A stretch of DNA of 64,000 nucleotides, from the NCBI RefSeq assembly GCF_024505185.1, contig NZ_JANIBJ010000009.1, positions 1 through 64,000 of the forward strand, in the 5' to 3' direction. Positions 1 to 64,000 of the stretch are shown here, one piece after another. Source of the DNA: Methylomonas subterranea (GTDB lineage: Bacteria > Pseudomonadota > Gammaproteobacteria > Methylococcales > Methylomonadaceae). Both the position numbers and the translations under genes were made by a program. Each line of letters starts with the position of its first letter. Position 1 is the first letter of the stretch. The notes below the pieces were generated by a model. The model ran no database searches. It saw only the letters and a program-made list of their open reading frames with translations, and was not told where the DNA came from.

Positions 1-165
1 CTCCTTGCGGGAGAGGGGGCTTTTGCGACACCCTCCCTTGAGGGTTGGGAGTGATGGGGTGAAAACCAATAAACTATTATTTTATTTACCCTCATCCTAA
101 CCTTCTCCTTTATGCCCCGCGGGTGCGGCGGGAGAAGGGACTGATAGGCTTTGACGACAAACTCA
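1..165. repeat. REP-like palindromic intergenic repeat
   Basis: There is no gene in the first 243 bases. The stretch is built of G-run and C-run arms (GGGAGAGGG, GGGTTGGGAGTGATGGGG, then CCCTCATCCTAACC and GGCGGGAGAAGGG) that can fold back on each other. The same style of arms occurs at 31276-31369, so this is probably a dispersed REP/REPIN-type element lying downstream of bamC. No T-tract terminator is obvious in it. Confidence 0.5.
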
Positions 166-243
166 TCCATGCGGGACTGACGGCACCCCGGCGAATAAGG
201 CGGTCCCGGAGCGAGGCATGACTTGCGGAATAATCAAGGCCGC

Positions 244-1065
244 TTAGTCGTGTGCGGCCGGATTTTCGGTGTTTTCCGCCGGTTGCTGGCCGGTGGCGGG
301 TTGCGCCGGCACTTCGGGCTCATCGTTCTGATCGACCGCCTGATTGATACCTTCGGTAATCAGTTTCAACAAGGCGTTGGCGGCGGGGCTGGACAGATTT
401 TTGCCTTGCTCGTCCTGCACGGTGACTTCGCTGGTTTGCGGTCCAAGCCCCCGCACGCTGATGCGGTATTCCTGTTCCCGGCTCGGATCGTCGCCGAACA
501 GAAAATTGAATTCGTCCCAGATGCTTTCGTCCTTGACCTGAACCGCGTCCGGATCGTATTTGACGTAAAAATAGCCTTTGTCGATATTGCGCTCGACGAT
601 CTCGACTTTTTTCCGGGTCAAAGCCCGGCCCACCATGCGGGTCGCCGGCATCTTGGCTTGATCGATTTGCAAACTGCTGGCGCCGGCCGGCGCCGAGGCC
701 TCGGTTTGCGCTTCGGCGTTGGTCTCGGCGGCTGCGGGTTCGGACGGCTCTGTTTTGCTTGCGCCAACGCCATGGTTATCCGGACGGTCTTGCGCGACAT
801 CGGCCTCCGCGCCGGTTTCCGGATTGGCCGCGGCGGATGCGGAAACCGGGCCGGCTTCGTCGGCCGATGCCGCGGGTTCAGCCGTGGCCACGCGCTCCAA
901 GCCCTTGTTTTTCAGGTCGTCGGGAATGATCAATTCCGGAATTTCCGAGGTGAATTGATAATCCCTCTCCTTGTCGGGAAACCAGCTCTTGATGGTGCCG
1001 CAGGCCGAAAGTCCGCACAGGATCAAACCGCCGGCCATCCCGCGCTGCATGCTGTTTTTATTCAT
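244..1065 (-). CDS. bamC: Outer membrane assembly lipoprotein BamC
   Basis: BamC (NlpB) is a lipoprotein of the BAM complex, which folds beta-barrel proteins into the outer membrane. The 273-residue protein starts with a short signal peptide ending in the lipobox LSAC, followed by the Pro/Asp-rich unstructured stretch containing FPDKERDYQ that in this family binds BamD. A low-complexity Ala/Glu/Pro linker leads to the C-terminal domain. The start at 1065 is chosen because it puts the basic and hydrophobic signal sequence at the N-terminus. An upstream frame to 1131 exists but would overlap dapA. It lies 2 bases after dapA, the dapA-bamC order known from many gammaproteobacteria. The acidic linker is longer than in E. 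coli. Confidence 0.88.
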   Translation of the reverse strand: MNKNSMQRGMAGGLILCGLSACGTIKSWFPDKERDYQFTSEIPELIIPDDLKNKGLERVATAEPAASADEAGPVSASAAANPETGAEADVAQDRPDNHGVGASKTEPSEPAAAETNAEAQTEASAPAGASSLQIDQAKMPATRMVGRALTRKKVEIVERNIDKGYFYVKYDPDAVQVKDESIWDEFNFLFGDDPSREQEYRISVRGLGPQTSEVTVQDEQGKNLSSPAANALLKLITEGINQAVDQNDEPEVPAQPATGQQPAENTENPAAHD

Positions 1066-1067
1066 GG

Positions 1068-1943
1068 TTACAAAACGCCGGCTTGCTGCATGGCGGCGCG
1101 GACCGGCGGGACGCAGTCTTCGCTCAACCAAGTCAAAGGCAGGCGGATGCCCTTACCCATCAGGCCCATTTCCGCCACCGCCCATTTCACCGGAATCGGA
1201 TTCGATTGAATAAACAGGCTGTCGTGCAAGCCGGCCAATTTGGCATCCAAGGCCTCGGCGCTCGCCCGGTCGCCGCGCAAGGCGGCGGCCAGCATCTCGC
1301 GCAGCAAGCGCGGTGCCACGTTACCCGTTACCGTGATACTGCCGTTACCGCCCAACAGGCAAAATTCCAGGCTGCTGGCGTCGTCGCCGGTATACAAGGC
1401 GAAATCGTCACCGGTCAGCGCGCGAATTTGCCGGACCCGCTCCAGTTTGCCGGTGGCTTCCTTGACGCCGACGATATTACGAATGCGGGACAGGCGGCCG
1501 ACGGTTTCCGGCAACAAGTCGCAGCCGGTTCTGCCGGGAACGTTGTATAGAATCTGCGGAATATCCACCGCCTCGGCCACGGCTTTATAATGCCGGTACA
1601 AGCCTTCCTGAGTCGGTTTGTTGTAATACGGCGTCACCAGCAAACAGGCATCGGCGCCGGCCTGCTTGGCGCGCTGGGTCAGGCGTATCGCTTCGCGGGT
1701 GCAATTGGCGCCGGTCCCGGCAATCACAGGCATGCGGCCGGCCACGTAATCGACCACCGTTTTGATGGCTTGGCAATGTTCGTCTTCGTCCAAGGTGGCC
1801 GATTCGCCGGTGGTGCCCACCGCGACCAGCGCATCCGTACCTTGCTCGACATGAAACTCCACCAACTTTTTCAGACTCACGTTGTCCACCGCGCCGTCTT
1901 CAGTCATCGGGGTTACCAGAGCAACGATACTACCTTGAATCAT
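1068..1943 (-). CDS. dapA: 4-hydroxy-tetrahydrodipicolinate synthase
   Basis: DapA condenses pyruvate with aspartate semialdehyde, the first committed step of lysine and diaminopimelate synthesis, in the cytoplasm. The 291-residue protein has the full TIM-barrel length. With the start at 1943, the Schiff-base lysine falls at residue 161 in GVKEATGK and the catalytic tyrosine at 133 in YNVPGRTG, matching E. coli numbering. GTTGES near residue 44 is the pyruvate-binding loop. An ATG two codons upstream (1949) is a possible alternative. It is first in a dapA-bamC operon, about 100 bases downstream of the PAP2 gene. Confidence 0.95.
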   Translation of the reverse strand: MIQGSIVALVTPMTEDGAVDNVSLKKLVEFHVEQGTDALVAVGTTGESATLDEDEHCQAIKTVVDYVAGRMPVIAGTGANCTREAIRLTQRAKQAGADACLLVTPYYNKPTQEGLYRHYKAVAEAVDIPQILYNVPGRTGCDLLPETVGRLSRIRNIVGVKEATGKLERVRQIRALTGDDFALYTGDDASSLEFCLLGGNGSITVTGNVAPRLLREMLAAALRGDRASAEALDAKLAGLHDSLFIQSNPIPVKWAVAEMGLMGKGIRLPLTWLSEDCVPPVRAAMQQAGVL

Positions 1944-2041
1944 GCACATCTCTCGTCAAAATTTTTCCAAAAACAGCGGCCATTATAACAAGCTCACCGG
2001 TAAAACCCAGCGCGTTATATCCGGCTTGCCGGCCGGCGGTC

Positions 2042-2746
2042 TCAGGGGATGCGGTCCGAAACGGCATGCCCCATGCTTTTACGCACAAACCAGCCGTAGT
2101 AGAGGGCGTAGGCCACCAGAAACACTAGATAGCCCGACCATAAAATATCCGAAACGAAATGGCCTCCCGCCGTCATGCGGGTAAATCCCATGGTCCAGGC
2201 CAAGGCCAGCGTCAGCACGAAATACAGCACCTTATGATTTTGCGACAAAAAATACAGCACAAAAAAACCGTATCCAACCGAACAATGTCCGCAGACAAAG
2301 GATTTGTCCGGTGTCCGGCCCAATTTCAGCGGCGGCACATAAACGTACTGGCCACCGAACTGCTCGATGTGTACCGGTCTCGGCCGGCCCCAATGATCCT
2401 TGACGATCAGATTGACCAGCAAGCCCGGCCCGATTGCAATCACTAGCAGGATGTACAGCGCCCTTCTGCGAAAGCGCCGGGTAAAACTGTGAAAATGGCC
2501 GCTGACAAATACCGTCAGGGCCGACAACCCGGCAATTACCGTGAACGGAAAAGCGTAGTCGTAAAGCACCTTCAACAGGCCCCAATGTTGATACGGCCAA
2601 TCGGCCAGCGCATGCCCGGGATGATAAAAAAGCGCGGCCAGCCGCATGTCCAGATCGGTCAGCCAAAACAGCAAGGTCGTGAAAGCAGCCAGCGACAGTA
2701 ATACCGCCAATTCGGTCCTGGCTCTTCTGATGGTTTGATGCGGCAT
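2042..2746 (-). CDS. PAP2-family membrane phosphatase
   Basis: This is a 234-residue integral membrane protein of the PAP2 / type 2 phosphatidic acid phosphatase superfamily, which dephosphorylates lipid phosphates at the membrane face. All three signature blocks are present: KDHWGRPRP, then CGH in FVCGHCSVG (the usual PSGH serine is Cys), then TRMTAGGHFVSD with the catalytic His and Asp. Around six hydrophobic helices are visible. It starts 1 base after the stop of the glycosyltransferase at 2748 and is probably co-transcribed with it. That pairing hints at lipid A or undecaprenyl-phosphate modification, which is inference. Substrate unknown. Confidence 0.82.
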   Translation of the reverse strand: MPHQTIRRARTELAVLLSLAAFTTLLFWLTDLDMRLAALFYHPGHALADWPYQHWGLLKVLYDYAFPFTVIAGLSALTVFVSGHFHSFTRRFRRRALYILLVIAIGPGLLVNLIVKDHWGRPRPVHIEQFGGQYVYVPPLKLGRTPDKSFVCGHCSVGYGFFVLYFLSQNHKVLYFVLTLALAWTMGFTRMTAGGHFVSDILWSGYLVFLVAYALYYGWFVRKSMGHAVSDRIP

Positions 2747-2747
2747 G

Positions 2748-4271
2748 TCACTCCTTGTTGAAAGCCAAGCGGGCCGGCTCCGGCCACGCTGTCAGATTTT
2801 CGCCCAGGTAAATATAATAAGGCGAAGCGGGTTTATTGGGATTGGCCACTTGCGCAACGAAACGAAAGCGGACGAAGGCATCCTTCAGAGCTTGCGGCAA
2901 GGTGTCTTCCGGCCTTTCGCCGACTATGAAGGCATTTTTGCCGATATATCGTTCCGGCCCCGGCCATACTTCGTACTGGCTCATGATCAGGCCGGATTCT
3001 TCATAACGGTAAACTTGCGGGTGGTCCGGCAGATAAAAACCCAGCTGGCTGGCCAGATAGCGGTGCCCCAGGGCCACGATAAACGTATCGCTAAGCCTCC
3101 CTGGCTGGGCGCTCAATCGTTCGTTGTGCACGCTGACGGCCAGTTCCCGCCAGCTTTCGAAGCGTTTGGTCGGATCCCAGGCCGTGCCCTTCAGAGCAGA
3201 CACTTGCAGCAGCAGTGGCAGCACATAGGTCATGCCCACCAACATAAAGCCGAAACCCAAGGCAAATTTAACGGTTTTCCGCCAGGCACCCACCGCCCAA
3301 CGGCCGGCCAGCAAAATCAATCCGCTGAAATAAAACGGCATGGGCCAATTGCCCTGGACTTTTTGCAGCAAACTCAACAGCAGGACAGCCAGCAACAGCA
3401 GCGGCCCCATCAGCCATAAAAACCGTTGTTCCGCATCGAGACGCCTGAAACCCCAGGCATCGCGCAAACCGGTCCATATCACTAACAAGCAGATCACGGG
3501 CGACAGCAGCAACAGCTGGTACAGCATGAAGTCGCGCGCATGACTGAAATGCCGGCCCAGATCGGCGGCCCGATCCGAACCGAAATGCCCCTTGCTATGG
3601 CCGAACATGACCCAGTCATGCTGTTGGTTCCACCACAAAATGGGCGCGGCGGCCAACACCATGGGCAGCAAATACAACCAATATTGGCGCTTTAAACAAT
3701 GTCGGCGCGACGGGTCGCCGGCCAAAAACACCAGCAGCAGAATCGGCAGGGCGATAGCCGCCTGCTTGCTCAACAAGGCGGCGGCGCTGGCGCAACCCGC
3801 CCACAACCAGGCGCGCGCATCGCCATCGAACAAGGCCCGGCGCAAATAATACAAGGCCATGATCCAGAAGCAATACAGGGGCGGATCGATGGTCATCAAA
3901 AAATTCGCCAGCACGTTGATAGGCGTGGCCAGCATCAGCAACAAAGCCATGGCTGCGGCGCGGGCGCCGTAAAATGCCTTGGCCGTGGCATGAAAATAAG
4001 CCAGAAACACCGTCCCCAACACCAGCGTGGGCAAGCGCACCACGGCCGTATAGTCGCCGAACAACCAGGTGGCAATGCCTATCAACCAAGCCACCATGGG
4101 CGGCTTGCTGTAATAACACCAATCCGGCCGCCGCGACCAGTCCCAGTAGTAACTTTCGTCGCCGATCAGGTTCAAATCGCTGCCGAACAGGAAGCCGCCG
4201 CGCAACAGCAACAGCGCAAGCAACACGATAAACAGATGGCCATCGACCCAGCGCAAGATTCTTTCCAACAT
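2748..4271 (-). CDS. ArnT/PMT-like membrane glycosyltransferase (GT39/GT83 type)
   Basis: A 507-residue polytopic membrane protein of the PMT/ArnT class, which moves a sugar from an undecaprenyl-phosphate carrier to lipid or protein on the periplasmic side. The N-terminus shows a first membrane helix, then the family loop with GDESYYWDWS (acidic catalytic position) and YYSKPPM, the conserved 'YxKPPL' block. About ten further helices follow, then a soluble C-terminal tail. The start at 4271 is chosen because the longer frame to 4406 would run inside recJ. It lies 7 bases after recJ and 1 base before the PAP2 gene. Acceptor not predictable. Confidence 0.82.
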   Translation of the reverse strand: MLERILRWVDGHLFIVLLALLLLRGGFLFGSDLNLIGDESYYWDWSRRPDWCYYSKPPMVAWLIGIATWLFGDYTAVVRLPTLVLGTVFLAYFHATAKAFYGARAAAMALLLMLATPINVLANFLMTIDPPLYCFWIMALYYLRRALFDGDARAWLWAGCASAAALLSKQAAIALPILLLVFLAGDPSRRHCLKRQYWLYLLPMVLAAAPILWWNQQHDWVMFGHSKGHFGSDRAADLGRHFSHARDFMLYQLLLLSPVICLLVIWTGLRDAWGFRRLDAEQRFLWLMGPLLLLAVLLLSLLQKVQGNWPMPFYFSGLILLAGRWAVGAWRKTVKFALGFGFMLVGMTYVLPLLLQVSALKGTAWDPTKRFESWRELAVSVHNERLSAQPGRLSDTFIVALGHRYLASQLGFYLPDHPQVYRYEESGLIMSQYEVWPGPERYIGKNAFIVGERPEDTLPQALKDAFVRFRFVAQVANPNKPASPYYIYLGENLTAWPEPARLAFNKE

Positions 4272-4278
4272 ATCGGCG

Positions 4279-6024
4279 CTACTCCAGTTTTTCCAGATAT
4301 TGCAACTGCAATTGCACGGCGCGTTGCCCGCGATATTCGTTGACATCCAGCTTGTATACCGCCTTGACCTTGCGGCAACCCAGCCACAGCTCCGGCTTGT
4401 CGGCAAAAAAAGCGATGGCGTCGATCAACAGACTGCTGAAAGGCAGCTTCAACACGAACTTCAGGTGCTGCCTGCCGACGACCCGGCATTGATAGACATC
4501 GAATACCCCGTCGAAGGCCGGCTCCGGAAAGGCCTGCCCCCAAATAGCGGCCTGCTGTAGCTGTTCGGCGAATGCCAGTGTTAGATGCCCTGGGTCCAGT
4601 TGACCGTCCGACCAGGCTTTTTGCTCCAGATCGACCTGCGTCAATCGGGCGGCCACCGCATCGGCGAACAACAAGGCAAAATGCGGATAATCGTGCAGTT
4701 TGATCGTCAAGCCGGCCGCCATGGCATGACCGCCGAACTTGCTCAACAATTGCGGGTGGCCGGCGGCAATATCGCTCAGCACGTCGCGGATGTGCACGCC
4801 ATTGATGGAACGGGCCGAGCCTTTCAGTTCGCCGTTTTCCGCCGGCGCGAAGGCAATCACCGGCCGATGCAATCTGTCCTTGATCCGCGAAGCCAGGATG
4901 CCGATGACGCCCTGGTGCCAGTTGGCATCGTACAAACACACGCCCGCCGGCACATGCTGTTCGTCCAGCGCCTTCATGTCCGCCAGCAAGGCCATGGCCT
5001 CGTTTTTCATTTGGCCCTCGACCTCCTTTCTGTCCTGATTCAGGGCGTCGAGTTGCGCGGCAATCTCTTTCGCCAAATCGGCGTCCGTAGTCAGCAGGCA
5101 TTGGATACCCAGGGACATATCGTCCATGCGTCCGGCGGCATTCAAGCGCGGCGCAATGGCAAAGCCCAAATCGGCGGCGTGGATATTGGCTAGCTGGCGG
5201 CCGGAAATTTCCGCCAGGGCTTTGATGCCGCATTGGCATTGTCCCGAGCGTATACGCAACAAGCCCTGATGCACCAAAACCCGGTTGACGTGATCCAACG
5301 CCACCACATCGGCCACCGTACCCAGCGCCACGTAATCGAGCAATTGCGCCAGATTGGGTTCCGCCAATCCGTTCTTTTCGAACCAATGCAGCTCCCGCAA
5401 CCGTATCCTTAAGGCCATCAACACATAAAACATCACCCCCACCCCGGCGATATTGCCGCTGGGAAATTTGTCTTCCGGCAAATTGGGATTGACGATGGCA
5501 TCGGCGGCGGGCAATTCATGGCCGGGCAAATGATGATCGGTAATCAGCACCGCCATGCCGGCGGCCTTGGCGGCCTTGACGCCTTCGATGCTGGAAATGC
5601 CGTTATCCACGGTCAGGATGATATCGGGACGCTGCTGCTTGACCAGTTCGACGATTTCCGGCGTCAGACCGTAACCGTATTCGAAGCGGTTGGGCACCAC
5701 GAAATTCAGATTCCGCATCCCCAGCAAGGCCAGCCCCTTGATGGCCAGCGCGCAACTAGTGGCGCCGTCGGCGTCGAAATCGGCCACCACCGTCAAGGCT
5801 TTTTGCTGTTGCAGCGCGCCGATCAAGTGTTCCACCATGCCCTGCATGCCGCTCAATAGCCAGGGCGAAGGCAATTTGGCCAGAGAGCGCTCGAGTTCGT
5901 CCGCTTGCCGTATGCCCCGGCTGGCGAAAATACGCTGCAAAACCGGATCCAAATCGCCCAGCTGGACTGCTCCAGACAATTGCGGCCGTTGCGCTATAAC
6001 TTTTTTAACGCCTTGCAGATACAT
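4279..6024 (-). CDS. recJ: Single-stranded-DNA-specific exonuclease RecJ
   Basis: RecJ is a 5'-3' single-strand DNA exonuclease of the DHH phosphoesterase superfamily, acting in RecF-pathway recombination and mismatch repair. The 581-residue length is usual. Visible motifs are DFDADG at residues 82-87 (motif I; commonly DYDADG), the name-giving DHH at 163-165 and LNAAGRMDD in the middle of the protein, followed by the DHHA1 and OB-like C-terminal parts. No good Shine-Dalgarno precedes the ATG at 6024. The thrC terminator hairpin ends only 10 bases upstream, so translation initiation or readthrough control here is unusual. Confidence 0.95.
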   Translation of the reverse strand: MYLQGVKKVIAQRPQLSGAVQLGDLDPVLQRIFASRGIRQADELERSLAKLPSPWLLSGMQGMVEHLIGALQQQKALTVVADFDADGATSCALAIKGLALLGMRNLNFVVPNRFEYGYGLTPEIVELVKQQRPDIILTVDNGISSIEGVKAAKAAGMAVLITDHHLPGHELPAADAIVNPNLPEDKFPSGNIAGVGVMFYVLMALRIRLRELHWFEKNGLAEPNLAQLLDYVALGTVADVVALDHVNRVLVHQGLLRIRSGQCQCGIKALAEISGRQLANIHAADLGFAIAPRLNAAGRMDDMSLGIQCLLTTDADLAKEIAAQLDALNQDRKEVEGQMKNEAMALLADMKALDEQHVPAGVCLYDANWHQGVIGILASRIKDRLHRPVIAFAPAENGELKGSARSINGVHIRDVLSDIAAGHPQLLSKFGGHAMAAGLTIKLHDYPHFALLFADAVAARLTQVDLEQKAWSDGQLDPGHLTLAFAEQLQQAAIWGQAFPEPAFDGVFDVYQCRVVGRQHLKFVLKLPFSSLLIDAIAFFADKPELWLGCRKVKAVYKLDVNEYRGQRAVQLQLQYLEKLE

Positions 6025-6034
6025 ATCGGGCTAT

Positions 6035-6059
6035 AAAAAAGCCGGCAACCGCCGGCTTT
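6035..6059 (-). terminator. Rho-independent terminator of thrC
   Basis: Read on the minus strand the site is a 9-bp stem (AAAGCCGGC pairing with GCCGGCTTT), a GGTT loop and a run of six T in total. It lies 19 bases after the thrC stop and immediately before recJ, so it probably ends the alaC-hom-thrC message and limits readthrough into recJ. Confidence 0.85.
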
Positions 6060-6078
6060 GAAATCGTCATTCCGTTAA

Positions 6079-7173
6079 TTACATATTATCCAGAATGGCT
6101 TTTTTGACCGCATCCAAGGTGGCTTCTATGGTCACCGGATGGGCGTCCCGGCATTGGCTGATGGCGATGTCCGGGTCCTTGATGCCGTTGCCGGTCAGGG
6201 TGCAGACGATGCGGCTGCCCTCGGGAATCTTGCCGCTGCCTATATCCTGCAGGGCGCCGGCCAGAGAAGTCGCCGAAGCCGGTTCGCAGAATACGCCTTC
6301 GTATTGCGACAGCATTTTTTGCGCCGCCAGAATTTGCTGGTCGGTTTGCGAATCGAACCAGCCGCCGGACTCCCGTTGCGCCTTCCAGGCCAGATCCCAG
6401 GATTGCGGATGGCCGATGCGAATGGCGGTGGCCACGGTCTCCGGATGATCGATCATTTTACCGGCCACGAACGGCGCCGCGCCGGCGGCCTGATAACCGC
6501 ACATGACGGGGCGCGTGGCGGCCACGGCCGGCAACCCCGGCTGGTCTTGCGCGTATTCGGTGTAGCCCATCCAGTAGGCGGAAATGTTGCCGGCGTTGCC
6601 GACCGGCAAACAGTGATAATCCGGCGCCCCGCCCAGCTCGTCTATGATTTCGAAGGCGGCGGTTTTCTGCCCTTGCAGGCGGAACGGATTGATGGAATTG
6701 ACGATGGCAACCGGCGCATGGTCGGCAATTTGCTTGACGATATTCATGCCGGCATCGAAATTGCCGTTGATCTGAATGATTTGCGCGCCGTACATCAGGG
6801 TTTGCGCCAATTTTCCCAAGGCGATCTTGCCTTCCGGGATCAACACGAAGGCCTTGATGCCGGCGCGCACCGCATAGGCGGCGGCCGAGGCCGAGGTGTT
6901 ACCGGTCGAGGCGCAGATTATGGCTCGACTGCCCTCTTCCACCGCCTTGGTGACCGCCATGGTCATGCCGCGGTCCTTGAAGGATCCGGTTGGGTTCAGG
7001 CCCTCGAATTTGACGAAAATCTCCACATCCTTACCGATCAGGCGCGGAATGTTCTCCAGTCGGATCAGCGGAGTATTGCCTTCGCATAGGCTGATCAAGC
7101 GGGTGTCGGCGGATACCGGCAGACGGTTGCGGTAGCGTTCGATGAGTCCGGTGTAACGTTGTTGTGTTGCCAT
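6079..7173 (-). CDS. thrC: Threonine synthase
   Basis: ThrC converts O-phosphohomoserine to threonine with pyridoxal phosphate, the last step of threonine synthesis. At 364 residues it is the short form (fold type II), unlike the roughly 430-residue E. coli enzyme. The PLP lysine is in GSFKDRGMTMA, the phosphate-binding loop is ASTGNTSASAAAY, and LPVGNAGNISAYW is the second conserved loop. It follows hom by 3 bases, and the pair should be translated together. The hairpin at 6035-6059 closes the unit. Confidence 0.95.
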   Translation of the reverse strand: MATQQRYTGLIERYRNRLPVSADTRLISLCEGNTPLIRLENIPRLIGKDVEIFVKFEGLNPTGSFKDRGMTMAVTKAVEEGSRAIICASTGNTSASAAAYAVRAGIKAFVLIPEGKIALGKLAQTLMYGAQIIQINGNFDAGMNIVKQIADHAPVAIVNSINPFRLQGQKTAAFEIIDELGGAPDYHCLPVGNAGNISAYWMGYTEYAQDQPGLPAVAATRPVMCGYQAAGAAPFVAGKMIDHPETVATAIRIGHPQSWDLAWKAQRESGGWFDSQTDQQILAAQKMLSQYEGVFCEPASATSLAGALQDIGSGKIPEGSRIVCTLTGNGIKDPDIAISQCRDAHPVTIEATLDAVKKAILDNM

Positions 7174-7176
7174 TTA

Positions 7177-8487
7177 TTATCCTAAAGTTTCCAGGCGAAT
7201 GCGGGCGACCTTGCCGGTGACGGTTGCCAAGGCCTCGATTTCGGCCATCGCCGCGTTCATTTCTTTTTCCAGGGTCTGCTGCGTCAGCATGATGATGGGC
7301 ACCGATGATTCGCCGGCCGGCGGCTCTTTCTGAATCAGCGCTTCAATGCTGATTTGATGCGCGGCCAGAATGCGAGTCACATCGGCCAGCACGCCGGGCT
7401 TGTCTTCGGCGGTCAGGCGCAGGTAATAAGCAGTGTGGATATCGTCGGCGGGCAATACCGGCGTATCGACCAGTGCATTGGCCTGAAAAGCCAGATGCGG
7501 CACGCGGTTTTCCGGGTCGCTGGTCATGGCCCGCACCACATCCACCAGATCGGCCACCACGGCGGAAGCAGTGGGCTCGGCGCCGGCGCCGGCGCCGTAA
7601 TAAAGCGTCGGCCCCACCGCATCGCCGCATACCAGCACCGCATTCATGACGCCGTCGACATTGGCGATCAAGCGGCGCTTAGGGATCAGGGTCGGATGCA
7701 CGCGCAGTTCGATACCGGTGTCGGTCTTGCGGGCGATACCCAGGTTTTTGATCCGATAGCCCAGCGCTTCGGCGTATTCGACATCCAGGCGGGTAATGTT
7801 GGTGATGCCCTCGGTGAAGACCTTGTCGAACTGCAGCGGAATGCCGAAGGCAATCGAGGCCAGTATGGTCAGTTTGTGGCCGGCGTCTATGCCTTCCACG
7901 TCGAACGTGGGGTCGGCTTCGGCATAACCAAGGGCTTGCGCCTCTTTTAATACCTCATCGAAATCGCGACCCTTGTCGCGCATCTCGGTGAGAATGAAAT
8001 TGCCTGTACCGTTGATGATGCCGGCCAGCCATTTGATGCGGTTGCCGCTCAAACCTTCGCGAATGGCTTTGATGATGGGGATGCCGCCGGCCACCGCCGC
8101 CTCGAACATCACCATGACGCCCTTGCGGCTGGCTTCGGCGAAAATCTCGTTGCCGTGCAGGGCAATCAAGGCCTTGTTGGCGGTCACTACGTGCTTGCCG
8201 TTGGCAATCGCGGTCATCACCAGCTGTTTGGCCAAGTCATAACCGCCGATCAGTTCCACCACCACGTCGATCTCGGGATCGTTGACGATTTCAAACGGAT
8301 CGGCCGTCAATGCCATGCCTTGGGTGTCGCAAATGCGCGGTTGAGTCAGATGCCGCGCGGAGGCCCGGCTGACCAGGATTTCCCGCCCGGCCCGGCGGGC
8401 GATTTCCTCGGCATTCCTTTTCAGTACGTTGACGGTGCCGCCGCCGACGGTTCCCAATCCTAAAACCCCAACTTTTACCGGCTTCAA
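7177..8487 (-). CDS. hom: Homoserine dehydrogenase
   Basis: Hom reduces aspartate semialdehyde to homoserine, feeding threonine and methionine synthesis. The 436-residue monofunctional enzyme begins with the nucleotide-binding GLGTVGGGTVNVL, continues with the catalytic domain (KALIALHG, INGTGNFIL, AEADPTFDVEGIDAGHK), and ends with an ACT domain (YLRLTAEDKPGVLADVTRIL) that normally gives threonine feedback control. There is no fused aspartokinase. It sits between alaC and thrC. Confidence 0.96.
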   Translation of the reverse strand: MKPVKVGVLGLGTVGGGTVNVLKRNAEEIARRAGREILVSRASARHLTQPRICDTQGMALTADPFEIVNDPEIDVVVELIGGYDLAKQLVMTAIANGKHVVTANKALIALHGNEIFAEASRKGVMVMFEAAVAGGIPIIKAIREGLSGNRIKWLAGIINGTGNFILTEMRDKGRDFDEVLKEAQALGYAEADPTFDVEGIDAGHKLTILASIAFGIPLQFDKVFTEGITNITRLDVEYAEALGYRIKNLGIARKTDTGIELRVHPTLIPKRRLIANVDGVMNAVLVCGDAVGPTLYYGAGAGAEPTASAVVADLVDVVRAMTSDPENRVPHLAFQANALVDTPVLPADDIHTAYYLRLTAEDKPGVLADVTRILAAHQISIEALIQKEPPAGESSVPIIMLTQQTLEKEMNAAMAEIEALATVTGKVARIRLETLG

Positions 8488-8523
8488 ACCCGACTCCTAG
8501 CGCTAAAACAAAAATGCGCGCAA

Positions 8524-9708
8524 TTATACAACGTTGTCTTTCTTCAGCATATTACGGATACTGCGCAAGGCCTGCCGGGTTCTGTGCTCGTTTTCGATCA
8601 GGCTGAAGCGGATATGATCGTCGCCGTGCTGGCCGAAACCGATACCCGGCGACACCGCCACCTTGGCGTCGATAATCAACTTTTTGGCGAATTCGATGGA
8701 GCCCATTTCCCGATAGGCCGCCGGAATCTTGGCCCAGACAAACATGGTGGCCCTGGGTTTTTCCACATGCCAGCCCATGGCGTTCAGGCCGTCGCACAGC
8801 ACGTCACGTCTGGCCTTGTACATGTCGCAAATTTCCTTGACGCAATCCTGCGGGCCTTCCAGCGCGGTAATCGCCGCCACCTGTATCGGCGTAAAGGTAC
8901 CGTAATCCATGTAGGATTTGATGCGGGTCAAGGCGGCCACCAAGGTCGGATTGCCGCACATGAATCCCACTCGCCAACCCGGCATGTTATAACTTTTGGA
9001 CAAGGAGAAAAATTCGACAGCGATGTCCTTGGCGCCTTCCACCTGCAGGATGGACGGTGCCACGTAGCCGTCGAACACGATGTCGGCGTAGGCAATATCG
9101 TGGACGATCCAGATATTGTGTTCCTTGCAGATCGCCACTACTTTCTCGAAGAAATCCAGCTCCACGCATTGGCAGGTTGGATTACCGGGAAAGTTCAGAA
9201 TCAGCATCTTCGGCTTGGGCCAACATTCGGCGATGCCTTTCTGCAATTCTTCAAAAAAGTCGGTGCCGGGCGTCAAGGGCACATGGCGAATATCCGCGCC
9301 GGCAATCACCACGCCGTAGGGATGAATCGGATAGGCCGGGTTAGGCACCAATACCACGTCACCCGGACCCAAGGTCGCCAGCGCCAGATGCGACAGGCCT
9401 TCCTTAGAGCCGATGGTGACGATGGCTTCGCTGTTAAAATCCAGATCGACGTCGAAACGGTTTTTATACCAACTGCAAATCGCCTTGCGCAAGCGAGGTA
9501 TGCCCTTGGAAACCGAATAGCGGTGAGTGTCGTCGCGTTGCGCCACTTCCAGCATCTTGTCGAGAATATGCTTGGGAGTCGGCTGATCGGGATTGCCCAT
9601 GCCGAAATCGATCACGTCCTCACCCTCGGCTCGCGCCTTGGCTTTCAGCTCATTGACGATGTTGAATACATAAGGCGGGAGGCGGCTGATACGGTGAAAT
9701 TCTTCCAT
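8524..9708 (-). CDS. alaC: Alanine transaminase AlaC (class I/II aminotransferase)
   Basis: AlaC is a PLP-dependent aminotransferase making alanine from pyruvate and glutamate. The 394-residue protein starts [16 protein letters not shown], characteristic of the AlaC/YfdZ group, has [11 protein letters not shown] near the N-terminus, NFPGNPT in the middle and the PLP lysine in [15 protein letters not shown]. It is the first gene of an alaC-hom-thrC unit, with 36 bases to hom. Substrate preference cannot be read from sequence with certainty, since the subgroup includes broader aminotransferases. Confidence 0.88.
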
Positions 9709-9840
9709 TAATGACTCTTGGGACTCGGGATTGAAGACGACTTACAAGAAAGCCGGCTAAGGTACTGTTGTTATTGGTGGTTGTCAATTTGAACGGCGGG
9801 ATGGAGGCGCCGTGGCTTGCGCCTCCGCCAACCCGCAATC

Positions 9841-11145
<1,305 letters not shown>

Positions 11146-11161
11146 CTAAAATAAATTCTTT

Positions 11162-12373
11162 TTACCCGCGCGGCCCGGCGGAATGATCGGCCAAGGGCTT
11201 GATCACCCATTGCCTATCGTTTTTTTCCAGCACGGCGGAACAACCCATCTCCGCCGCCGTCCCCTGCTGACCGGGCAGTTGTTGTACCACCCGGCTGCCG
11301 GTCGCGCGCAAATCCCGAATGACTTGCGACAAATCGCTGTCGTCCAAGGCTGGCGCGAACACGGTTTGTCGAGCCGTATCGACAGCGCCATCGAATAAGG
11401 ACGCCAATACTTTCAAATCCGCGCTGAACCCGGTAGCCGGACGGGCGCGGCCGAACACCGCGCCGATATTGTCGTAACGGCCGCCGCGGGCAATCTCCCT
11501 GCCCACGGTGGGCACGAAAGCCGCAAACACCATGCCGGTGTGGTAATGATAACCGCGCAATTCGGCCAGATCGAAACTGACGGTCAGGGCCGGGTAATCC
11601 CGTTGCAATTTGCCGGCGATGCTTTGCAAATCGCTCAGCGCGGCGCTAATCACTGGGTTGCCGACAGCCAAAATACCGGCCGCCGTAGCTAGGACTTCCA
11701 CCCCGCCGTTCAATTTAGGCAAGGCATTGAAAATCGCCTTGAACTGTTCCGGCATGGCAAATTGATCCACCCATTCGGCAAGCTCGGTCCTGGCCTTGCG
11801 TTGCAGGATATCGAACAACTCGGCTTCTTGCCGCTGGTTCAGGCCGGCTTGCTCGACCAAGGCGCGGTAGATGCCCACATGCCCCATGTCCAGATGCACG
11901 TTTTGCACCCCGCTGATGGCCAGCATCTCCAGCATCAGCCTTATCACTTCATAATCGCTTTCTATCCCGGCATGACCATAGAGTTCGGCACCGATCTGCA
12001 TCGGGCTGCGGGTTTTTTCCAGCGGATCGCCCACGGTATGCAGTGTGGTACCGGCATAGCAAAGCCGGGTCGGCCATTCGTGCTTGAGGTTGTGCGCATC
12101 CATGCGCGCCACTTGCGGCGTCATGTCCGCCCGCACACCCAGCATCTCGCCGCTCAACTGATCGGTCAATTTGAAGGTTTGCAAATCCAGATCGTGCCCC
12201 GAGCCGGTCAGCAGCGAATCCAGATAATCCACGAAAGGCGGTATGACCAGTTGGTAGCCCCAGCAATCGAACGTATCCAGCAAGTTGCGTCTCAGGCCTT
12301 CCAGGCGCGCCGCCTGCTCCGGCAATATTTCCGTGATACCTTCCGGCAACAACCAGGAGTCTTTTTTTTGCAT
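11162..12373 (-). CDS. hisZ: ATP phosphoribosyltransferase regulatory subunit
   Basis: HisZ is a catalytically dead HisRS paralogue that activates the short form of HisG in histidine synthesis. The 403-residue protein begins with WLLPEGITEILPEQA, has the class II synthetase core (QTFKLTDQLSGEMLGVRADMT in pieces, then RLCYAGTTLH) and a YHTGMVF block, but lacks the tRNA-binding domain. The start at 12373 is chosen because the upstream extension runs through the hairpin at 12390-12424. The order hflC-hisZ-purA is conserved in many gammaproteobacteria. Confidence 0.92.
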   Translation of the reverse strand: MQKKDSWLLPEGITEILPEQAARLEGLRRNLLDTFDCWGYQLVIPPFVDYLDSLLTGSGHDLDLQTFKLTDQLSGEMLGVRADMTPQVARMDAHNLKHEWPTRLCYAGTTLHTVGDPLEKTRSPMQIGAELYGHAGIESDYEVIRLMLEMLAISGVQNVHLDMGHVGIYRALVEQAGLNQRQEAELFDILQRKARTELAEWVDQFAMPEQFKAIFNALPKLNGGVEVLATAAGILAVGNPVISAALSDLQSIAGKLQRDYPALTVSFDLAELRGYHYHTGMVFAAFVPTVGREIARGGRYDNIGAVFGRARPATGFSADLKVLASLFDGAVDTARQTVFAPALDDSDLSQVIRDLRATGSRVVQQLPGQQGTAAEMGCSAVLEKNDRQWVIKPLADHSAGPRG

Positions 12374-12389
12374 TTTCTTAGTCCCAATC

Positions 12390-12424
12390 GCAGAAAACGC
12401 CCCACTAAGCGGAGCGTTTTCTGC
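12390..12424 (-). promoter_or_regulatory. Long RNA hairpin between hflC and hisZ
   Basis: The 35 bases form an 11-bp perfect inverted repeat (GCAGAAAACGC / GCGTTTTCTGC). Its inner bases also pair with wobbles, giving about a 16-bp stem closed by a 3-base UUA loop. There is no T-run after it on the minus strand. It lies 21 bases after the hflC stop and 17 before hisZ. It could protect or process the message, or attenuate it. Confidence 0.6.
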
Positions 12425-12445
12425 CGCATTACACAATGATGAATC

Positions 12446-13300
12446 TTATTTTTGGTGCTTGAAGAATTTGAAGAAATCCGAATCGGGTTCCAATACCATG
12501 ATGTTGCCGGATTTGCCCAGACTCTGTCTGTAGGCAATCATGCTGCGGTAAAAGGCATAGAAATCCTGGTCTTCGCCGTAAGCCTTGGCAAAAATATCGG
12601 CGGCCTGGGCATCGCCCTCACCGCGCAAGACCTCGGAATCCCGATAAGCATTCGCCAGAATGATTTCGCGCTGCTTGTCGGCATCCGCCCGGATGCGTTC
12701 GGCCGCTTCCGAACCTTGCGAACGGAATTCGCGCGCAACCCTGGCCCGCTCGGCCTCCATGCGTTGATAAACGGAACTGCTGACTTCATTGGGCAGGTCG
12801 ATACGCTTGACCTGTACATCGACGATGTTGATACCCAATTTCAGGGCATGCGGCGATACGTTGGTAATCAGGGTTTCCCGAATGGCGCTACGGTCGGTAG
12901 ACACCAGCTGCTTGATTTCGCGCTTGCTGAATTCGCTTCTGAAAGAATCCTTGATGATTTGATCCAGCCGGATATTGGCTTGACCGACATCGCCGCCCAC
13001 GGAGGTGTAAAAGGTCTTGACATCGGCTATGCGCCATTTAACGAACGAATCGACGATGACATTCTTCTTTTCCGCGGTCAGGAATCGCTCGGGCGTCGCA
13101 TCCATGGTCAGGATGCGGGCATCGAACTTCTTCACATTGTTGATTAAGGGAATTTTGAAATGAATTCCGGGCTTGAAATCCACGGCGACAATTTCGCCCA
13201 ACTGAAACTTGATGGCCCGCTCGGTTTCGGTCACCGTAAATATCGACATTGACAGCACTACGATCAGCGCGCCTACCGCAACGACAATTTTATTCCCCAT
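12446..13300 (-). CDS. hflC: FtsH protease modulator HflC
   Basis: HflC is an SPFH/band-7 protein that forms with HflK a large periplasmic cage around the membrane protease FtsH. The 284-residue protein has one N-terminal membrane helix (residues about 4-22), then TETERAIKFQLGEI, the start of the SPFH domain, VDVQVKRIDLPNEV, and a coiled coil rich in Ala, Glu and Arg. It begins 1 base after hflK. Confidence 0.96.
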   Translation of the reverse strand: MGNKIVVAVGALIVVLSMSIFTVTETERAIKFQLGEIVAVDFKPGIHFKIPLINNVKKFDARILTMDATPERFLTAEKKNVIVDSFVKWRIADVKTFYTSVGGDVGQANIRLDQIIKDSFRSEFSKREIKQLVSTDRSAIRETLITNVSPHALKLGINIVDVQVKRIDLPNEVSSSVYQRMEAERARVAREFRSQGSEAAERIRADADKQREIILANAYRDSEVLRGEGDAQAADIFAKAYGEDQDFYAFYRSMIAYRQSLGKSGNIMVLEPDSDFFKFFKHQK

Positions 13301-13301
13301 C

Positions 13302-14492
13302 TTAGCGTCCTCTCACATCGCGCTCGCGGGCCGAAGCACGCACGTCGCTTTTTATCTCTCTGACCGGAGACGATACCACCGGCGCCGATTCGTGACTGAC
13401 GGGAGCGGCAACCGCTTCCTCGACCGATCGGTTGGTCATTTTGTCCAATGGCAGGTACATGATGTTGTTACCGCCCTTGACGTCCACCAACACATTGTTG
13501 GAACGTCCCAACACGGATTCCATGGATTCGATGTACATGCGCTGTTTGGTGACGGCCGGGGCTTTTTTATATTCGACCATCAATTGCGAGAAGCGGCTGA
13601 CATCACCCGTTGCCTCGGCGATGACCTTGACCTTGTAACCTTCCGACTCCTGCACGATACGCGATGCGGCACCCCTGGCTTTCGGCACCACATCGTTGGC
13701 GTAGGCCTCGGCTTCGTTGATCAGGCGTTGTTTGTCTTCGCGCGCGCGGATGGCGTCTTCGAACGCCCCCTGCACCTGCTCCGGAGGCTGAGCATCCTGC
13801 AGATTGACACTGGTGACCAAAATACCGGCCTTGTATGCATCCATGACGGCTTGAATTTCTGATTTGATCGCCTGCACGATTTCGCTACGACCTTCGGTCA
13901 ACACGAAGTCCATGTTGCTGGCACCGATCACGCCGCGCTGGACACTTTCGGTAACCTGCTTAAGAGTGGAGTTGGGATCCAGTACATTGAAGGCGTAATC
14001 CTTGGCGTCCTTGACCTGATACTGCACGGCCAGCCGCACATCGACGATATTTTCGTCCTTGGTCAGCATCATGGCTTCCTTGGGCACGGAACCCATGGCT
14101 TGGCCGCTACCGGAGCGATACCCCACCTCTATGAAGCGTTGTTGCTCGACGTTGATCACTTGCACCTGTTCGATGGGAGCGGGAATATGCCAATTCAGGC
14201 CGGGATTGGTGGTTTCGACAAAAGCGCCGAAGCGAGTCACAACCCCGCGCGTGCCTTCGTCAACGGTGTATAGCCCGCTAAGACCCCATAATACGACCAC
14301 ACCGGCGCCGATATAGGCCAAACCCTTCATCGCGGAGCCGTCGGAACCGCCGCCACCGGAACGGCCACCGAAAATGCCGCCCAGTTTGTCCTGCAAAGAG
14401 CGAATCACTTCGTCCAGATCGGGTGGACTGTTTTGATTGTTACGACCACTCCAGGGGTCATTTTTATCACCACCGGGTTCATTCCAAGACAT
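13302..14492 (-). CDS. hflK: FtsH protease modulator HflK
   Basis: The partner of HflC in the FtsH-modulating complex. The 396-residue protein has a cytoplasmic Gly/Asn/Ser-rich N-terminal tail (MSWNEPGGDKNDPWSG), a single membrane helix near residues 64-83, then VDEGTRGVVTRFG starting the SPFH domain and a C-terminal coiled coil. The ATG at 14492 is preferred over a GTG three codons upstream, because GGAG lies about 8 bases before it. Confidence 0.95.
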   Translation of the reverse strand: MSWNEPGGDKNDPWSGRNNQNSPPDLDEVIRSLQDKLGGIFGGRSGGGGSDGSAMKGLAYIGAGVVVLWGLSGLYTVDEGTRGVVTRFGAFVETTNPGLNWHIPAPIEQVQVINVEQQRFIEVGYRSGSGQAMGSVPKEAMMLTKDENIVDVRLAVQYQVKDAKDYAFNVLDPNSTLKQVTESVQRGVIGASNMDFVLTEGRSEIVQAIKSEIQAVMDAYKAGILVTSVNLQDAQPPEQVQGAFEDAIRAREDKQRLINEAEAYANDVVPKARGAASRIVQESEGYKVKVIAEATGDVSRFSQLMVEYKKAPAVTKQRMYIESMESVLGRSNNVLVDVKGGNNIMYLPLDKMTNRSVEEAVAAPVSHESAPVVSSPVREIKSDVRASARERDVRGR

Positions 14493-14642
14493 ACCAAACA
14501 CTCCAATTGGATTGTAAACTTTAATTTTTGTCGAACGACTGAAAACTACCTTGATTTTTCAGCAACGCAAAGGTCGATATTCTATAGCAATTTCAAAAAT
14601 ACCGGGGAACTAACTGGGCCTTGACCTCGCCAGCCGGCACGG

Positions 14643-15908
14643 CTACAGCACTTCCTCGACTCTGATATCCTTGAGCAGACCAAGATTTTTTTTATCGATT
14701 TCAATGGTCAATTCGCAATCGCCCTGGTCGTTGACGGTTTCATCGATGAATCGCACCATGCCGAACCATTTGGCTTTGATCCCGGCCTGACTGGCGGGCA
14801 GAAAACATTTTCTGATGATTTTGCCGCCGGCAAAAAACATGCACAAGGCCTGTTGCAGCAAATCGAGGCCCGCGCCGGTTTGAGCGGAAATCCAGACATT
14901 CACCGGCATGCCCCGGTCGTCGTAATCGATATGCGGCAGCACGCCATCCAGCAAATCGATTTTATTGAATACGCGCAATTGCGGAATTTTACCGGCCTCT
15001 ATATCGTCCAGCACCTGATTGACCTGAAAAATGGTGTCGTCCCGGTCTTCCGCGTGAGCATCGATCACATGCAATAACAGGTCGGCTTCACTGGCTTCCT
15101 GTAAAGTGGAGCGAAACGCGGCGATCAGTTCATGCGGCAAATGCCGGATAAAACCCACCGTATCCGCCAACACCACTTCCCCGCCCTGGCCCAGAGGCAG
15201 GTTTCGCAAGGTCGGATCCAGCGTGGCAAACAGTTGATCCGCCGCGTAAATGTCGGCGCCGGTCAGGCTGTTGAATAAGGTTGACTTGCCGGCATTGGTA
15301 TAACCCACCAACGACACGGTTGGAACTTCGGCTTTTTTACGCTTGCCGCGTCCCTGGTGCCGCTGCTTTTGCACTTTTTCCAACCGCTGCTGAATTTGCT
15401 TGATCCGCACCGCCAGCAGACGTCTGTCGGTTTCCAATTGGGTTTCGCCGGGTCCGCGCAAACCGATACCGCCCTTTTGCCGCTCCAAGTGGGTCCAGCC
15501 GCGAATCAAGCGGGTAGACAGGTGCTTAAGTTGCGCCAATTCGACCTGCAACTTACCTTCGAAGCTTTGGGCGCGCTGGGCAAAAATATCCAAAATCAGA
15601 CCGTTTCTATCCACCACCCGCACTTCCAGGGCTTTTTCCAGATTGCGCTCCTGGCTGGGAGACAGCGGATGGTTGACGATAACAATGTCCGCTTGCTGTT
15701 CAACGACAACGGTTTTGATTTCATCCAGCTTGCCCTTGCCGACAAAATATTTCGGGTCGGGCTTGTGCCGGCTGCCGGTCACGACATGAATGGGCTGCGC
15801 GCCCGCAGATTTGGTCAGTTCTTTCAGCTCGTCGAGGTCTTCCTGCCCGACTTGCAAATTCAGGTGGACGAGAACCGCCCGTTCACCCGCATCGGGACGT
15901 TCAAACAA
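14643..15908 (-). CDS. hflX: Ribosome-associated GTPase HflX
   Basis: HflX is a GTPase that splits stalled 70S ribosomes. The 421-residue protein has the N-terminal HflX domain with GKGKLDEIK, a helical linker (GRGKRKKAEV), then the G domain with GYTNAGKSTLFN (P-loop), LADTVGFIRHLPHEL (switch II) and FNKIDLLD (NKxD). It starts 11 bases after hfq. The miaA gene, often just upstream of hfq in this operon, is absent here. Confidence 0.96.
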   Translation of the reverse strand: MFERPDAGERAVLVHLNLQVGQEDLDELKELTKSAGAQPIHVVTGSRHKPDPKYFVGKGKLDEIKTVVVEQQADIVIVNHPLSPSQERNLEKALEVRVVDRNGLILDIFAQRAQSFEGKLQVELAQLKHLSTRLIRGWTHLERQKGGIGLRGPGETQLETDRRLLAVRIKQIQQRLEKVQKQRHQGRGKRKKAEVPTVSLVGYTNAGKSTLFNSLTGADIYAADQLFATLDPTLRNLPLGQGGEVVLADTVGFIRHLPHELIAAFRSTLQEASEADLLLHVIDAHAEDRDDTIFQVNQVLDDIEAGKIPQLRVFNKIDLLDGVLPHIDYDDRGMPVNVWISAQTGAGLDLLQQALCMFFAGGKIIRKCFLPASQAGIKAKWFGMVRFIDETVNDQGDCELTIEIDKKNLGLLKDIRVEEVL

Positions 15909-15919
15909 ACAAAAACCTC

Positions 15920-16162
15920 TTAAGTTTCATCAGCGGCATCGGCATCGCGATGCATGTTGACATTCTTGCTGGGAACGATAGTGGAAATGGCGTGCTTATA
16001 AACCATCTGATTGACGGTATTTTTCAGCATCACCACATATTGATCGAACGAATCGACCCGGCCTTGCAGCTTGATACCGTTGACCAAAAAAATCGACACA
16101 GGCGTATGCTCTTTTCTCAGGGCATTCAAAAAACTATCCTGCAAATTTTGTGCTTTCGACAT
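15920..16162 (-). CDS. hfq: RNA chaperone Hfq
   Basis: Hfq forms a hexameric ring that pairs small RNAs with messages. The 80-residue protein has the Sm1 motif ([22 protein letters not shown]) and the Sm2 motif with YKHAIST, including the proximal-face residues Q8, D9, F42, Y55, K56 and H57 as expected. It has a short acidic tail. The 258 bases between ettA and hfq probably hold its promoter, but I see no clear consensus there. Confidence 0.97.
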
Positions 16163-16420
16163 CCTCTTTCTCCTTATTATTGTTCAGGCTGCGGCTATAC
16201 ATTACCTGCTAAACCTGTTGATTTCAACACACTATCACCGGGGCCAATCCCCGCACTGTAAATCTGAGTTGGGGCGCGGCAAAATAATTCAAGCGCGGGC
16301 GGGTTTTTAAGGCAATTTTGCTTAATGCCGCCTAAATGCCACCCTTGGCATCCTCTCGAACCCCGGAGGCCCGCGCCGCAATCACGAAGCACGGACCACG
16401 GAGATAAAGCCGCGACCCGT

Positions 16421-18085
<1,665 letters not shown>

Positions 18086-18435
18086 TGGTTTTCGGTTTAA
18101 AGAAAATAAACTCGCATTATACCGCGCTGCCGCAAAATTCAAGGCCGCATTTTTAGCGCAGTCCATTGAAGCCGCGGAACTTGGCCTTCATCCCCTCGCG
18201 TAAAAACCCAATAGGCTTTGCAATTGTTTTGAACGACTCATAAAGCATCGATACGAACCGCCAAGGCTTGTCACGGTTTACCGACAACCCCGGCGCGGTA
18301 ACAGATAACGGCAAAAAAAGTTTGACCGTCGTCAATATTTCACCAGAAGCCGGCTTTTAATCAAACCGAAAATTAGGAAAAAGCGGCTTTTTGGTTTAAG
18401 TTGGAGTCGACATCGATAACTTCGGGAGCAGTGTC
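18086..18435. other. Gene-free divergent intergenic region
   Basis: About 350 bases separate ettA (leftward) from the rightward membrane-protein gene. The left part probably holds the ettA promoter. Near 18352-18400 there are T/A-rich imperfect repeats (AGCCGGCTTTTAAT and AAAGCGGCTTTTTGG). I see no RNA gene and no confident promoter. Confidence 0.4.
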
Positions 18436-18894
18436 ATGAAAGCTGAAATATTCCGCCCGTTCAAAACCGCCGGTCTGGTCTTGGCCAACGCCGCGCAAGG
18501 TTTTGTATCGCCCCTTCGATGTCTGTGCTTTTGTAGCCGCGGCTCCAAAACCGTCATCCTTGGCATGGAACCCAGGCAGCTCAGATATTTGCTCAACACC
18601 TCCCTAATTCTGTTGTTTGCCTTGCTGCACGCCGCCGACGGCATCATCACTTATTTCGGTCTCAAGTTTAACTACGCGGCGGAAGCCAACCCGGTGCTGC
18701 TGTTTTTCGCCAGCACCATGGGCTTGGGCTTGTCGATTTTCGCCCTCAAACTGTTGTGCATGGAATTCATCGCCGTGGTTTATTTCGCCCGGCGCAATAT
18801 CGGCAGTTGCTGGGGCACGGCTACTTTATTCAGCGCCGACGCCTTTTACAGCTGGGTAGTCAGTAACAATGTGCTGCTGGTGCTCGGCACCTGA
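18436..18894 (+). CDS. Small membrane protein, DUF5658-like
   Basis: This is a 152-residue protein of unknown function. The region from residue 44 on (MEPRQLRYLLNTS) has three hydrophobic helices with HAADGIITYFGL and EANPVLLF, the pattern of the DUF5658 family. The first 43 residues look atypical, but a good Shine-Dalgarno (GGGAG, 9 bases before the ATG) supports the start at 18436. The alternative start at 18565 lacks one and would give 109 residues. It is the first gene of the rightward cluster. Confidence 0.6.
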   Translation: MKAEIFRPFKTAGLVLANAAQGFVSPLRCLCFCSRGSKTVILGMEPRQLRYLLNTSLILLFALLHAADGIITYFGLKFNYAAEANPVLLFFASTMGLGLSIFALKLLCMEFIAVVYFARRNIGSCWGTATLFSADAFYSWVVSNNVLLVLGT

Positions 18895-18956
18895 ACACAC
18901 AGTTGTAAGGCTACGCGCTCGCGTCCCGAGATTCGCGGGGGCATAATGACGCCACC

Positions 18957-19673
18957 ATGCCCTCGCAGAACCATTTTCCACTCCCGGCCGGAACACCGAT
19001 CGATATTCATTGCCATCGGTATCGCGCCGGCGGCGGTCTGCAAATCTTGAGCCTGGATACGCACGAACTGCTTCACTCCCGCAATCAAAATCCAATAGAG
19101 TGCATTCCCGACGACTGTTATTTCAGCCTGGGCATACACCCCTGGTTTATAGACCGCCAGGACATGGAAACCGCTTGCAAAACCCTGGATGCCCTTCAAC
19201 ACCATCCCCAACTGCTGGCGTTCGGCGAATGCGGCCTGGATAAGTGCATAGCGACGCCCATGGTTAGGCAAATCCAACTATTCAGCCGCCAGCTCGAACT
19301 GGCCGAGCGCATCGGCAAGCCGGTCATCATCCACTGCGTAAGGGCTCATGCCGAACTATTGCAGCTAAAAAAAAGCATTTCGCCCAGCCAAGCCTGGATC
19401 CTGCATGGCTTCAGCGGCAAACCCGCGTTGGCCGCGCAACTGATAGAACACGGCTGTTACTTGTCGTTCGGCAAAGCCTTGCTGCAAAGCGACGCACGGG
19501 TACAGCAAACCTTAGTCAGCGTACCCATCGAGCGGCTTTTTTTGGAAACCGACGCGGCAGACGCGTCTATTGAGACAATCCATGCCGCCGCGGCTACAAT
19601 ACGCAGCCTTGACCCCGCGGATTTGTGCCGACAAATCCATCGTAACTTTTTAAGCGTGTTTCTCGATGACTGA
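18957..19673 (+). CDS. TatD-family metal-dependent hydrolase
   Basis: A 238-residue TIM-barrel hydrolase related to TatD/YcfH/YjjV DNases. Metal-ligand motifs are visible in order: DIHCH near residue 18, the Glu in AFGECGLDK, IIHCVRAHAELL, LHGFSG and ETDAAD near residue 200. The stretch GIHPWF is typical of the family. It overlaps tcdA by 8 bases, so the two are translationally coupled. The substrate (DNA or other) is not certain. Confidence 0.85.
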   Translation: MPSQNHFPLPAGTPIDIHCHRYRAGGGLQILSLDTHELLHSRNQNPIECIPDDCYFSLGIHPWFIDRQDMETACKTLDALQHHPQLLAFGECGLDKCIATPMVRQIQLFSRQLELAERIGKPVIIHCVRAHAELLQLKKSISPSQAWILHGFSGKPALAAQLIEHGCYLSFGKALLQSDARVQQTLVSVPIERLFLETDAADASIETIHAAAATIRSLDPADLCRQIHRNFLSVFLDD

Positions 19674-20424
19674 TTTAAGCTGGCTTTCCCGCACCGAACT
19701 ACTGATTGGCGACAGCAAACTCGAACGCCTGCAAAAATCCCACGTGCTGGTGGTCGGCATGGGCGGAGTGGGTTCGTTCGCGGCCGAATTCATTTGCCGG
19801 GCCGGTATCGGCCAGATGACCATCGTCGACGGCGACGTGGTGGAAAACAGCAACCGCAACCGCCAGTTGCCGGCCCTGGCGACCACGATAGGCCAATCCA
19901 AGGCCGACGTGATGGGCGAACGCTTGTTGGCCATCAATCCGGATTTGCGATTGAGCGTAAAGCACGAATTCATCACCCCGGACAGCGCCGCCGAACTGCT
20001 TCAAACGAATTACGATTACGTCATCGACGCCATCGACAGCCTGACGCCGAAAATTCATTTGATCCGCGCCGCCAAGGCCCGCAAACTAAAAATCATCAGC
20101 TCCATGGGCGCCGGCGGCAAACTGGATCCGACCCATCTGAAAGTAGTGGATATCTCCAAGACTTATAACTGCCCGTTTGCCCAATTCATTCGTATCCGGC
20201 TGCGCAAGCACGGCATCAGCCGAGGCGTCAAGGTAGTGTTTTCGCCGGAAGTCGTCAACAAGGATTCCTTGATGTATACCGACGGCAGCAATTACAAAAA
20301 ATCAGCCTACGGCACCATTTCCTATTTGCCGGCCGCATTCGGCGGGGTCTGCGCCTCGGTGGTGGTGCGCAATTTAATCCACGAAGCCGCTCACGCGGAA
20401 CCCAAACCCGCCCAACATGACTGA
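19666..20424 (+). CDS. tcdA: tRNA threonylcarbamoyladenosine dehydratase
   Basis: TcdA (CsdL) is an E1/ThiF-like enzyme that uses ATP to cyclise t6A37 to ct6A in tRNAs. The 252-residue protein has the adenylation loop VVGMGGVGSFAAEF, IVDGDVVENSNRNRQL with the Arg-finger region, and DAIDSLTPKIHLI. SSMGAGGKLDPT and GTISYLPAAFG are typical of TcdA rather than MoeB or ThiF, and the CxxC zinc motifs are lacking, as in TcdA. It overlaps both neighbours by 8 bases. Confidence 0.92.
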   Translation: MTDLSWLSRTELLIGDSKLERLQKSHVLVVGMGGVGSFAAEFICRAGIGQMTIVDGDVVENSNRNRQLPALATTIGQSKADVMGERLLAINPDLRLSVKHEFITPDSAAELLQTNYDYVIDAIDSLTPKIHLIRAAKARKLKIISSMGAGGKLDPTHLKVVDISKTYNCPFAQFIRIRLRKHGISRGVKVVFSPEVVNKDSLMYTDGSNYKKSAYGTISYLPAAFGGVCASVVVRNLIHEAAHAEPKPAQHD

Positions 20425-20812
20425 CTATAAACCCGAACATACCAATATGACGCTTTTGGCCAGCGGCAAAAGCAGCCGCCTGCAAGCCATGCGTCAAAAA
20501 AGCATGCATTCCCCGGCCGCCGCCGCGAATGTCACCGTATCCGGCCCCACGCCGGCCGAAGAAGCCACGAATCCGCACTGGCTATTGGCTCGACAGTTGA
20601 TAGACCGGCGCCTAGCGGAAATATTGGCGGCTTTTCCGCCCGGCAGGCAGCGCAGTCTTTTTAAAATCCGCTACGGCCTCGATCCCGACCATCTCAAGCA
20701 ACAGCCCATTCGACACATCGCCAAGTTGCTTAAAATTCAACACCCCTTGTTTACCGATCCGCGCGGCGATCAAAAGGAGGCACTGGAACTGACTTATAAT
20801 CACCCAGCCTGA
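20417..20812 (+). CDS. Hypothetical 131-residue protein
   Basis: I do not recognise this protein. It starts within the end of tcdA (8-base overlap). The first 50 residues are Ser/Ala-rich and probably disordered. The second half (residues 55-115) is helical and basic, with AAFPPGRQRSLFKIRYGL and RHIAKLLKI, loosely like a sigma region 4 or other helix-turn-helix. The coupling to tcdA supports it being real. Confidence 0.55.
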   Translation: MTDYKPEHTNMTLLASGKSSRLQAMRQKSMHSPAAAANVTVSGPTPAEEATNPHWLLARQLIDRRLAEILAAFPPGRQRSLFKIRYGLDPDHLKQQPIRHIAKLLKIQHPLFTDPRGDQKEALELTYNHPA

Positions 20813-20841
20813 CCGATCCATTTCGCGACACAGCCAACCGC

Positions 20842-21789
20842 TTGCCGCCTCAACTCCAGCAAACCATGATTTACACCATAGAACCGAACCGGGATTACCG
20901 CGATTTTACCCAAGCCACCCAAGACGGCAAACCCGATCAGGCGATCAGGGCCGACGCCACCCGCCATTACGACGAATGTTACCGCGACTACCTGTTTGCC
21001 TGGTGCAATAGCGATAATCTGGCCTTGCATTACGGGTACTGGGACCAAGCCGGCCCATACCGGCAACATCAGGCTTTATTGAACAAGAACCAGATTTTAT
21101 ACGACAAAGCCGGCATCAGGCCCGAAGATAACGTCCTGGACGCCGGCTGCGGAATCGGCGGTAGCAGCATCTGGATGGCCAAACGCCACGGCAACCGGGT
21201 TACCGGCATTACCATCAGTGCCCGGCAAGCCGATTACGCCCGTCAGCACGCCGATAGACACGGTGTAGCGGATTCAACCCGCTTTGAAGTGGCGGATTTC
21301 TGCCTAACGCCGTTTACCGAGGCTTCCTTCGACGTTGTGTGGGCCTTGGAAAGCTCTTGCCACGCCTTGAACAAGGCCGATTTTTTGCGCGAAGCGTGGC
21401 GGGTCTTGAAACCCGGCGGACGCATCGTGGTCTGCGACGGGTTTTTACTGCAGCGCGAGTTCAATGCGCGGCAATGGCAAGCGGTGCTGACCTGTTTAAA
21501 CGGCTGGGCCGTTCCCAACTTGTGTTCGCGGGATGAATTCAGCCAATTATTGAATCAACAAGGGTTTGCCGAGATTGATTGCCACGATATTACCGCCCAA
21601 ACCCTGCCCTCTGCCGATTACATGTATAAAGTGGCCAAGCGCCTGCAACCGCTGCAAAAAATCAGTCAATGGCTGGGCCTGCGCACGCCGGCCCAAACCG
21701 CCAACTACTTGGTCGGTTTGGCTCAACACCAGTTGTTCAGTGAAAATCTGACCGAATACTTGATATTTACCGCTCAAAAACCCGGCTAA
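20842..21789 (+). CDS. Class I SAM-dependent methyltransferase
   Basis: A 315-residue methyltransferase with a complete SAM-binding motif I (VLDAGCGIGGSS), motif II area (GVADSTRFEVADF) and VWALESSCHALNKADFL, then RVLKPGGRIVVCDGF. The N-terminal LALHYGYWD resembles the small-molecule methyltransferase group that includes tocopherol and glycine/sarcosine methyltransferases. Translation may begin at 20866 (MIYTIEPNRDYRDF) rather than 20842. Neither has a strong Shine-Dalgarno. Substrate unknown. Confidence 0.82.
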   Translation: MPPQLQQTMIYTIEPNRDYRDFTQATQDGKPDQAIRADATRHYDECYRDYLFAWCNSDNLALHYGYWDQAGPYRQHQALLNKNQILYDKAGIRPEDNVLDAGCGIGGSSIWMAKRHGNRVTGITISARQADYARQHADRHGVADSTRFEVADFCLTPFTEASFDVVWALESSCHALNKADFLREAWRVLKPGGRIVVCDGFLLQREFNARQWQAVLTCLNGWAVPNLCSRDEFSQLLNQQGFAEIDCHDITAQTLPSADYMYKVAKRLQPLQKISQWLGLRTPAQTANYLVGLAQHQLFSENLTEYLIFTAQKPG

Positions 21790-21854
21790 TCGGCCATGCC
21801 GACCGTACCACCGCCCCTCTGGGTTTGCCGAAAGCCGACTTGCGCTTGGCCGGC

Positions 21855-22070
21855 ATGCTGATAGGCTATTTCCTGGCCGATAATCGCCTTCCCCGCAGAG
21901 TGCTTCGGATACAACAGGACGAACTGGAGGCGGAAGTGATGGTGTTACTGGCGGACGAGGAAACCCTGACAGTACCGTGCAATCCTCAAGGCGTTGCCGA
22001 TATGGGTATGAATCCCGGACAAGACTTGTGGGTTATTTTTAACAGCAATTCCCCCTATGTTGGGCCTTAA
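21855..22070 (+). CDS. Hypothetical small protein
   Basis: A 71-residue frame beginning MLIGYFLADNRLPRRVL. The open frame extends upstream without an ATG, with a TTG at 21825, so the start is uncertain. The sequence looks protein-like (alternating hydrophobic and acidic stretches, VMVLLADEETLTVP, GQDLWVIFNSNS), resembling a small beta-barrel. It lies between the methyltransferase and a YgjV-like gene. Function unknown. Confidence 0.4.
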   Translation: MLIGYFLADNRLPRRVLRIQQDELEAEVMVLLADEETLTVPCNPQGVADMGMNPGQDLWVIFNSNSPYVGP

Positions 22071-22077
22071 AAACTGA

Positions 22078-22623
22078 TTGGACCTTTCTATCTCCAGCAT
22101 AAGCCGACTGGCCGGCGCCATAAATCCGGCCCTACTTGCCTACCTGGTCGGCACGGTTGGTATTTTGCTCGAATGGCGCTCTTATTATTTACCGAGCGGC
22201 AAGGAGTTTCGCCGCTGGTCGGCCATGGGCGCATTGTTATGGGCATTGCAGTATATGTTGCTGGGAGCCTGGACGGCCGGATTGAACATGGCTGTTACGG
22301 CGTTCAGAACGGTGCTGTCCGGCCTGCAACCGGAAAGTTTTTTCAAACACGCTTCGGTTGCCGGCTTTATATCGATTTTTTCCGCTTTAACTTACATGTC
22401 CTGGCAGGGTTACATTTCCCTGCTGCCGGCCTTTGCCGTCATCAACACCACCCTGGCCCTGTACTATCTAAACAATCGCAACATGCGCATCGCCCTATTG
22501 GCATCCAGCATGGCCTGGATAATCAACGACATATATTGGCAGGCCTGGACAGCCTTGCTCGCCGAAAGCGTGGCGATAGGCATCAATATTCGCACCATCC
22601 GCAAAATACTGTTAAATCAATAA
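22078..22623 (+). CDS. YgjV-like inner membrane protein
   Basis: A 181-residue polytopic membrane protein with about six helices. Features such as YLVGTVGILLEWRSYYL, ALLWALQYMLLGAWTAGLNM and FRTVLSG fit the bacterial YgjV family of unknown function. The only upstream initiator is TTG at 22078. The first ATG is about 50 codons in and would remove a helix, so TTG is used tentatively. Confidence 0.65.
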   Translation: MDLSISSISRLAGAINPALLAYLVGTVGILLEWRSYYLPSGKEFRRWSAMGALLWALQYMLLGAWTAGLNMAVTAFRTVLSGLQPESFFKHASVAGFISIFSALTYMSWQGYISLLPAFAVINTTLALYYLNNRNMRIALLASSMAWIINDIYWQAWTALLAESVAIGINIRTIRKILLNQ

Positions 22624-22696
22624 ACGAAAATTTTTGCCAATTTGGCTGTTATTAACGCGGCAAGGAAAATTATTTCCCCAAAACCGCATAATAAAA

Positions 22697-22724
22697 TTGA
22701 CAATGGCATTAATGAGCCTAGAAT
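22697..22724 (+). promoter_or_regulatory. Sigma-70-type promoter of the cold-shock gene
   Basis: TTGACA at 22697-22702 and TAGAAT at 22719-22724 are separated by 16 bases, a near-consensus pair. Transcription would begin near 22731 and give a leader of about 148 bases before the ATG at 22879. Long leaders are a hallmark of cold-inducible csp messages. I see no clear cold-box match. Confidence 0.6.
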
Positions 22725-22878
22725 GGCCCCAGCTAGAAATTAAGTGTTACCAGTGTTTACCGATTCGAAGTCTCTTCAGTAGTTTTTTCGTCCTGTTTTT
22801 CATTTCGTAATTCCCGCATTTACCAGCTATATCCGCCTTTACTAAAGGCTCAATTACACTCTATATAGGACTCTTTTC

Positions 22879-23097
22879 ATGTCTACTGCAATGACTACCG
22901 GTATCGTTAAATGGTTTAACGCTGACAAAGGCTTTGGCTTTATTGAACAAAAACAAGGCCCCGATGTTTTCGTACATTTCAGAAACATCCTGTCCGCCGG
23001 TAATGGCTACAAAACCCTGGACGAAGGCCAACACGTTCAATTCAAACTGGGCCGCGGCCCTAAAGGCCCGCAAGCCGAAGAAGTAACCACCATCTAA
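22879..23097 (+). CDS. Cold-shock protein, CspA family
   Basis: A 72-residue single-stranded nucleic-acid-binding OB-fold protein that acts as an RNA chaperone. RNP1 (KGFGFIE) and RNP2 (VFVHF) are intact, and [14 protein letters not shown] is the family start. The tail ([13 protein letters not shown]) is usual. AGGA lies about 9 bases before the first ATG. A second ATG at 22891 could also serve. Monocistronic, between a consensus promoter and a strong terminator. Confidence 0.95.
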
Positions 23098-23111
23098 TTT
23101 GATGAAAAGTT

Positions 23112-23152
23112 AGCCGCAATCCTGATACGTTCAGGGTTGCGGCTATTTTTTT
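23112..23152 (+). terminator. Rho-independent terminator of the cold-shock gene
   Basis: AGCCGCAATCCTGA pairs with TCAGGGTTGCGGCT around a TACG tetraloop-like turn, one mismatch in a 14-15-bp stem, followed by ATTTTTTT. It begins 14 bases after the stop codon. A textbook terminator. Confidence 0.95.
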
Positions 23153-23382
23153 GCCCGATGACCCGCCCGGGCCTTCACATCTTCCGGTTAGTGTTTCAAG
23201 CCACTTAGCACGCCATCCAGACAGCAACGAATCCTTCTCCAGAGATCATTCACCGCCACGGCTTGCGGATTTAGGGATGCACGATTATTGCGCATGGCAG
23301 CGGGAATAAGATTGGTTTTGCATGGATAGTGCCATTCGGCGTAGAGTATTCACAACACCAACCATCCAATCTGCCTATTATC

Positions 23383-23745
23383 ATGCTTAAACATATACAT
23401 CTTTTATTTGTCGCCCTTGCTGCCATCGGCTTTATCGGCCGGGTTGCCATGGCCCAATATCAACCGGAAATGCTACAACGAAGATGGATCAAGTTGTCGC
23501 CGCACATCTTGGCCGGCCTGTTACTGTTAAGCGGCATAGGCTTGGTTTTTCAGGGCGACTGGCTGGCCAATAGCTACGCCTGGATTGTGGCCAAATTAAT
23601 CTTGATGTTTGTCTTCATCGGACTGGGCCTGATGACCATGCGCGAACAAGGCGAAAAACGCTGGATAGCCTTTGCCGCTGCATTGTTTTGCCTGTTTTAT
23701 ATCGTCAAGGTGGCTTTCGCCAAGCAAGTCTTCTTCTTTCTTTAA
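23383..23745 (+). CDS. SirB-like membrane protein
   Basis: A 120-residue membrane protein with four hydrophobic helices. MLKHIHLLFVALAAIGFIGR, KLSPHILAGLLLLSGIGL and AKLILMFVFIGLG fit the SirB family (invasion-gene-expression up-regulator type), whose biochemical role is unknown. The ATG at 23383 begins the first helix. An in-frame upstream extension to 23329 looks non-coding. Confidence 0.7.
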   Translation: MLKHIHLLFVALAAIGFIGRVAMAQYQPEMLQRRWIKLSPHILAGLLLLSGIGLVFQGDWLANSYAWIVAKLILMFVFIGLGLMTMREQGEKRWIAFAAALFCLFYIVKVAFAKQVFFFL

Positions 23746-24063
23746 CATCATTTTCAATCAGGGAGCGCCGGTATTTGCCCGGCACTCCCAATCACTGTCC
23801 TAGAACATCGCCGCTTTTCGCCGAAGTAAAACCCATTACGCAAAGACGGCATCTCTACTGCCCTCCTGTCAATCCATGACAAGAATGTCAGCTGGATGCT
23901 CAACCCGTCCCCCATCCCCCCTTGGTTATATTTCTGTAAGAATTTGTTTCGTAAGATTGATTTCCCGCATGGCACCGGCATTGCTTCGCAGCTTCCGTTT
24001 TAGTGCCGCAACTGTAGTTTCGCATTCGCCGCCTAAATCAATATTTATTACCAGGGGCAATTC
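23746..24063. other. Gene-free stretch
   Basis: About 318 bases between the SirB-like gene and the J-domain gene. Only short frames with improbable sequence are present. I see no repeat, RNA gene or clear terminator. The last 60 bases, AT-rich, probably carry the promoter of the J-domain gene. Confidence 0.4.
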
Positions 24064-24363
24064 ATGCAGAAAAATCAAACTTATTACGACACATTAAAAG
24101 TAACTCGCGACGCACCCACCGCGGTAATTCAAGCTGCGTTTAAAGCCTTGATGCAACTAAATCATCCGGAAAATTTCACTGGCAGAGAGGATGAATCGGT
24201 ATTGATTGCCATACAGCTGCGGGAAGCATACGACGTATTGAGTACCTCCGAAACCCGCGAGCAGTATGACCGTTGGCTGGATAAAGAAGCCGGCAAGTCT
24301 AATGCCGCAACCGACACCGATAGCCAAGATTACGTAAAATCGGCAAACCGAATAGCCGCGTGA
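24064..24363 (+). CDS. Small J-domain (DnaJ-like) protein
   Basis: A 99-residue protein that is little more than a J domain: YYDTLKVTRDAPTAVIQAAFK (helices I-II), then NHPENF where the invariant HPD should be, then AYDVLSTSETREQYDRWL (helices III-IV). It lacks a Gly/Phe region, zinc fingers and a substrate-binding domain. The HPD Asp is Glu here. That Asp is needed in known J proteins to stimulate DnaK, so its co-chaperone activity is in doubt. Confidence 0.8.
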   Translation: MQKNQTYYDTLKVTRDAPTAVIQAAFKALMQLNHPENFTGREDESVLIAIQLREAYDVLSTSETREQYDRWLDKEAGKSNAATDTDSQDYVKSANRIAA

Positions 24364-24420
24364 AAGGAGTGTAATTTCAAAGCAGCTCACCCAAACGGCA
24401 GCGGACAGGATTGGAATCGC

Positions 24421-24888
24421 TCATACCCCAAGCGGTAACGCCGTCTTATCCACCACCCGCCGCAACACGAAACTGGAATGCACCCCACTGACACCCGCAA
24501 TGCCGGTGATGCGTTTCAGCAGCAATTCCTGGTAGGCGTCCAAGTCCTTGACCGCCACCTTGAGCTGGTAGTCGGCGGCCTGGCCGGTGATCAGCAGGCA
24601 TTCCATCACTTCCGGAATCCCGGCAATGGCCGCCTCGAAGGCGCTGAAACGTTCTGGTGTGTGTTGGTCCATCGAAATATGGATCAAGGCCATCAGTGTC
24701 AGACCCAAGGCTTTGGCGTCCAGTAGCGCCCGGTAGCCGACGATCAGGCCGCCCTCCTCCAACGCCCGCACCCGCCGCAGGCAAGGCGACGGCGACAGGC
24801 CGATGCGGTCGGCCAGTTCCTGGTTGCTGATACGGCCGTCGGCTTGCAGGATGTTCAAGATTTGAATGTCGTATCTATCCAGTTCCAT
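24421..24888 (-). CDS. Lrp/AsnC-family transcriptional regulator
   Basis: A 155-residue DNA-binding regulator with an N-terminal helix-turn-helix (MELDRYDIQILNILQADGR, NQELADRIGLSPSPCLRRV) and a C-terminal RAM/AsnC ligand-binding domain (VMECLLITGQAADYQLKVAV). The ATG at 24888 gives the usual N-terminus. It is divergent from leuA, so control of leucine synthesis and autoregulation are likely, with leucine or a related amino acid as effector. That is inference from position. Confidence 0.88.
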   Translation of the reverse strand: MELDRYDIQILNILQADGRISNQELADRIGLSPSPCLRRVRALEEGGLIVGYRALLDAKALGLTLMALIHISMDQHTPERFSAFEAAIAGIPEVMECLLITGQAADYQLKVAVKDLDAYQELLLKRITGIAGVSGVHSSFVLRRVVDKTALPLGV

Positions 24889-24941
24889 AAAATATCCCTT
24901 ATTCTCATAGCAAAACAATTTAACAACGTATTTCTATATAC

Positions 24942-24981
24942 ATTGGCAATATTCTATCAATGATTGGCATTTTAGATGGCA
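24942..24981. promoter_or_regulatory. Candidate Lrp-type operator between regulator and leuA
   Basis: The AT-rich divergent region contains ATTGGCA at 24942-24948 and again at 24963-24969, exactly 21 bases (two helical turns) apart, and a third near-copy ATGGCA at 24976-24981. Phased repeats of this kind suit cooperative Lrp/AsnC binding. Assignment is inference. Confidence 0.35.
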
Positions 24982-25050
24982 TAAACGCAATCGCCTAGCG
25001 GACGGTTTGGCTTATCTTATCGGCACCCCATTTACCGAGAGCAGCTAGCC

Positions 25051-26724
25051 ATGTTGACCGACCCTTCCCGCAAATACCGCCCATTCCCGCCGATTGCGCT
25101 TGCCGACCGGCAATGGCCCAATCGCACTATCGAAAAACCGCCGATCTGGATGAGCACCGATTTGCGCGACGGCAACCAAGCCTTGTTCGAACCGATGAAC
25201 GCCGAACGCAAACTGCGCCTGTTCCGCACCTTGTGCGGCATTGGTTTCAAGGAAATCGAAGTGGCGTTTCCGTCGGCCTCGCAAACCGATTTCAATTTCG
25301 TGCGCCGCTTGATAGACGAGGCCTTGATACCCGACGACGTGACCATCGAAGTGCTCAGCCACGCCCGCGAGCCGTTGTTGTGCCGCACTGTAGAAGCCGT
25401 ATACGGCGCACATTCGGCCATCGTCCATATCGTCAACGCGACCTCCCCAGCGTTTCGGGACCTGGTATTGGGCATGAGCCGGGACGAAGTATTGGCAATG
25501 GCCGTCGATGCGGTGCGGCTGGTCAAACAATTGACCGCCGACCAGCCGGACACCCAATGGCGCTTGCAATACAGCCTGGAAACCTTCACCGCCACCGAAC
25601 CGGATTTTGCCGTGGAGGTGTGCGATGCGGTCAGCGCCGCCTGGGGCGCGACGCCGGACAATAAGATCATCTTGAATTTGCCGTCGTCGGTGGAAACGGC
25701 GACGCCGAACGTCTACGCCGACCAGATCGAATGGATGCATCGCCATATCGCCCGCCGCGACAGCGTCATTCTCAGTGTACATCCGCACAACGACCGCGGC
25801 ACGGCGGTAGCCGCCGCCGAACTGGCGTTGATGGCCGGCGCCGAGCGCGTCGAGGGTTGCTTGTTCGGCAACGGCGAACGTACCGGTAACGTGGATTTAG
25901 TGACCCTGGCGTTGAATCTGTATACCCAGGGGGTGGCGCCGGGCTTGGATTTTTCCGACATCAACGCAGTGGTGCGCGACTTCGAGGCGTGTACCGGTTT
26001 GACAGTGCCGCCGCGCCAACCCTATGCCGGCGAGTTGGTGTTCACCGCGTTTTCCGGATCGCACCAAGACGCCATCAAGAAAGGCTTTGCCGCGCGGCAG
26101 CCTGATAGCGTCTGGAATGTGCCCTATCTGCCGTTCGATCCGGCTGATGTCGGCCGTGGTTACGACGCGGTGATCCGCATCAACAGCCAGTCCGGCAAGG
26201 GCGGTATCGCCCATTTATTGGCAAGTCATTACGGCGTCGTGTTGCCGCGCCGTTTGCAGGTGGAGTTTTCGCAAGTGGTGCAAGGCCATGCCGACCGCCA
26301 GGGCGGCGAAATCGGCGCGGAACAGTTATGGCAGTTATTTGCCCAGACTTACCTTGATGTGGCAAAGCCGTTGCGTTACCTCGGCCATCAATTGTTCGAG
26401 CATGCGCAAGGCCAAGGCATACAACTGGAAATCGAATGGAACGGAGAACCGCACGCTTTAACCGGCGTGGGTAACGGCCCGATAGCCGCGGCCGTCCTGG
26501 CTTTACGTTCATTCGGCCAGTTCACGGTGAACAGTTACGAGGAACGCTCGGTCGGCAGTGGCGGCGATGCCCAGGCCTGCGCCTTTGTCGAACTCACGGC
26601 TGCGAACGGCCAAACCGCCTATGGCGTCGGCATGGACGGCAACATCGTCAGCGCATCGATCAAGGCGCTGATCAGCGGCTGCAATCGCTTAGCCGACGCT
26701 AGCGGCTGGCAACGCCGCGCTTGA
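25051..26724 (+). CDS. leuA: 2-isopropylmalate synthase
   Basis: LeuA condenses acetyl-CoA with 2-oxoisovalerate, the first leucine-specific step. The 557-residue protein is of the long LeuA type that begins [28 protein letters not shown] holds the metal-binding and catalytic Arg-Asp, [11 protein letters not shown] the metal-binding His pair, and [15 protein letters not shown] the signature. The C-terminal regulatory domain (about residue 430 on, ending in [17 protein letters not shown]) normally mediates leucine feedback. It stands alone and is divergent from an Lrp-type regulator. Confidence 0.95.
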
Positions 26725-26856
26725 AAACGGCTTATTCATTAACCCAACCCTATTTATGACGGCTGCTCTGTTCGGTCTGAGCGTGTCGAAGCCAGATGGG
26801 GAGCGCCCTTCGGCGAGCTCACGGCGAACGGCATTAAAGGGCTGGGTTAATAAAGC

Positions 26857-26988
26857 AATGCCGTTAAGTTAAGCGTCTTCCCCCTTTGAAAAAGGGGGAT
26901 CGAGGGGGATTTATTCGAACAAATCTCCCCCAGCCCCTCTTTTTCAAAGAGGGGAGCGGATGAAGATTTAGCTTAACTAAACGACATT
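26857..26988. mobile_element. 132-bp palindromic MITE with 12-bp target duplication
   Basis: The terminal inverted repeats AATGCCGTTAAGTTAAGC (26857-26874) and GCTTAACTAAACGACATT (26971-26988) differ at two positions. The inside is also nearly palindromic (CCCCCTTTGAAAAAGGGGG and CCCCTCTTTTTCAAAGAGG), so the whole element can fold on itself. The 12-base sequence GGTTAATAAAGC occurs immediately outside both ends (26845-26856 and 26989-27000), as a target-site duplication would. It encodes nothing. The rest of the 26725-27036 gap holds no gene. Confidence 0.75.
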
Positions 26989-27036
26989 GGTTAATAAAGC
27001 AGCCGCAAACCCTACCAAAAGCAACAGGAGACAACC

Positions 27037-27840
27037 TTGAATACTTACCGCTGGAACGCCCAGAAATATGCCCAAAACTCGCAAGCCCAACAGCAATGGG
27101 CTAAAGAACTGATAGCACTGTTGCAGCTAAGCGGCCACGAAACCGTACTGGACTTGGGCTGCGGCGACGGCAAAGTCACGGCGGAAATCGCCCAAATCGT
27201 CGACCGAGGCACGGTGGTCGGCATCGATAACTCGGCAGCGATGATAGCGCTGGCCCAAGGCCGATACCCGGACCAGCAACATCCCAACCTGTCGTTCCGG
27301 GTCATGGATGCCGGGAATTTGAGCTTTACCGAGTGTTTTGACGTGGTTTTCTCCAACGCTGTATTGCACTGGGTCAAGCAGCATCAACCGGTGATCGACG
27401 GTTTATACCGCAGCTTGAAAACCGGCGGCAAAATCCTGCTGCGCATGGGCGGCAAAGGCGATGCCGCCGGCATACGGGTTGCGATTGACCGGGTCAAGGA
27501 CTCGGAGCCATGGTCGCGGTATTTTATCGATTTCGAGTTTCCGTATACCTTTCCAGCGGTCGATGAATACCGGGTGATGCTGGAATCCACCGGCTTTACC
27601 GTCAAACGGCTCGAACTCGTCGCCAAGGATATGCCCCATGACGGACGGGATGGTCTGGCGAGCTGGATTCGAACCACCTGGCTGCCTTACACACAACGGC
27701 TTCCGGAAGACCTTAGAGAATCGTTTATCGAAGCGGTTTGTTCGAGTTATCTGGATCAAGTGCCTTTAAGCGCGGATGGCAAAGCCCATGTGGCGATGGT
27801 CTTGCTGGAGGCTGAGGCGGTGAAATTGGCAAAACGTTAA
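27037..27840 (+). CDS. Class I SAM methyltransferase, trans-aconitate methyltransferase-like
   Basis: A 267-residue methyltransferase. Motif I is VLDLGCGDGKVTAEIA, followed by VVGIDNSAAMIALAQ, then FDVVFSNAVLHWVKQH, which is typical of the Tam/BioC-like group, and LKTGGKILLRMGG. A good Shine-Dalgarno (ACAGGAGACAACC) precedes the ATG. It stands alone between a MITE and an AT-rich defence-type gene. Substrate not certain. Confidence 0.82.
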   Translation: MNTYRWNAQKYAQNSQAQQQWAKELIALLQLSGHETVLDLGCGDGKVTAEIAQIVDRGTVVGIDNSAAMIALAQGRYPDQQHPNLSFRVMDAGNLSFTECFDVVFSNAVLHWVKQHQPVIDGLYRSLKTGGKILLRMGGKGDAAGIRVAIDRVKDSEPWSRYFIDFEFPYTFPAVDEYRVMLESTGFTVKRLELVAKDMPHDGRDGLASWIRTTWLPYTQRLPEDLRESFIEAVCSSYLDQVPLSADGKAHVAMVLLEAEAVKLAKR

Positions 27841-27896
27841 CCCTAGTAGACCAGACGAAAAGAAAAATCTGATGGCAACAACCCAACCATAAGCGA

Positions 27897-27975
27897 ATGT
27901 AGGTGCGGTGAGTTTACGCAGCGCACCAATCGCGAACGATGCGCTTCACGCTGTTCGGCATATCCTACGGCCCAA
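27897..27975. repeat. Intergenic long-hairpin repeat, left of the NACHT gene
   Basis: The stretch runs from TGTAGGTGCGGTGAG to TATCCTACGGCCC. The ends (GTAGG...CCTAC) and several interior blocks (GCGCACC / GATGCGC) are imperfectly complementary, like the dispersed hairpin repeats common between genes of gammaproteobacteria. Its right end CCTACGGCCC (27964-27973) is the exact reverse complement of 30344-30353. Confidence 0.5.
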
Positions 27976-27980
27976 ACATG

Positions 27981-30311
27981 CTAAAGCAATTTGACTGCTA
28001 ACAACAATTCGTCTTTGCTAACTGACGGTGCATTTAGTATTTGCTCAACACGATTTGTATTCTTTCTGACTGGATGCACAATTTGATTAAAGATTCTTAC
28101 AAATCCATGTTTTTCCATAAGGTTTAATACCGGTGGAATATAGTCCGCTACATCATTTTTAGTTATCCCTCGACTGAATGCCAGAATTTTACGCCCAGCG
28201 CCGGATTGACGATAAAGTTTTCTAAGTATCGTCAATAACGCTTTTACCTGTGGCTCTAAATCCGATTGGAGGACAGCACTGGTAGTACCCATATTATCAA
28301 ATTCAACCACCTCACACGACTTCTCAAATAACTTTTCTGGCAACCCCATTTCATTTGCAACGCCTCCAATTCTGTTAATGATGCAGTTTCGAAAAGTAAT
28401 ATCAAAATCAACGCTTAGTGCCCCAACTGACACTTCGTCAATCAGGCAGTTTAAGAAGGTAACTTTACGAAAGTTACAATCTTCTAAATCTAGCCTTTGA
28501 AATAAAGCTGATTCAATAACTACTCCGTAACAATCTAAAACATGCTCTTCCTCCTTTGCCATTTCTGCAGAAACAGCAAAGCAATCTGCAATGAGTTGCA
28601 AATTAGCAGGCGTTTTTGCTTCATTAGATAACCGTTCAACGATTGAAAAAGGAGTAGAGCTTGTAGCACCATTTCGCCTTAGTAAATATGACGCCATACT
28701 TACGGACTTGGATGAAATTGCTGATAGAGGTGCGGGCCCTATATTTGAGTATTGTCCCCAAATAACTCGTGCAAGGGCTCCACCTTGTAATGCGGCTAAC
28801 ATATCCTGATCCACAAATGATCTGGAACCCGCTTCTTGGTCACGCTGAGTTAACCCTGGCAGTCTCTGCAATTGAGCCAATACACCTTCACCAGCAGATT
28901 GCTCCGTCTCAATGTTATAAGTAGTTGCTAAGTCATTCCCAGTAATTGGCCCATTTCCAGATGGAAGAGATCTAACAAAAAAAGCAAGCCGCTCCATTAC
29001 GCACCTTAAAACTTGAGCATCCATTACCGATCGCTCCAGATCTGATTCTCGATGAGCAATTTTTGAAATAAATGCGTCCCACGCATACCCATATCCTTCT
29101 GAAGAATCTATATCAAGTATTTCATTCAAAAGATTATTTTGGATTAAGTATGAAAGAATCAAAGGTTTTCGTGGCAGCCAGTCTGGCAAAGGGTGTTCAA
29201 TTCCATTCTTATTTAAAAATAAATTTGCGCCATCTTCTGTAAACTCATCCAATCTAACTAATTTATAATTATCTCCCGTAATTCCCAATGCATGTTTTAA
29301 TTCCGACATGTTGTCAAAATAATGATCTCTACCGCATATTAATGCGCCTAACCCTGTAGGTAGTTTTGTCAAAAAATCCCTAACCCCTGTTAGTGCCATT
29401 CGTCTTCCTTCTTTCATGAAATTAATATCATCCTTCCTTACAATGGCTTGAGAGGCCACTTCATCAAAACCATCCAACAACAAACAAGCGACACCCGCTC
29501 GCCAAGCAATAACTAAATCTTCCTTCGGAGTAAAACCAATGGATCTGGCATGACGCTCAAGTATCTCATCGAAGTATTCTTGCCCCCAATGTTCACGTAG
29601 GTTTAAGCAAATCGGTACTAATGAATGATCGGAAGTTCGATATTTTGACGCGATAATTCTGAATATCTCTCTAGTTGTTAAGCTCTTGCCTGCACCAAAT
29701 GGTGCAACCAATATTACAACGTAGCCTTCTTCGATTAGGTGACATACCTCTTTTATATCAGTAGGAGTATGTCGCTCCTCAATATGACTTCTTTTTTTTC
29801 CATTAACCATTACAGATTCGACAATCACCATTGGCAAAGTAGCATAGGCGTCATCGCTTATTGTGATTGAGTTATCTGATGGATTTCGAGCAGAGCCGAA
29901 TGAAGCAACTTCTCGCTTTGACAGATACGATCTACCGTCAAAAAAACGTTGTTTAAACTGCTCAAGAGTTAAAACAGTTACATTACTTTTTCTGGCATGT
30001 TCGATATGTTCAGCATCAAGTTGCTTAGATGTAATTAGCCACTTGGAAACTGCTAATGCTGTTTTACGCTCGATGGTTTCTGCGGCATTCAACTTTTTTG
30101 TATCACTCTTCGCCTTCTCAAGTTTAGTGCTCGTTGTTACCATAATGAGATGAGTAACGTCCCTTAGCCTTGCGATGCCGTCAAGTTCACGTACAACAGG
30201 ATCATTTGGATAATGACTTGGCTGACACGAGCCGGATTCTAATCCCCAAACAGCCTCAGCAATCCATCTAACTTCAGCTTCAAATTGCATATTTACTTTA
30301 TAGGTTCCCAT
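27981..30311 (-). CDS. NACHT/STAND NTPase with nuclease-like N-terminus, candidate anti-phage protein
   Basis: A 776-residue multidomain protein. Residues 9-125 look like a restriction-endonuclease-like fold (FEAEVRWIAEAVW, RELDGIARLRDVTHLIMVT, then KAKSDTKKL), though the catalytic triad is not certain. Residues about 180-400 are the P-loop ATPase: PFGAGKS at 204-210 and LLLDGFDE at 277-284, the NACHT form of Walker A and B. Residues about 610-660 contain short pentapeptide-like strands (LDLEDCNFRKVTF, FRNCIINRIGG), and the C-terminus (about 690-776) looks like a winged helix. Bacterial NACHT proteins of this layout are known phage-defence genes, and the role here is inference. The gene is visibly AT-richer than all its neighbours and stands alone, which suggests transfer. 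Translation might start at residue 8 (MQFEAEV). Confidence 0.8.
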   Translation of the reverse strand: MGTYKVNMQFEAEVRWIAEAVWGLESGSCQPSHYPNDPVVRELDGIARLRDVTHLIMVTTSTKLEKAKSDTKKLNAAETIERKTALAVSKWLITSKQLDAEHIEHARKSNVTVLTLEQFKQRFFDGRSYLSKREVASFGSARNPSDNSITISDDAYATLPMVIVESVMVNGKKRSHIEERHTPTDIKEVCHLIEEGYVVILVAPFGAGKSLTTREIFRIIASKYRTSDHSLVPICLNLREHWGQEYFDEILERHARSIGFTPKEDLVIAWRAGVACLLLDGFDEVASQAIVRKDDINFMKEGRRMALTGVRDFLTKLPTGLGALICGRDHYFDNMSELKHALGITGDNYKLVRLDEFTEDGANLFLNKNGIEHPLPDWLPRKPLILSYLIQNNLLNEILDIDSSEGYGYAWDAFISKIAHRESDLERSVMDAQVLRCVMERLAFFVRSLPSGNGPITGNDLATTYNIETEQSAGEGVLAQLQRLPGLTQRDQEAGSRSFVDQDMLAALQGGALARVIWGQYSNIGPAPLSAISSKSVSMASYLLRRNGATSSTPFSIVERLSNEAKTPANLQLIADCFAVSAEMAKEEEHVLDCYGVVIESALFQRLDLEDCNFRKVTFLNCLIDEVSVGALSVDFDITFRNCIINRIGGVANEMGLPEKLFEKSCEVVEFDNMGTTSAVLQSDLEPQVKALLTILRKLYRQSGAGRKILAFSRGITKNDVADYIPPVLNLMEKHGFVRIFNQIVHPVRKNTNRVEQILNAPSVSKDELLLAVKLL

Positions 30312-30343
30312 AGGACTCAGTTATACATATTAAAAAAGATAAA

Positions 30344-30580
30344 GGGCCGTAGGCTGGGTAAAGCAACGCGAAACCCAGCGAATGCTTTGAAATAACCCAA
30401 CTCCTTCGTATTCAAAATGTTTTATGAAACTTATCAGTTTTCGGCTGGGTTTCATTATCATTCAACCCAGCTTGCGTAGCTCCGATTAGCGGTAGCGTAA
30501 TCGGAGGAATGTTGACTTCGAAACGTGCGATTTCGCATGCTTTTATGCCCTTTCGGGCAAATCGCACATTTTAAAGGACA
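30344..30580. repeat. Repeat cluster right of the NACHT gene
   Basis: The 430 bases from 30312 to 30741 contain no gene. GGGCCGTAGGCTGGGT opens a dispersed-type repeat with arms CTGGGT / ACCCAGC occurring four times up to 30475. GCTCCGATTAGCGGTAGCGTAATCGGAGG then folds, and GTGCGATTT (30528-30536) pairs with AAATCGCAC (about 30559-30567). From 30581 to 30741 I see nothing beyond a short frame without a start. Confidence 0.5.
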
Positions 30581-30741
30581 GCTTATTTGCCACTTGTTGT
30601 CCATGCAAATCAAATCTTGTTAGCGGCTCGGTTGGATTTACTCAATCACCAACCACCACTGTCCCGTAGTTGCGCCATTCTACGCGATTCGGGTTTTACG
30701 TTCACACGCGTCCGCATTGGCGGCGATAAAGTTCAAAGCCC

Positions 30742-31233
30742 TCAATACGGCGTCCCATCCTTGTGGGAAAACCGAAAGCTGTTATCGACAAACGCCGCTT
30801 GCAAGTCGTCGTCCGGGTAGACGACTTGGTCACCCGCGCTGCGGTCGCCGATTTCCAGATAGACGACGTCACTCTCCGATTCGTTGACCAGCCGATGGGC
30901 ATCGCCGCTGCCGGCTTTAAAGCCGGCGCACATGCCGGGCGACAAGGGCGTGGGGCCGGCGTCGGTGTACAGGGTAGGACAACCTTGCAAGATGTAGATA
31001 AACTCGTCCTGCTGGCTATGCGCGTGGCGCAACGCGGAAATCGCGCCGGGCTCTAGCTTGGTCAGATTGACGCCGAAGTTTTGCAAGCCGAACAAATCGC
31101 CCAGCGCCCGTTTTTCCCGGCCTTGCAGCCGGTCGCCATGCAAGTCCAAAATGGCTTGCGGATACAGGGATTTTCTTGCCCGCGGCGGCACTTGATCCGC
31201 TACGGCGGCAATGGGGACGGCTGAGTCAGTCAT
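30742..31233 (-). CDS. Cupin-domain protein
   Basis: A 163-residue cupin. The metal-binding motif 1 is RHAHSQQDEFIYILQG and motif 2 is AHRLVNESESDVVYLEIGDR. The protein ends FSHKDGTPY, a C-terminus common in this cupin subgroup. The start at 31233 (MTDSAVPIAAV) has AGGA about 11 bases upstream. The longer frame to 31320 runs into the REP element. It is probably the last gene of the aminotransferase-DinB-cupin unit, though a REPIN separates it from the DinB gene. Substrate unknown. Confidence 0.78.
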   Translation of the reverse strand: MTDSAVPIAAVADQVPPRARKSLYPQAILDLHGDRLQGREKRALGDLFGLQNFGVNLTKLEPGAISALRHAHSQQDEFIYILQGCPTLYTDAGPTPLSPGMCAGFKAGSGDAHRLVNESESDVVYLEIGDRSAGDQVVYPDDDLQAAFVDNSFRFSHKDGTPY

Positions 31234-31275
31234 TGGAAATGATCCTAAGAGAGTTAAAAATGCTGGCGGTTTACT

Positions 31276-31369
31276 CCCTCTCCCGCTGGAGAGGGCCGGG
31301 GTGAGGAGGCTTAGAGGCAAAATGCATTGTTCTATTTCTCCTCACCCTACCCTCTCCAACAGGAGAGGG
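31276..31369. repeat. REPIN: two inverted REP hairpins
   Basis: CCCTCTCC-cgct-GGAGAGGG (31276-31295) and CCCTCTCC-aaca-GGAGAGGG (31350-31369) are two perfect 8-bp hairpins with related 4-base loops. GGGTGAGGA next to the first is complementary to TCCTCACCC next to the second, so the pair forms one larger inverted structure. It lies between the DinB-like and cupin genes. The element at 1-165 is of similar style. Confidence 0.75.
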
Positions 31370-31408
31370 GTTTTGTGCTTCGCGCTGAATAGTTACAAAA
31401 ATACAAGA

Positions 31409-31909
31409 TTAGTCGACAAACGGCGCGCAGATAAAATCGATGGCGCCGTAGTCGCAACCGCATTGGCTCAGCAACGCGGTGATTTGGCCGCGATGGTGGG
31501 TTTTATGGATCAACAAGGTGGTCAACATGGTCGCGACACTCAAATCCTTGTCCTGCCCGGTGGACAAGCTGCGAAAGGCGATGCGCCATTGTAAATCGTC
31601 GGTTTGCAAGCCTTGAATCCAATCCAGCAAAGCCTGGTCGCAATCGGTTTGCGCCGCCCGTAGTTCGGCGAAATCGGCGTAAAGTTCCAAATCCAAGCGT
31701 TGGTATGGCAGCGGTTGACATTGCAAGCGGGCCAGCCAGACGCGGTCGCCCAGCAGCAAATGGTTCCAGGTGCCGTGGATGGAATGAAAAAATACGCCGC
31801 GATCTCGTTTACGTTCGTCGTCCGTCAAGCTGGCGCAGGCGACGTACAAACGCTGGTTGACCCACTGGCTGTAACGCGCCTGCAACTGCAAATTTTCCAA
31901 TAAATTCAT
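31409..31909 (-). CDS. DinB-family protein
   Basis: A 166-residue four-helix-bundle protein of the DinB/YfiT superfamily, many of which are metal-dependent thiol transferases. The metal-ligand histidines are at FHSIHGTWNHLLLGDR and HKTHHRGQI. MNLLENLQLQARYSQWVNQRL is the usual first helix. The ATG at 31909 overlaps the stop of the aminotransferase gene (ATGA), so the two are translationally coupled. Function unknown. Confidence 0.85.
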   Translation of the reverse strand: MNLLENLQLQARYSQWVNQRLYVACASLTDDERKRDRGVFFHSIHGTWNHLLLGDRVWLARLQCQPLPYQRLDLELYADFAELRAAQTDCDQALLDWIQGLQTDDLQWRIAFRSLSTGQDKDLSVATMLTTLLIHKTHHRGQITALLSQCGCDYGAIDFICAPFVD

Positions 31910-32781
31910 CTCTCGCCTCCGCACTCTTGGTCTATGGTCCGCCGAAAGGCCTGTTGCAAGCCTTGGAACACCGGCCCTGGGCAACAAGGCACTGCTCGGC
32001 AGTCGATACTGGCGACCGGAATCAGTTCTGCACCGGTGCCGGTCAAGAAACATTCGTCGGCGGCGTACAGGTCGTACACGCCCAACGGCTGTTCGCTGGT
32101 TTCGATGCCGTTATCCCGCGCCAACTGTAGCACCAATTCACGGGTGATACCTTCCAACGCACCTTCGCTACATGGCGGCGTTAGCAAGCGGCCGTTGCGG
32201 ACGATGAACACATTGTCGGCGCTGCCTTCGGCCACCCGGCCTTGGGCGTTGAGCAGTAGCGCTTCGTCGGCGCCGGCATGGTTGGCTTCGATTTTGGCCA
32301 GAATGTGGTTCAAATAATTCAGGCTTTTGATGCGCGGATCCAGGCCGTCGGCCGGCAAGCGGCGCACCGACGATACGATCAGCCGCGCCCCGGCCTGTTG
32401 ACCGATGTCTATCATCGTCAATTGGTCGGCGATGGCGATGACATTGGGCTGCGAACAACTTTTGGGATTCAAGCCCAGCGCTCCGGCACCGCGTGTCACC
32501 ATCAGCCGGATATAGCCGTCGTCGTCGGCAAAGGCATCAATTAGCCGTTCAATGACCGCCGTTAATTCGTCGCTGGAGAGTGGTATTTCCAGCGCAATCG
32601 CCCGCGCAGACAACTGCAGTCGCTGTAAGTGCCGTTGCAGCCGAAAAGCCCGGCGCCGGTAAAAGCGTATGCCCTCGAACACGCCGTCGCCGTAGAGAAG
32701 GCCGTGGTCGTTGACCGGAATAAGCGCTTGTTCGGTGGGTAGCAATCGGCCGTTCAGCCAACATAGTGAAGTGGATTTCAT
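31906..32781 (-). CDS. Class IV aminotransferase (branched-chain / D-amino-acid / ADC-lyase type)
   Basis: A 291-residue fold-type IV PLP enzyme. NDHGLLYGDGVFEGIRFY is the N-terminal signature, the PLP lysine is in RIKSLNYLNHILA, and EGSADNVFIVRNGRLLTPP and GITRELVLQLARDNG are typical of BCAT-like proteins. The group also contains D-amino acid aminotransferases and aminodeoxychorismate lyases, so the substrate is open. It is the first gene of a unit with the DinB-like gene and faces a MocR-type regulator, which normally controls a nearby PLP enzyme or PLP supply. Confidence 0.85.
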   Translation of the reverse strand: MKSTSLCWLNGRLLPTEQALIPVNDHGLLYGDGVFEGIRFYRRRAFRLQRHLQRLQLSARAIALEIPLSSDELTAVIERLIDAFADDDGYIRLMVTRGAGALGLNPKSCSQPNVIAIADQLTMIDIGQQAGARLIVSSVRRLPADGLDPRIKSLNYLNHILAKIEANHAGADEALLLNAQGRVAEGSADNVFIVRNGRLLTPPCSEGALEGITRELVLQLARDNGIETSEQPLGVYDLYAADECFLTGTGAELIPVASIDCRAVPCCPGPVFQGLQQAFRRTIDQECGGER

Positions 32782-32830
32782 CGTCTTGCCCTGTTTGATT
32801 GGAGACGCTACTTTAGACTATGATGCGGCG

Positions 32831-32898
32831 ATCTATACAGATGCAAATTCTGTAAATTATATCGATACAATTTTGACTGCTGATAAATTGTATCGATA
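32831..32898. promoter_or_regulatory. Operator of the divergent MocR-aminotransferase region
   Basis: TATCGATACAATTT (32860-32873) and AAATTGTATCGATA (32885-32898) form a perfect 14-bp inverted repeat with an 11-base spacer. A third half-site ATCTATACA (32831-32839) lies as a direct repeat exactly 30 bases before ATCGATACA (32861-32869), close to three helical turns. MocR/GabR/PdxR regulators bind such mixed direct and inverted repeats. It is placed to control both divergent genes. Confidence 0.75.
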
Positions 32899-32929
32899 GT
32901 CAAACACCGAAACTGTATTGCTCGCTGCC

Positions 32930-34342
32930 ATGACCCTACGCTACGAAAACCTCGCCGAACATTTGCTCACCGCCATCTCGCAGAATCTGTATCGGCCGGG
33001 AGAACGCCTGCCCAGCGTGCGTCAGCTCAGCCAGCAACATCAGGTCAGCACCGCGACGGCGGTCAGCGCATTGCGGCTTTTGGAGGATCAAGGCCATCTC
33101 GAAGCCAGACAGCGCTCGGGTTATTACGTCAGACCGCGGCCGCGCAGTCCGCTACAGGAACCGGCGATTTCGGCGCCCCCGCGCGAACCGACGCTGGTGA
33201 CGGGTCAGGAATGGGTGTTGCGTCTGGTCAAGGCCGCCAACGATCCGAAAATCGTGCAATTGGGCGCGGCGGTGCCGACGGCCTCGTTTTTGCCGACGCA
33301 AAAAATGGCTCAACTGTCGGCCAACGTGGCCCGCCGTTACAGCCAACGCATTGCCAATTACGAGTTTCCGCCGGGCGCACCGGAATTGCGCCGGCAAATC
33401 GCCCGCCGCATGTCGGAACAGGGTTGTCCGGTCAATGCCAACGACATTCTGATCACCAACGGCTGCCAGGAAGCGATGACGCTGGCTTTAAAAGCGGTTA
33501 CCCGGCCGGGCGACATCGTCGCGGTCGAATCGCCGACCTTTTACGGACTGCTGCAAGTCATCGAATCGTTGTCGTTGCGCGCGATCGAAATCCCGACCCA
33601 TCCGCGCGACGGCATCGCGCTGGACGCGCTGCAACTGGCCTGCGAGCAATGGCCGATCAAGGCTTGTATCGCGGTGCCCAACTACAGCAATCCCTTGGGC
33701 TATTGCATGAGCGACGAACGCAAGCGCGCGCTGGTGGCGTTGGTCAACCGCCACCGGATCGCGCTGATCGAAGACGACATCTACGGCGACCTGGGTTTCG
33801 GCCCGCAACGGCCGTCGATGGCGAAAAGCTGGGACAGCGAGGGCCGGGTGCTGTATTGCTCGTCGTTTTCCAAATCGCTGTGTCCCGGTTTCCGGGTGGG
33901 TTGGCTGGTGGCCGGGCCGCACTTGGAACAAACCGAATATCTGAAATACGTCGGTAATCTGGCGACGCCGACCCACGCGCAATTGACGATTGCGGAAATG
34001 CTGGCCAAGGGCGGCTACGAACGCCATCTGCGCCAGGCGCGCAACCAATACCGGCAAGCGGTGGAGCGAATGACGGCGGCCATCGGCGCTTATTTTCCGC
34101 CCGGCACCCGCGTTACCCAGCCGGAGGGCGGCTTCGTGATCTGGGTGGAACTGCCGGAAACTGTCGATGCGACGGCGCTGAGCCGGCGGGCGTTGCAGCA
34201 AGGTATCAGCATCGCGCCCGGCCCGATGTTCTCGGCGACGCAAAAATACCGCAATTTCATCCGCCTGAATTGCGCGGTGGATTGGGACGAGCGGGTCAAT
34301 CAGGCCTTGGTCAAATTGGGGCAGATGGTCGGCAAGCGATGA
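32930..34342 (+). CDS. MocR-type transcriptional regulator (GntR wHTH + aminotransferase domain)
   Basis: A 470-residue fusion of a GntR winged helix (residues about 1-70, LYRPGERLPSVRQLSQQHQ and VSTATAVSALRLLEDQGHL) with a class I aminotransferase-fold domain that binds PLP but usually acts as a sensor. NGCQEAMTLAL, PNYSNPLGYCMS and the PLP lysine in SSFSKSLCPGFRVGW are visible. The ATG at 32930 is preferred to a TTG four codons upstream. It is divergent from the class IV aminotransferase operon and probably its regulator. Confidence 0.9.
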   Translation: MTLRYENLAEHLLTAISQNLYRPGERLPSVRQLSQQHQVSTATAVSALRLLEDQGHLEARQRSGYYVRPRPRSPLQEPAISAPPREPTLVTGQEWVLRLVKAANDPKIVQLGAAVPTASFLPTQKMAQLSANVARRYSQRIANYEFPPGAPELRRQIARRMSEQGCPVNANDILITNGCQEAMTLALKAVTRPGDIVAVESPTFYGLLQVIESLSLRAIEIPTHPRDGIALDALQLACEQWPIKACIAVPNYSNPLGYCMSDERKRALVALVNRHRIALIEDDIYGDLGFGPQRPSMAKSWDSEGRVLYCSSFSKSLCPGFRVGWLVAGPHLEQTEYLKYVGNLATPTHAQLTIAEMLAKGGYERHLRQARNQYRQAVERMTAAIGAYFPPGTRVTQPEGGFVIWVELPETVDATALSRRALQQGISIAPGPMFSATQKYRNFIRLNCAVDWDERVNQALVKLGQMVGKR

Positions 34343-34419
34343 CCCGGCTGGTCTTTCCCGAATGGGTTGCAACGATTCCAGCTAACGATAGACACTAACA
34401 GCCAAACCAACAGCCCCGC

Positions 34420-35391
34420 TCAATCCCCGGCAAACTCGGCAATCTTCAGCCGATACGGCGAATCGGATTGCTCCAATGCCCGCCAAACTTCAAACGCCCG
34501 TGGTTTGTCGCCGGTTTGATACAGGCTCAGACCGTAATAAAACACCACTCTGTCGTTGTGGCTGTCGTTACGATACAGAAACTGCATATGCTCCAAAGCG
34601 GCCGGATTTTGATCTTGCGCCAACAACAGCACGGCCAAATCCAACCGCGCGCTGCCCGCATCGGGATAAAAGTTCAGCAAGGTTTTAAAGCAGTCCAGCG
34701 CTGCCGGAATATCTCCCAGGCTCATATGAACATAGCCCAAATGCCGCAAGGCGCTGTAATTGGCGGCGTCCAGCGACAGCGCCTTTTGCAGGCATTCCCG
34801 GGCGGAGCCGTAATCCTGGCGCAGGAACAGGCTGACGCCCAACTGAGCCCAGGCATCGGCATAACCGGGATTGATTTCCAGCGCTTGCCGATACCAATCG
34901 ATGGCTTCCGGGTGGCGGTTTTGCATGGCGATGGCGCCGGCCAGCGAGGTGATGACGCGGGCATCGTATTGGGCGTTGCGATAGGCTTGCCGCCAAGCAT
35001 TTTCCGCGCCGACGATATCGCCCATGTTCAAGCGCAGGCGACCCAGATTATCCCAAACCTGGGCATTGCCAGGATCCAGATTGGCGGCCTTGAGCAATAG
35101 GTCCAGGCCGTCCTGCACCGAGCCGGTCATCGCCAGCACCTGGCCCAGGTTGCCGAGAAAATTGGCATTTTTCGGCGCCAGTTCCACGGCCAGTTGCAGG
35201 TGCTGCAAAGCCTCTTTCCAATGCCGTTGCTGCGCCAGCAAAAATCCCAGGTTGTTATGACTGGTGGCGTTGTCGGCATCGATTTCCAAGGCTTGCCGAT
35301 AACAATCGGCGGCCTTGGATAACTTACCCTGCAAATGCAGTTGCGCCCCCTGGGCAATCAGCTCGATCAAACGACTGTTATGTTCATCCAT
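34420..35391 (-). CDS. TPR-repeat protein at the end of the CIS operon
   Basis: A 323-residue soluble protein made almost entirely of tetratricopeptide repeats, about eight: for example AADCYRQALEIDADNATSHN, EALQHLQLAVELAPKNANF, DAWAQLGVSLFLRQDYGSAR and ALDCFKTLLNFYPDAGSAR. No signal peptide or membrane segment is seen. The start at 35391 shares one base with the stop of the DUF4157 gene (TGATG). It is probably a scaffold, a chaperone for cargo or an assembly factor. That is inference from TPR character and position. Confidence 0.8.
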   Translation of the reverse strand: MDEHNSRLIELIAQGAQLHLQGKLSKAADCYRQALEIDADNATSHNNLGFLLAQQRHWKEALQHLQLAVELAPKNANFLGNLGQVLAMTGSVQDGLDLLLKAANLDPGNAQVWDNLGRLRLNMGDIVGAENAWRQAYRNAQYDARVITSLAGAIAMQNRHPEAIDWYRQALEINPGYADAWAQLGVSLFLRQDYGSARECLQKALSLDAANYSALRHLGYVHMSLGDIPAALDCFKTLLNFYPDAGSARLDLAVLLLAQDQNPAALEHMQFLYRNDSHNDRVVFYYGLSLYQTGDKPRAFEVWRALEQSDSPYRLKIAEFAGD

Positions 35392-38300
35392 CAGACTATC
35401 TTGGAAAGCAAACCGTGAACGATATCGCTCGGAGAAATATCCGGCACCTCGAATTTTACGTCGTCCAGCGAAATATCGAAGGCCTGACCTTCCGTATAGC
35501 GTACCGGCAAACTGATGCCGAAACGATAATCCGAACCGAACTGATAGGAGGCCAATTCCCAGCGTTGCTCGTACAAACTGGCGCCCAATGCCGTCACGGC
35601 TACGTAGCCTGAAACGTCGAAGGTAAAGCTGGGCTGCGCATGCACGGCCAGATCGGCCTTCAATGCCAAACCCTTGGTGGGCGTCCAATCGATATCGACC
35701 GCCGCTTCCGCCGCGCCGGTCACGCCCAGCGTCCCACCGATTTCCAGACCGCCGGTCGCACTGGCGCCGGTGATTCCGAGGCCGATACCGGCGCGCGCCG
35801 CCAAACGTAAACCGGCATCGGCGGGTACTTTCAGCGCCGCGCTACCGGTGATTTTGGTATCTTCCTCATGATCCGGATTATAGGTCAGGCCGATTTTCAG
35901 TTGTGTCAAGGCGCCAGGACCGATGCCCGCCTTGGCGCCCAGATTTCCCCCTACTTCGGCGACAACGCCGGGTATGATGGGAATCTGGGTGGCCACCCCG
36001 AACAGGCGCTTATCGATTTCCTTGCGCGGAAACACTTCCAGAGAGCTGGGCAGGCCCAATTCGCCCGATACCGTGATTTCGCCTTGCTCGTCCAGCGTCA
36101 AACCCACCGTGGCCTTGAGCCAGGGCGCCGCCTTGACATCCACCGTGCCGCTCCCCCAAACCGTTAACGGTTCGGCCTCGCCGCCGCCCTCGCCCAACAG
36201 GGCCTTGGCGTTTAAATCCACATTACCGGCCAGCATGCCGCGTTTGTAGTTGGCTTTGACCTTACCGGTCAACACCCCGTCCTGGTAATCCAGCTTGATT
36301 TTGGCGCTGGCATCCAGACCGCTCAGATCAGGCTCCAGTTCGCCGCCGCCGCCCAGTGTCCAGGCCTCCCCCTTACGGGCGGCGTTGACATTCAATTTGC
36401 CGGCCTTGATGCGCGGAATGCTGTCCGACAATACCGCCTCGCCGCCGAGACTGATGTTACCGGCCTCGTCGGCTTGCGCGGATAGGCTGGCGCCCTTGAA
36501 GCCGGGTACCGACAGTTCCGCATCGCCGCTAAAATCGATGGCTTTTTTCTGGTCGTCGTAAGCCAGTTTAAAACCGGCTTTTTTGACGCCCTTCAGCGCG
36601 CCCGGTTTCAAATTGAGATTACCGGCGGCCTTGAAGCCTTTGGCTGTGTCGTAATTCATGCTGCCGCTACCGCTGAACAGGTCTTTTTCGAACTGTAAAT
36701 CCGCGCCCAAGTTAAAACCGTCCGCCCGGCCGGTTCCCGTCAATGAGCCCGTGGCCAGTTCACCGATATGAAAGTCAATGGCACCGCCGATCTCTATCCC
36801 GCTGCCCGTGCCGATACTCAAGCTCAATGAACTTTCATCGATCTGTATCGGCCCCTTGACGGAGATTTCCTCGGTCGAAAACGTCCGGCTCAAGATAATT
36901 TCACCGCCGACAATCCGCAAATCGATCCGTGCGTCGGCCAGTAACGGAATACCGTCGACCTTAAGCCTGCCACCGCCGGCCAAATCGCCGCCGGCATCCA
37001 TTTCAGCGGAATCCAGTGTTATGGGACTGAGCAAGGAATGATTGAAACCGAATTTGAAGTTGGGCAGGATGGATGCCGGCACCACGGAAGCCAGTAACGG
37101 AGCGGAGGGATTTCCTTGCAATTTTAAGGCGCCGGGCACGGCTTTCTTACCTCCCCGGGTATTGACGTTTACATTGATCTCGCCGGAATTCTGGTCCCTA
37201 TCGAAATGCCCGCCCACCACTTCCAGCCGCTTACCCCACGACCCGGTATTGCTGAATGTTCCATCCGGGTTCAACGGACTGACAAACATCACGCCGCCGC
37301 CGGGGCGCGGGAAAATTTTAAGCGTTTTATCGTCAAAAATTTTATCCAATTCCTTGCCCTTGGGAGCCTCCAATCCCTTTAACGTGCTGCCGTCCTCAAT
37401 ATCCTGCTTGTCCCACTTGATGGCCGGATTTCCCTTCATCGGCACATTGTAGGAAACGCCGGTAAATTTGACGTTGTATGCATTGAATATCTCATCGATG
37501 GCCGTTTTTACCGGACTTGGCGCTTTTCCAGCGCCACTGCCATCGCCGGCTGCTCCGGCGGCGGCATTCGCCGTACCGGTGTTGGCCGCCGAGGAAGGCT
37601 TCGGCAACTCCTTGCCAAGTATTGCCGGTGTTTCGCCATTCTCGGGAGCCTCGATAGGCAAAGCATTACGTACCCTCGCCTCCAGTGCCTTATCGATGCG
37701 GGATCCGGCGCTCCGGTTAACCGACGCATCCAGCAAGCGCATATTGGCGCTGCTATTCGTGCCGCCCAGTTGAATCTCGCGGATATGATCGACATCGAAA
37801 TTATTCAATGCGCCGTTTTCATCCCACCAGGGTATCTTCAATTGCGGCACCATGTCCTGAATGCCGCCGATCAAATATCCACCTTCCGTGCCTTTTGCCT
37901 TAAGTGCATAGACTGAACTTTCCACACCGGGTTGTTCGGGTTTCCTTGCCGCTTTCGCCGTTACTTTGTTGGCGTCCGGAGCCTTCACTTCCGACATCCA
38001 AACCTGTCTTTGATTGTCCGGTCTGGGACTGATGCGTTTGCCTTTTTCAATAGTAACGGTGTCTCCGAAAGTATCTTTTAATCCCGGCTTGTCGGGCAAG
38101 GCCAACCCTTCTATAAGCAGTGTATCGCCATCCAGCTTGGCTTTGCCCTTGCCTTGCATCGCCGCGGTGGATTTCGGCTTGGCTTTTGCCGGCTCCCGCA
38201 TCAACCGCCCCATGCCGCCACCCTGCTGCGCGACGTGGGTCAACTCGTGGGCCAACAATTTGCGTCCCTCCGCGCTGTCCGGCGCATACTCGCCGTCGGC

Positions 38301-38933
38301 GAAAAAGATGTCGTTGCCGACCGTAAAAGCCCGCGCATTCACGGCGGCCGCCAAGTCCGCCGCTTCAGCACCGGTATGGATGCGCACGGCGGATAAATCC
38401 GCTTGCAGCTCTTGCCGCATGTCGTTTGCGGCATTCTCCGCCAGCGGCTGGCCCTGGCCGCGCAGGTCGTTGATGCGTTGTTCGGTGCTCGGGTCGATTT
38501 GTTCGCTCACCTCAGCGGCTTGCGGCTGGTCACCGGCCGGTTTTTGGTCAAGTGCCTCATCGGCGCTTGCTATCGGCGTGGCGGCGGGTTTTCGCCGCAA
38601 CGCCGGGTCGGGCGTTTTGTCCCCGGCCGCCGGTTTGAGCGACAAGCTTTGTTGCGGGTCGCCCACATCCTGGCCGGGCCGCAGCGTCGCCCTTTGCAGG
38701 CTGTCCCGTTCGGCGAAAGCTGGCGGCTTGGCGGCGCGAGCGACCCGTTCGGCAACCTGATCGGCCTGTTGTTCGTGGGCATCGCCGGGCTGGCTGACTT
38801 TCATTTTGGCTTGCATATAACCGGGCACCGTTTTGTCCGCCGCCCTTGCCAGCGGCTTTTGATCCGGCGCGGGATTGGCGGCTTTGTGCAGCGCTTGCGG
38901 TTTGCGTTTTACACGCGGCGCGTGTTCCATCAT
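35391..38933 (-). CDS. DUF4157 protein with HNH-like motif and long beta-strand-rich C-terminus, candidate CIS cargo
   Basis: A 1180-residue protein. The first 150 residues are disordered and Pro/Ala/Gln-rich. Residues about 170-245 are a DUF4157 domain with the zinc-peptidase motif HELTH at 229-233. Residues 379-410 show an HNH-nuclease-like pattern: DVDHI, GG at 390-391, then N393, N397 and N406 in RSAGS context. A Gly/Ala linker (about 440-470) follows, then some 600 residues of alternating short strands rich in Gly, Asp and Lys, reminiscent of AsmA- or beta-helix-like repeats. There is no signal peptide. DUF4157 proteins recur in CIS loci as probable cargo. The stop of the ATPase overlaps its start (ATGA). 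A second ATG directly follows the first. Confidence 0.8.
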   Translation of the reverse strand: MMEHAPRVKRKPQALHKAANPAPDQKPLARAADKTVPGYMQAKMKVSQPGDAHEQQADQVAERVARAAKPPAFAERDSLQRATLRPGQDVGDPQQSLSLKPAAGDKTPDPALRRKPAATPIASADEALDQKPAGDQPQAAEVSEQIDPSTEQRINDLRGQGQPLAENAANDMRQELQADLSAVRIHTGAEAADLAAAVNARAFTVGNDIFFADGEYAPDSAEGRKLLAHELTHVAQQGGGMGRLMREPAKAKPKSTAAMQGKGKAKLDGDTLLIEGLALPDKPGLKDTFGDTVTIEKGKRISPRPDNQRQVWMSEVKAPDANKVTAKAARKPEQPGVESSVYALKAKGTEGGYLIGGIQDMVPQLKIPWWDENGALNNFDVDHIREIQLGGTNSSANMRLLDASVNRSAGSRIDKALEARVRNALPIEAPENGETPAILGKELPKPSSAANTGTANAAAGAAGDGSGAGKAPSPVKTAIDEIFNAYNVKFTGVSYNVPMKGNPAIKWDKQDIEDGSTLKGLEAPKGKELDKIFDDKTLKIFPRPGGGVMFVSPLNPDGTFSNTGSWGKRLEVVGGHFDRDQNSGEINVNVNTRGGKKAVPGALKLQGNPSAPLLASVVPASILPNFKFGFNHSLLSPITLDSAEMDAGGDLAGGGRLKVDGIPLLADARIDLRIVGGEIILSRTFSTEEISVKGPIQIDESSLSLSIGTGSGIEIGGAIDFHIGELATGSLTGTGRADGFNLGADLQFEKDLFSGSGSMNYDTAKGFKAAGNLNLKPGALKGVKKAGFKLAYDDQKKAIDFSGDAELSVPGFKGASLSAQADEAGNISLGGEAVLSDSIPRIKAGKLNVNAARKGEAWTLGGGGELEPDLSGLDASAKIKLDYQDGVLTGKVKANYKRGMLAGNVDLNAKALLGEGGGEAEPLTVWGSGTVDVKAAPWLKATVGLTLDEQGEITVSGELGLPSSLEVFPRKEIDKRLFGVATQIPIIPGVVAEVGGNLGAKAGIGPGALTQLKIGLTYNPDHEEDTKITGSAALKVPADAGLRLAARAGIGLGITGASATGGLEIGGTLGVTGAAEAAVDIDWTPTKGLALKADLAVHAQPSFTFDVSGYVAVTALGASLYEQRWELASYQFGSDYRFGISLPVRYTEGQAFDISLDDVKFEVPDISPSDIVHGLLSKIV

Positions 38934-40882
38934 GCCCTCCTGAACCGTTCCAGTTGCGGCGGCAATTGCCGGCCCAGCTTTTGGTATTCCCAGGCCAGAG
39001 CCTGTAACACGGCGGCCCTGCCCAGGATATCCCCGTCAAGAACCGCCGCGTTCAGCACGGCATTGCGAATGTAACCGCCCGGCAACTCGCAATGTTGCGC
39101 CAACAGTTGCACAAAATCCTCGCCCGGGCCGCGGGCGCCGAAGTGGCTGTGCCACAGCCGGCGCCGCTGTTCGACATCCGGCAACGGAAACTCCAGCACC
39201 GCGTCCAGCCGCCGCATGAAGGCCTTATCGATGCGGGCCTGACTGTTGCTGGTCAGAATGATGATGCCGGGATGCTGCTCTATGCGGGTCAACAGAAAAT
39301 TGGTCAGCATATTGGCGAAACGTTCGCCGACCTCGCCGCCGTCGCTGCGTTTACCGAACAATGCGTCTGCCTCGTCAAGCAACAGCACCACGTCGTGGTC
39401 GGCGGCCCGGTCCAGCATCAGACTGAGGTTTTTCTCGGTTTCGCCGATGTACTTGTTCATCACGGCGGCCAAGTCCAGCCGATACAAGGGCGCCGACAGG
39501 CTGGTGGCCAGATAGCTGGCCGCCAGGGTTTTGCCGGTGCCGCTCTCGCCGATGAACAAGGCCCGCACCCCCGGGTTTTCCATGGCATCGAAAGTGGGCC
39601 CCAGACCACAGCTCATGGATTCGCGGCGCCGGCAGCGCGCAGTCAAATGCCGCAGCTGCTGACTCAAGGCATCCGGCAAAATCAGCATATCGGCATCCAC
39701 CCGCCGCTCCACCGGCTGGGCCAGCAGGCGCAGATGGTCGGCGCTTTGCGAAAAGCGGGCCTGCAGCAGATGTTTGTCTTGCAAGGTTTCCCGATTTTGC
39801 AGCGCCGCGAGTTGTGCCTGTTCCGCGACGGCGACAATGTCCGGAGCGGACAGCTGGGCGGTTTCGGCGATAGCGGCGCTATCGAAACCGGGCAACACGC
39901 TCAACCATAGGGCTTGCCTGTGCGGATGCGCCAGCGCGCCGACCGCCAGCTCGGCGACATCCGCCGCGTCGACGCTGCCGTCGCGGCCCAGGATCACCAC
40001 CACGGGCACATCCCGCAACGCCTCCGGCAGCGTCAGACGTTCGCCCGGCCCGAGTTGCGGCTTGAGTATCGGCAGCCAGTGGCCGTAGCGCGCCAACAAA
40101 CCCAGTTGCCTATCCCGATAAGCGACGGCATCGATAACAACGGCTCGCAAGCCCAGGTTTTGCGCCAGGCGACCGGCCAGAAGCAGACAGTTTTGCTGTT
40201 CGCCGCGCAGCAGCACGCCGCCAATGCGTTGTTGCGCCAGCAAGCGCGCCAAATGCTCGCTGCTTTGCAGCATTTCGGGCGCCAACAGCAGGGTCTTCGG
40301 CATGGCCAAGGGCCGGCAGCCGCTCCATTGCATGGCTTTGCCGTTCAGCAACTGCCAAAGTTGCGGCGCCATTTTCAGACGTTGCAAGGGCAAGGGCCCG
40401 TCCCCTTCCAATTGCAAAAATCCCTGTTTCAGCAGCACATGTTGAAATAAATCCACCGCCGTGTAATCGCGCCCGAATAGCGTCAGGCATAGCGCGGAAA
40501 TCAGATGCAGCTCCGGCCGGGGTTGTTGCGGCTGCTGCAATAATTCGATCAGCAAGGCGGCCTGATGATGGCTTTCCACCACCCCGCACAAACTCAGCAG
40601 AAAAAAATCGGCGGCATTCAGGCTGAAATCGCGCGCCACCCGGCCCAAGTTACCGGACAGATGGGGCAGACAGGTGTCCAGACTCTCCACCAATTCCAGC
40701 CAACTGCGATCAGGCTGTTGCAAGATGCGTTGCAGTTGTTGGGTGACGTTCAATTCCCGCACCAATTCCGGCGTCTGCGGCATCCGCAGGTCGGCGAACA
40801 TGGCCAGTGCCGTCAACACCAGATTTTCCGCCAATTCCTGCCCGGCCTTTATCATCATTCGTGGCGGCATGGTTTGCGTCAT
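38930..40882 (-). CDS. AAA+ ATPase of the CIS (Afp15-like)
   Basis: A 650-residue ATPase. The C-terminal AAA+ module is complete: Walker A GESGTGKT at 445-452, Walker B VVLLLDEAD at 498-506, sensor 1 in IIILTSNSQ and arginine finger in FMRRLD near 556. A second, degenerate ATPase-like module lies at about 220-350, ending in VPVVVILGRDG and with no P-loop. The N-terminal 200 residues are helical. Every Afp/PVC-type CIS locus carries such an ATPase, thought to act in particle assembly or quality control. It follows the 514-aa gene by 9 bases. Confidence 0.92.
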   Translation of the reverse strand: MTQTMPPRMMIKAGQELAENLVLTALAMFADLRMPQTPELVRELNVTQQLQRILQQPDRSWLELVESLDTCLPHLSGNLGRVARDFSLNAADFFLLSLCGVVESHHQAALLIELLQQPQQPRPELHLISALCLTLFGRDYTAVDLFQHVLLKQGFLQLEGDGPLPLQRLKMAPQLWQLLNGKAMQWSGCRPLAMPKTLLLAPEMLQSSEHLARLLAQQRIGGVLLRGEQQNCLLLAGRLAQNLGLRAVVIDAVAYRDRQLGLLARYGHWLPILKPQLGPGERLTLPEALRDVPVVVILGRDGSVDAADVAELAVGALAHPHRQALWLSVLPGFDSAAIAETAQLSAPDIVAVAEQAQLAALQNRETLQDKHLLQARFSQSADHLRLLAQPVERRVDADMLILPDALSQQLRHLTARCRRRESMSCGLGPTFDAMENPGVRALFIGESGTGKTLAASYLATSLSAPLYRLDLAAVMNKYIGETEKNLSLMLDRAADHDVVLLLDEADALFGKRSDGGEVGERFANMLTNFLLTRIEQHPGIIILTSNSQARIDKAFMRRLDAVLEFPLPDVEQRRRLWHSHFGARGPGEDFVQLLAQHCELPGGYIRNAVLNAAVLDGDILGRAAVLQALAWEYQKLGRQLPPQLERFRRA

Positions 40883-40891
40883 CGGAGCCTC

Positions 40892-42436
40892 TCAGATCAG
40901 CGGCAAGCCGCCATAGTGAAATTTGACCACCTTGCCCAGCCACGGCAGCCAACCCGGATCGATATCCAAACCCACCCGCCTCAGGTCCAGATTCACGCTG
41001 TCCAGCGCATAAAACACATCGACATGGCTGGCGTCCGCCTCCAGCAAGGCCGGCACGGCTAGGATATCCCGCCGGAACAGAGCCGCGCCGTAACGTTGCC
41101 TGCCCCATTGCAACAAATCCTGGATTTGCGGCATGGCCGGCAATTGCCGTAACCGGGCCGGCTCGGCGTAGCCGCAGAAATAGGCAAACAAATTTTCCAG
41201 TTCGGGCTCGACATCCCATTCCATGGCAAGCGCCAGTTGCCACAGCCAACCCCAGGCCGAGGGATAATCGCGGGTCGCGGGCTCGGACAGCAAGGCTTCC
41301 AGTACCTGGGGCAGATTCAGAAAGTTCAGCAGATAAAACATTCCGCCCTGTTGGGTGAACAGCCGGTTTGGCGCAACCCAAACCGCGTTCGCCAACGGCT
41401 CCGGCTGGTTTGCGGCTGGCGCGGCCGTTCCGGTCGGATCGGCCATGCTTGCAACTACGGCTCGCGCCGCAACGGGTAAAACCGCCGGGCCGCTCCCGGC
41501 CCGCATGCCGGCCGCCTGTTCGCCGGCCGATACCGCCGGAGCCTGAATGGCCGGGACTGCCGTTGGCGGCTGACCTCGGTTTGCCGGCGCATTATCTATA
41601 ACAGCTTGCGATTCGGCGGCCAGCTGCAAGGCCTCGACGCGGGATCGGTCGTCGCCGGTTTCATGAATATCGGACTCAAGGTTTATCGCCGGACCGGCCG
41701 AGACAGCTTGCAGTTGCCGTAAAACGCCGAGATAGGGCGGCGCTAATTCAGCCGCCCGCTGTTTCAAGGGTTGCCATTGGCGTACTACCAGCAAGGCGGC
41801 CAATTCCAGCACGCCGGCGGGCCACCGCGCGCCGGCCAAGGCCGTTTGCCAGGGCGCAAACCAAGCCGGCGGCAAGTCGACGGGATGGGCATCGCCGCCG
41901 GCCGCCGCTGCCAATCGTTGCAGTTCGGGCCATGACGGAAAGACCGCTTCGCACAAGGCCCGCGCCTGGGTTTCGCTTAGTTGCCGGCAAAACCGGCGCA
42001 ATTGCTCGCGCCGCGCCAAATGCGTAATCAGGGCCGGAATCAGGTAGCGATGTTGCCGCCAGCAGTTGCTCAAGCCGTCCGCCATCGGCATTTCGAACAG
42101 GCCTGCCCATTGCCGCCAATACCAGCGGTATCGGTTTTGCAGCAAATCGCGGCTCAAGCAGGCCAGCAACTCGGCATCATCGGCAAAATACACGGCCCAC
42201 CAGCGGTCCGCATCGTCTCGCCAGCCCGACACGGCGGTCCGCCGCAGTTCCCGCGCCTGTTCGGCCAAACTGTAAGCCAGCCGGCCGGCCGATGTCAGCG
42301 CTTGCAAGCGCCGGATAAACAGATACTCCCTGTCCCGCAAATGCGGCCAGGCCGCCCGCTCCAGATCGTCCGCCAGCAGCCGGCGCTGGCTTTCGCGGCC
42401 CTTGAAATGCAGTCTATCGATATGAATCGCGTTCAT
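40892..42436 (-). CDS. CIS-locus protein of unknown function (514 aa)
   Basis: I do not recognise a named family. The start at 42436 (MNAIHIDRLHFKGRES) overlaps the stop of the 616-aa gene by ATGA. The open frame continues upstream to 42925 but only inside that gene. Residues 1-170 are helical and rich in Trp, Tyr and Arg (NRYRWYWRQWAGL). A Pro/Ala linker covers about 240-310. The conserved-looking C-terminal half contains GGMFYLLNFLNLPQVLEALL, WGWLWQLALAMEW and a terminal all-helical domain. It directly precedes the AAA+ ATPase, so it may be its adaptor. Confidence 0.72.
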   Translation of the reverse strand: MNAIHIDRLHFKGRESQRRLLADDLERAAWPHLRDREYLFIRRLQALTSAGRLAYSLAEQARELRRTAVSGWRDDADRWWAVYFADDAELLACLSRDLLQNRYRWYWRQWAGLFEMPMADGLSNCWRQHRYLIPALITHLARREQLRRFCRQLSETQARALCEAVFPSWPELQRLAAAAGGDAHPVDLPPAWFAPWQTALAGARWPAGVLELAALLVVRQWQPLKQRAAELAPPYLGVLRQLQAVSAGPAINLESDIHETGDDRSRVEALQLAAESQAVIDNAPANRGQPPTAVPAIQAPAVSAGEQAAGMRAGSGPAVLPVAARAVVASMADPTGTAAPAANQPEPLANAVWVAPNRLFTQQGGMFYLLNFLNLPQVLEALLSEPATRDYPSAWGWLWQLALAMEWDVEPELENLFAYFCGYAEPARLRQLPAMPQIQDLLQWGRQRYGAALFRRDILAVPALLEADASHVDVFYALDSVNLDLRRVGLDIDPGWLPWLGKVVKFHYGGLPLI

Positions 42437-44283
42437 CGGGGGACGATCCTGCCCATGGCCAGCTTGCCGCTGACGCTCAAACCTTCCCGCGCCGCTATCG
42501 GTTGGTAGACCTGCATCAGCGTGGCCACGGTACCGTTTTGGTCGTGATCGTCCACCCGCAGCACGCCCACCACCTGGCGCTGCGCATCCAACAATTGCAA
42601 AGTCTGACCCGGCGCGGCCACCCGGTTCAGATTCAAGCGCAGCAATTCGCCGGGCCGAAAAATGCCGGGCAGGGTTTTTAAATTGCCGTGCAATATCTGC
42701 TCGGGATCGTCCGACGCGGCTATCAAAACGCAGGCGCCCAGCAGATGGGTGACGGCGGCGCGGCTGTGGTCGCCGGCGGTTTCGGCCAACTGGCGGTAAA
42801 ACCAGTGCACCAGTTCCACCAGGGTGCGCACCCGGCTGAAATCGGCGCTTTCGACTTCGGCCAGATTGGGCCAACGTTCGGGTTGCTCTATCGGCAACTG
42901 CCTGTCTTCCGCCAATTGCGCCCAACGGAAACGTATTGACGGCCGCACGCCGGCCAATTCCCGCAACAGACAGCCGGCGGCCCGCGTCAGCTGCGTTTGC
43001 AAGGCCTGGGCCTTGCCGCTCAACAGAGCGGGAGAACCGGTCAGGATGTCTTCCAGCGACAATAACGCGTGCGCGCCGCCGAATTGTTGCAGCAACGATG
43101 CCGATTGCGGCGGGCTCTTGCCGGCAAACACCGTCAACAGCTGGGTATTGACCTGCAATAATCCGCTCAGGCGATTGCCGACCGACTGAGTGCGGTTGAC
43201 TTTACCGCTCAGGCGCTGCCGGCGTATATCCAGCAACTGGGTTTGCCGCGCGCGGCCGGGCAGCAGATGAGCATCGTTTTGTAAAACACGCCAGTCGGCC
43301 AGCGGAATATCCAGCAGCGTATCCATGAACGGCGCCAAGTCGTCCGGCAGCTCCGTATCGATATCCGAACAGCCCGGCACCGGATCGCCGGCGGATTGGC
43401 CGCGCAGGGGGCGGGCATCCGGCAACAGTCTGCCGGCGGCGGTTTCCCGCACTCTGACGTAATACAGGCCGCTGTAATTTTCCAGAATCGCCCGGCGTTT
43501 TTGAAAATCGGTTTCCACCCGCCGCCAGTCCTCGCTGACCAGCCGCTGCGCCAGCGCATAATCGCCGGCATCTTCCAGGCGGGTGCGATTCAAGGCATCC
43601 AGATGGCCGCGAGCTTGCGTAATCTCGGACGCCAGCCGCTGCTTGTCGTCGCGTAAATTCAGCAAGCGCTTCAAAACCGTGCGTTGCAGCAGCAGCAGGC
43701 GGCCCTGCAGATTGCCCACCACTTGGGTTTCCTTCAGCAGCAGCCGCCCGCTATGGAACAGTTTGGACGCATCATCGGTCAAGGCGCGGATATCTTCGTT
43801 ACGGGCGGCAAAAATGTCCCGGTAACTTTTCAATTGGCCCTCCCGCATCTCGTCCTTGAACAACGGCGCGACATCCGCATCGTCCCGATACTTCTGTAAA
43901 AACGCCTGGGTTTTGGCCCGCAGGCTGGCATTGCTGTCGGCATCCTCCCGCCCCAGGTCGTCCTGCAGGGTTTTCAAGCTCAGGTTGAAGCGTTCCAGCA
44001 CGCTGAACAAGCTGTCGATATGGGCGATGGACGCCTGTTGATCCGCTTGCGGCGCGCTAAACACTTCCTTGGTGGGCGGCTTATAGGTCAAATCGTATTT
44101 CAGCAGATTGCTGCTGAGCATGACCTCGTTATTCAAGGCCAGCTGAGTCTGAAACAGATTGCCCTGCAACTGCAATTCCTGGCTGACCGCCAGCGGCTGG
44201 CCTTGCACGGCCAGCATGGGCTGTAGCTGTACGCCGGCCGCCTGCTTGACCGCTTCCTGGTTAAACGAGACTTTGTTGGTCAT
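42433..44283 (-). CDS. CIS-locus helical protein of unknown function (616 aa)
   Basis: The first 270 residues are almost wholly helical with coiled-coil character (ERFNLSLKTLQDDLGRED, LLLLQRTVLKRLLNLRDDKQ). The middle is mixed. The last 90 residues look beta-rich (LRLNLNRVAAPGQTLQLLD, VGVLRVDDHDQNGTVATLM). No signal peptide or membrane segment. A Shine-Dalgarno GAGAGGA precedes the start. Coiled coil plus length leaves open a structural or ruler-type role, but no tape-measure family signature is seen. Confidence 0.7.
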   Translation of the reverse strand: MTNKVSFNQEAVKQAAGVQLQPMLAVQGQPLAVSQELQLQGNLFQTQLALNNEVMLSSNLLKYDLTYKPPTKEVFSAPQADQQASIAHIDSLFSVLERFNLSLKTLQDDLGREDADSNASLRAKTQAFLQKYRDDADVAPLFKDEMREGQLKSYRDIFAARNEDIRALTDDASKLFHSGRLLLKETQVVGNLQGRLLLLQRTVLKRLLNLRDDKQRLASEITQARGHLDALNRTRLEDAGDYALAQRLVSEDWRRVETDFQKRRAILENYSGLYYVRVRETAAGRLLPDARPLRGQSAGDPVPGCSDIDTELPDDLAPFMDTLLDIPLADWRVLQNDAHLLPGRARQTQLLDIRRQRLSGKVNRTQSVGNRLSGLLQVNTQLLTVFAGKSPPQSASLLQQFGGAHALLSLEDILTGSPALLSGKAQALQTQLTRAAGCLLRELAGVRPSIRFRWAQLAEDRQLPIEQPERWPNLAEVESADFSRVRTLVELVHWFYRQLAETAGDHSRAAVTHLLGACVLIAASDDPEQILHGNLKTLPGIFRPGELLRLNLNRVAAPGQTLQLLDAQRQVVGVLRVDDHDQNGTVATLMQVYQPIAAREGLSVSGKLAMGRIVPR

Positions 44284-44304
44284 GACGTTTTCCTCTCTGC
44301 CTGA

Positions 44305-46011
44305 TCACGCGGGTGGGGTTTTGCTGGCGAACTTGATATCCGGCAGCCAGCGCGCCACCGCCAAACCGCTGCCGTCGCCGGGCAGGCCGCCCGCCAGACG
44401 GGAAAAAGACAGGCTGACGTGGTCGATTTGCTGGCGCTGGCTGCGCTGCATGTCGGCATACAGCGCCAGCAATTCGGCCAAATCGTCTATCAATTGCTCG
44501 GTGCGTTCGATTTGCAGACTGGCATCCAGATACTGTTTCAGCAGGCCGTCGGCCTCGCTGGCGGGCGGAGCGCTCCAATCGAAGGTTTCGCCGGCGGGCG
44601 GCGGCGGAACGGTCTCGGTGTAAGGCGCCGGCAACTGGGGATTGATGCCGTTGGCGGCGGTTTGCCAATCGCGGCTGGAAGCTATCAAGCGGCTGAAAAA
44701 CAGCTCGGGCGTGATAGGCTGGCCCTCGGCTTCGGTATCGATCTTGTCCGGCACGCCGCCGAACAGGCGTTTGCCTTCGCTGGTTTGAAAATCCGCCGGC
44801 CGAAGATTGTTGAACAAGGCGTCGTACTGCACCACCCAGTCTTTCCAGCTGTCGTGCGCCTTTTGTGCGTAACGGTACAAATCCTGCTGCATTTGCCAAT
44901 CCGGCAACGGCAAATCCAGCAGATCGGCGCGGTAATCGGCGTCGGGCACCGCCAACAGCAAGCGGATGCGGTCGCCGCCGACGTTTTCCAGGTCTATGGA
45001 CATGCGCGGCAGTTCGCGGGCCACCAGACCTTGTACCTGGCTTTCCGCGATTGGCGCCATCTCCACCTGCAAATGCGGCGGAAACCAATGTGTTTTGGGC
45101 AAGCCGGCCACGTCTTCCAGAAACAAGGTCGGCAACACGCCGGCGGCCGGCAGATAAGCCAATTTAAAACTGTCGATCAGCGTTTGGCGGGCGGCGGCGT
45201 CCGCCAATTGCCAGCCGTCGAAATGCTGTTGGATGGTCTGAGTGGCATGCGACAAAAAGGTCCAGTAGTTGGCCTTGGCCTTGGCCGGAAAGCGCCCGGC
45301 CACCGCATCGAACCACAGCACCTGGTCGTTTTCCACCGCCAACATACCTATCGGCACCGCGCCGTCGGCTGCAAACCAGTCGCTGTCCAGGTGTTCGGCC
45401 AGCAGGCGGTTGACGGTCAAGTCGCGGTCGGCCTTGGCCGCCGCCACCGCCTCGTTGGCTTCCCAAACCGGTTGCAGCGTCAAGCGGGTGACGGTTTCGA
45501 TGCGGGCGTCGCGCAGCAAATCCAGCTCGTCGCGCGCGCAAGCAGCGAACTGACCGCTTTTATCCACCGCTTCCAGTTCGCGTATCACGCATAAAAAATA
45601 AATGCCGTGTACCGCGCCGATAGGATTCAGCTGCCGGCCGCGCTTGTCCAGATACTCGGTTTGTTGCGTCCGCCAATATTGATCCAGCGGAAATATCATG
45701 TTGACGATTTTACCGTCGCCGCCCACCGCCAGTCCCGGACGCACCCGAAAAAGCCAGTCGCTGGTTTCGCTGTCCTCCAAGGGCACTACGCCGGCGGCCA
45801 CTTCGAAACCGTGGATAATGCCCGGCGCGTGCCCGCACAGCAAGGGCGCCAGACGCTGCTCGGTATAGCTTTGCAGGATGTCGAACTCGCGCTCGCCCAT
45901 GCTTCGGCCGGCAAACAGATTCAGGCGCAGCCGGCCCTGCTGTTGCAAGGGATCGGCGGCCAAGCCGTTGCCGGGCGCGGCTTGGTGTAAACGTATGCTG
46001 CGATTGGTCAT
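44305..46011 (-). CDS. CIS-locus protein with shared N-terminal module, copy 3 (568 aa)
   Basis: The N-terminal 130 residues repeat the layout of the two upstream genes: an F-x-GR start (NLFAGRSMGEREF), a helix (QSYTEQRLAPLLCG), HGFEVA, then VRPGLAVGGDGKIV. The remainder is a large mixed region with many Trp and Leu, including WKDWVVQYDALFNNLRPADF, ending in a helical segment. Function unknown. A baseplate-periphery or fibre-attachment role is possible by position after the gpI-like gene. A strong Shine-Dalgarno (GGGGAGG) precedes the start. Confidence 0.72.
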   Translation of the reverse strand: MTNRSIRLHQAAPGNGLAADPLQQQGRLRLNLFAGRSMGEREFDILQSYTEQRLAPLLCGHAPGIIHGFEVAAGVVPLEDSETSDWLFRVRPGLAVGGDGKIVNMIFPLDQYWRTQQTEYLDKRGRQLNPIGAVHGIYFLCVIRELEAVDKSGQFAACARDELDLLRDARIETVTRLTLQPVWEANEAVAAAKADRDLTVNRLLAEHLDSDWFAADGAVPIGMLAVENDQVLWFDAVAGRFPAKAKANYWTFLSHATQTIQQHFDGWQLADAAARQTLIDSFKLAYLPAAGVLPTLFLEDVAGLPKTHWFPPHLQVEMAPIAESQVQGLVARELPRMSIDLENVGGDRIRLLLAVPDADYRADLLDLPLPDWQMQQDLYRYAQKAHDSWKDWVVQYDALFNNLRPADFQTSEGKRLFGGVPDKIDTEAEGQPITPELFFSRLIASSRDWQTAANGINPQLPAPYTETVPPPPAGETFDWSAPPASEADGLLKQYLDASLQIERTEQLIDDLAELLALYADMQRSQRQQIDHVSLSFSRLAGGLPGDGSGLAVARWLPDIKFASKTPPA

Positions 46012-46014
46012 GGC

Positions 46015-47856
46015 TCACCTCCCCAAAAATTCCGCGCTAAGTTTCCAAACCTGCAGGGTATCGTCTTTCAGGCCTAGATCGGGGCCGGCATTGACGATGT
46101 ATTCATGGGCCGGTTTGTCGGCTTGCAGGGTTTCCAACAGGTTCAGCAACAGTTTTTCCAAGGAACCGGCTTCCAGGCTTTGCAACAAACTCGGCCAGAA
46201 GGCCCGGTCGTAGACGCTGTCCAGCAAAGCCAGCACCCGGCCGGTCAACTCTCGTAGTTTGGGTTGATTGGCGATGTTGTCCAGATATTTTCGCGCCGCC
46301 TCAATGGCGTTGCCGTCGCGCAGACCGCGAGCCTCGATGCGGGCCGCCAAACCGTCGCCGGTTTGCCCGCCGCTGTTCAGCAATGCATCGTACTCGACCT
46401 TGAGACGGGCGTATTCCTGCTGGGCCGATTTCAATTGTTGCCGGCTGGTCTGCAGTTGAGTCTGGAAGCTGTCCCTGGCCTGTTCGGCCTGTAACAGGCG
46501 CTGGTTGAGTTGTTCCAGCTCGCTGCTGTCCGGCGGCAAGGCTTCCGGCAACTGAAAGCCGCGCGCCAGTACCACGGTGCTGACATGATTTTCGGCAATG
46601 CGGGCCGGACGCCGCAGATAACGCAATTGACCGTCGGCCACCCGCTCCCAGACGTTGCGCCAATAATTGGGCTGGGCGGTATCGGCCGGCGGTCGCCGCA
46701 AGGGCCGCGCGGTCAGATTCAAGGGCAGCAAGCCGGGCAACAAGCGGGCGGACAAGGCGAAGGGTTCCTCGGCCGCTGTTGCGGTCGGCGCTTCCAGGCG
46801 GCGGGCGTAAAAATTGAAATCGGCATCCGCCAACGGCGCCAGTATCATGATCTCAACATCCGTGTCCCGGCTCAGATCGATCGCTTGTTCCAGCATGGCT
46901 TCGGCTTCCAGCACCGGCAAATCTTCCTTGCGTACCGGCACGATGCTGACCTTGAAGCTTTCCGGAAAATAGCGCTGCAGCGCCGCTTCCGGATCCACGG
47001 CCTGTTTGGGCAGGGAGCCGACCGGCGGCAACCATTGAAAAAACTGCCCGGCAGCGAAGGCCGCCGGCAAGGACGACCAATTGCGCGCGCTCAATACCTC
47101 GGCCAGCAGTTCCTCGTAATGGGCGGCCAGCAATTGCTGCGGGACGTTGTCTTGCAACTGAATGCCGGCGGGCCGGTACAGCAGCGAGCGGTCCAGCCAT
47201 TGGCCGATGTTTTTGTCGATGGCCAGCAAGCCCAGCGCGACCGCGTCGTCCGGAATTTCCGGCAAGGGCTGCAATTGCGGCAGGAATTTGGCCGCCAAGG
47301 CCGCCCGGCTGCTCAATGCGCCGCCGGACGGATAATTCTCCCGCAACGGCAGCAGAGCCAGTTCCACGCCTTCTTCGTAACTGTTGATGCGCGGCTGGGT
47401 TTTTTGGCCGATGTCTTCCGGATAGGTTTCGGCGATACCGACGCCTTTTTCGGTGTATTGCAAGATCAAGGCATACAAGCCGCGATTGAAATAGCGTAGT
47501 GGCGGCTGATTGATGACGGCGATGTCGGCCCGCTCGGTCAAATCGATAGTCAAACCGTTGACCGCTTCCAGCACCCTGCCCGAAGCAGCGATGGCCAAAC
47601 CGGCGCTGACCGTGATTTTTTGCGCAGCGCTCAATTCGGCCCGCAAACCCTTCACTACCCCGCTGCCCAACACCCGGCCGGTTTGCCGCAGGCGCTCGTC
47701 CAGATATTGCTGGTCGCGGGTCAGGTCGGCGGCTTTCAACAAGCGGCCGTCGAAGTAGTTGCTGCGGGACAGAAACGGGTCGAGACTGCTTATGCGCAGG
47801 CCTCCCTCGCCGAGTTCCGGAACGGAGAAAGGCTGAAATCCCAGGCTGTGGCTCAT
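46015..47856 (-). CDS. CIS-locus protein with shared N-terminal module, copy 2 (613 aa)
   Basis: After LDPFLSRSNYFDGRLLKAADL comes DQQYLDERLRQTGRVLGSG, VVKGL, then ITVSAGLAIAASGRVLEAV, the clearest copy of the module also present in the 313-aa and 568-aa proteins. The middle of the protein is mixed. Residues about 440-510 form a coiled coil (LNQRLLQAEQARDSFQTQLQ, LKSAQQEYARLKVEYD). Good Shine-Dalgarno (CAGGAGAGCGAC). Function unknown. The YFDG...D.Q.Y pattern is known from uncharacterised proteins near phage-tail-like baseplates. Confidence 0.72.
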   Translation of the reverse strand: MSHSLGFQPFSVPELGEGGLRISSLDPFLSRSNYFDGRLLKAADLTRDQQYLDERLRQTGRVLGSGVVKGLRAELSAAQKITVSAGLAIAASGRVLEAVNGLTIDLTERADIAVINQPPLRYFNRGLYALILQYTEKGVGIAETYPEDIGQKTQPRINSYEEGVELALLPLRENYPSGGALSSRAALAAKFLPQLQPLPEIPDDAVALGLLAIDKNIGQWLDRSLLYRPAGIQLQDNVPQQLLAAHYEELLAEVLSARNWSSLPAAFAAGQFFQWLPPVGSLPKQAVDPEAALQRYFPESFKVSIVPVRKEDLPVLEAEAMLEQAIDLSRDTDVEIMILAPLADADFNFYARRLEAPTATAAEEPFALSARLLPGLLPLNLTARPLRRPPADTAQPNYWRNVWERVADGQLRYLRRPARIAENHVSTVVLARGFQLPEALPPDSSELEQLNQRLLQAEQARDSFQTQLQTSRQQLKSAQQEYARLKVEYDALLNSGGQTGDGLAARIEARGLRDGNAIEAARKYLDNIANQPKLRELTGRVLALLDSVYDRAFWPSLLQSLEAGSLEKLLLNLLETLQADKPAHEYIVNAGPDLGLKDDTLQVWKLSAEFLGR

Positions 47857-47871
47857 GTCGCTCTCCTGACT

Positions 47872-48813
47872 TTACGGGGTTAAGGAACGGTGCAGGCTGA
47901 TCAATTGCTCGGGGGTGGTCACGAAGGGCCTGAGCAGATTATTGATTTGTATCCTGCCCGGGTTGCTGACGACTTTACGGTCCGCATCCAGTTGAATGCG
48001 GATGCGAGCCAGCAAGGTTTGGGCGGCCAAGGTTTCCTTGGTCAGCATGTCCAGGGGGTTCTTACCGGCACCCAGGGCATGCAGCATGGCGGCGTTCAAA
48101 TTCAACAGGCCGCCGTTATCGGCGTGAGCGGTCAAATAGGTTTGTTCCTCCGGATTCAGCGCGGCGGCCGGATCTTCGGGAGCCCGGCCATGCAGGTGAC
48201 CAGCCCGCAAGGGCTCCAGATAGGCCGGCGGCCCCCAGGGCGCAAATACCGGGTCGTCTATCAGGGGTTTTTCCGCAATCAGGTCCAGCAGAATGCAATC
48301 CTTCAGGCGGCTGGGCCGCACCGGATCGGTACCGGCATTGAGCTTGGTTGCCATGACCGGTTGCAGCGCGCTGGGCTGTTCCTGGTAACGAAACACCACT
48401 TTCAGCCACAAACTGTTATCGCCGCCGTCGAAACCGCCGTTGGCCGCCTGCCAGATGCGGTTTTTATCGCAGTGCGCTTCCAGCCAGTCTTTCAGGTTGA
48501 TGCAATAGGCTTCGTGCGAACTGACCTCGCGGCCCAGGCCATCGATACCGATGCCCGGCGACACCATCAGTTTGGTCTGAATATGCTGATCGGCATTTTC
48601 CGCTTCTTCGGCCTCCAGGCTCACCACCAGTCCGGACAAGGTACCGTAACCGTGCAGCCAATATTGATGCCGCACCAGCCGCCGGCGGTGGTAATCCTGT
48701 TCGCTGCTGGTGGCTTCGACCCCAAGCAGCATGCCGGGCTCGAACACTACCCGTTTCAAGGCTTGTTCGAACTGGCCGTCGCCGATCAGGCTTTGGTCTT
48801 GCATTGCGGTCAT
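47872..48813 (-). CDS. CIS-locus protein with shared N-terminal module, copy 1 (313 aa)
   Basis: The shortest of three consecutive paralogues. FEPGMLLGVEATSSEQDYHR and RRLVRHQYWLHGYGTLSGLV match the module start, followed by KLMVSPGIGIDGLGREV. The C-terminal 150 residues are helical. The start at 48813 is chosen because a Shine-Dalgarno (AGGAG) lies 8 bases upstream and the upstream frame to 48870 lies in the previous gene. It starts 1 base after the stop of the gpI-like gene. Confidence 0.75.
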   Translation of the reverse strand: MTAMQDQSLIGDGQFEQALKRVVFEPGMLLGVEATSSEQDYHRRRLVRHQYWLHGYGTLSGLVVSLEAEEAENADQHIQTKLMVSPGIGIDGLGREVSSHEAYCINLKDWLEAHCDKNRIWQAANGGFDGGDNSLWLKVVFRYQEQPSALQPVMATKLNAGTDPVRPSRLKDCILLDLIAEKPLIDDPVFAPWGPPAYLEPLRAGHLHGRAPEDPAAALNPEEQTYLTAHADNGGLLNLNAAMLHALGAGKNPLDMLTKETLAAQTLLARIRIQLDADRKVVSNPGRIQINNLLRPFVTTPEQLISLHRSLTP

Positions 48814-48814
48814 G

Positions 48815-51217
48815 TCAGTCTCCTGAGTTTTCGGTTTCGGGTGCGGTCGCCAGTTCCGGCGCCAAGGCAATGGGGTTTTGCAACAAGCCGTCGCGGCCCA
48901 GACGGATGCGATCCAAAATCAGCTTTTTCCAGGCCGGCGTGCGTTGCAGATAACTGTCGATTTGCAGCAACGGCGACAAACCCGGCACGAAGGCATAATC
49001 GCTGGTCCTGACGGCCCATTGCAGATGGGCGGGCAATTGCCGCCGCAGGATCTGTTCCACGCCGTTCCGTTGCTCGGCGGCCGGGCCGTGCAATATCACG
49101 CTCAGCCGGTGGCTGTAACGGTCGAAAAACTCGGCGACGACGCGCCGGTCGTCGGCACTGTCCCGGATCAGGTCAGGCGCCAGCAAGGCCAGGAATTCCC
49201 GCGCGTTGTCGGCGCTTAATATCAGACTGTCGCCGACGATGCTGTTGCCGCTTTGGCCGGTGCCCAGGGTCAAGGGATGTCGGTCGTCGCTCAAATCCAG
49301 CCCCAAAATGGTGGCCAGCGTGCGGCGCAGGCGAAAATGCTCCACCGGAATCACTTGGCCGCGGCTGACGCCGCCGTCGGTGGCGATGTCCAACGCCAGA
49401 CACAGGCCGGCCATGGTACCGCGCTGGCGTTGCAACTGGCCGCTGAAACTCAGCCAGTCGCGTTGGCGCCGCATCGGCCAATGTTCGGGCAATTCCACGC
49501 CCAACATGCCGGCCAGGGTCTGCAATTGCTCGGCCGGCGCGGATTGCGGGTCGATCAGCATTTCGCCGGCGCCGATGCGGTCTTCGATGGGCGTCAACTG
49601 GCCCTCGAAGGCAGCCAGCAGGCGTTCGCGAAAATCGGCGCCGTTGGCCGGACGCAAATCTCCTTCCAGCGGCCGTTCCTGTTGCTGAAAATGGCGCGGC
49701 AAATAGTGTTGCTGCCAGGAAAAACGCGGCATATGGACGCGGATGGCATGAATGGCCGGCGTATGCCGGCCGTCGCCATCCATTTGCAGTTTCAGTTGTA
49801 AAAAGCGGCCGCGCAATTCCCGGCAGGCGCCGGACCGGCGCTGCAACAGAATCTGATACAAGCCCTGGTAAGGCTGTTGCGGAGTTTTCCAGCCGGCGTA
49901 AAACGGTAATTCCGAGGCTTGCGGCAGCCACAGGGGTTCGGGCTGCAATTGCCATTCGGCGGCGGATTTGCCGTCGGTTTCATCGTAGGCGCGGGCATAC
50001 AGGCGCAAGCCGCAACCGGCAGGAATACAGGCTTCCAGATACAAACGGTGCCAGAGCAAATCCGGCGTGCCGGCATCCAGCGGTTTATCCAGTATGCAGA
50101 CGCCGTTGCGCGGAAAGCGGGCCTGCGGCAACGGCAGCAGCGGCATGGGGCCTTGGGCGGATTGATAGCGGGTTTTACCGTCCAGGCCCACCATGAAACG
50201 CGGCGACTCCAACGACAGCATCCGGTAACGTTCGCCGTCCAGGCGCGCCGTGCCTTGCCGGCTGTCCAGTATCACCACCGGACAATCCCATTGCCCTTGG
50301 CCGGTCTGCGGCGGCTTGGGCACCAGCAAGGCCAGCCGCCGCGGCGCCACCGCCGAACAATCGACGGCAAACGGCAACTCCTCCGGCAACGCCACCTCCA
50401 GCAGCGGCTGATCGGCATCGTCGCTCAAGGCCCGGATCAACAAATGCTGCCGATAAGCCCCCGCCGTTTGCCGGTAAACCAACAGATACAAATAGTCGGC
50501 GTCTACGCACATCGCCAGCAGGCCGTCGTAAAACTCGGCGTCCCGGCGCCATTGCTGTTGCAGGGCCTGCGGGTTGGCGCTGAGCGGATAAAATCCCAAG
50601 GCCGGCGGATGATAGGGTTGCGGCAAAGGCTCGCCTTGCGCCATGGCAATGGCGGCTTGCGGATTGCCGTCGGCATCGGTATATCGGCCCGCCAGCCAGA
50701 CCCGCCGCCGGCTATCCACGCACAGCCGCTCCGGAACAAAATCCAGCGCGCAACGCTGTTGCCAGCGGCGTTGCAAATCCATTGCGACCAGCGCGTTTTC
50801 GGCGCCGGAAGCCGCCAGAGCCACGAGACTGCCGCCGCCAACATGCAAATCCACGAACCGGCTGAAATCCGGCGCCAGCACCGGCGCCAAGCTCAATTGG
50901 TCTATGGTTTGGGCATCCGGGTTGTCGCTACTGGCCCGCACATCCCGCCACTGGCTGCTTTGCCAATCCGCCTTGACCTGAAAGCGCTTGCCGTCCGCGC
51001 CGATGGCGCCGATCTGGCCGTGCTTGTCCATCACCCGCGCCGGTGCGTTGGTCCAGGCCGACAGGGCCTGTTCCGGCGTGGGCCGCGGAAAAAAATGCGC
51101 CTGCTGCTGTTCCAGTCTGAAGGCCTGCTGGCGGCCGTCCCAGACGAACTTCAACGAGCGGCTGGTAAAGTCGCCGGCCGTTTTGAGCACTAAAAACGAG
51201 CTGCGGTTGCTGTCCAT
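48815..51217 (-). CDS. gpI-like baseplate protein with N-terminal propeller-like region (Afp12-type position)
   Basis: An 800-residue protein. Residues 1-480 look like a beta-propeller or lectin-like region, with repeated LxVDxxxRVWLAG, LLAMCVDADYLYLLV and VILDSRQGTARLDG blades. Residues about 525-780 match the phage tail protein (P2 gpI-like) domain: FRERLLAAFEGQLTPIEDRI, LQTLAGMLGVELPEHWP and QRGTMAGLCLALDIATDGG. In phage tails gpI joins the baseplate wedge to fibres. It starts 4 bases after the baseplate J gene. The N-terminal extension is much longer than P2 gpI and could contact a surface or target. Confidence 0.82.
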   Translation of the reverse strand: MDSNRSSFLVLKTAGDFTSRSLKFVWDGRQQAFRLEQQQAHFFPRPTPEQALSAWTNAPARVMDKHGQIGAIGADGKRFQVKADWQSSQWRDVRASSDNPDAQTIDQLSLAPVLAPDFSRFVDLHVGGGSLVALAASGAENALVAMDLQRRWQQRCALDFVPERLCVDSRRRVWLAGRYTDADGNPQAAIAMAQGEPLPQPYHPPALGFYPLSANPQALQQQWRRDAEFYDGLLAMCVDADYLYLLVYRQTAGAYRQHLLIRALSDDADQPLLEVALPEELPFAVDCSAVAPRRLALLVPKPPQTGQGQWDCPVVILDSRQGTARLDGERYRMLSLESPRFMVGLDGKTRYQSAQGPMPLLPLPQARFPRNGVCILDKPLDAGTPDLLWHRLYLEACIPAGCGLRLYARAYDETDGKSAAEWQLQPEPLWLPQASELPFYAGWKTPQQPYQGLYQILLQRRSGACRELRGRFLQLKLQMDGDGRHTPAIHAIRVHMPRFSWQQHYLPRHFQQQERPLEGDLRPANGADFRERLLAAFEGQLTPIEDRIGAGEMLIDPQSAPAEQLQTLAGMLGVELPEHWPMRRQRDWLSFSGQLQRQRGTMAGLCLALDIATDGGVSRGQVIPVEHFRLRRTLATILGLDLSDDRHPLTLGTGQSGNSIVGDSLILSADNAREFLALLAPDLIRDSADDRRVVAEFFDRYSHRLSVILHGPAAEQRNGVEQILRRQLPAHLQWAVRTSDYAFVPGLSPLLQIDSYLQRTPAWKKLILDRIRLGRDGLLQNPIALAPELATAPETENSGD

Positions 51218-51221
51218 GGTC

Positions 51222-53396
51222 TTAACAAATGTCCGGAATCACGGGAGTCGGAATCCAGTCATTGATGGCTTCCCGTTCGCCGGCGCCGCTGACGATATTC
51301 GGCGCTTGCGGCGCTTCGCCGGGGCTGTCGGCTTGCGGCTTGATGCCGACCAGCTCCGGCAATTGCCAAGCTTGCAAAGCCAGACTTTGGCCCTCGCTCA
51401 GGGTCAACCACTGGCCGCCGTTGTTACGCGCATACAGCAATAATCCGCCCACGGCCCGCACGCCGGCCACCCGGCCGGCCACGGTGCGCAATTCGTTGAC
51501 GTCCACGGCCTGGCCCAGGGGCCAACCCCGGCCGTTGCGGCCGCCGGGCGCCAGCGGCCACAAAAAATTCAGCAGGCTTTGTTCCACGGCCCGATAAACC
51601 TGCTGGCGGGTTTGCGGGTCTTGCTCGCGCAGCGGCACCGCCAGCGCCACTTGCACATATTCGGGGCTCAACACATACAGCTCGGTACCCAACAGGCAGC
51701 GTTCGCTCAAATAGGCATACACGTCTTTCAACAGGCCTACGCTGGTGCGCGGAAAAGCGCCGATAGCTTGCTCGGCCGGCGGCAGCACGAATACGCTGAC
51801 CACGCCGGGCACCTCGAAACGGGCGGTAGCCAGACTGGAACCCGGCAAAAAGCCGCTCAGCAGTTCGGCTTTCGCCACCGGATTGACCGGATTGTCCAGG
51901 GCCAGCCGGGTGAAATCGTCGCGGGTCACGGCCCGGTTGCGGTGGCTTAAAAACGCGGCGATGCGCTGCTCCATTTGGCTGACCGTTTCGGCGTCGATGC
52001 CGCCGGCGGTCGGAAAATCCTGCCGCACCTGTAAGCCGGCGGCGGCATTTTCCAAGACACTCAGGCTGCCGGCCGGCAGATTGCCGGCCGCGCCGCCGCC
52101 GTGCCGGTAGTACGCGGCACGAACCCGTTTGCCGCGGCCCGGCAGTTTGCCGCGAAAACCGTCGCCGAAACGCAACCAGCCTTCCGCCGCGTCCAGCGTG
52201 TAGACTTTATCCTCCGCGCCGGCGGCGCCGAAATGCTCGACCCGCCGCCACGGAACATATTGGCCGTTTTCTTCCACGTCTATTTGCGCGGATTCGGCGT
52301 CGATGTTCTGTTGCGGAAAGGCCAAAAGTTGATCCGGCTGGCCGGTCGCCAAACCCAGCATCACATCGCGTTCCACGCCCTGCCCTATCACGTCCACCGC
52401 ATTGACGGCCAGATAGCCGAGAACCAGATCGGGTTGTTCCGGACAGCGCAGCCGCAGCCAGAACAGCATTTGCTCCGGCTTGGTAACGCCGGGCTGCTCC
52501 GGCGGGCTGTTGCGCAAGCCGGCGTTTGCCGGATCGTCCGGCAGAAACGGCTGCAACAGCGAGGTATCCTTCGGCAAGCGCAGCCTGACCACGCCCGGCC
52601 GGCGGGCACCGTTGGAACTGTCGGCCAATTGTTCCAGCGGCAGATAATCGAAATCGCTGACGCCTGTTTGCCGCCAGGCCAGCTCCCATAACAAATTACG
52701 CGGCAAGGGCTGGCTTTCCCGTTCGGCAAGCAAATCGTCGGCCGGGGCGATGCCGATGTTCAAGGTAATGCCGGCCAGATTTTTCACCAGCTCGGTTTTT
52801 TGGGCGACCAGCGGTAACGGCAGGCTAAAACCCAGGTACAAGGCCTGATCCACGGTAGCGGCCAAATCCATGCTATCCCGGCCCGGCAGCAAGTGGCGGG
52901 GCCGGAATGGTATCGCGGCATTGCCTGCCGGCGACGTCAATTGCAATTGTTCCGCCGTGACGCCGAACTCGGCCAATTGGGCGGCACTGACGGTTTCCTT
53001 GCAGACCACGTCCAGCAGCAGCGGCGTGGGTTGCAAGTCGCCGACCGTACTGAAGCTTTCCGCGCCGGCCGGCAAGCGGCTTTCGGCCGGAATGACGGCG
53101 GCCGGATTGGCGCCGCGCTTGCGAGTGGCGTCTATGCAAACCAGTCCCCTGGCCGGCAGCGCCGGCCGGCGGGGTATTTGCAGCAGATTCAGGAAGGCCT
53201 GGCGCTGCCGTTCCGGAATCAGGTTGGCGCGATACAGTATGGTTTCGGTCAACCAGGCGAAGACATCCACCAGGGCGTGTACCGGGTCGCCCGGCACGAT
53301 TTGGGTCAGCTCCGGCAAGCTGTGCAACAGGCGCGCCTTGGCTTCTTCCACCAATTCATCGAAACGACGGTCGTCGAGATTGATCATGGGTTTCAT
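51222..53396 (-). CDS. Baseplate assembly protein J-like (Afp11-type)
   Basis: A 724-residue wedge protein of the P2 gpJ / T4 gp6 class. The N-terminus LDDRRFDELVEEAKARLLHS, LTQIVPGDPVHALVDVFAWLTETILYR is the gpJ start. The middle holds LRFGDGFRGKLPGRGKRVRAAY and GGGAAGNLPAGSL, the canonical J block, then MEQRIAAFLSHRNRAVTRDDF. The ATG at 53396 has AGGTG 5 bases upstream. The longer frame to 53516 would run into the gp25 gene. Confidence 0.93.
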   Translation of the reverse strand: MKPMINLDDRRFDELVEEAKARLLHSLPELTQIVPGDPVHALVDVFAWLTETILYRANLIPERQRQAFLNLLQIPRRPALPARGLVCIDATRKRGANPAAVIPAESRLPAGAESFSTVGDLQPTPLLLDVVCKETVSAAQLAEFGVTAEQLQLTSPAGNAAIPFRPRHLLPGRDSMDLAATVDQALYLGFSLPLPLVAQKTELVKNLAGITLNIGIAPADDLLAERESQPLPRNLLWELAWRQTGVSDFDYLPLEQLADSSNGARRPGVVRLRLPKDTSLLQPFLPDDPANAGLRNSPPEQPGVTKPEQMLFWLRLRCPEQPDLVLGYLAVNAVDVIGQGVERDVMLGLATGQPDQLLAFPQQNIDAESAQIDVEENGQYVPWRRVEHFGAAGAEDKVYTLDAAEGWLRFGDGFRGKLPGRGKRVRAAYYRHGGGAAGNLPAGSLSVLENAAAGLQVRQDFPTAGGIDAETVSQMEQRIAAFLSHRNRAVTRDDFTRLALDNPVNPVAKAELLSGFLPGSSLATARFEVPGVVSVFVLPPAEQAIGAFPRTSVGLLKDVYAYLSERCLLGTELYVLSPEYVQVALAVPLREQDPQTRQQVYRAVEQSLLNFLWPLAPGGRNGRGWPLGQAVDVNELRTVAGRVAGVRAVGGLLLYARNNGGQWLTLSEGQSLALQAWQLPELVGIKPQADSPGEAPQAPNIVSGAGEREAINDWIPTPVIPDIC

Positions 53397-53433
53397 AGTC
53401 ACCTGCGTATCCACGCTGCCGTGTTGAAAGTTT

Positions 53434-53829
53434 TCATGCGCCGCTAGCCAATTGCAAGGCAAAATCCACCTGCCCGGCCGCGCCGTTTTGGCGGACCCGG
53501 TAATGGATGCTGACATTGACGTAGCTGATTTGCCCCGGATCGGGCAGTACCTGCACGCTGGTCAGTTCCACCCTCGGCTCCCAACGGCTCACCCCGCGCG
53601 CCACCGCATCCTTGATCAGATTGCGGGTGGTTTCGTTATTGGGCTGGTGGATATAGTTGGACAAACCGGCGCCGAAATCGGGCCGCATCAAGCGCTCGCC
53701 CGGCCGGGTGGCCAAAATGTTCCAGATCACCTGACGGATGCTGGGATTGTCTTCGGCAAATCGCAAGCGGCCGTTATCCAGTTCGATTTCCAGCGGCCAG
53801 CTGATCAAGGGCGAGAGTCGGCTGTTCAT
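53434..53829 (-). CDS. Baseplate wedge protein gp25-like (GPW/gp25, Afp9-type)
   Basis: A 131-residue gp25/lysozyme-like baseplate protein that joins sheath to baseplate. SVRQV-like IRQVIWNILATRPGERLMRP is the conserved core, with the EPR-type motif in RWEPRVELTSVQV and the C-terminal strand ISYVNVSIHYRV. The ATG at 53829 overlaps the preceding stop (ATGA). It is followed 37 bases later by baseplate J, the usual gp25-gpJ order. Confidence 0.93.
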   Translation of the reverse strand: MNSRLSPLISWPLEIELDNGRLRFAEDNPSIRQVIWNILATRPGERLMRPDFGAGLSNYIHQPNNETTRNLIKDAVARGVSRWEPRVELTSVQVLPDPGQISYVNVSIHYRVRQNGAAGQVDFALQLASGA

Positions 53830-55673
53830 TTGGGTTTGGGTATCAAAGTAATGGCGTACGGCAGCCATTGGAAAAACAGATTCAGCAGATTCAGCACTAT
53901 CATCAGCAACAGCATCGCGCAGATGGTAATCACCGGCAGGCTGAAACTGACGATCCATTCCAGGCCGAAACTATTGCCGGGTTTTTCGCTGGGAGGCATC
54001 TCCATGCCGATAGTTTTCAGCTTCTCCGCCAGATCCTTGGGGGCCACGAAGGTGGCGCCCTTGGCCAAGCCGCGTTTCAGATCGGACAACTTGGGCATTT
54101 GAATGGCTTGCGGCCGGCTGGCTTCCGGATCGAACGGCGCCGCCACCCGAAACGGTTCGCTGTTGCCGCCCCAGACGATCTGTTCGCAACCATGCGAATC
54201 CAAGTAACGCACAAACGGTTTCAGATAATAAATGTCGTTTTGATTTTGCTGATAGCGCGGAATTTGCAGGCTGTCCACATAATCCCGGGTCAGGGCCGTC
54301 GAACGCTCGAACAGCAGCTCCCGCAAGCGCATGGCTTGCGCCTCGTCGAAAAACAGCTGCCAATCTCCGGCTACATTGACGAATAAATCGGCCACATCCT
54401 GGTCGCTACTGGCCTTGGTCAATAATGCAGCCTTGTTGGTATCGAAGTAATTTTGCAGGCTTTGCAGTTTAAAATTGCCGCTATCGGACAAGTAACTTTG
54501 CAAGGCATGCAGGCTGACATCCGCCGCGACTATGCTGGCTTGCAAAGCAGAGAGTGCCGCGTGCGCGGTCGGATTGGGCAGAATGCTTTTGGCCAATGTC
54601 GATACGCCGGCCAGCCATTGCAGCGCTTGCGCGGCATCGGCCGTCAGGCGCGCCGGGGTCAAATCGTCCGCCTCGGCAAATTCCGGATACGGCAACAGCG
54701 GCAAGCGGCCTCGAGCGGCTGTCAAGGCCGCGAGCGTGTCGGCGCCGAACGGCGCCAACGCATCGGCCAGCTCGAGGCAGCGTTGTCCGACCAGGGCCAG
54801 GGCTTGCCGGCATTGCTGATAACGGTTGCGCTGCGGCAAGCGGTAAAAATGCAGGCCGACGAAAAAGGCGTTCAGCGCCGAATTGGCGCCGATGCCGGCG
54901 TCCAGCAATTGGTAGCGGCTCACCAGCTGATTGACCAGTTCGATCAAGGCCGGTTTGGCCACGCCGTCGCGCAGCACATGGCCATCGCCGCGTTTCCAGA
55001 GCGCGGCTTGGTTGGCCGGCAAATCCCGGCGCCCAAACGGCCACGGCAAGCCGTCGACGAAATAGTCGGCGGCGACGCGCTTCTCCAGCAGTTCATTGGC
55101 TACCGAGCCCGACAAAGGTAGATAACCGTACAGCAGGGTGTGTTTGCGCTGCCTGCCGTCGGCCGCGGTGGCGGTGATCAATTGGGCATGCAAGGGATAG
55201 GTTTCCTCGCCGCTGGGCAAAGGCTCCGGTAGGCGCGGGCGAATCAGACCTTGCCGGCGCAATTGCCGCGCCCGGTCCGGATCGTCGTCCGCCGTATCGC
55301 CGCTTTGCCAGCCCCGGGCCGCGCCGTTGCTTTGCAGCCAACGGCCGCCGTCGCGCCGGCGCACCACGAATCCGGCCGAAGCGATGTTTTGCGGATTGAA
55401 GGGCGGATTGCCGAAGCTGTCGCAGGCCACTTCGCAACTGACCATGTAAAACGTTCTATGCACCGGCAAGCGCAACCAAGGCAGGCTTTTGTCGTCGGCG
55501 AAACGGTCTTCGAAACGCCAGGCCTGCGCCCGATTGCCTTGCAGCGTGCCTTGCCGCATGGCCTGTAAATGGCGGGTGACGAAATCCTCGTCCAGGTAAC
55601 GGTGTATCAGCGTGCCGTCTTCCCGGTCGGCATAATAAGGCGCCCGCAGCACGGGCTTATGTAGCGCTACCAT
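53826..55673 (-). CDS. CIS-locus protein with C-terminal membrane segment (615 aa, unknown)
   Basis: Not a family I can name. The start at 55673 (MVALHKPVLRAPYYADRED) overlaps the spike gene stop by a few bases. An in-frame extension to 55736 lies inside that gene. The body (residues 1-560) is mixed with a helical middle (LNAFFVGLHFYRL, ALVGQRCLELADALAPFG). The last 40 residues hold a long hydrophobic stretch (FSLPVITICAMLLLMIVLNL then LNLFFQWLPYAITLI) and a basic end. Such a tail suggests membrane anchoring, uncommon for a particle protein. It sits between spike and gp25. Confidence 0.75.
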   Translation of the reverse strand: MVALHKPVLRAPYYADREDGTLIHRYLDEDFVTRHLQAMRQGTLQGNRAQAWRFEDRFADDKSLPWLRLPVHRTFYMVSCEVACDSFGNPPFNPQNIASAGFVVRRRDGGRWLQSNGAARGWQSGDTADDDPDRARQLRRQGLIRPRLPEPLPSGEETYPLHAQLITATAADGRQRKHTLLYGYLPLSGSVANELLEKRVAADYFVDGLPWPFGRRDLPANQAALWKRGDGHVLRDGVAKPALIELVNQLVSRYQLLDAGIGANSALNAFFVGLHFYRLPQRNRYQQCRQALALVGQRCLELADALAPFGADTLAALTAARGRLPLLPYPEFAEADDLTPARLTADAAQALQWLAGVSTLAKSILPNPTAHAALSALQASIVAADVSLHALQSYLSDSGNFKLQSLQNYFDTNKAALLTKASSDQDVADLFVNVAGDWQLFFDEAQAMRLRELLFERSTALTRDYVDSLQIPRYQQNQNDIYYLKPFVRYLDSHGCEQIVWGGNSEPFRVAAPFDPEASRPQAIQMPKLSDLKRGLAKGATFVAPKDLAEKLKTIGMEMPPSEKPGNSFGLEWIVSFSLPVITICAMLLLMIVLNLLNLFFQWLPYAITLIPKPK

Positions 55674-56314
55674 ATATTCCCCGCTCCCGGCGTATAACTG
55701 CTGGAAACCACCGCATTGCTGATCAGGGTGTCGCATTTGACCACCCCGGAAAATTTGCTCATGCCGGCCTCCACTTCCACCATGCCGGCCGAGACTTTCA
55801 CCTGGGCCGCCGATATGCTGACCTTGGCCGAGGCGTTGATTTTGATTTCGGCGTTGCTGAACTCGATGCTTTCCGAGCCTTTTGCTATCAACACCTTGCC
55901 GCCTTCGGCTTCGCTGATCTCCAGGTGGTAGCCGCTGCTGGTTTTGATATCGATCTTCGCATCCGCGCTATCGTCGAATTTAAGTTGCGAGCCGGACGGG
56001 GTGCGGATGCAATACACGTCCTCCGCTTCGCGGGCTGCTTGCGGCTGGCTGTCGCCGCCCGACCACAGAGCGCCCATCACCACCGCCACTTCCGGACTGA
56101 TAAAGGCCAACACCACCTTTTCGTCGATTTTGGGCAACAGGCTGACGCCGTAATCCGGGCCGGCGCTGTTGGTCAATACGGCCGCCCACAATTCCATGTC
56201 GCCGACCGCCAGCCGTACCTTGATCCGGCCCCGGTTGTCCGGATCCCGATTATCCAGCACGGTGGCCAGATGCAAAGTCTGCAAGGCACCGAAAGCGTGA
56301 CCCAGGGTATTCAT
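55667..56314 (-). CDS. Spike protein, gpV/gp5-like (Afp8 C-terminal half)
   Basis: A 215-residue baseplate spike. Residues about 10-85 are the OB-fold phage_base_V domain (ATVLDNRDPDNRGRIKVRL, ELWAAVLTNSAGPDYG, PKIDEKVVLAFI and VVMGALWSG). The rest is a triple-stranded beta-helix with repeated I/V-x-I-x pairs (IEFSNAEIKINASAKVSISA, QVKVSAGMVEVEAG), ending CDTLISNAVVSSSYTPGAGN. The ATG at 56314 has GGAG about 10 bases upstream and is preferred to the GTG at 56323. No PAAR motif. Confidence 0.9.
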   Translation of the reverse strand: MNTLGHAFGALQTLHLATVLDNRDPDNRGRIKVRLAVGDMELWAAVLTNSAGPDYGVSLLPKIDEKVVLAFISPEVAVVMGALWSGGDSQPQAAREAEDVYCIRTPSGSQLKFDDSADAKIDIKTSSGYHLEISEAEGGKVLIAKGSESIEFSNAEIKINASAKVSISAAQVKVSAGMVEVEAGMSKFSGVVKCDTLISNAVVSSSYTPGAGNIW

Positions 56315-56315
56315 A

Positions 56316-57362
56316 TCAGGCACTCCAGTCGGCGCGGTTGAGTTTTAAAAAACTGCGAAAACCCAGTGCGCTATCGAAACGGTGGCCGCAGTGGACGATT
56401 TGATAACGACCGCGCAAGCGCTCGGAAACGTCGGTCAGTTCGACTTCCCGGCCCGCCGCGAACTCCACGTTGCCGGTGCAGACCGCCTCGCCGGCCAGAA
56501 AGGCCTTGGCCCGGCTACGAAACGCCGCCGAGGCCCACTTGTCGGCTTCGGCCTGGGTTTTGGCGAAGGGATGCGGAAAATAGGCCTCGCCCGGCCAGCC
56601 CAAACGATTCAGCAGGTCGCGGGCCGAAGTCGCCGAGGCCGGCGGTTGCAGGGCGGTGCCCTGGGCGGAAGCGGTTTGGTCGGCGGCCAGATCGAAACCC
56701 GCCACCTTGGCCTCTGTCGGCTGGCCGTTCAGATCGGCGATGATGCGCAAATATTCCATGCCGTCCTGCGGGCTCAAGCGCGGCGGATTGCTGTCGGCCT
56801 GTTCCGCCTTGATGCGCAATTGGCCTTGTTGCCAGCGCGCGGCAATGTCGTAGGGCGCCAGCAAGCGCTGCATGAAGGCCAGATTGCTTTCGTTGAACTG
56901 ATGCCAGTCGCCGGTCTGCGACGATACCTGGATATCGGCCGCCAAACCGGCATCGTCCGCCAGGGTTCGCAACACCTGGTCCAGGCTTTGCTCATCGAAA
57001 CGGCGGCTATGCCGTTGCCGGGCCAGTAAGTGCATTTTGTCTTCCACCAGCAACAGTATTTGCGGAGCGCCGTCGCCGTAGCGTTCTTCTATCGCGGTGA
57101 CGTCGCCGCTGAACAACGCCGGCTGGTCTTGTTCGCCCATCATGATCTCAATCGCGGCGCCGTGACCGATGTGCTGGAACACGAAACCCGGCGTTTCGGA
57201 GTCGTCCAGCCTGCCCCAGTTGATCAAGCGAATTTCGGCGTGCGCGCGGCCGGACAGCGGCTGCTGTATCGCCACATCCTTGACCGCTTCGGCCATGGCG
57301 GCGGAATCGCCGCCGTCGACGCGAAAACGCGGCCGGGCATTGATGACGGCCGCGGCCACCAT
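56316..57362 (-). CDS. gp27/gpD-like hub protein (Afp8 N-terminal half)
   Basis: A 348-residue phage late-control D-like protein that forms the baseplate hub below the spike. RPRFRVDGGDSAAMAEAVKD, FVFQHIGHGAAIEIMMG, DQPALFSGDVTAIEERYG, LLLVEDKMHLLARQRHSRRF and LRTLADDAGLAADIQV are the D-family order. The C-terminal block RGRYQIVHCGHRFD is also typical. The ATG at 57362 shares one base with the stop of the DUF5908-type gene (TGATG). In Afp the hub and spike are one protein, but here they are split into two genes. Confidence 0.88.
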   Translation of the reverse strand: MVAAAVINARPRFRVDGGDSAAMAEAVKDVAIQQPLSGRAHAEIRLINWGRLDDSETPGFVFQHIGHGAAIEIMMGEQDQPALFSGDVTAIEERYGDGAPQILLLVEDKMHLLARQRHSRRFDEQSLDQVLRTLADDAGLAADIQVSSQTGDWHQFNESNLAFMQRLLAPYDIAARWQQGQLRIKAEQADSNPPRLSPQDGMEYLRIIADLNGQPTEAKVAGFDLAADQTASAQGTALQPPASATSARDLLNRLGWPGEAYFPHPFAKTQAEADKWASAAFRSRAKAFLAGEAVCTGNVEFAAGREVELTDVSERLRGRYQIVHCGHRFDSALGFRSFLKLNRADWSA

Positions 57363-57523
57363 CAATCCACCAACAGGCGGGCCTGCCGCTCGCGCAGGAT
57401 TTGCAACTGCCGCAGCAATTGTTCTTCCTGCTCGTTGGCGGCGGCGAACAGCGGATTTTCGCTGGCTTCGCCGGCGTCGGCTTGCTCGACTTCCGCTATC
57501 ACTTCGTTGATAAAAACCGGCAC
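57362..57523 (-). CDS. DUF5908-type small CIS protein (53 aa)
   Basis: A very short gene beginning with GTG at 57523, with AGGAG placed 6 bases upstream. The protein starts PVFINEVIAEV and ends in a charged helix (NEQEEQLLRQLQILRERQAR). A short strand 'MPVxIxEvVixAxV' plus acidic helix is the pattern of DUF5908 proteins found between the LysM-type and hub genes of CIS loci (position of Afp6). It starts 22 bases after the LysM-type gene and overlaps the hub gene by one base. Confidence 0.75.
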   Translation of the reverse strand: MPVFINEVIAEVEQADAGEASENPLFAAANEQEEQLLRQLQILRERQARLLVD

Positions 57524-57544
57524 TTTATGCTCCTATGTCTTTGT

Positions 57545-58330
57545 TTAAAACGCGCCGGGTATACGCGTACCCAACTTGTACGATTGGCCGTAACTGAATC
57601 CGCCGCCGCTGCCCGAGCCGCTCTCGGCGGAGCTGGGCGGCATCACCACCCCCTGTTGGTCGCTATGGCGCGGATTTTCCATACCGTTGTACAGTGCCGT
57701 ATCCCGCCATTGTTTAGGGTCGCGGTTGGCGGCCAGATTGGCATCCGCGGCGCTGACGCCTTCGCCGTCCACCGCCAGCCGGCCTTGCCGGCTCAGGGCA
57801 TCTTTTAAATCGATGATGTCGAACTGGTAATTGTCCTGCTTGAAGGTCAGCGCCAGCGTGGCGCGCAACGGCACGCCTTCCGGCGAGAAAAAATCCAGGG
57901 TCTCGTTGTAACTGCTCAACATGCCGATGAAGGAAAAACTGCCCCATTGAAAGCGGCAACGCTTGGGCGCCTTGGGTTGCTTGCTTTCGGCGTCTTGCGG
58001 CTTCATGAATTCGGTGGCAATCCGTTGCGTCTGCCGGCGCACGTCCTTATGCAGCAGGGTTTGGCCGCCGTCGGTCTCGCCGAGGTTTTCCGCCTCCAGC
58101 ACGCTGGTATCGAACACCAGCTCGATGGCCAGGGTGGATTCGCTTTTATCGACGAATTGAGCAGCCTTGCTTTGGCCGCCGCCGCTTTTGCTGTCCTTCA
58201 AGGTGTTGGCCAAAGTCACTTTCAGGCTGGCCGGGTTGAATTGCACGCTGATCCAGCTTTCTTCCGCCGCATCCCGGTTTTGCGCATCCAGCGGTATCAA
58301 CACTGCCTTGCTGAGTTTGCCGCTAGCCAT
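57545..58330 (-). CDS. CIS tube/baseplate protein with degenerate LysM domain (Afp7-type)
   Basis: A 261-residue protein. The N-terminal 165 residues match the CIS tube protein / Afp7 family (AVLIPLDAQ, ISVQFNPASLKVTLANTLKD, TLAIELVFDTSVLEAE, CRFQWGSFSFIGMLSSYNET and YNQF-like KQDNYQFDI). Residues about 190-235 correspond to the LysM domain that connects tube and hub in this family. Its second half is recognisable (DPKQWRDTALYNGMENPR, GVVMPP), but the first half is poor. A Ser/Gly-rich tail ends the protein. It overlaps the second tube gene by 8 bases. Confidence 0.85.
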   Translation of the reverse strand: MASGKLSKAVLIPLDAQNRDAAEESWISVQFNPASLKVTLANTLKDSKSGGGQSKAAQFVDKSESTLAIELVFDTSVLEAENLGETDGGQTLLHKDVRRQTQRIATEFMKPQDAESKQPKAPKRCRFQWGSFSFIGMLSSYNETLDFFSPEGVPLRATLALTFKQDNYQFDIIDLKDALSRQGRLAVDGEGVSAADANLAANRDPKQWRDTALYNGMENPRHSDQQGVVMPPSSAESGSGSGGGFSYGQSYKLGTRIPGAF

Positions 58331-58808
58331 TTTGCACCGCCCGCACGGACTGATTCCAGTTCACCGCAAAGCCTTCGTGATTCAAATGCAGTTCCTCTAT
58401 CGCCACCTGATTGGCGCTGGCATTTAGATCCGGCCCCTTGAATTTGATCGGCAGCACGTTATCCAGCGTCCAAACCATGACCGCTCGTTCGGGGTCGGCC
58501 GGATCGATCAGTTGTATGCCGCAATTCAAGCGCAACGCATAATAACTTTGCCGGAAGCTACGGTCGAACAAGCGCCAAAGACCCTCGGCGTCGGTGATGC
58601 CGCGTTTCAGCACCACGGTGGCAAAGGTGGTCGGGCCGGCCAGTTGCACTTCGCCCCAATTGCGGCCGCCTTCCTTCAGGGTTTTGGGCGCCATGCTGGC
58701 CTCCAGGCCGCTGACTTCGCTGAAGGCGCCGTTGCAAACCAAACCGCCGCCGGCCGAATCCGGCAAGCTCAATTGCACATGAAAACGAAACGGAATGAAT
58801 TCAGCCAT
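58323..58808 (-). CDS. Second tube protein, T4 gp19-like (Afp5-type)
   Basis: A 161-residue inner-tube protein. PFRFHVQLSLPD, FSEVSGLEASMAPKTLKEGG, TTFATVVLKRGITDAEGLWR and DNVLPIKFKGPDLNASANQ are the gp19-family blocks, aligning with the other tube at 60370-60825. In Afp this copy (Afp5) forms the first ring on the hub. It overlaps the second sheath gene by 8 bases. Confidence 0.92.
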   Translation of the reverse strand: MAEFIPFRFHVQLSLPDSAGGGLVCNGAFSEVSGLEASMAPKTLKEGGRNWGEVQLAGPTTFATVVLKRGITDAEGLWRLFDRSFRQSYYALRLNCGIQLIDPADPERAVMVWTLDNVLPIKFKGPDLNASANQVAIEELHLNHEGFAVNWNQSVRAVQNG

Positions 58809-60366
58809 TTTTGATGTCCAGTTGCCATTGACTGCTGTTGCTGCCCAAATCGTGGCTGAAATTCAGCACGATGCGGTCTATCGGAAATACCGGCGCCAGT
58901 TCGATGCGGTAAATCACCGTGCTTTCGTTGTCGTGACTGGCGGCGACGGAAAAAGCCTGTTCCGGCAAGGCCCCGCGCAGGGCGCCGGCTCTGTGCAGAC
59001 CGGTAAAAAACTGCGTCAGCTGCGTCTTGCCCAAGGGGTCGCGCACATCGGTATTGAACAGCCAGCTTTCGCCCAGCCGCAGCAATTGCCGGTGCAACCA
59101 GCCCAAAAAACGCGCCACTTCGCCCGAACGGTAAGCCTCGACCGGCCGGTTCCTGCTTGTAAAACCGCCGGAACCCACCACCGGCGCGGCGCGGCGCTCG
59201 TCATCCAGTTGCAGGCGGTTTTTGTAGGCCACCAGCACGCCCACGCCCGGTTGCTCGCGTAGCTCGGCCACTTGCCGGCCGTGCACGGGCGGATACAGCT
59301 GCCACATGCCGGGCAGGGTTTTGCCGGCCATCGAACGCCAGGGCCCCAGGCGCTGGCTGGTTTCCAGCATGGCGCCGGCAATCAGGCCGACCGGACTGCA
59401 TAGGGGCCGTTCCCGACCGGTCAAATAGGGAAACAAAAACTGCACCGCGTGCAGGCCGGTATTGTCGCCGGCGGCGACCGCCCCTATCGTTTGCACGGCC
59501 TCGCGGGCCACCGTCGGCAAACTGCCCTCGCCGACTTGCTCCAACGGCAAGGTCAACAGACATTGCACGTCCGGCCGGCGCTTTTTCAGGGTTTGCAGCA
59601 TGGGCGCCAACAGGTCTTGCAGCGGCCATGGCCGGACCGGTTTGGGGATTTCCTCGCCGCGGCGGCGCTCGCGGTGATCGTCGGCGGTCGAGGCCGCGCA
59701 GGGTAAAAATACCGGATCGGGATTGACCAGCCGCATGCGCCGCACATCGGCCAAATTGGCCGGCACCTGCAAACGCTCCAGATCGGGCAAGGCTATTGCC
59801 CCCAGGTTGGGAATCAGCATGGCGCGGTCGAACGCCGACAGCCGCCGGGCATCGGCGTAATCGGCATGGGGGTCGGGCAAAAACCCGCCTTGCCCGCGCT
59901 GCTCGGCAATTCTGAATATCCATAGCTTTTTGGCGCCGTCGGCCAGCACACCGGCCTGGGACGACTGGAAAAAATCGGCGACGGCGGCCGGCAGCCAGGC
60001 ACTGTTGCCGGCCAGCTGACTGCGATAGTTTGTGCCCGGTCTGTCGGCTTGCGGAAACAACACCTGAAAATGCGCCAGACTCAACAGCGGAATCGGCAGC
60101 TCGTAAAGCTGCAATAAAGCGGGGTCCGGCTCGGTCATGCCGCGCTCGGCCGGCGGCTTATCCCGTTGTGCCAGCCAGTTACGCAGCGTTTCCATCTGCG
60201 CGGCAAAACCCAGCCGGGCTATTTCCGCGACGGTTTGCGGACTTTCCAGCAGCAAATCCCAACGGGCGTTGCCGGAGCAATGGCCGAGCATGGCCACGTC
60301 CATCACCGCGTCAACCGCCGCCACGGGTCTGACCCGCATCTCCAGCCGGGAATCCGCCAGTGCCAT
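58801..60366 (-). CDS. Second, divergent sheath protein (Afp3/Afp4-type position)
   Basis: A 521-residue sheath paralogue. The C-terminal half aligns with the main sheath: CSPVGLIAGAMLETSQRLGP against LPPGGFIAGVYANTDVSRGV, and RFLGWLHRQLLRLGESWLFN, GALRGALPEQAFSV against the sheath C-terminal domain. The N-terminal 300 residues are unlike it, with no canonical N-terminal strand, contain VAMLGHCSGNARWDLLLESP, and are about 200 residues shorter overall. Such short sheaths are thought to form the baseplate-proximal ring. It begins 3 bases after the tube gene. Confidence 0.85.
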   Translation of the reverse strand: MALADSRLEMRVRPVAAVDAVMDVAMLGHCSGNARWDLLLESPQTVAEIARLGFAAQMETLRNWLAQRDKPPAERGMTEPDPALLQLYELPIPLLSLAHFQVLFPQADRPGTNYRSQLAGNSAWLPAAVADFFQSSQAGVLADGAKKLWIFRIAEQRGQGGFLPDPHADYADARRLSAFDRAMLIPNLGAIALPDLERLQVPANLADVRRMRLVNPDPVFLPCAASTADDHRERRRGEEIPKPVRPWPLQDLLAPMLQTLKKRRPDVQCLLTLPLEQVGEGSLPTVAREAVQTIGAVAAGDNTGLHAVQFLFPYLTGRERPLCSPVGLIAGAMLETSQRLGPWRSMAGKTLPGMWQLYPPVHGRQVAELREQPGVGVLVAYKNRLQLDDERRAAPVVGSGGFTSRNRPVEAYRSGEVARFLGWLHRQLLRLGESWLFNTDVRDPLGKTQLTQFFTGLHRAGALRGALPEQAFSVAASHDNESTVIYRIELAPVFPIDRIVLNFSHDLGSNSSQWQLDIKNG

Positions 60367-60369
60367 GGC

Positions 60370-60825
60370 TTATTCCTGGTCCACCGTTTCGACCGACAAC
60401 ACCAGCTCTTCGATGGCCACGTCACCGCCGCCCTTGCCGGTCAGGGTCGGCCCGGTCCATTTGATCGGCATGGCGTTTTTTAGCCGCCAGGTCACCACGG
60501 TATCGGAGCGGTCTTCGTTGAGCAGCTTGATGCTGATGTTGCGCTTGCCGGACAGCTTGCCCTGGCGCACTTCGTCCAGCCAGTTCCATAGGTTTTGCGC
60601 GCCGATGATGCCGCGTTTCAGCGTGACATCGCCGGCCTTGTGGATACCGGGAATTTTGCTGACATGGTTGACCTTGCTGTTGCCGTTGCGGTATTCGGCG
60701 ATGGTGACTTCGGCGTTCAGGCCGGAGACGTCGGAAAAGCCGGCGTCGACCTGCTCGCCCTGCCCCGGCTCCAGTTCGACCACGTAGTTAAAAGCGGAAT
60801 AAGGAGTTTCTCTAAATACGGCCAT
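60370..60825 (-). CDS. Main tube protein, T4 gp19-like (Afp1-type)
   Basis: A 151-residue inner-tube protein. MAVFRETPYSAFNYVVELEP, AGFSDVSGLNAEVTIAEYRN, VTLKRGIIGAQNLWNWLDE and NAMPIKWTGPTLTGKGG are typical of CIS tubes. An AGAGGTGAAC Shine-Dalgarno precedes it, and it follows the main sheath by 12 bases. This sheath-then-tube pair is the most abundant pair in Afp-like particles. Confidence 0.95.
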   Translation of the reverse strand: MAVFRETPYSAFNYVVELEPGQGEQVDAGFSDVSGLNAEVTIAEYRNGNSKVNHVSKIPGIHKAGDVTLKRGIIGAQNLWNWLDEVRQGKLSGKRNISIKLLNEDRSDTVVTWRLKNAMPIKWTGPTLTGKGGGDVAIEELVLSVETVDQE

Positions 60826-60837
60826 GGTCGTTCACCT

Positions 60838-63015
60838 CTAGGCGTCTGCGGTCTTTTGACCGATGCGGAAAATCACGAACTCGGCGGGTTTCAAGGCCGC
60901 CACGCCAATTTCACAAACCAGCCGGCCGTTGTCCAGGTCGTTCTGGGTCATGGTGCCGCGGTCGCAGCGCACGAAATAAGCGTGTTTCGGGGTCGGCCCC
61001 AACAGATGGCCGTTGACCCACTCGTTGTACAGAAAATCCTCGATGGAGATGCGGATGCTGGCCCACAAGGCTTCGCCGTTCGGTTCGAACACCGCCCACT
61101 GGGTGGATTTGTCTATCGAGCGTTCCAGGAACAGGAAATAACGCCGCACGTTGACGTATTTCCATTCCGGATCGCTGGACGTGGTGCGGGCGCCCCACAC
61201 CCGATGGCCGCGTCCCGGCAGGGAACGCAGGCAGTTGATACCGTTGGGGTTAAGCAGTTCTTGCTGGAAGCGGTTGATGTCCTGCTCGAAATGCAGCGCG
61301 CCCAGCACCACTTCGTTGGCCGGGGCCTTGTGTACCCCTCGGCTGACGTCGGTGTTGGCATAGACCCCGGCGATAAAACCGCCGGGCGGCAGCGTAAGGG
61401 TGCTGCGTTTGCCGGTCGGGTCGCTGGTCACCACCCACGGGTAGTACAAGGCCAGACGGGTATCGTCCAGGTTCGATTTGAAATCGCGGATTTCGCTGAT
61501 GCTCATGTTGGCTGCGCTGTCGACGATGCCGACCCGATACTGCATGCGTTTGCAGTGTTTCTGCATTTCTATCACCACCGCGAGGTGCTTGGCCATGGTG
61601 TCCAGCGCGGCGGCGGCCGGGGTCATCACAATGGAAATGTCTTCAACCTGCTCGAAGGCAGCCAAGCCGGTGTTGCCGTTCTTGTCGTCGACTTCGCCGG
61701 CGTAATCGCCGCTTTCCGGAATGTCGCCGTCGCTGCCGTTTTGCAGTTCGATCAGATAGCGCGGGCCGTTGACCGGATGCGGGGTATTCAGCGCCGCGCT
61801 ATCGAACAAGGCATGCAACAGATTGAATACGTTGGCGTCGGCGGCCACCGTACAGGCTATCGGCTGGGTCAGCTGCGCGTCGCGGGTGGCCGGATCGGCC
61901 AACAATTTTTTGCCCAGCGAATCATCGGCAGTAGCCGAAGTCGACAGGCCACCGACCCGGTATACCACTTCGCCGGCGGCGCCCTTGCGTAGCTTGTCGA
62001 TATCGTCTATCCGCAGCACGTCCAGATCGAAATTGCGCCGCACCAGCAAGGCACTGACATTGCCGGGCAAGGCAGCCAACGCTGAAATGGGGAAATCGAT
62101 ATCGGCCGCCAGACCGGCGTTTTGCGCCATCGGCAAATTGATCAACGTCAGATTGCCGCCGGCGTCCGCCTTCAGCGATCCCTTCAAGACCGTCAAGGTG
62201 CCCCAGTGCGCGACCCCGCTGACATTGGACAGATCGGTGACTTGCGACAAGCGCAACTCGGCCGCCACCCCGGCCTGCAATTTACCGCTGGCCGGCGTGC
62301 GCATTGCGACGCGGCTGATTTTGCTGCTGGCGGCGGGCAATTGGGCGATCACCAAGCGGGTCAACGCCGCATCGGCATCGTCCTTGTCCTTGATTTCGCC
62401 GGATAGAATATCGAAATTGGCGCCGTTGCGGCGTACCCGGACCTTGAGGGAAATCGGAAAACGGTTGGCTTGCAGATCGCCCGCCGCCACCCGCGCTTCC
62501 TGCGGCACATTGGTCGCTTCCAGATAGACTTCTTCGCCTTCCAGCGGCGTAGTGGTGGTTTCTATCGAAAACAGGTTTTCGCTGTCCCGCCAATGCAGCT
62601 CCAATACGTAATTGCCGACTTTGCCGGGAAAGCGGCTTTTAAAACTCAGCTTACCGTCGGCGCTGGCCCGCGCGGCCCGCGCCGCGCTGCTGCCGTCGGC
62701 CGAGGTATTGCTGGCGTTGACGTCCTTGACCACCCGGCTGACAAACAACTGTTTGCCGCCGTTGTCGAAAAACGCCCGCGCCGCCAGCGCGGTGAAATTG
62801 AGTTGGGTCTTGTTGCCGGCAAATTGCAAATCCGCAAGATCGCCATAGATGCGTTCGAAATCGGCAAAGCTGGTCACCGGTTCCGGCTTGCCGCGAAACG
62901 GTCCGCTGCGGGTCGGTCCGACGATGGCGGCCACGCTGGTGCCGACACCTTCTATGGAACGGGCTCGAAAGCTCTTTTCTTCTATGTATACGCCTGGGGC
63001 GAGATACTCGGGCAT
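60838..63015 (-). CDS. Main contractile sheath protein (Afp2-type)
   Basis: A 725-residue tail sheath. The N-terminus PEYLAPGVYIEEKSFRARSI, VGTSVAAIVGPTRSGPF and FVSRVV is the sheath start, and the middle carries an inserted variable domain (about residues 110-380). The C-terminus has LPPGGFIAGVYANTDVSRGV, HKAPANEVV, GINCLRSLPGRGHRVWGART, RRYFLFLERSIDKSTQWAVF and PAEFVIFRIGQ, all canonical. It is longer than usual because of the insertion, which probably faces outward. Strong Shine-Dalgarno AAGGAGG, 6 bases from the ATG. Confidence 0.96.
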   Translation of the reverse strand: MPEYLAPGVYIEEKSFRARSIEGVGTSVAAIVGPTRSGPFRGKPEPVTSFADFERIYGDLADLQFAGNKTQLNFTALAARAFFDNGGKQLFVSRVVKDVNASNTSADGSSAARAARASADGKLSFKSRFPGKVGNYVLELHWRDSENLFSIETTTTPLEGEEVYLEATNVPQEARVAAGDLQANRFPISLKVRVRRNGANFDILSGEIKDKDDADAALTRLVIAQLPAASSKISRVAMRTPASGKLQAGVAAELRLSQVTDLSNVSGVAHWGTLTVLKGSLKADAGGNLTLINLPMAQNAGLAADIDFPISALAALPGNVSALLVRRNFDLDVLRIDDIDKLRKGAAGEVVYRVGGLSTSATADDSLGKKLLADPATRDAQLTQPIACTVAADANVFNLLHALFDSAALNTPHPVNGPRYLIELQNGSDGDIPESGDYAGEVDDKNGNTGLAAFEQVEDISIVMTPAAAALDTMAKHLAVVIEMQKHCKRMQYRVGIVDSAANMSISEIRDFKSNLDDTRLALYYPWVVTSDPTGKRSTLTLPPGGFIAGVYANTDVSRGVHKAPANEVVLGALHFEQDINRFQQELLNPNGINCLRSLPGRGHRVWGARTTSSDPEWKYVNVRRYFLFLERSIDKSTQWAVFEPNGEALWASIRISIEDFLYNEWVNGHLLGPTPKHAYFVRCDRGTMTQNDLDNGRLVCEIGVAALKPAEFVIFRIGQKTADA

Positions 63016-63055
63016 GGTATGCCTCCTTCAACGATCTTGGGTTGATGTAACCTGA

Positions 63056-63877
63056 TTAGGGACTTTTTAACTCCAGGGTGCTAACGCGGGTTTCATCGGC
63101 AACAAAACCCAATTTAAGGCGCTGATTTTTACTTTCGGCCAGCACGGTGAGCGTGTCCGCGAATACGCCGCTGCCGGCCAAGGCGATCCGCATGGCGGTC
63201 ATTTGATCGGGGTCCGGAAACATGCCGCCGGCTTGGGTTTTATCGGCCTTGACGCTCAATTCCGCGCTGAAACCGGCCGTCAGCATGGCTACCGATAGCC
63301 GCGTGACCGGAATTTGAAAAAAGCCGTCGATGTCGGCTTGCGCGTTAAAGATATAACTGTCGCCGGTAGCGGCAAGATTGACCCGCAGAGTCACCAAGGC
63401 CCAGGAAGCGGGCCGGGCTTCGCTTTCATCGGCTTGTTTTTGGTAGCGCAACCGGCCCTGCAAGGATTTGTTTTGGCTGAGCCGGGTGCCCACCACGGAG
63501 CGGTACAAGGCTATTTGCGGATAGCTGTTGTTGCCGCAGTCGGTAATGAAGGTACGCGGGTTAAACTGGCCGGCCGGGTCGCTCACCGTGCCTTTTAGTT
63601 GATACGGCGTTTCGGCGGGTCTGGCCATTTGGGTTTCCGCGGCCCGCCCCGGCTGCTCGGTGCGCTGCAATTGCTCCGAATCCGGCAATTGCGCGCGCCA
63701 AATTACGCTAACACCTGGTTTATGCGACAAGCTGATGCCTTTGACGGCGAGATTCTCGTCCAGGTCGATTTGCAAGGCATTTAGCACCGGGTTTTGCCGG
63801 CCTTCCCTGCCGGTACCGTCCAGCCAGCGAATCACGTCACTGCTTTGCCGGATCAGGGTTTCCTTGAAGCGGATCAT
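63056..63877 (-). CDS. CIS-locus protein of unknown function (273 aa)
   Basis: I do not recognise the family. It begins MIRFKETLIRQSSDVIRWLD with no signal peptide. The body is beta-rich, with a region (ALVTLRVNLAATGDSYIFNA, DGFFQIPVTRLS) resembling a carboxypeptidase-regulatory-like or Ig-like sandwich. The start overlaps the preceding stop (ATGA), and the gene ends 40 bases before the main sheath. By position it could be a tail-terminator partner or decoration protein. Confidence 0.7.
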   Translation of the reverse strand: MIRFKETLIRQSSDVIRWLDGTGREGRQNPVLNALQIDLDENLAVKGISLSHKPGVSVIWRAQLPDSEQLQRTEQPGRAAETQMARPAETPYQLKGTVSDPAGQFNPRTFITDCGNNSYPQIALYRSVVGTRLSQNKSLQGRLRYQKQADESEARPASWALVTLRVNLAATGDSYIFNAQADIDGFFQIPVTRLSVAMLTAGFSAELSVKADKTQAGGMFPDPDQMTAMRIALAGSGVFADTLTVLAESKNQRLKLGFVADETRVSTLELKSP

Positions 63878-64000
63878 TGCAGTTCTCCGACCGGCAAAAC
63901 GATGCTTTGCACCGGCTCGCCGCCCTCTTCCCGCACCGGTTCCAGGCGCAAGGTTTTGATGATGTAGGGCGCGGATAGAATGTAATCGTGCGGCAGGCTG
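63874..64000 (-). CDS. Partial CIS-locus gene, C-terminal end only
   Basis: Only the last 41 codons are in the window: DYILSAPYIIKTLRLEPV then SIVLPVGELQ and TGA. The stop overlaps the next start (ATGA). In Afp/PVC-like loci the gene here is often the tail terminator (Afp16, DUF4255), and the beta-rich end would fit. The visible part is too short to prove it. Confidence 0.5.
   Translation of the reverse strand, partial: SLPHDYILSAPYIIKTLRLEPVREEGGEPVQSIVLPVGELQ

Follow-up and report, generated by a model that had tools for sequence, protein, structure and literature searches.

The window, a 64,000-nucleotide stretch of the genome of the methane-consuming bacterium Methylomonas subterranea (contig NZ_JANIBJ010000009.1, positions 1 to 64,000), carries a contractile injection system (CIS) locus that, judged by its gene content, is a complete set of the group-II type and probably encodes a functional machine. 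One of its genes, denoted u636, encodes a protein with a hydrophobic C-terminus and, by its distribution and by sequence-based trees, is the hallmark of one CIS lineage. We estimate a probability of about 0.5 that the baseplate of this group-II CIS works at a membrane, a mode of action that we infer from the features described below, rather than belonging to a free particle of the Afp/PVC type.

The locus consists of 20 collinear genes and a TPR gene and extends from window position 34420 to contig position 64467, with all CIS genes on the minus strand (Table 1). Gene order is maintained across nine related genomes, for the genes found there, so the arrangement is not due to chance. An initial sequence-only reading had described two sheaths, two tubes, hub, spike, gp25, J, gpI-like protein, AAA+ ATPase, and a DUF4157 protein on one strand, and the HMM searches that it proposed (Pfam, NCBIfam), together with sheath profiles, confirmed these CIS parts. 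For the LysM-type protein in the same list, Pfam shows CIS_tube only and no LysM domain. The 615-aa gene of that reading corresponds, as its length suggests, to the u636 ORF read from an internal Met. The locus had also been considered incomplete at the right edge; it is indeed cut at the window edge, but only 467 bp, the rest of the cap gene, are missing, and the suggested extension past position 64000 completes that gene. Beyond the cap gene follow a 138-aa ORF without a family and genes for an HD-domain protein and an RND pump (Pfam).

Table 1. Genes of the Methylomonas CIS locus, in window coordinates unless stated otherwise
Gene product	Position	Strand	Evidence and remarks
TPR-repeat protein, end of gene run, start uncertain	34420..35394	-	Pfam TPR_2 4.8e-40; matches in 7/9 related genomes
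DUF4157/eCIS_core protein, 1180 aa, probable cargo	35391..38933	-	PF13699 3.2e-30
AAA+ ATPase, Afp15/Pvc15 position	38930..40882	-	PF00004 3.1e-24
514-aa protein without family, directly before ATPase gene	40892..42436	-	Matches in 9/9 related genomes
616-aa protein	42433..44283	-	In four relatives, forms the C-terminal half of a fusion of 1224-1252 aa
568-aa Cis13-like adaptor paralogue	44305..46011	-	By profile, matches the 613-aa (E 4.7e-43) and 313-aa (3.4e-10) proteins
613-aa Cis13-like adaptor paralogue	46015..47856	-	NCBIfam CIS13_fam 8.6e-11, below cut-off
313-aa Cis13-like adaptor paralogue	47872..48813	-	NCBIfam CIS13_fam 5.1e-7, below cut-off; 613 aa at 5.6e-12
gpI-like baseplate protein (Tail_P2_I)	48815..51217	-	PF09684 2.7e-6; CIS12_fam 3.9e-24, below cut-off
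Baseplate J protein	51222..53516	-	PF04865 4.2e-10; start uncertain, ~53396 by most relatives
gp25 sheath initiator, longest ORF	53434..53958	-	PF04965 3.1e-23; orthologues shorter, true start probably further in
u636	53826..55736	-	Longest ORF 636 aa; true start probably internal Met (615 aa)
Spike, gpV-type, gene separate from hub	55667..56323	-	PF04717 3.8e-16
Hub (GPD)	56316..57365	-	PF05954 5.1e-14
Tube-baseplate adaptor (CIS_tube)	57545..58330	-	PF19266 1.1e-26
Second tube protein (gp19)	58323..58808	-	PF06841 1.3e-26
Second, divergent sheath protein	58801..60366	-	PDB profile best match tCIS sheath All3325 1.8e-9
First tube protein (gp19)	60370..60825	-	PF06841 2.1e-36
Main sheath, 725 aa	60838..63015	-	PF04984 4.5e-21; S. 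coelicolor CIS sheath 2.8e-102
273-aa protein, probably cap-associated, encoded between cap and sheath	63056..63877	-	Position only
Cap protein (Pvc16_N)	63874..64000, on to contig 64467	-	PF14065 4.6e-32

The gene content is that of the CIS/eCIS superfamily, with sheath, tube, hub/spike, gp25, J, AAA+, Pvc16 cap, and DUF4157 genes and no head genes; in this gene-content sense, the eCIS label applies to the Methylomonas system, which is known here from its genes. The earlier assignment to the Afp/PVC/eCIS class stands as far as CIS is concerned, but not for Afp/PVC: the main sheath matches those of Streptomyces coelicolor and other group-II CIS with E-values of about 1e-100, compared with 2.7e-48 for Afp3 and 1.7e-45 for Pvc2. 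Afp and PVC share the sheath, tube, gp25, J, AAA+, and Pvc16 cap genes, but differ in this much more distant sheath and in the hub and spike, which are separate genes in Methylomonas, where no PAAR was seen in the locus. Among solved structures, the main sheath comes nearest to that of the Streptomyces CIS (CISSc, subtype IId; 8bky/9gtp), and a related S. clavuligerus plasmid cluster likewise has a cap, a cap-adjacent protein, two sheaths, two tubes, and separate hub and spike genes, but its spike and gp25 genes have no u636 between them. The sheath entry 9ezm, cited in the paper on the haloarchaeal CIS that acts as a T6SS (Halogeometricum), matches at 2.1e-100. Hub and spike are likewise separate in the Haloferax larsenii cluster, which encodes PAAR instead of u636 between spike and gp25. 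The second Methylomonas sheath falls below the Pfam cut-off (0.0027) and is firmly identified by profile comparison with solved CIS sheaths, the best match being that of the Anabaena tCIS.

Neither a prophage nor a classical T6SS is encoded here, in agreement with the sequence-only reading. The Pfam scan for head genes covered part of the ORFs of the window, namely, 26 locus and right-flank proteins and 20 further proteins, and detected no capsid, terminase, portal, or integrase among them; a prophage was rejected on this basis. A classical T6SS was rejected because TssJLM and ClpV are absent from the scanned locus proteins and the TssM-type (IcmF_C) match lies on another contig (C8), away from the CIS locus. 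Pfam detected no PAAR in the locus, and the only match in the genome is on contig C20, also away from the CIS; this absence is uninformative because PAAR_motif is missing near the CIS in all 18 genomes compared, including comparators without u636, and the idea that u636 replaces PAAR was dropped.

u636 is encoded between spike and gp25. Of the 21 proteins of the locus, it alone exceeds a 19-residue Kyte-Doolittle mean of 1.85, with a value of 2.67. The hydrophobic segment comprises residues 594-636, that is, the last ~43 residues, is hydrophobic in all 47 genome loci (Kyte-Doolittle 2.30-3.30), and is better conserved than any other part of u636, with a mean column identity of 0.630 vs 0.319 (40 sequences). 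The residues following the segment are more positively charged than those preceding it in 39 of these 40 sequences. By the searches performed, u636 is a protein without a named or solved relative: there was no match in PDB, NCBIfam, plasmids (tblastn), or GenBank phages. The single-sequence negatives, including that for phages, are weak because the plasmid search missed a distant orthologue in a Rhodococcus plasmid.

All 47 genome loci have the u636 gene next to those for gp25 and J, 45 of them together with the spike gene, and the carriers span eight phyla. It was detected in 19 of the 21 genomes with a high-scoring main sheath and in none of the 33 with a low-scoring one; similarly, among 398 genomes, it accompanies 3/3 high-scoring but 0/12 low-scoring J matches. 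Ten comparator CIS lack u636. In the J, sheath, and hub trees, the carriers form one side of a branch. Near-duplicate and fragment loci were left out of these trees (15 for J, 13 for the main sheath and hub, and 14 for the rebuilt main sheath tree), and the careful J tree comprised 28 chosen rows. The first main sheath tree split the u636 carriers and contained one row, from locus L088, with a branch length of 10; this row was judged to be the second sheath of that locus because the contig starts at tube 1, and the tree was rebuilt without it. All 11 viral-catalogue contigs with u636, scanned with CIS profiles only, hold the same CIS gene block, with u636 beside gp25 and J; a search of the viral catalogue with the J protein alone gave no relatives.

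Of the seven genes that had been left without a nameable family, three form a single family, and another, the 616-aa protein, is fused to the 568-aa one of these in four relatives. The 313-, 613-, and 568-aa proteins are paralogues by profile comparison and, on sequence grounds, are assigned to the Cis13-like adaptor family, with CIS13_fam scores that are significant but below the cut-off (41.7 and 29.3 bits for the 613- and 313-aa proteins vs 370; NCBIfam). The Anabaena tCIS also has a Cis13-like adaptor, and a membrane-inserted helix is the common theme. Its TM helix is reported to be on Cis13, whereas in Methylomonas all three Cis13-like proteins lack such a helix (19-residue mean of 1.43 or less) and the hydrophobic segment is on u636.

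The DUF4157 protein is a probable cargo and probably a nuclease. It contains an HExxH motif, a conserved C-terminal half, and a variable middle, within which an HNH-like motif is located at residues 379-406. The conserved D-H...N...N residues are present in 8/8 full-length versions, from which the pattern was written after viewing, and Pfam HNH is the best family in 4/6 fragments, below threshold (13.4-18.3 bits vs 21.4).

In the proposed mode of action, the sheath and tube would assemble on a baseplate whose u636 component would reach into a membrane with its C-terminal segment. The gpI wedge may be linked to this membrane site by the three paralogous adaptors in a TssK-like manner, as in T6SS, and contraction would push the tube and the DUF4157 protein across the envelope; the machine would act while attached to the membrane and would not be freely released like Afp/PVC. 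This reading is favored by u636 being the sole strongly hydrophobic protein, by the conservation of the segment, by the retention of u636 beside baseplate genes, and by its association with one CIS lineage. Related CIS are reported to be membrane-attached or dependent on a membrane protein (PMC8894136, PMC11566945, PMC12237407), and Cis13, the anchor of the tCIS, has three counterparts in this locus. Against it, none of the three known anchors has a u636-like layout (the putative one of Halogeometricum is described as a six-TM protein outside the core), and the positive tail misfits a single-pass tail anchor in the inner membrane of the producer, so that a hairpin would be needed.

The charge bias also leaves room for insertion of u636 from outside, conservation this strong is unusual for a mere anchor, and a role as receptor fibres is equally conceivable for the three adaptors, as proposed for such adaptor-type proteins in the eBAP3 catalogue (PMC12923769), where they are described as fibres. 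A less probable alternative is an extracellular CIS freed by lysis, with u636 at the spike or baseplate and its hydrophobic C-terminus entering the membrane of the target upon contact or firing to form a seal or a pore, and with the Cis13-like proteins as receptor fibres. The positive tail would suit entry into the target cytoplasm, the conserved C-terminus would suit a pore, and the locus lacks a T6SS-type membrane complex; however, no lysis gene was detected among the locus proteins scanned with Pfam, and within the genus none of the three adaptors has the hypervariable end that a receptor fibre would be expected to show (8 to 10 sequences, aligned over their full length).

It appears improbable that this is a cytoplasmic CIS which, like that of Streptomyces, turns on its own producer during stress, with u636 as the counterpart of CisA. 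This reading would agree with the S. coelicolor affinity of the main sheath and with the reported requirement of the membrane protein CisA for Streptomyces firing. CisA, however, is described as having a disordered N-terminus followed by a TM segment and a C-terminal domain, with its gene downstream of those for the baseplate. In u636, the hydrophobic segment is terminal, and the gene is placed between those for spike and gp25; moreover, the S. clavuligerus plasmid cluster does without u636. Least probable of all, u636 could be a tape-measure-like cargo with a membrane hairpin at its C-terminus, ejected on firing, like Sle1 of Streptomyces lividans. Sle1 is reported to be remotely related to tape measures and to have a TM hairpin predicted at its C-terminus (PMC13277306), and no further gene of the locus was recognised as a tape measure, but the C-termini of Sle1-type proteins are said to be little alike, whereas that of u636 is its best conserved part, and u636 is placed among baseplate genes and maintained with them.

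If the baseplate does work at a membrane, this would be a further route by which phage-tail machines became membrane-bound. Tentatively, and with slightly less than even odds, u636 would be the founding member of a new family of CIS baseplate or tip proteins that insert into membranes and would define a membrane-working lineage in at least eight phyla, by a route separate from Cis13, CisA, and Hbor_38620, with three TssK-like adaptors replacing receptor fibres. The site of CIS action (free, cytoplasmic, or membrane) is not yet reliably readable from sequence, according to one paper (PMC12998442), and u636 bears on where phage-tail-like syringes sit and how they fire. It is one conserved, hydrophobic-ended lineage marker that is present in cultured Methylomonas, a single removable gene with a simple prediction, and helps to name the CIS gene block on the viral-catalogue contigs. 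A literature search bore out the earlier impression of a poorly described lineage: this kind of CIS is widespread yet little described.

For the 313-, 514-, 613-, 616-, and 273-aa proteins and u636, PDB searches gave no credible solved relative (best E-values of 0.09 to 0.53, or no match). The 514-aa protein had no match in Pfam, NCBIfam, PHROGs, or PDB, and the 616-aa protein no solid family match in Pfam, NCBIfam, and further searches. An apparent kinship between the 568- and 616-aa proteins (hhalign) was rejected as an artefact caused by fused relatives among the aligned sequences, although the two do occur as one fused protein. The slot of the 273-aa protein is annotated as carboxypeptidase regulatory-like in two loci (L107 and L112).

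A hydrophobic-ended protein designated u636, encoded between the spike and gp25 genes of the contractile injection system (CIS) of Methylomonas subterranea, appears from sequence comparisons to mark a sharply defined CIS lineage rather than to be a scattered gene. The C-terminal ~43 residues of u636 are strongly hydrophobic (19-residue Kyte-Doolittle mean of 2.67); among the 21 locus proteins for which this value was computed, including u636, no other exceeds 1.85. A genome-collection scan with a 10-row u636 alignment yielded 47 loci. In all of these, the hydrophobic stretch lies within 50 residues of the C-terminus and the genes for gp25 and the baseplate J protein adjoin u636; the spike gene is visible in 45, and the contigs of the other two begin at u636. 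The record titles name Methylomonas, Marinibactrum, Teredinibacter, Hahella, Marinobacter, Thiohalocapsa, Lysobacter, Variovorax, Desulfocapsaceae, Nitrospira, Planctomycetota, Acidobacteriota, Verrucomicrobiota, and the myxobacterium Minicystis. Counting an orthologue in the same slot on a Rhodococcus opacus plasmid, u636 is found in eight phyla, many of the records being metagenome assemblies whose taxon labels may be wrong. No match to u636 was detected in NCBIfam or GenBank phages, and the best matches in Pfam, PDB and PHROGs were weak (E-values of 0.28, 0.24 and 0.044, respectively). In the viral collection IMG/VR, eleven contigs encode u636; all eleven also include the lineage's block of genes from sheath to J, and are therefore probably mis-called bacterial loci.

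The u636-encoding loci (carriers) were compared with 11 other CIS loci, four from relatives known to lack u636 and seven from plasmids, picked via the sheath after a plasmid tblastn search with u636 gave none. The u636 profile detected the protein in one of these (Rhodococcus) and in none of the remaining 10. In the tree of 44 J proteins, the carriers form one side of a branch with an SH-aLRT support of 100; in a 28-row J tree, bootstrap and SH-aLRT values for this branch are 95 and 94, and it is seen in 94% of 200 bootstrap trees. The main sheath (sheath1) tree also places the carriers on one side, with a support of 100, once a mis-assigned row is removed (two changes with that row kept), and the hub tree does so less firmly (92). 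These trees are partly circular because the carriers were found through u636. Two samples chosen independently of u636, 151 relatives searched with sheath1 and 398 genomes of the phylum searched with J, point the same way as the trees, suggesting one lineage. Of the relatives, 54 match sheath1, and no best score falls between 360 and 215 bits. Above this gap, 19 of 21 genomes have u636, and the two that lack it are draft assemblies in about 520 and 530 contigs; below the gap, none of 33 has it. In the phylum sample, J is matched in 15 genomes, three at more than 600 bits and 12 at 205 bits or less, and exactly those three encode u636. Methylomonas comprises two sub-lineages, which are placed apart in the 28-row J tree. 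In four genomes from other members of the genus or family, the CIS are of different types and lack u636, so that several kinds of CIS occur in one family.

What is new here appears to be this lineage and its marker. In the main texts of open-licence papers, contractile injection is not paired with Methylomonas, and neither u636 nor its lineage is described in passages of the matches listed from such papers on methanotrophs, five other host genera and CIS anchors. Taken by itself, the locus is a complete CIS of an ordinary kind. Pfam scans bore out the parts list of the sequence-only reading, and the locus is, as that reading held, incomplete at the right edge of the window: it continues for another 467 bp, ending in a Pvc16-type cap. 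The window is the stretch from 1 to 64000 of a contig of 123,119 bp, and the genome has 4.41 Mb. The assignment to the Afp/PVC class was not supported. The closest main sheath is that of Streptomyces coelicolor (8bky, identical in sequence to 9gtp, the structure entry of the S. coelicolor CIS paper; E 2.8e-102), followed by 9ezm (E 2.1e-100), an entry mentioned in the Halogeometricum CIS paper and which we infer to be the sheath of that CIS; Afp3 (E 2.7e-48) and Pvc2 (E 1.7e-45) are far behind, placing the locus nearer to group II.

Coordinates of features in and near the CIS locus (window positions)
Feature	Position	Strand
776-aa ORF	27981-30311	-
CIS locus	34420 to contig position 64467	-
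DUF4157 protein	35391-38933	-
568-/616-aa gene pair	42433-46011	-
u636 (longest ORF, 636 aa)	53826-55736	-
Tube-adaptor protein	57545-58330	-

At least seven genes had been regarded as lacking a family. This still applies to the 514-aa protein, unmatched in Pfam, NCBIfam, PHROGs and PDB, but not to the 313-, 613- and 568-aa proteins, which are paralogous (profile-profile E-values of 5.6e-12 for 313 vs 613 aa, 3.4e-10 for 313 vs 568 aa and 4.7e-43 for 613 vs 568 aa). The 615-aa gene of the sequence-only reading is u636. Two of these match NCBIfam CIS13_fam below its cut-off, and the 313-aa profile also matches six of 10 comparator CIS. In Anabaena, Cis13 is described as a tail-fibre-like protein tying the baseplate to the thylakoid (passages in PMC8894136). 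A 2026 catalogue describes eBAP3, a ~200-aa anchor domain in systems with Tail_P2_I genes, likened to TssK, with up to four such fibres possibly sitting on one baseplate (PMC12923769). The order of a Tail_P2_I gene followed by three putative Cis13-like genes fits this picture, but no match to TssK was seen with Pfam. The 568- and 616-aa proteins correspond to the N- and C-terminal halves, respectively, of a 1224-1252-aa protein in four Methylomonas relatives, indicating a probable fission or fusion within the genus. The gene for the 273-aa protein separates those for cap and sheath; in two other CIS, the gene in this place is annotated as 'carboxypeptidase regulatory-like'.

The baseplate of this CIS would most likely work at a membrane, because u636 is hydrophobic-ended and encoded among baseplate genes, three adaptors are present, no lysis gene was found among the locus proteins scanned (as previously claimed), and three kinds of CIS are reported, in passages of PMC8894136, PMC11566945 and PMC12237407, to be membrane-attached or membrane-protein-dependent, each via a different protein. 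Two properties of the segment pull away from a simple membrane-anchored baseplate. The residues after it are more positive than those preceding it in 39 of 40 u636 sequences (mean net charge +2.35 vs -1.32), in keeping with either a hairpin within the membrane of the producer or an insertion from outside into a target; mean column identity is 0.630 within the segment vs 0.319 before it (40 sequences; columns with at least 20 rows filled), a degree of conservation that would fit a pore or some specific contact. A simple tail anchor is at odds with the positive residues. For Streptomyces lividans, a cargo protein is described whose C-terminus is predicted to form a transmembrane hairpin; its C-termini vary, in contrast to that of u636 (PMC13277306).

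The DUF4157 protein, likely a nuclease cargo, retains HExxH. The pattern VDH..E...N..LL...N, composed after inspection of the same sequences, is present in the otherwise variable middle of all eight versions that are full-length, one from the window and seven from Methylomonas relatives; when the window protein was shuffled 1000 times, no shuffle matched it. HNH is the top Pfam family, below cut-off, in four of six fragments; another weak family is found in one fragment and none in the other. The pairing of DUF4157 with toxin domains is already known from eCIS (PMC8213781). The C-terminal half (~550 aa) is conserved and the middle differs among relatives, a pattern shared with polymorphic toxins; a separate gene for immunity was not identified.

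When 22 reference proteins were searched by tblastn in the genomes of nine relatives (seven from Methylomonas, two from the same order), the matches were collinear in all nine. At this sensitivity, the second sheath, 568-aa, 273-aa and TPR genes were unmatched in the two outer relatives, and the DUF4157 gene in one of these. The tube-adaptor protein has 261 aa here and 412-420 aa in the second sub-lineage of Methylomonas, apparently an extra domain lost or gained.

The locus genes overlap or lie at most 40 bp apart, with starts as assumed, except for a 179-bp gap before the hub gene, as expected of one operon. Beyond the cap lie a 138-aa ORF without a family and without a tblastn match in any of the nine genomes, an HD-domain protein and an RND pump (Pfam); on the left, past the TPR gene, a GntR/aminotransferase-type protein is encoded on the opposite strand. 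ARAGORN detected no tRNA in the window. Two other contigs of this genome, C8 and C20, carry an IcmF/TssM-type gene and a PAAR gene, respectively, and thus M. subterranea probably has a separate T6SS. The 776-aa ORF matches NACHT weakly (E 9e-4, short of the cut-off), and its third-position G+C is 0.31, most of its neighbours having about 0.6-0.77; it resembles a STAND-type NTPase gained recently and may serve in defence.
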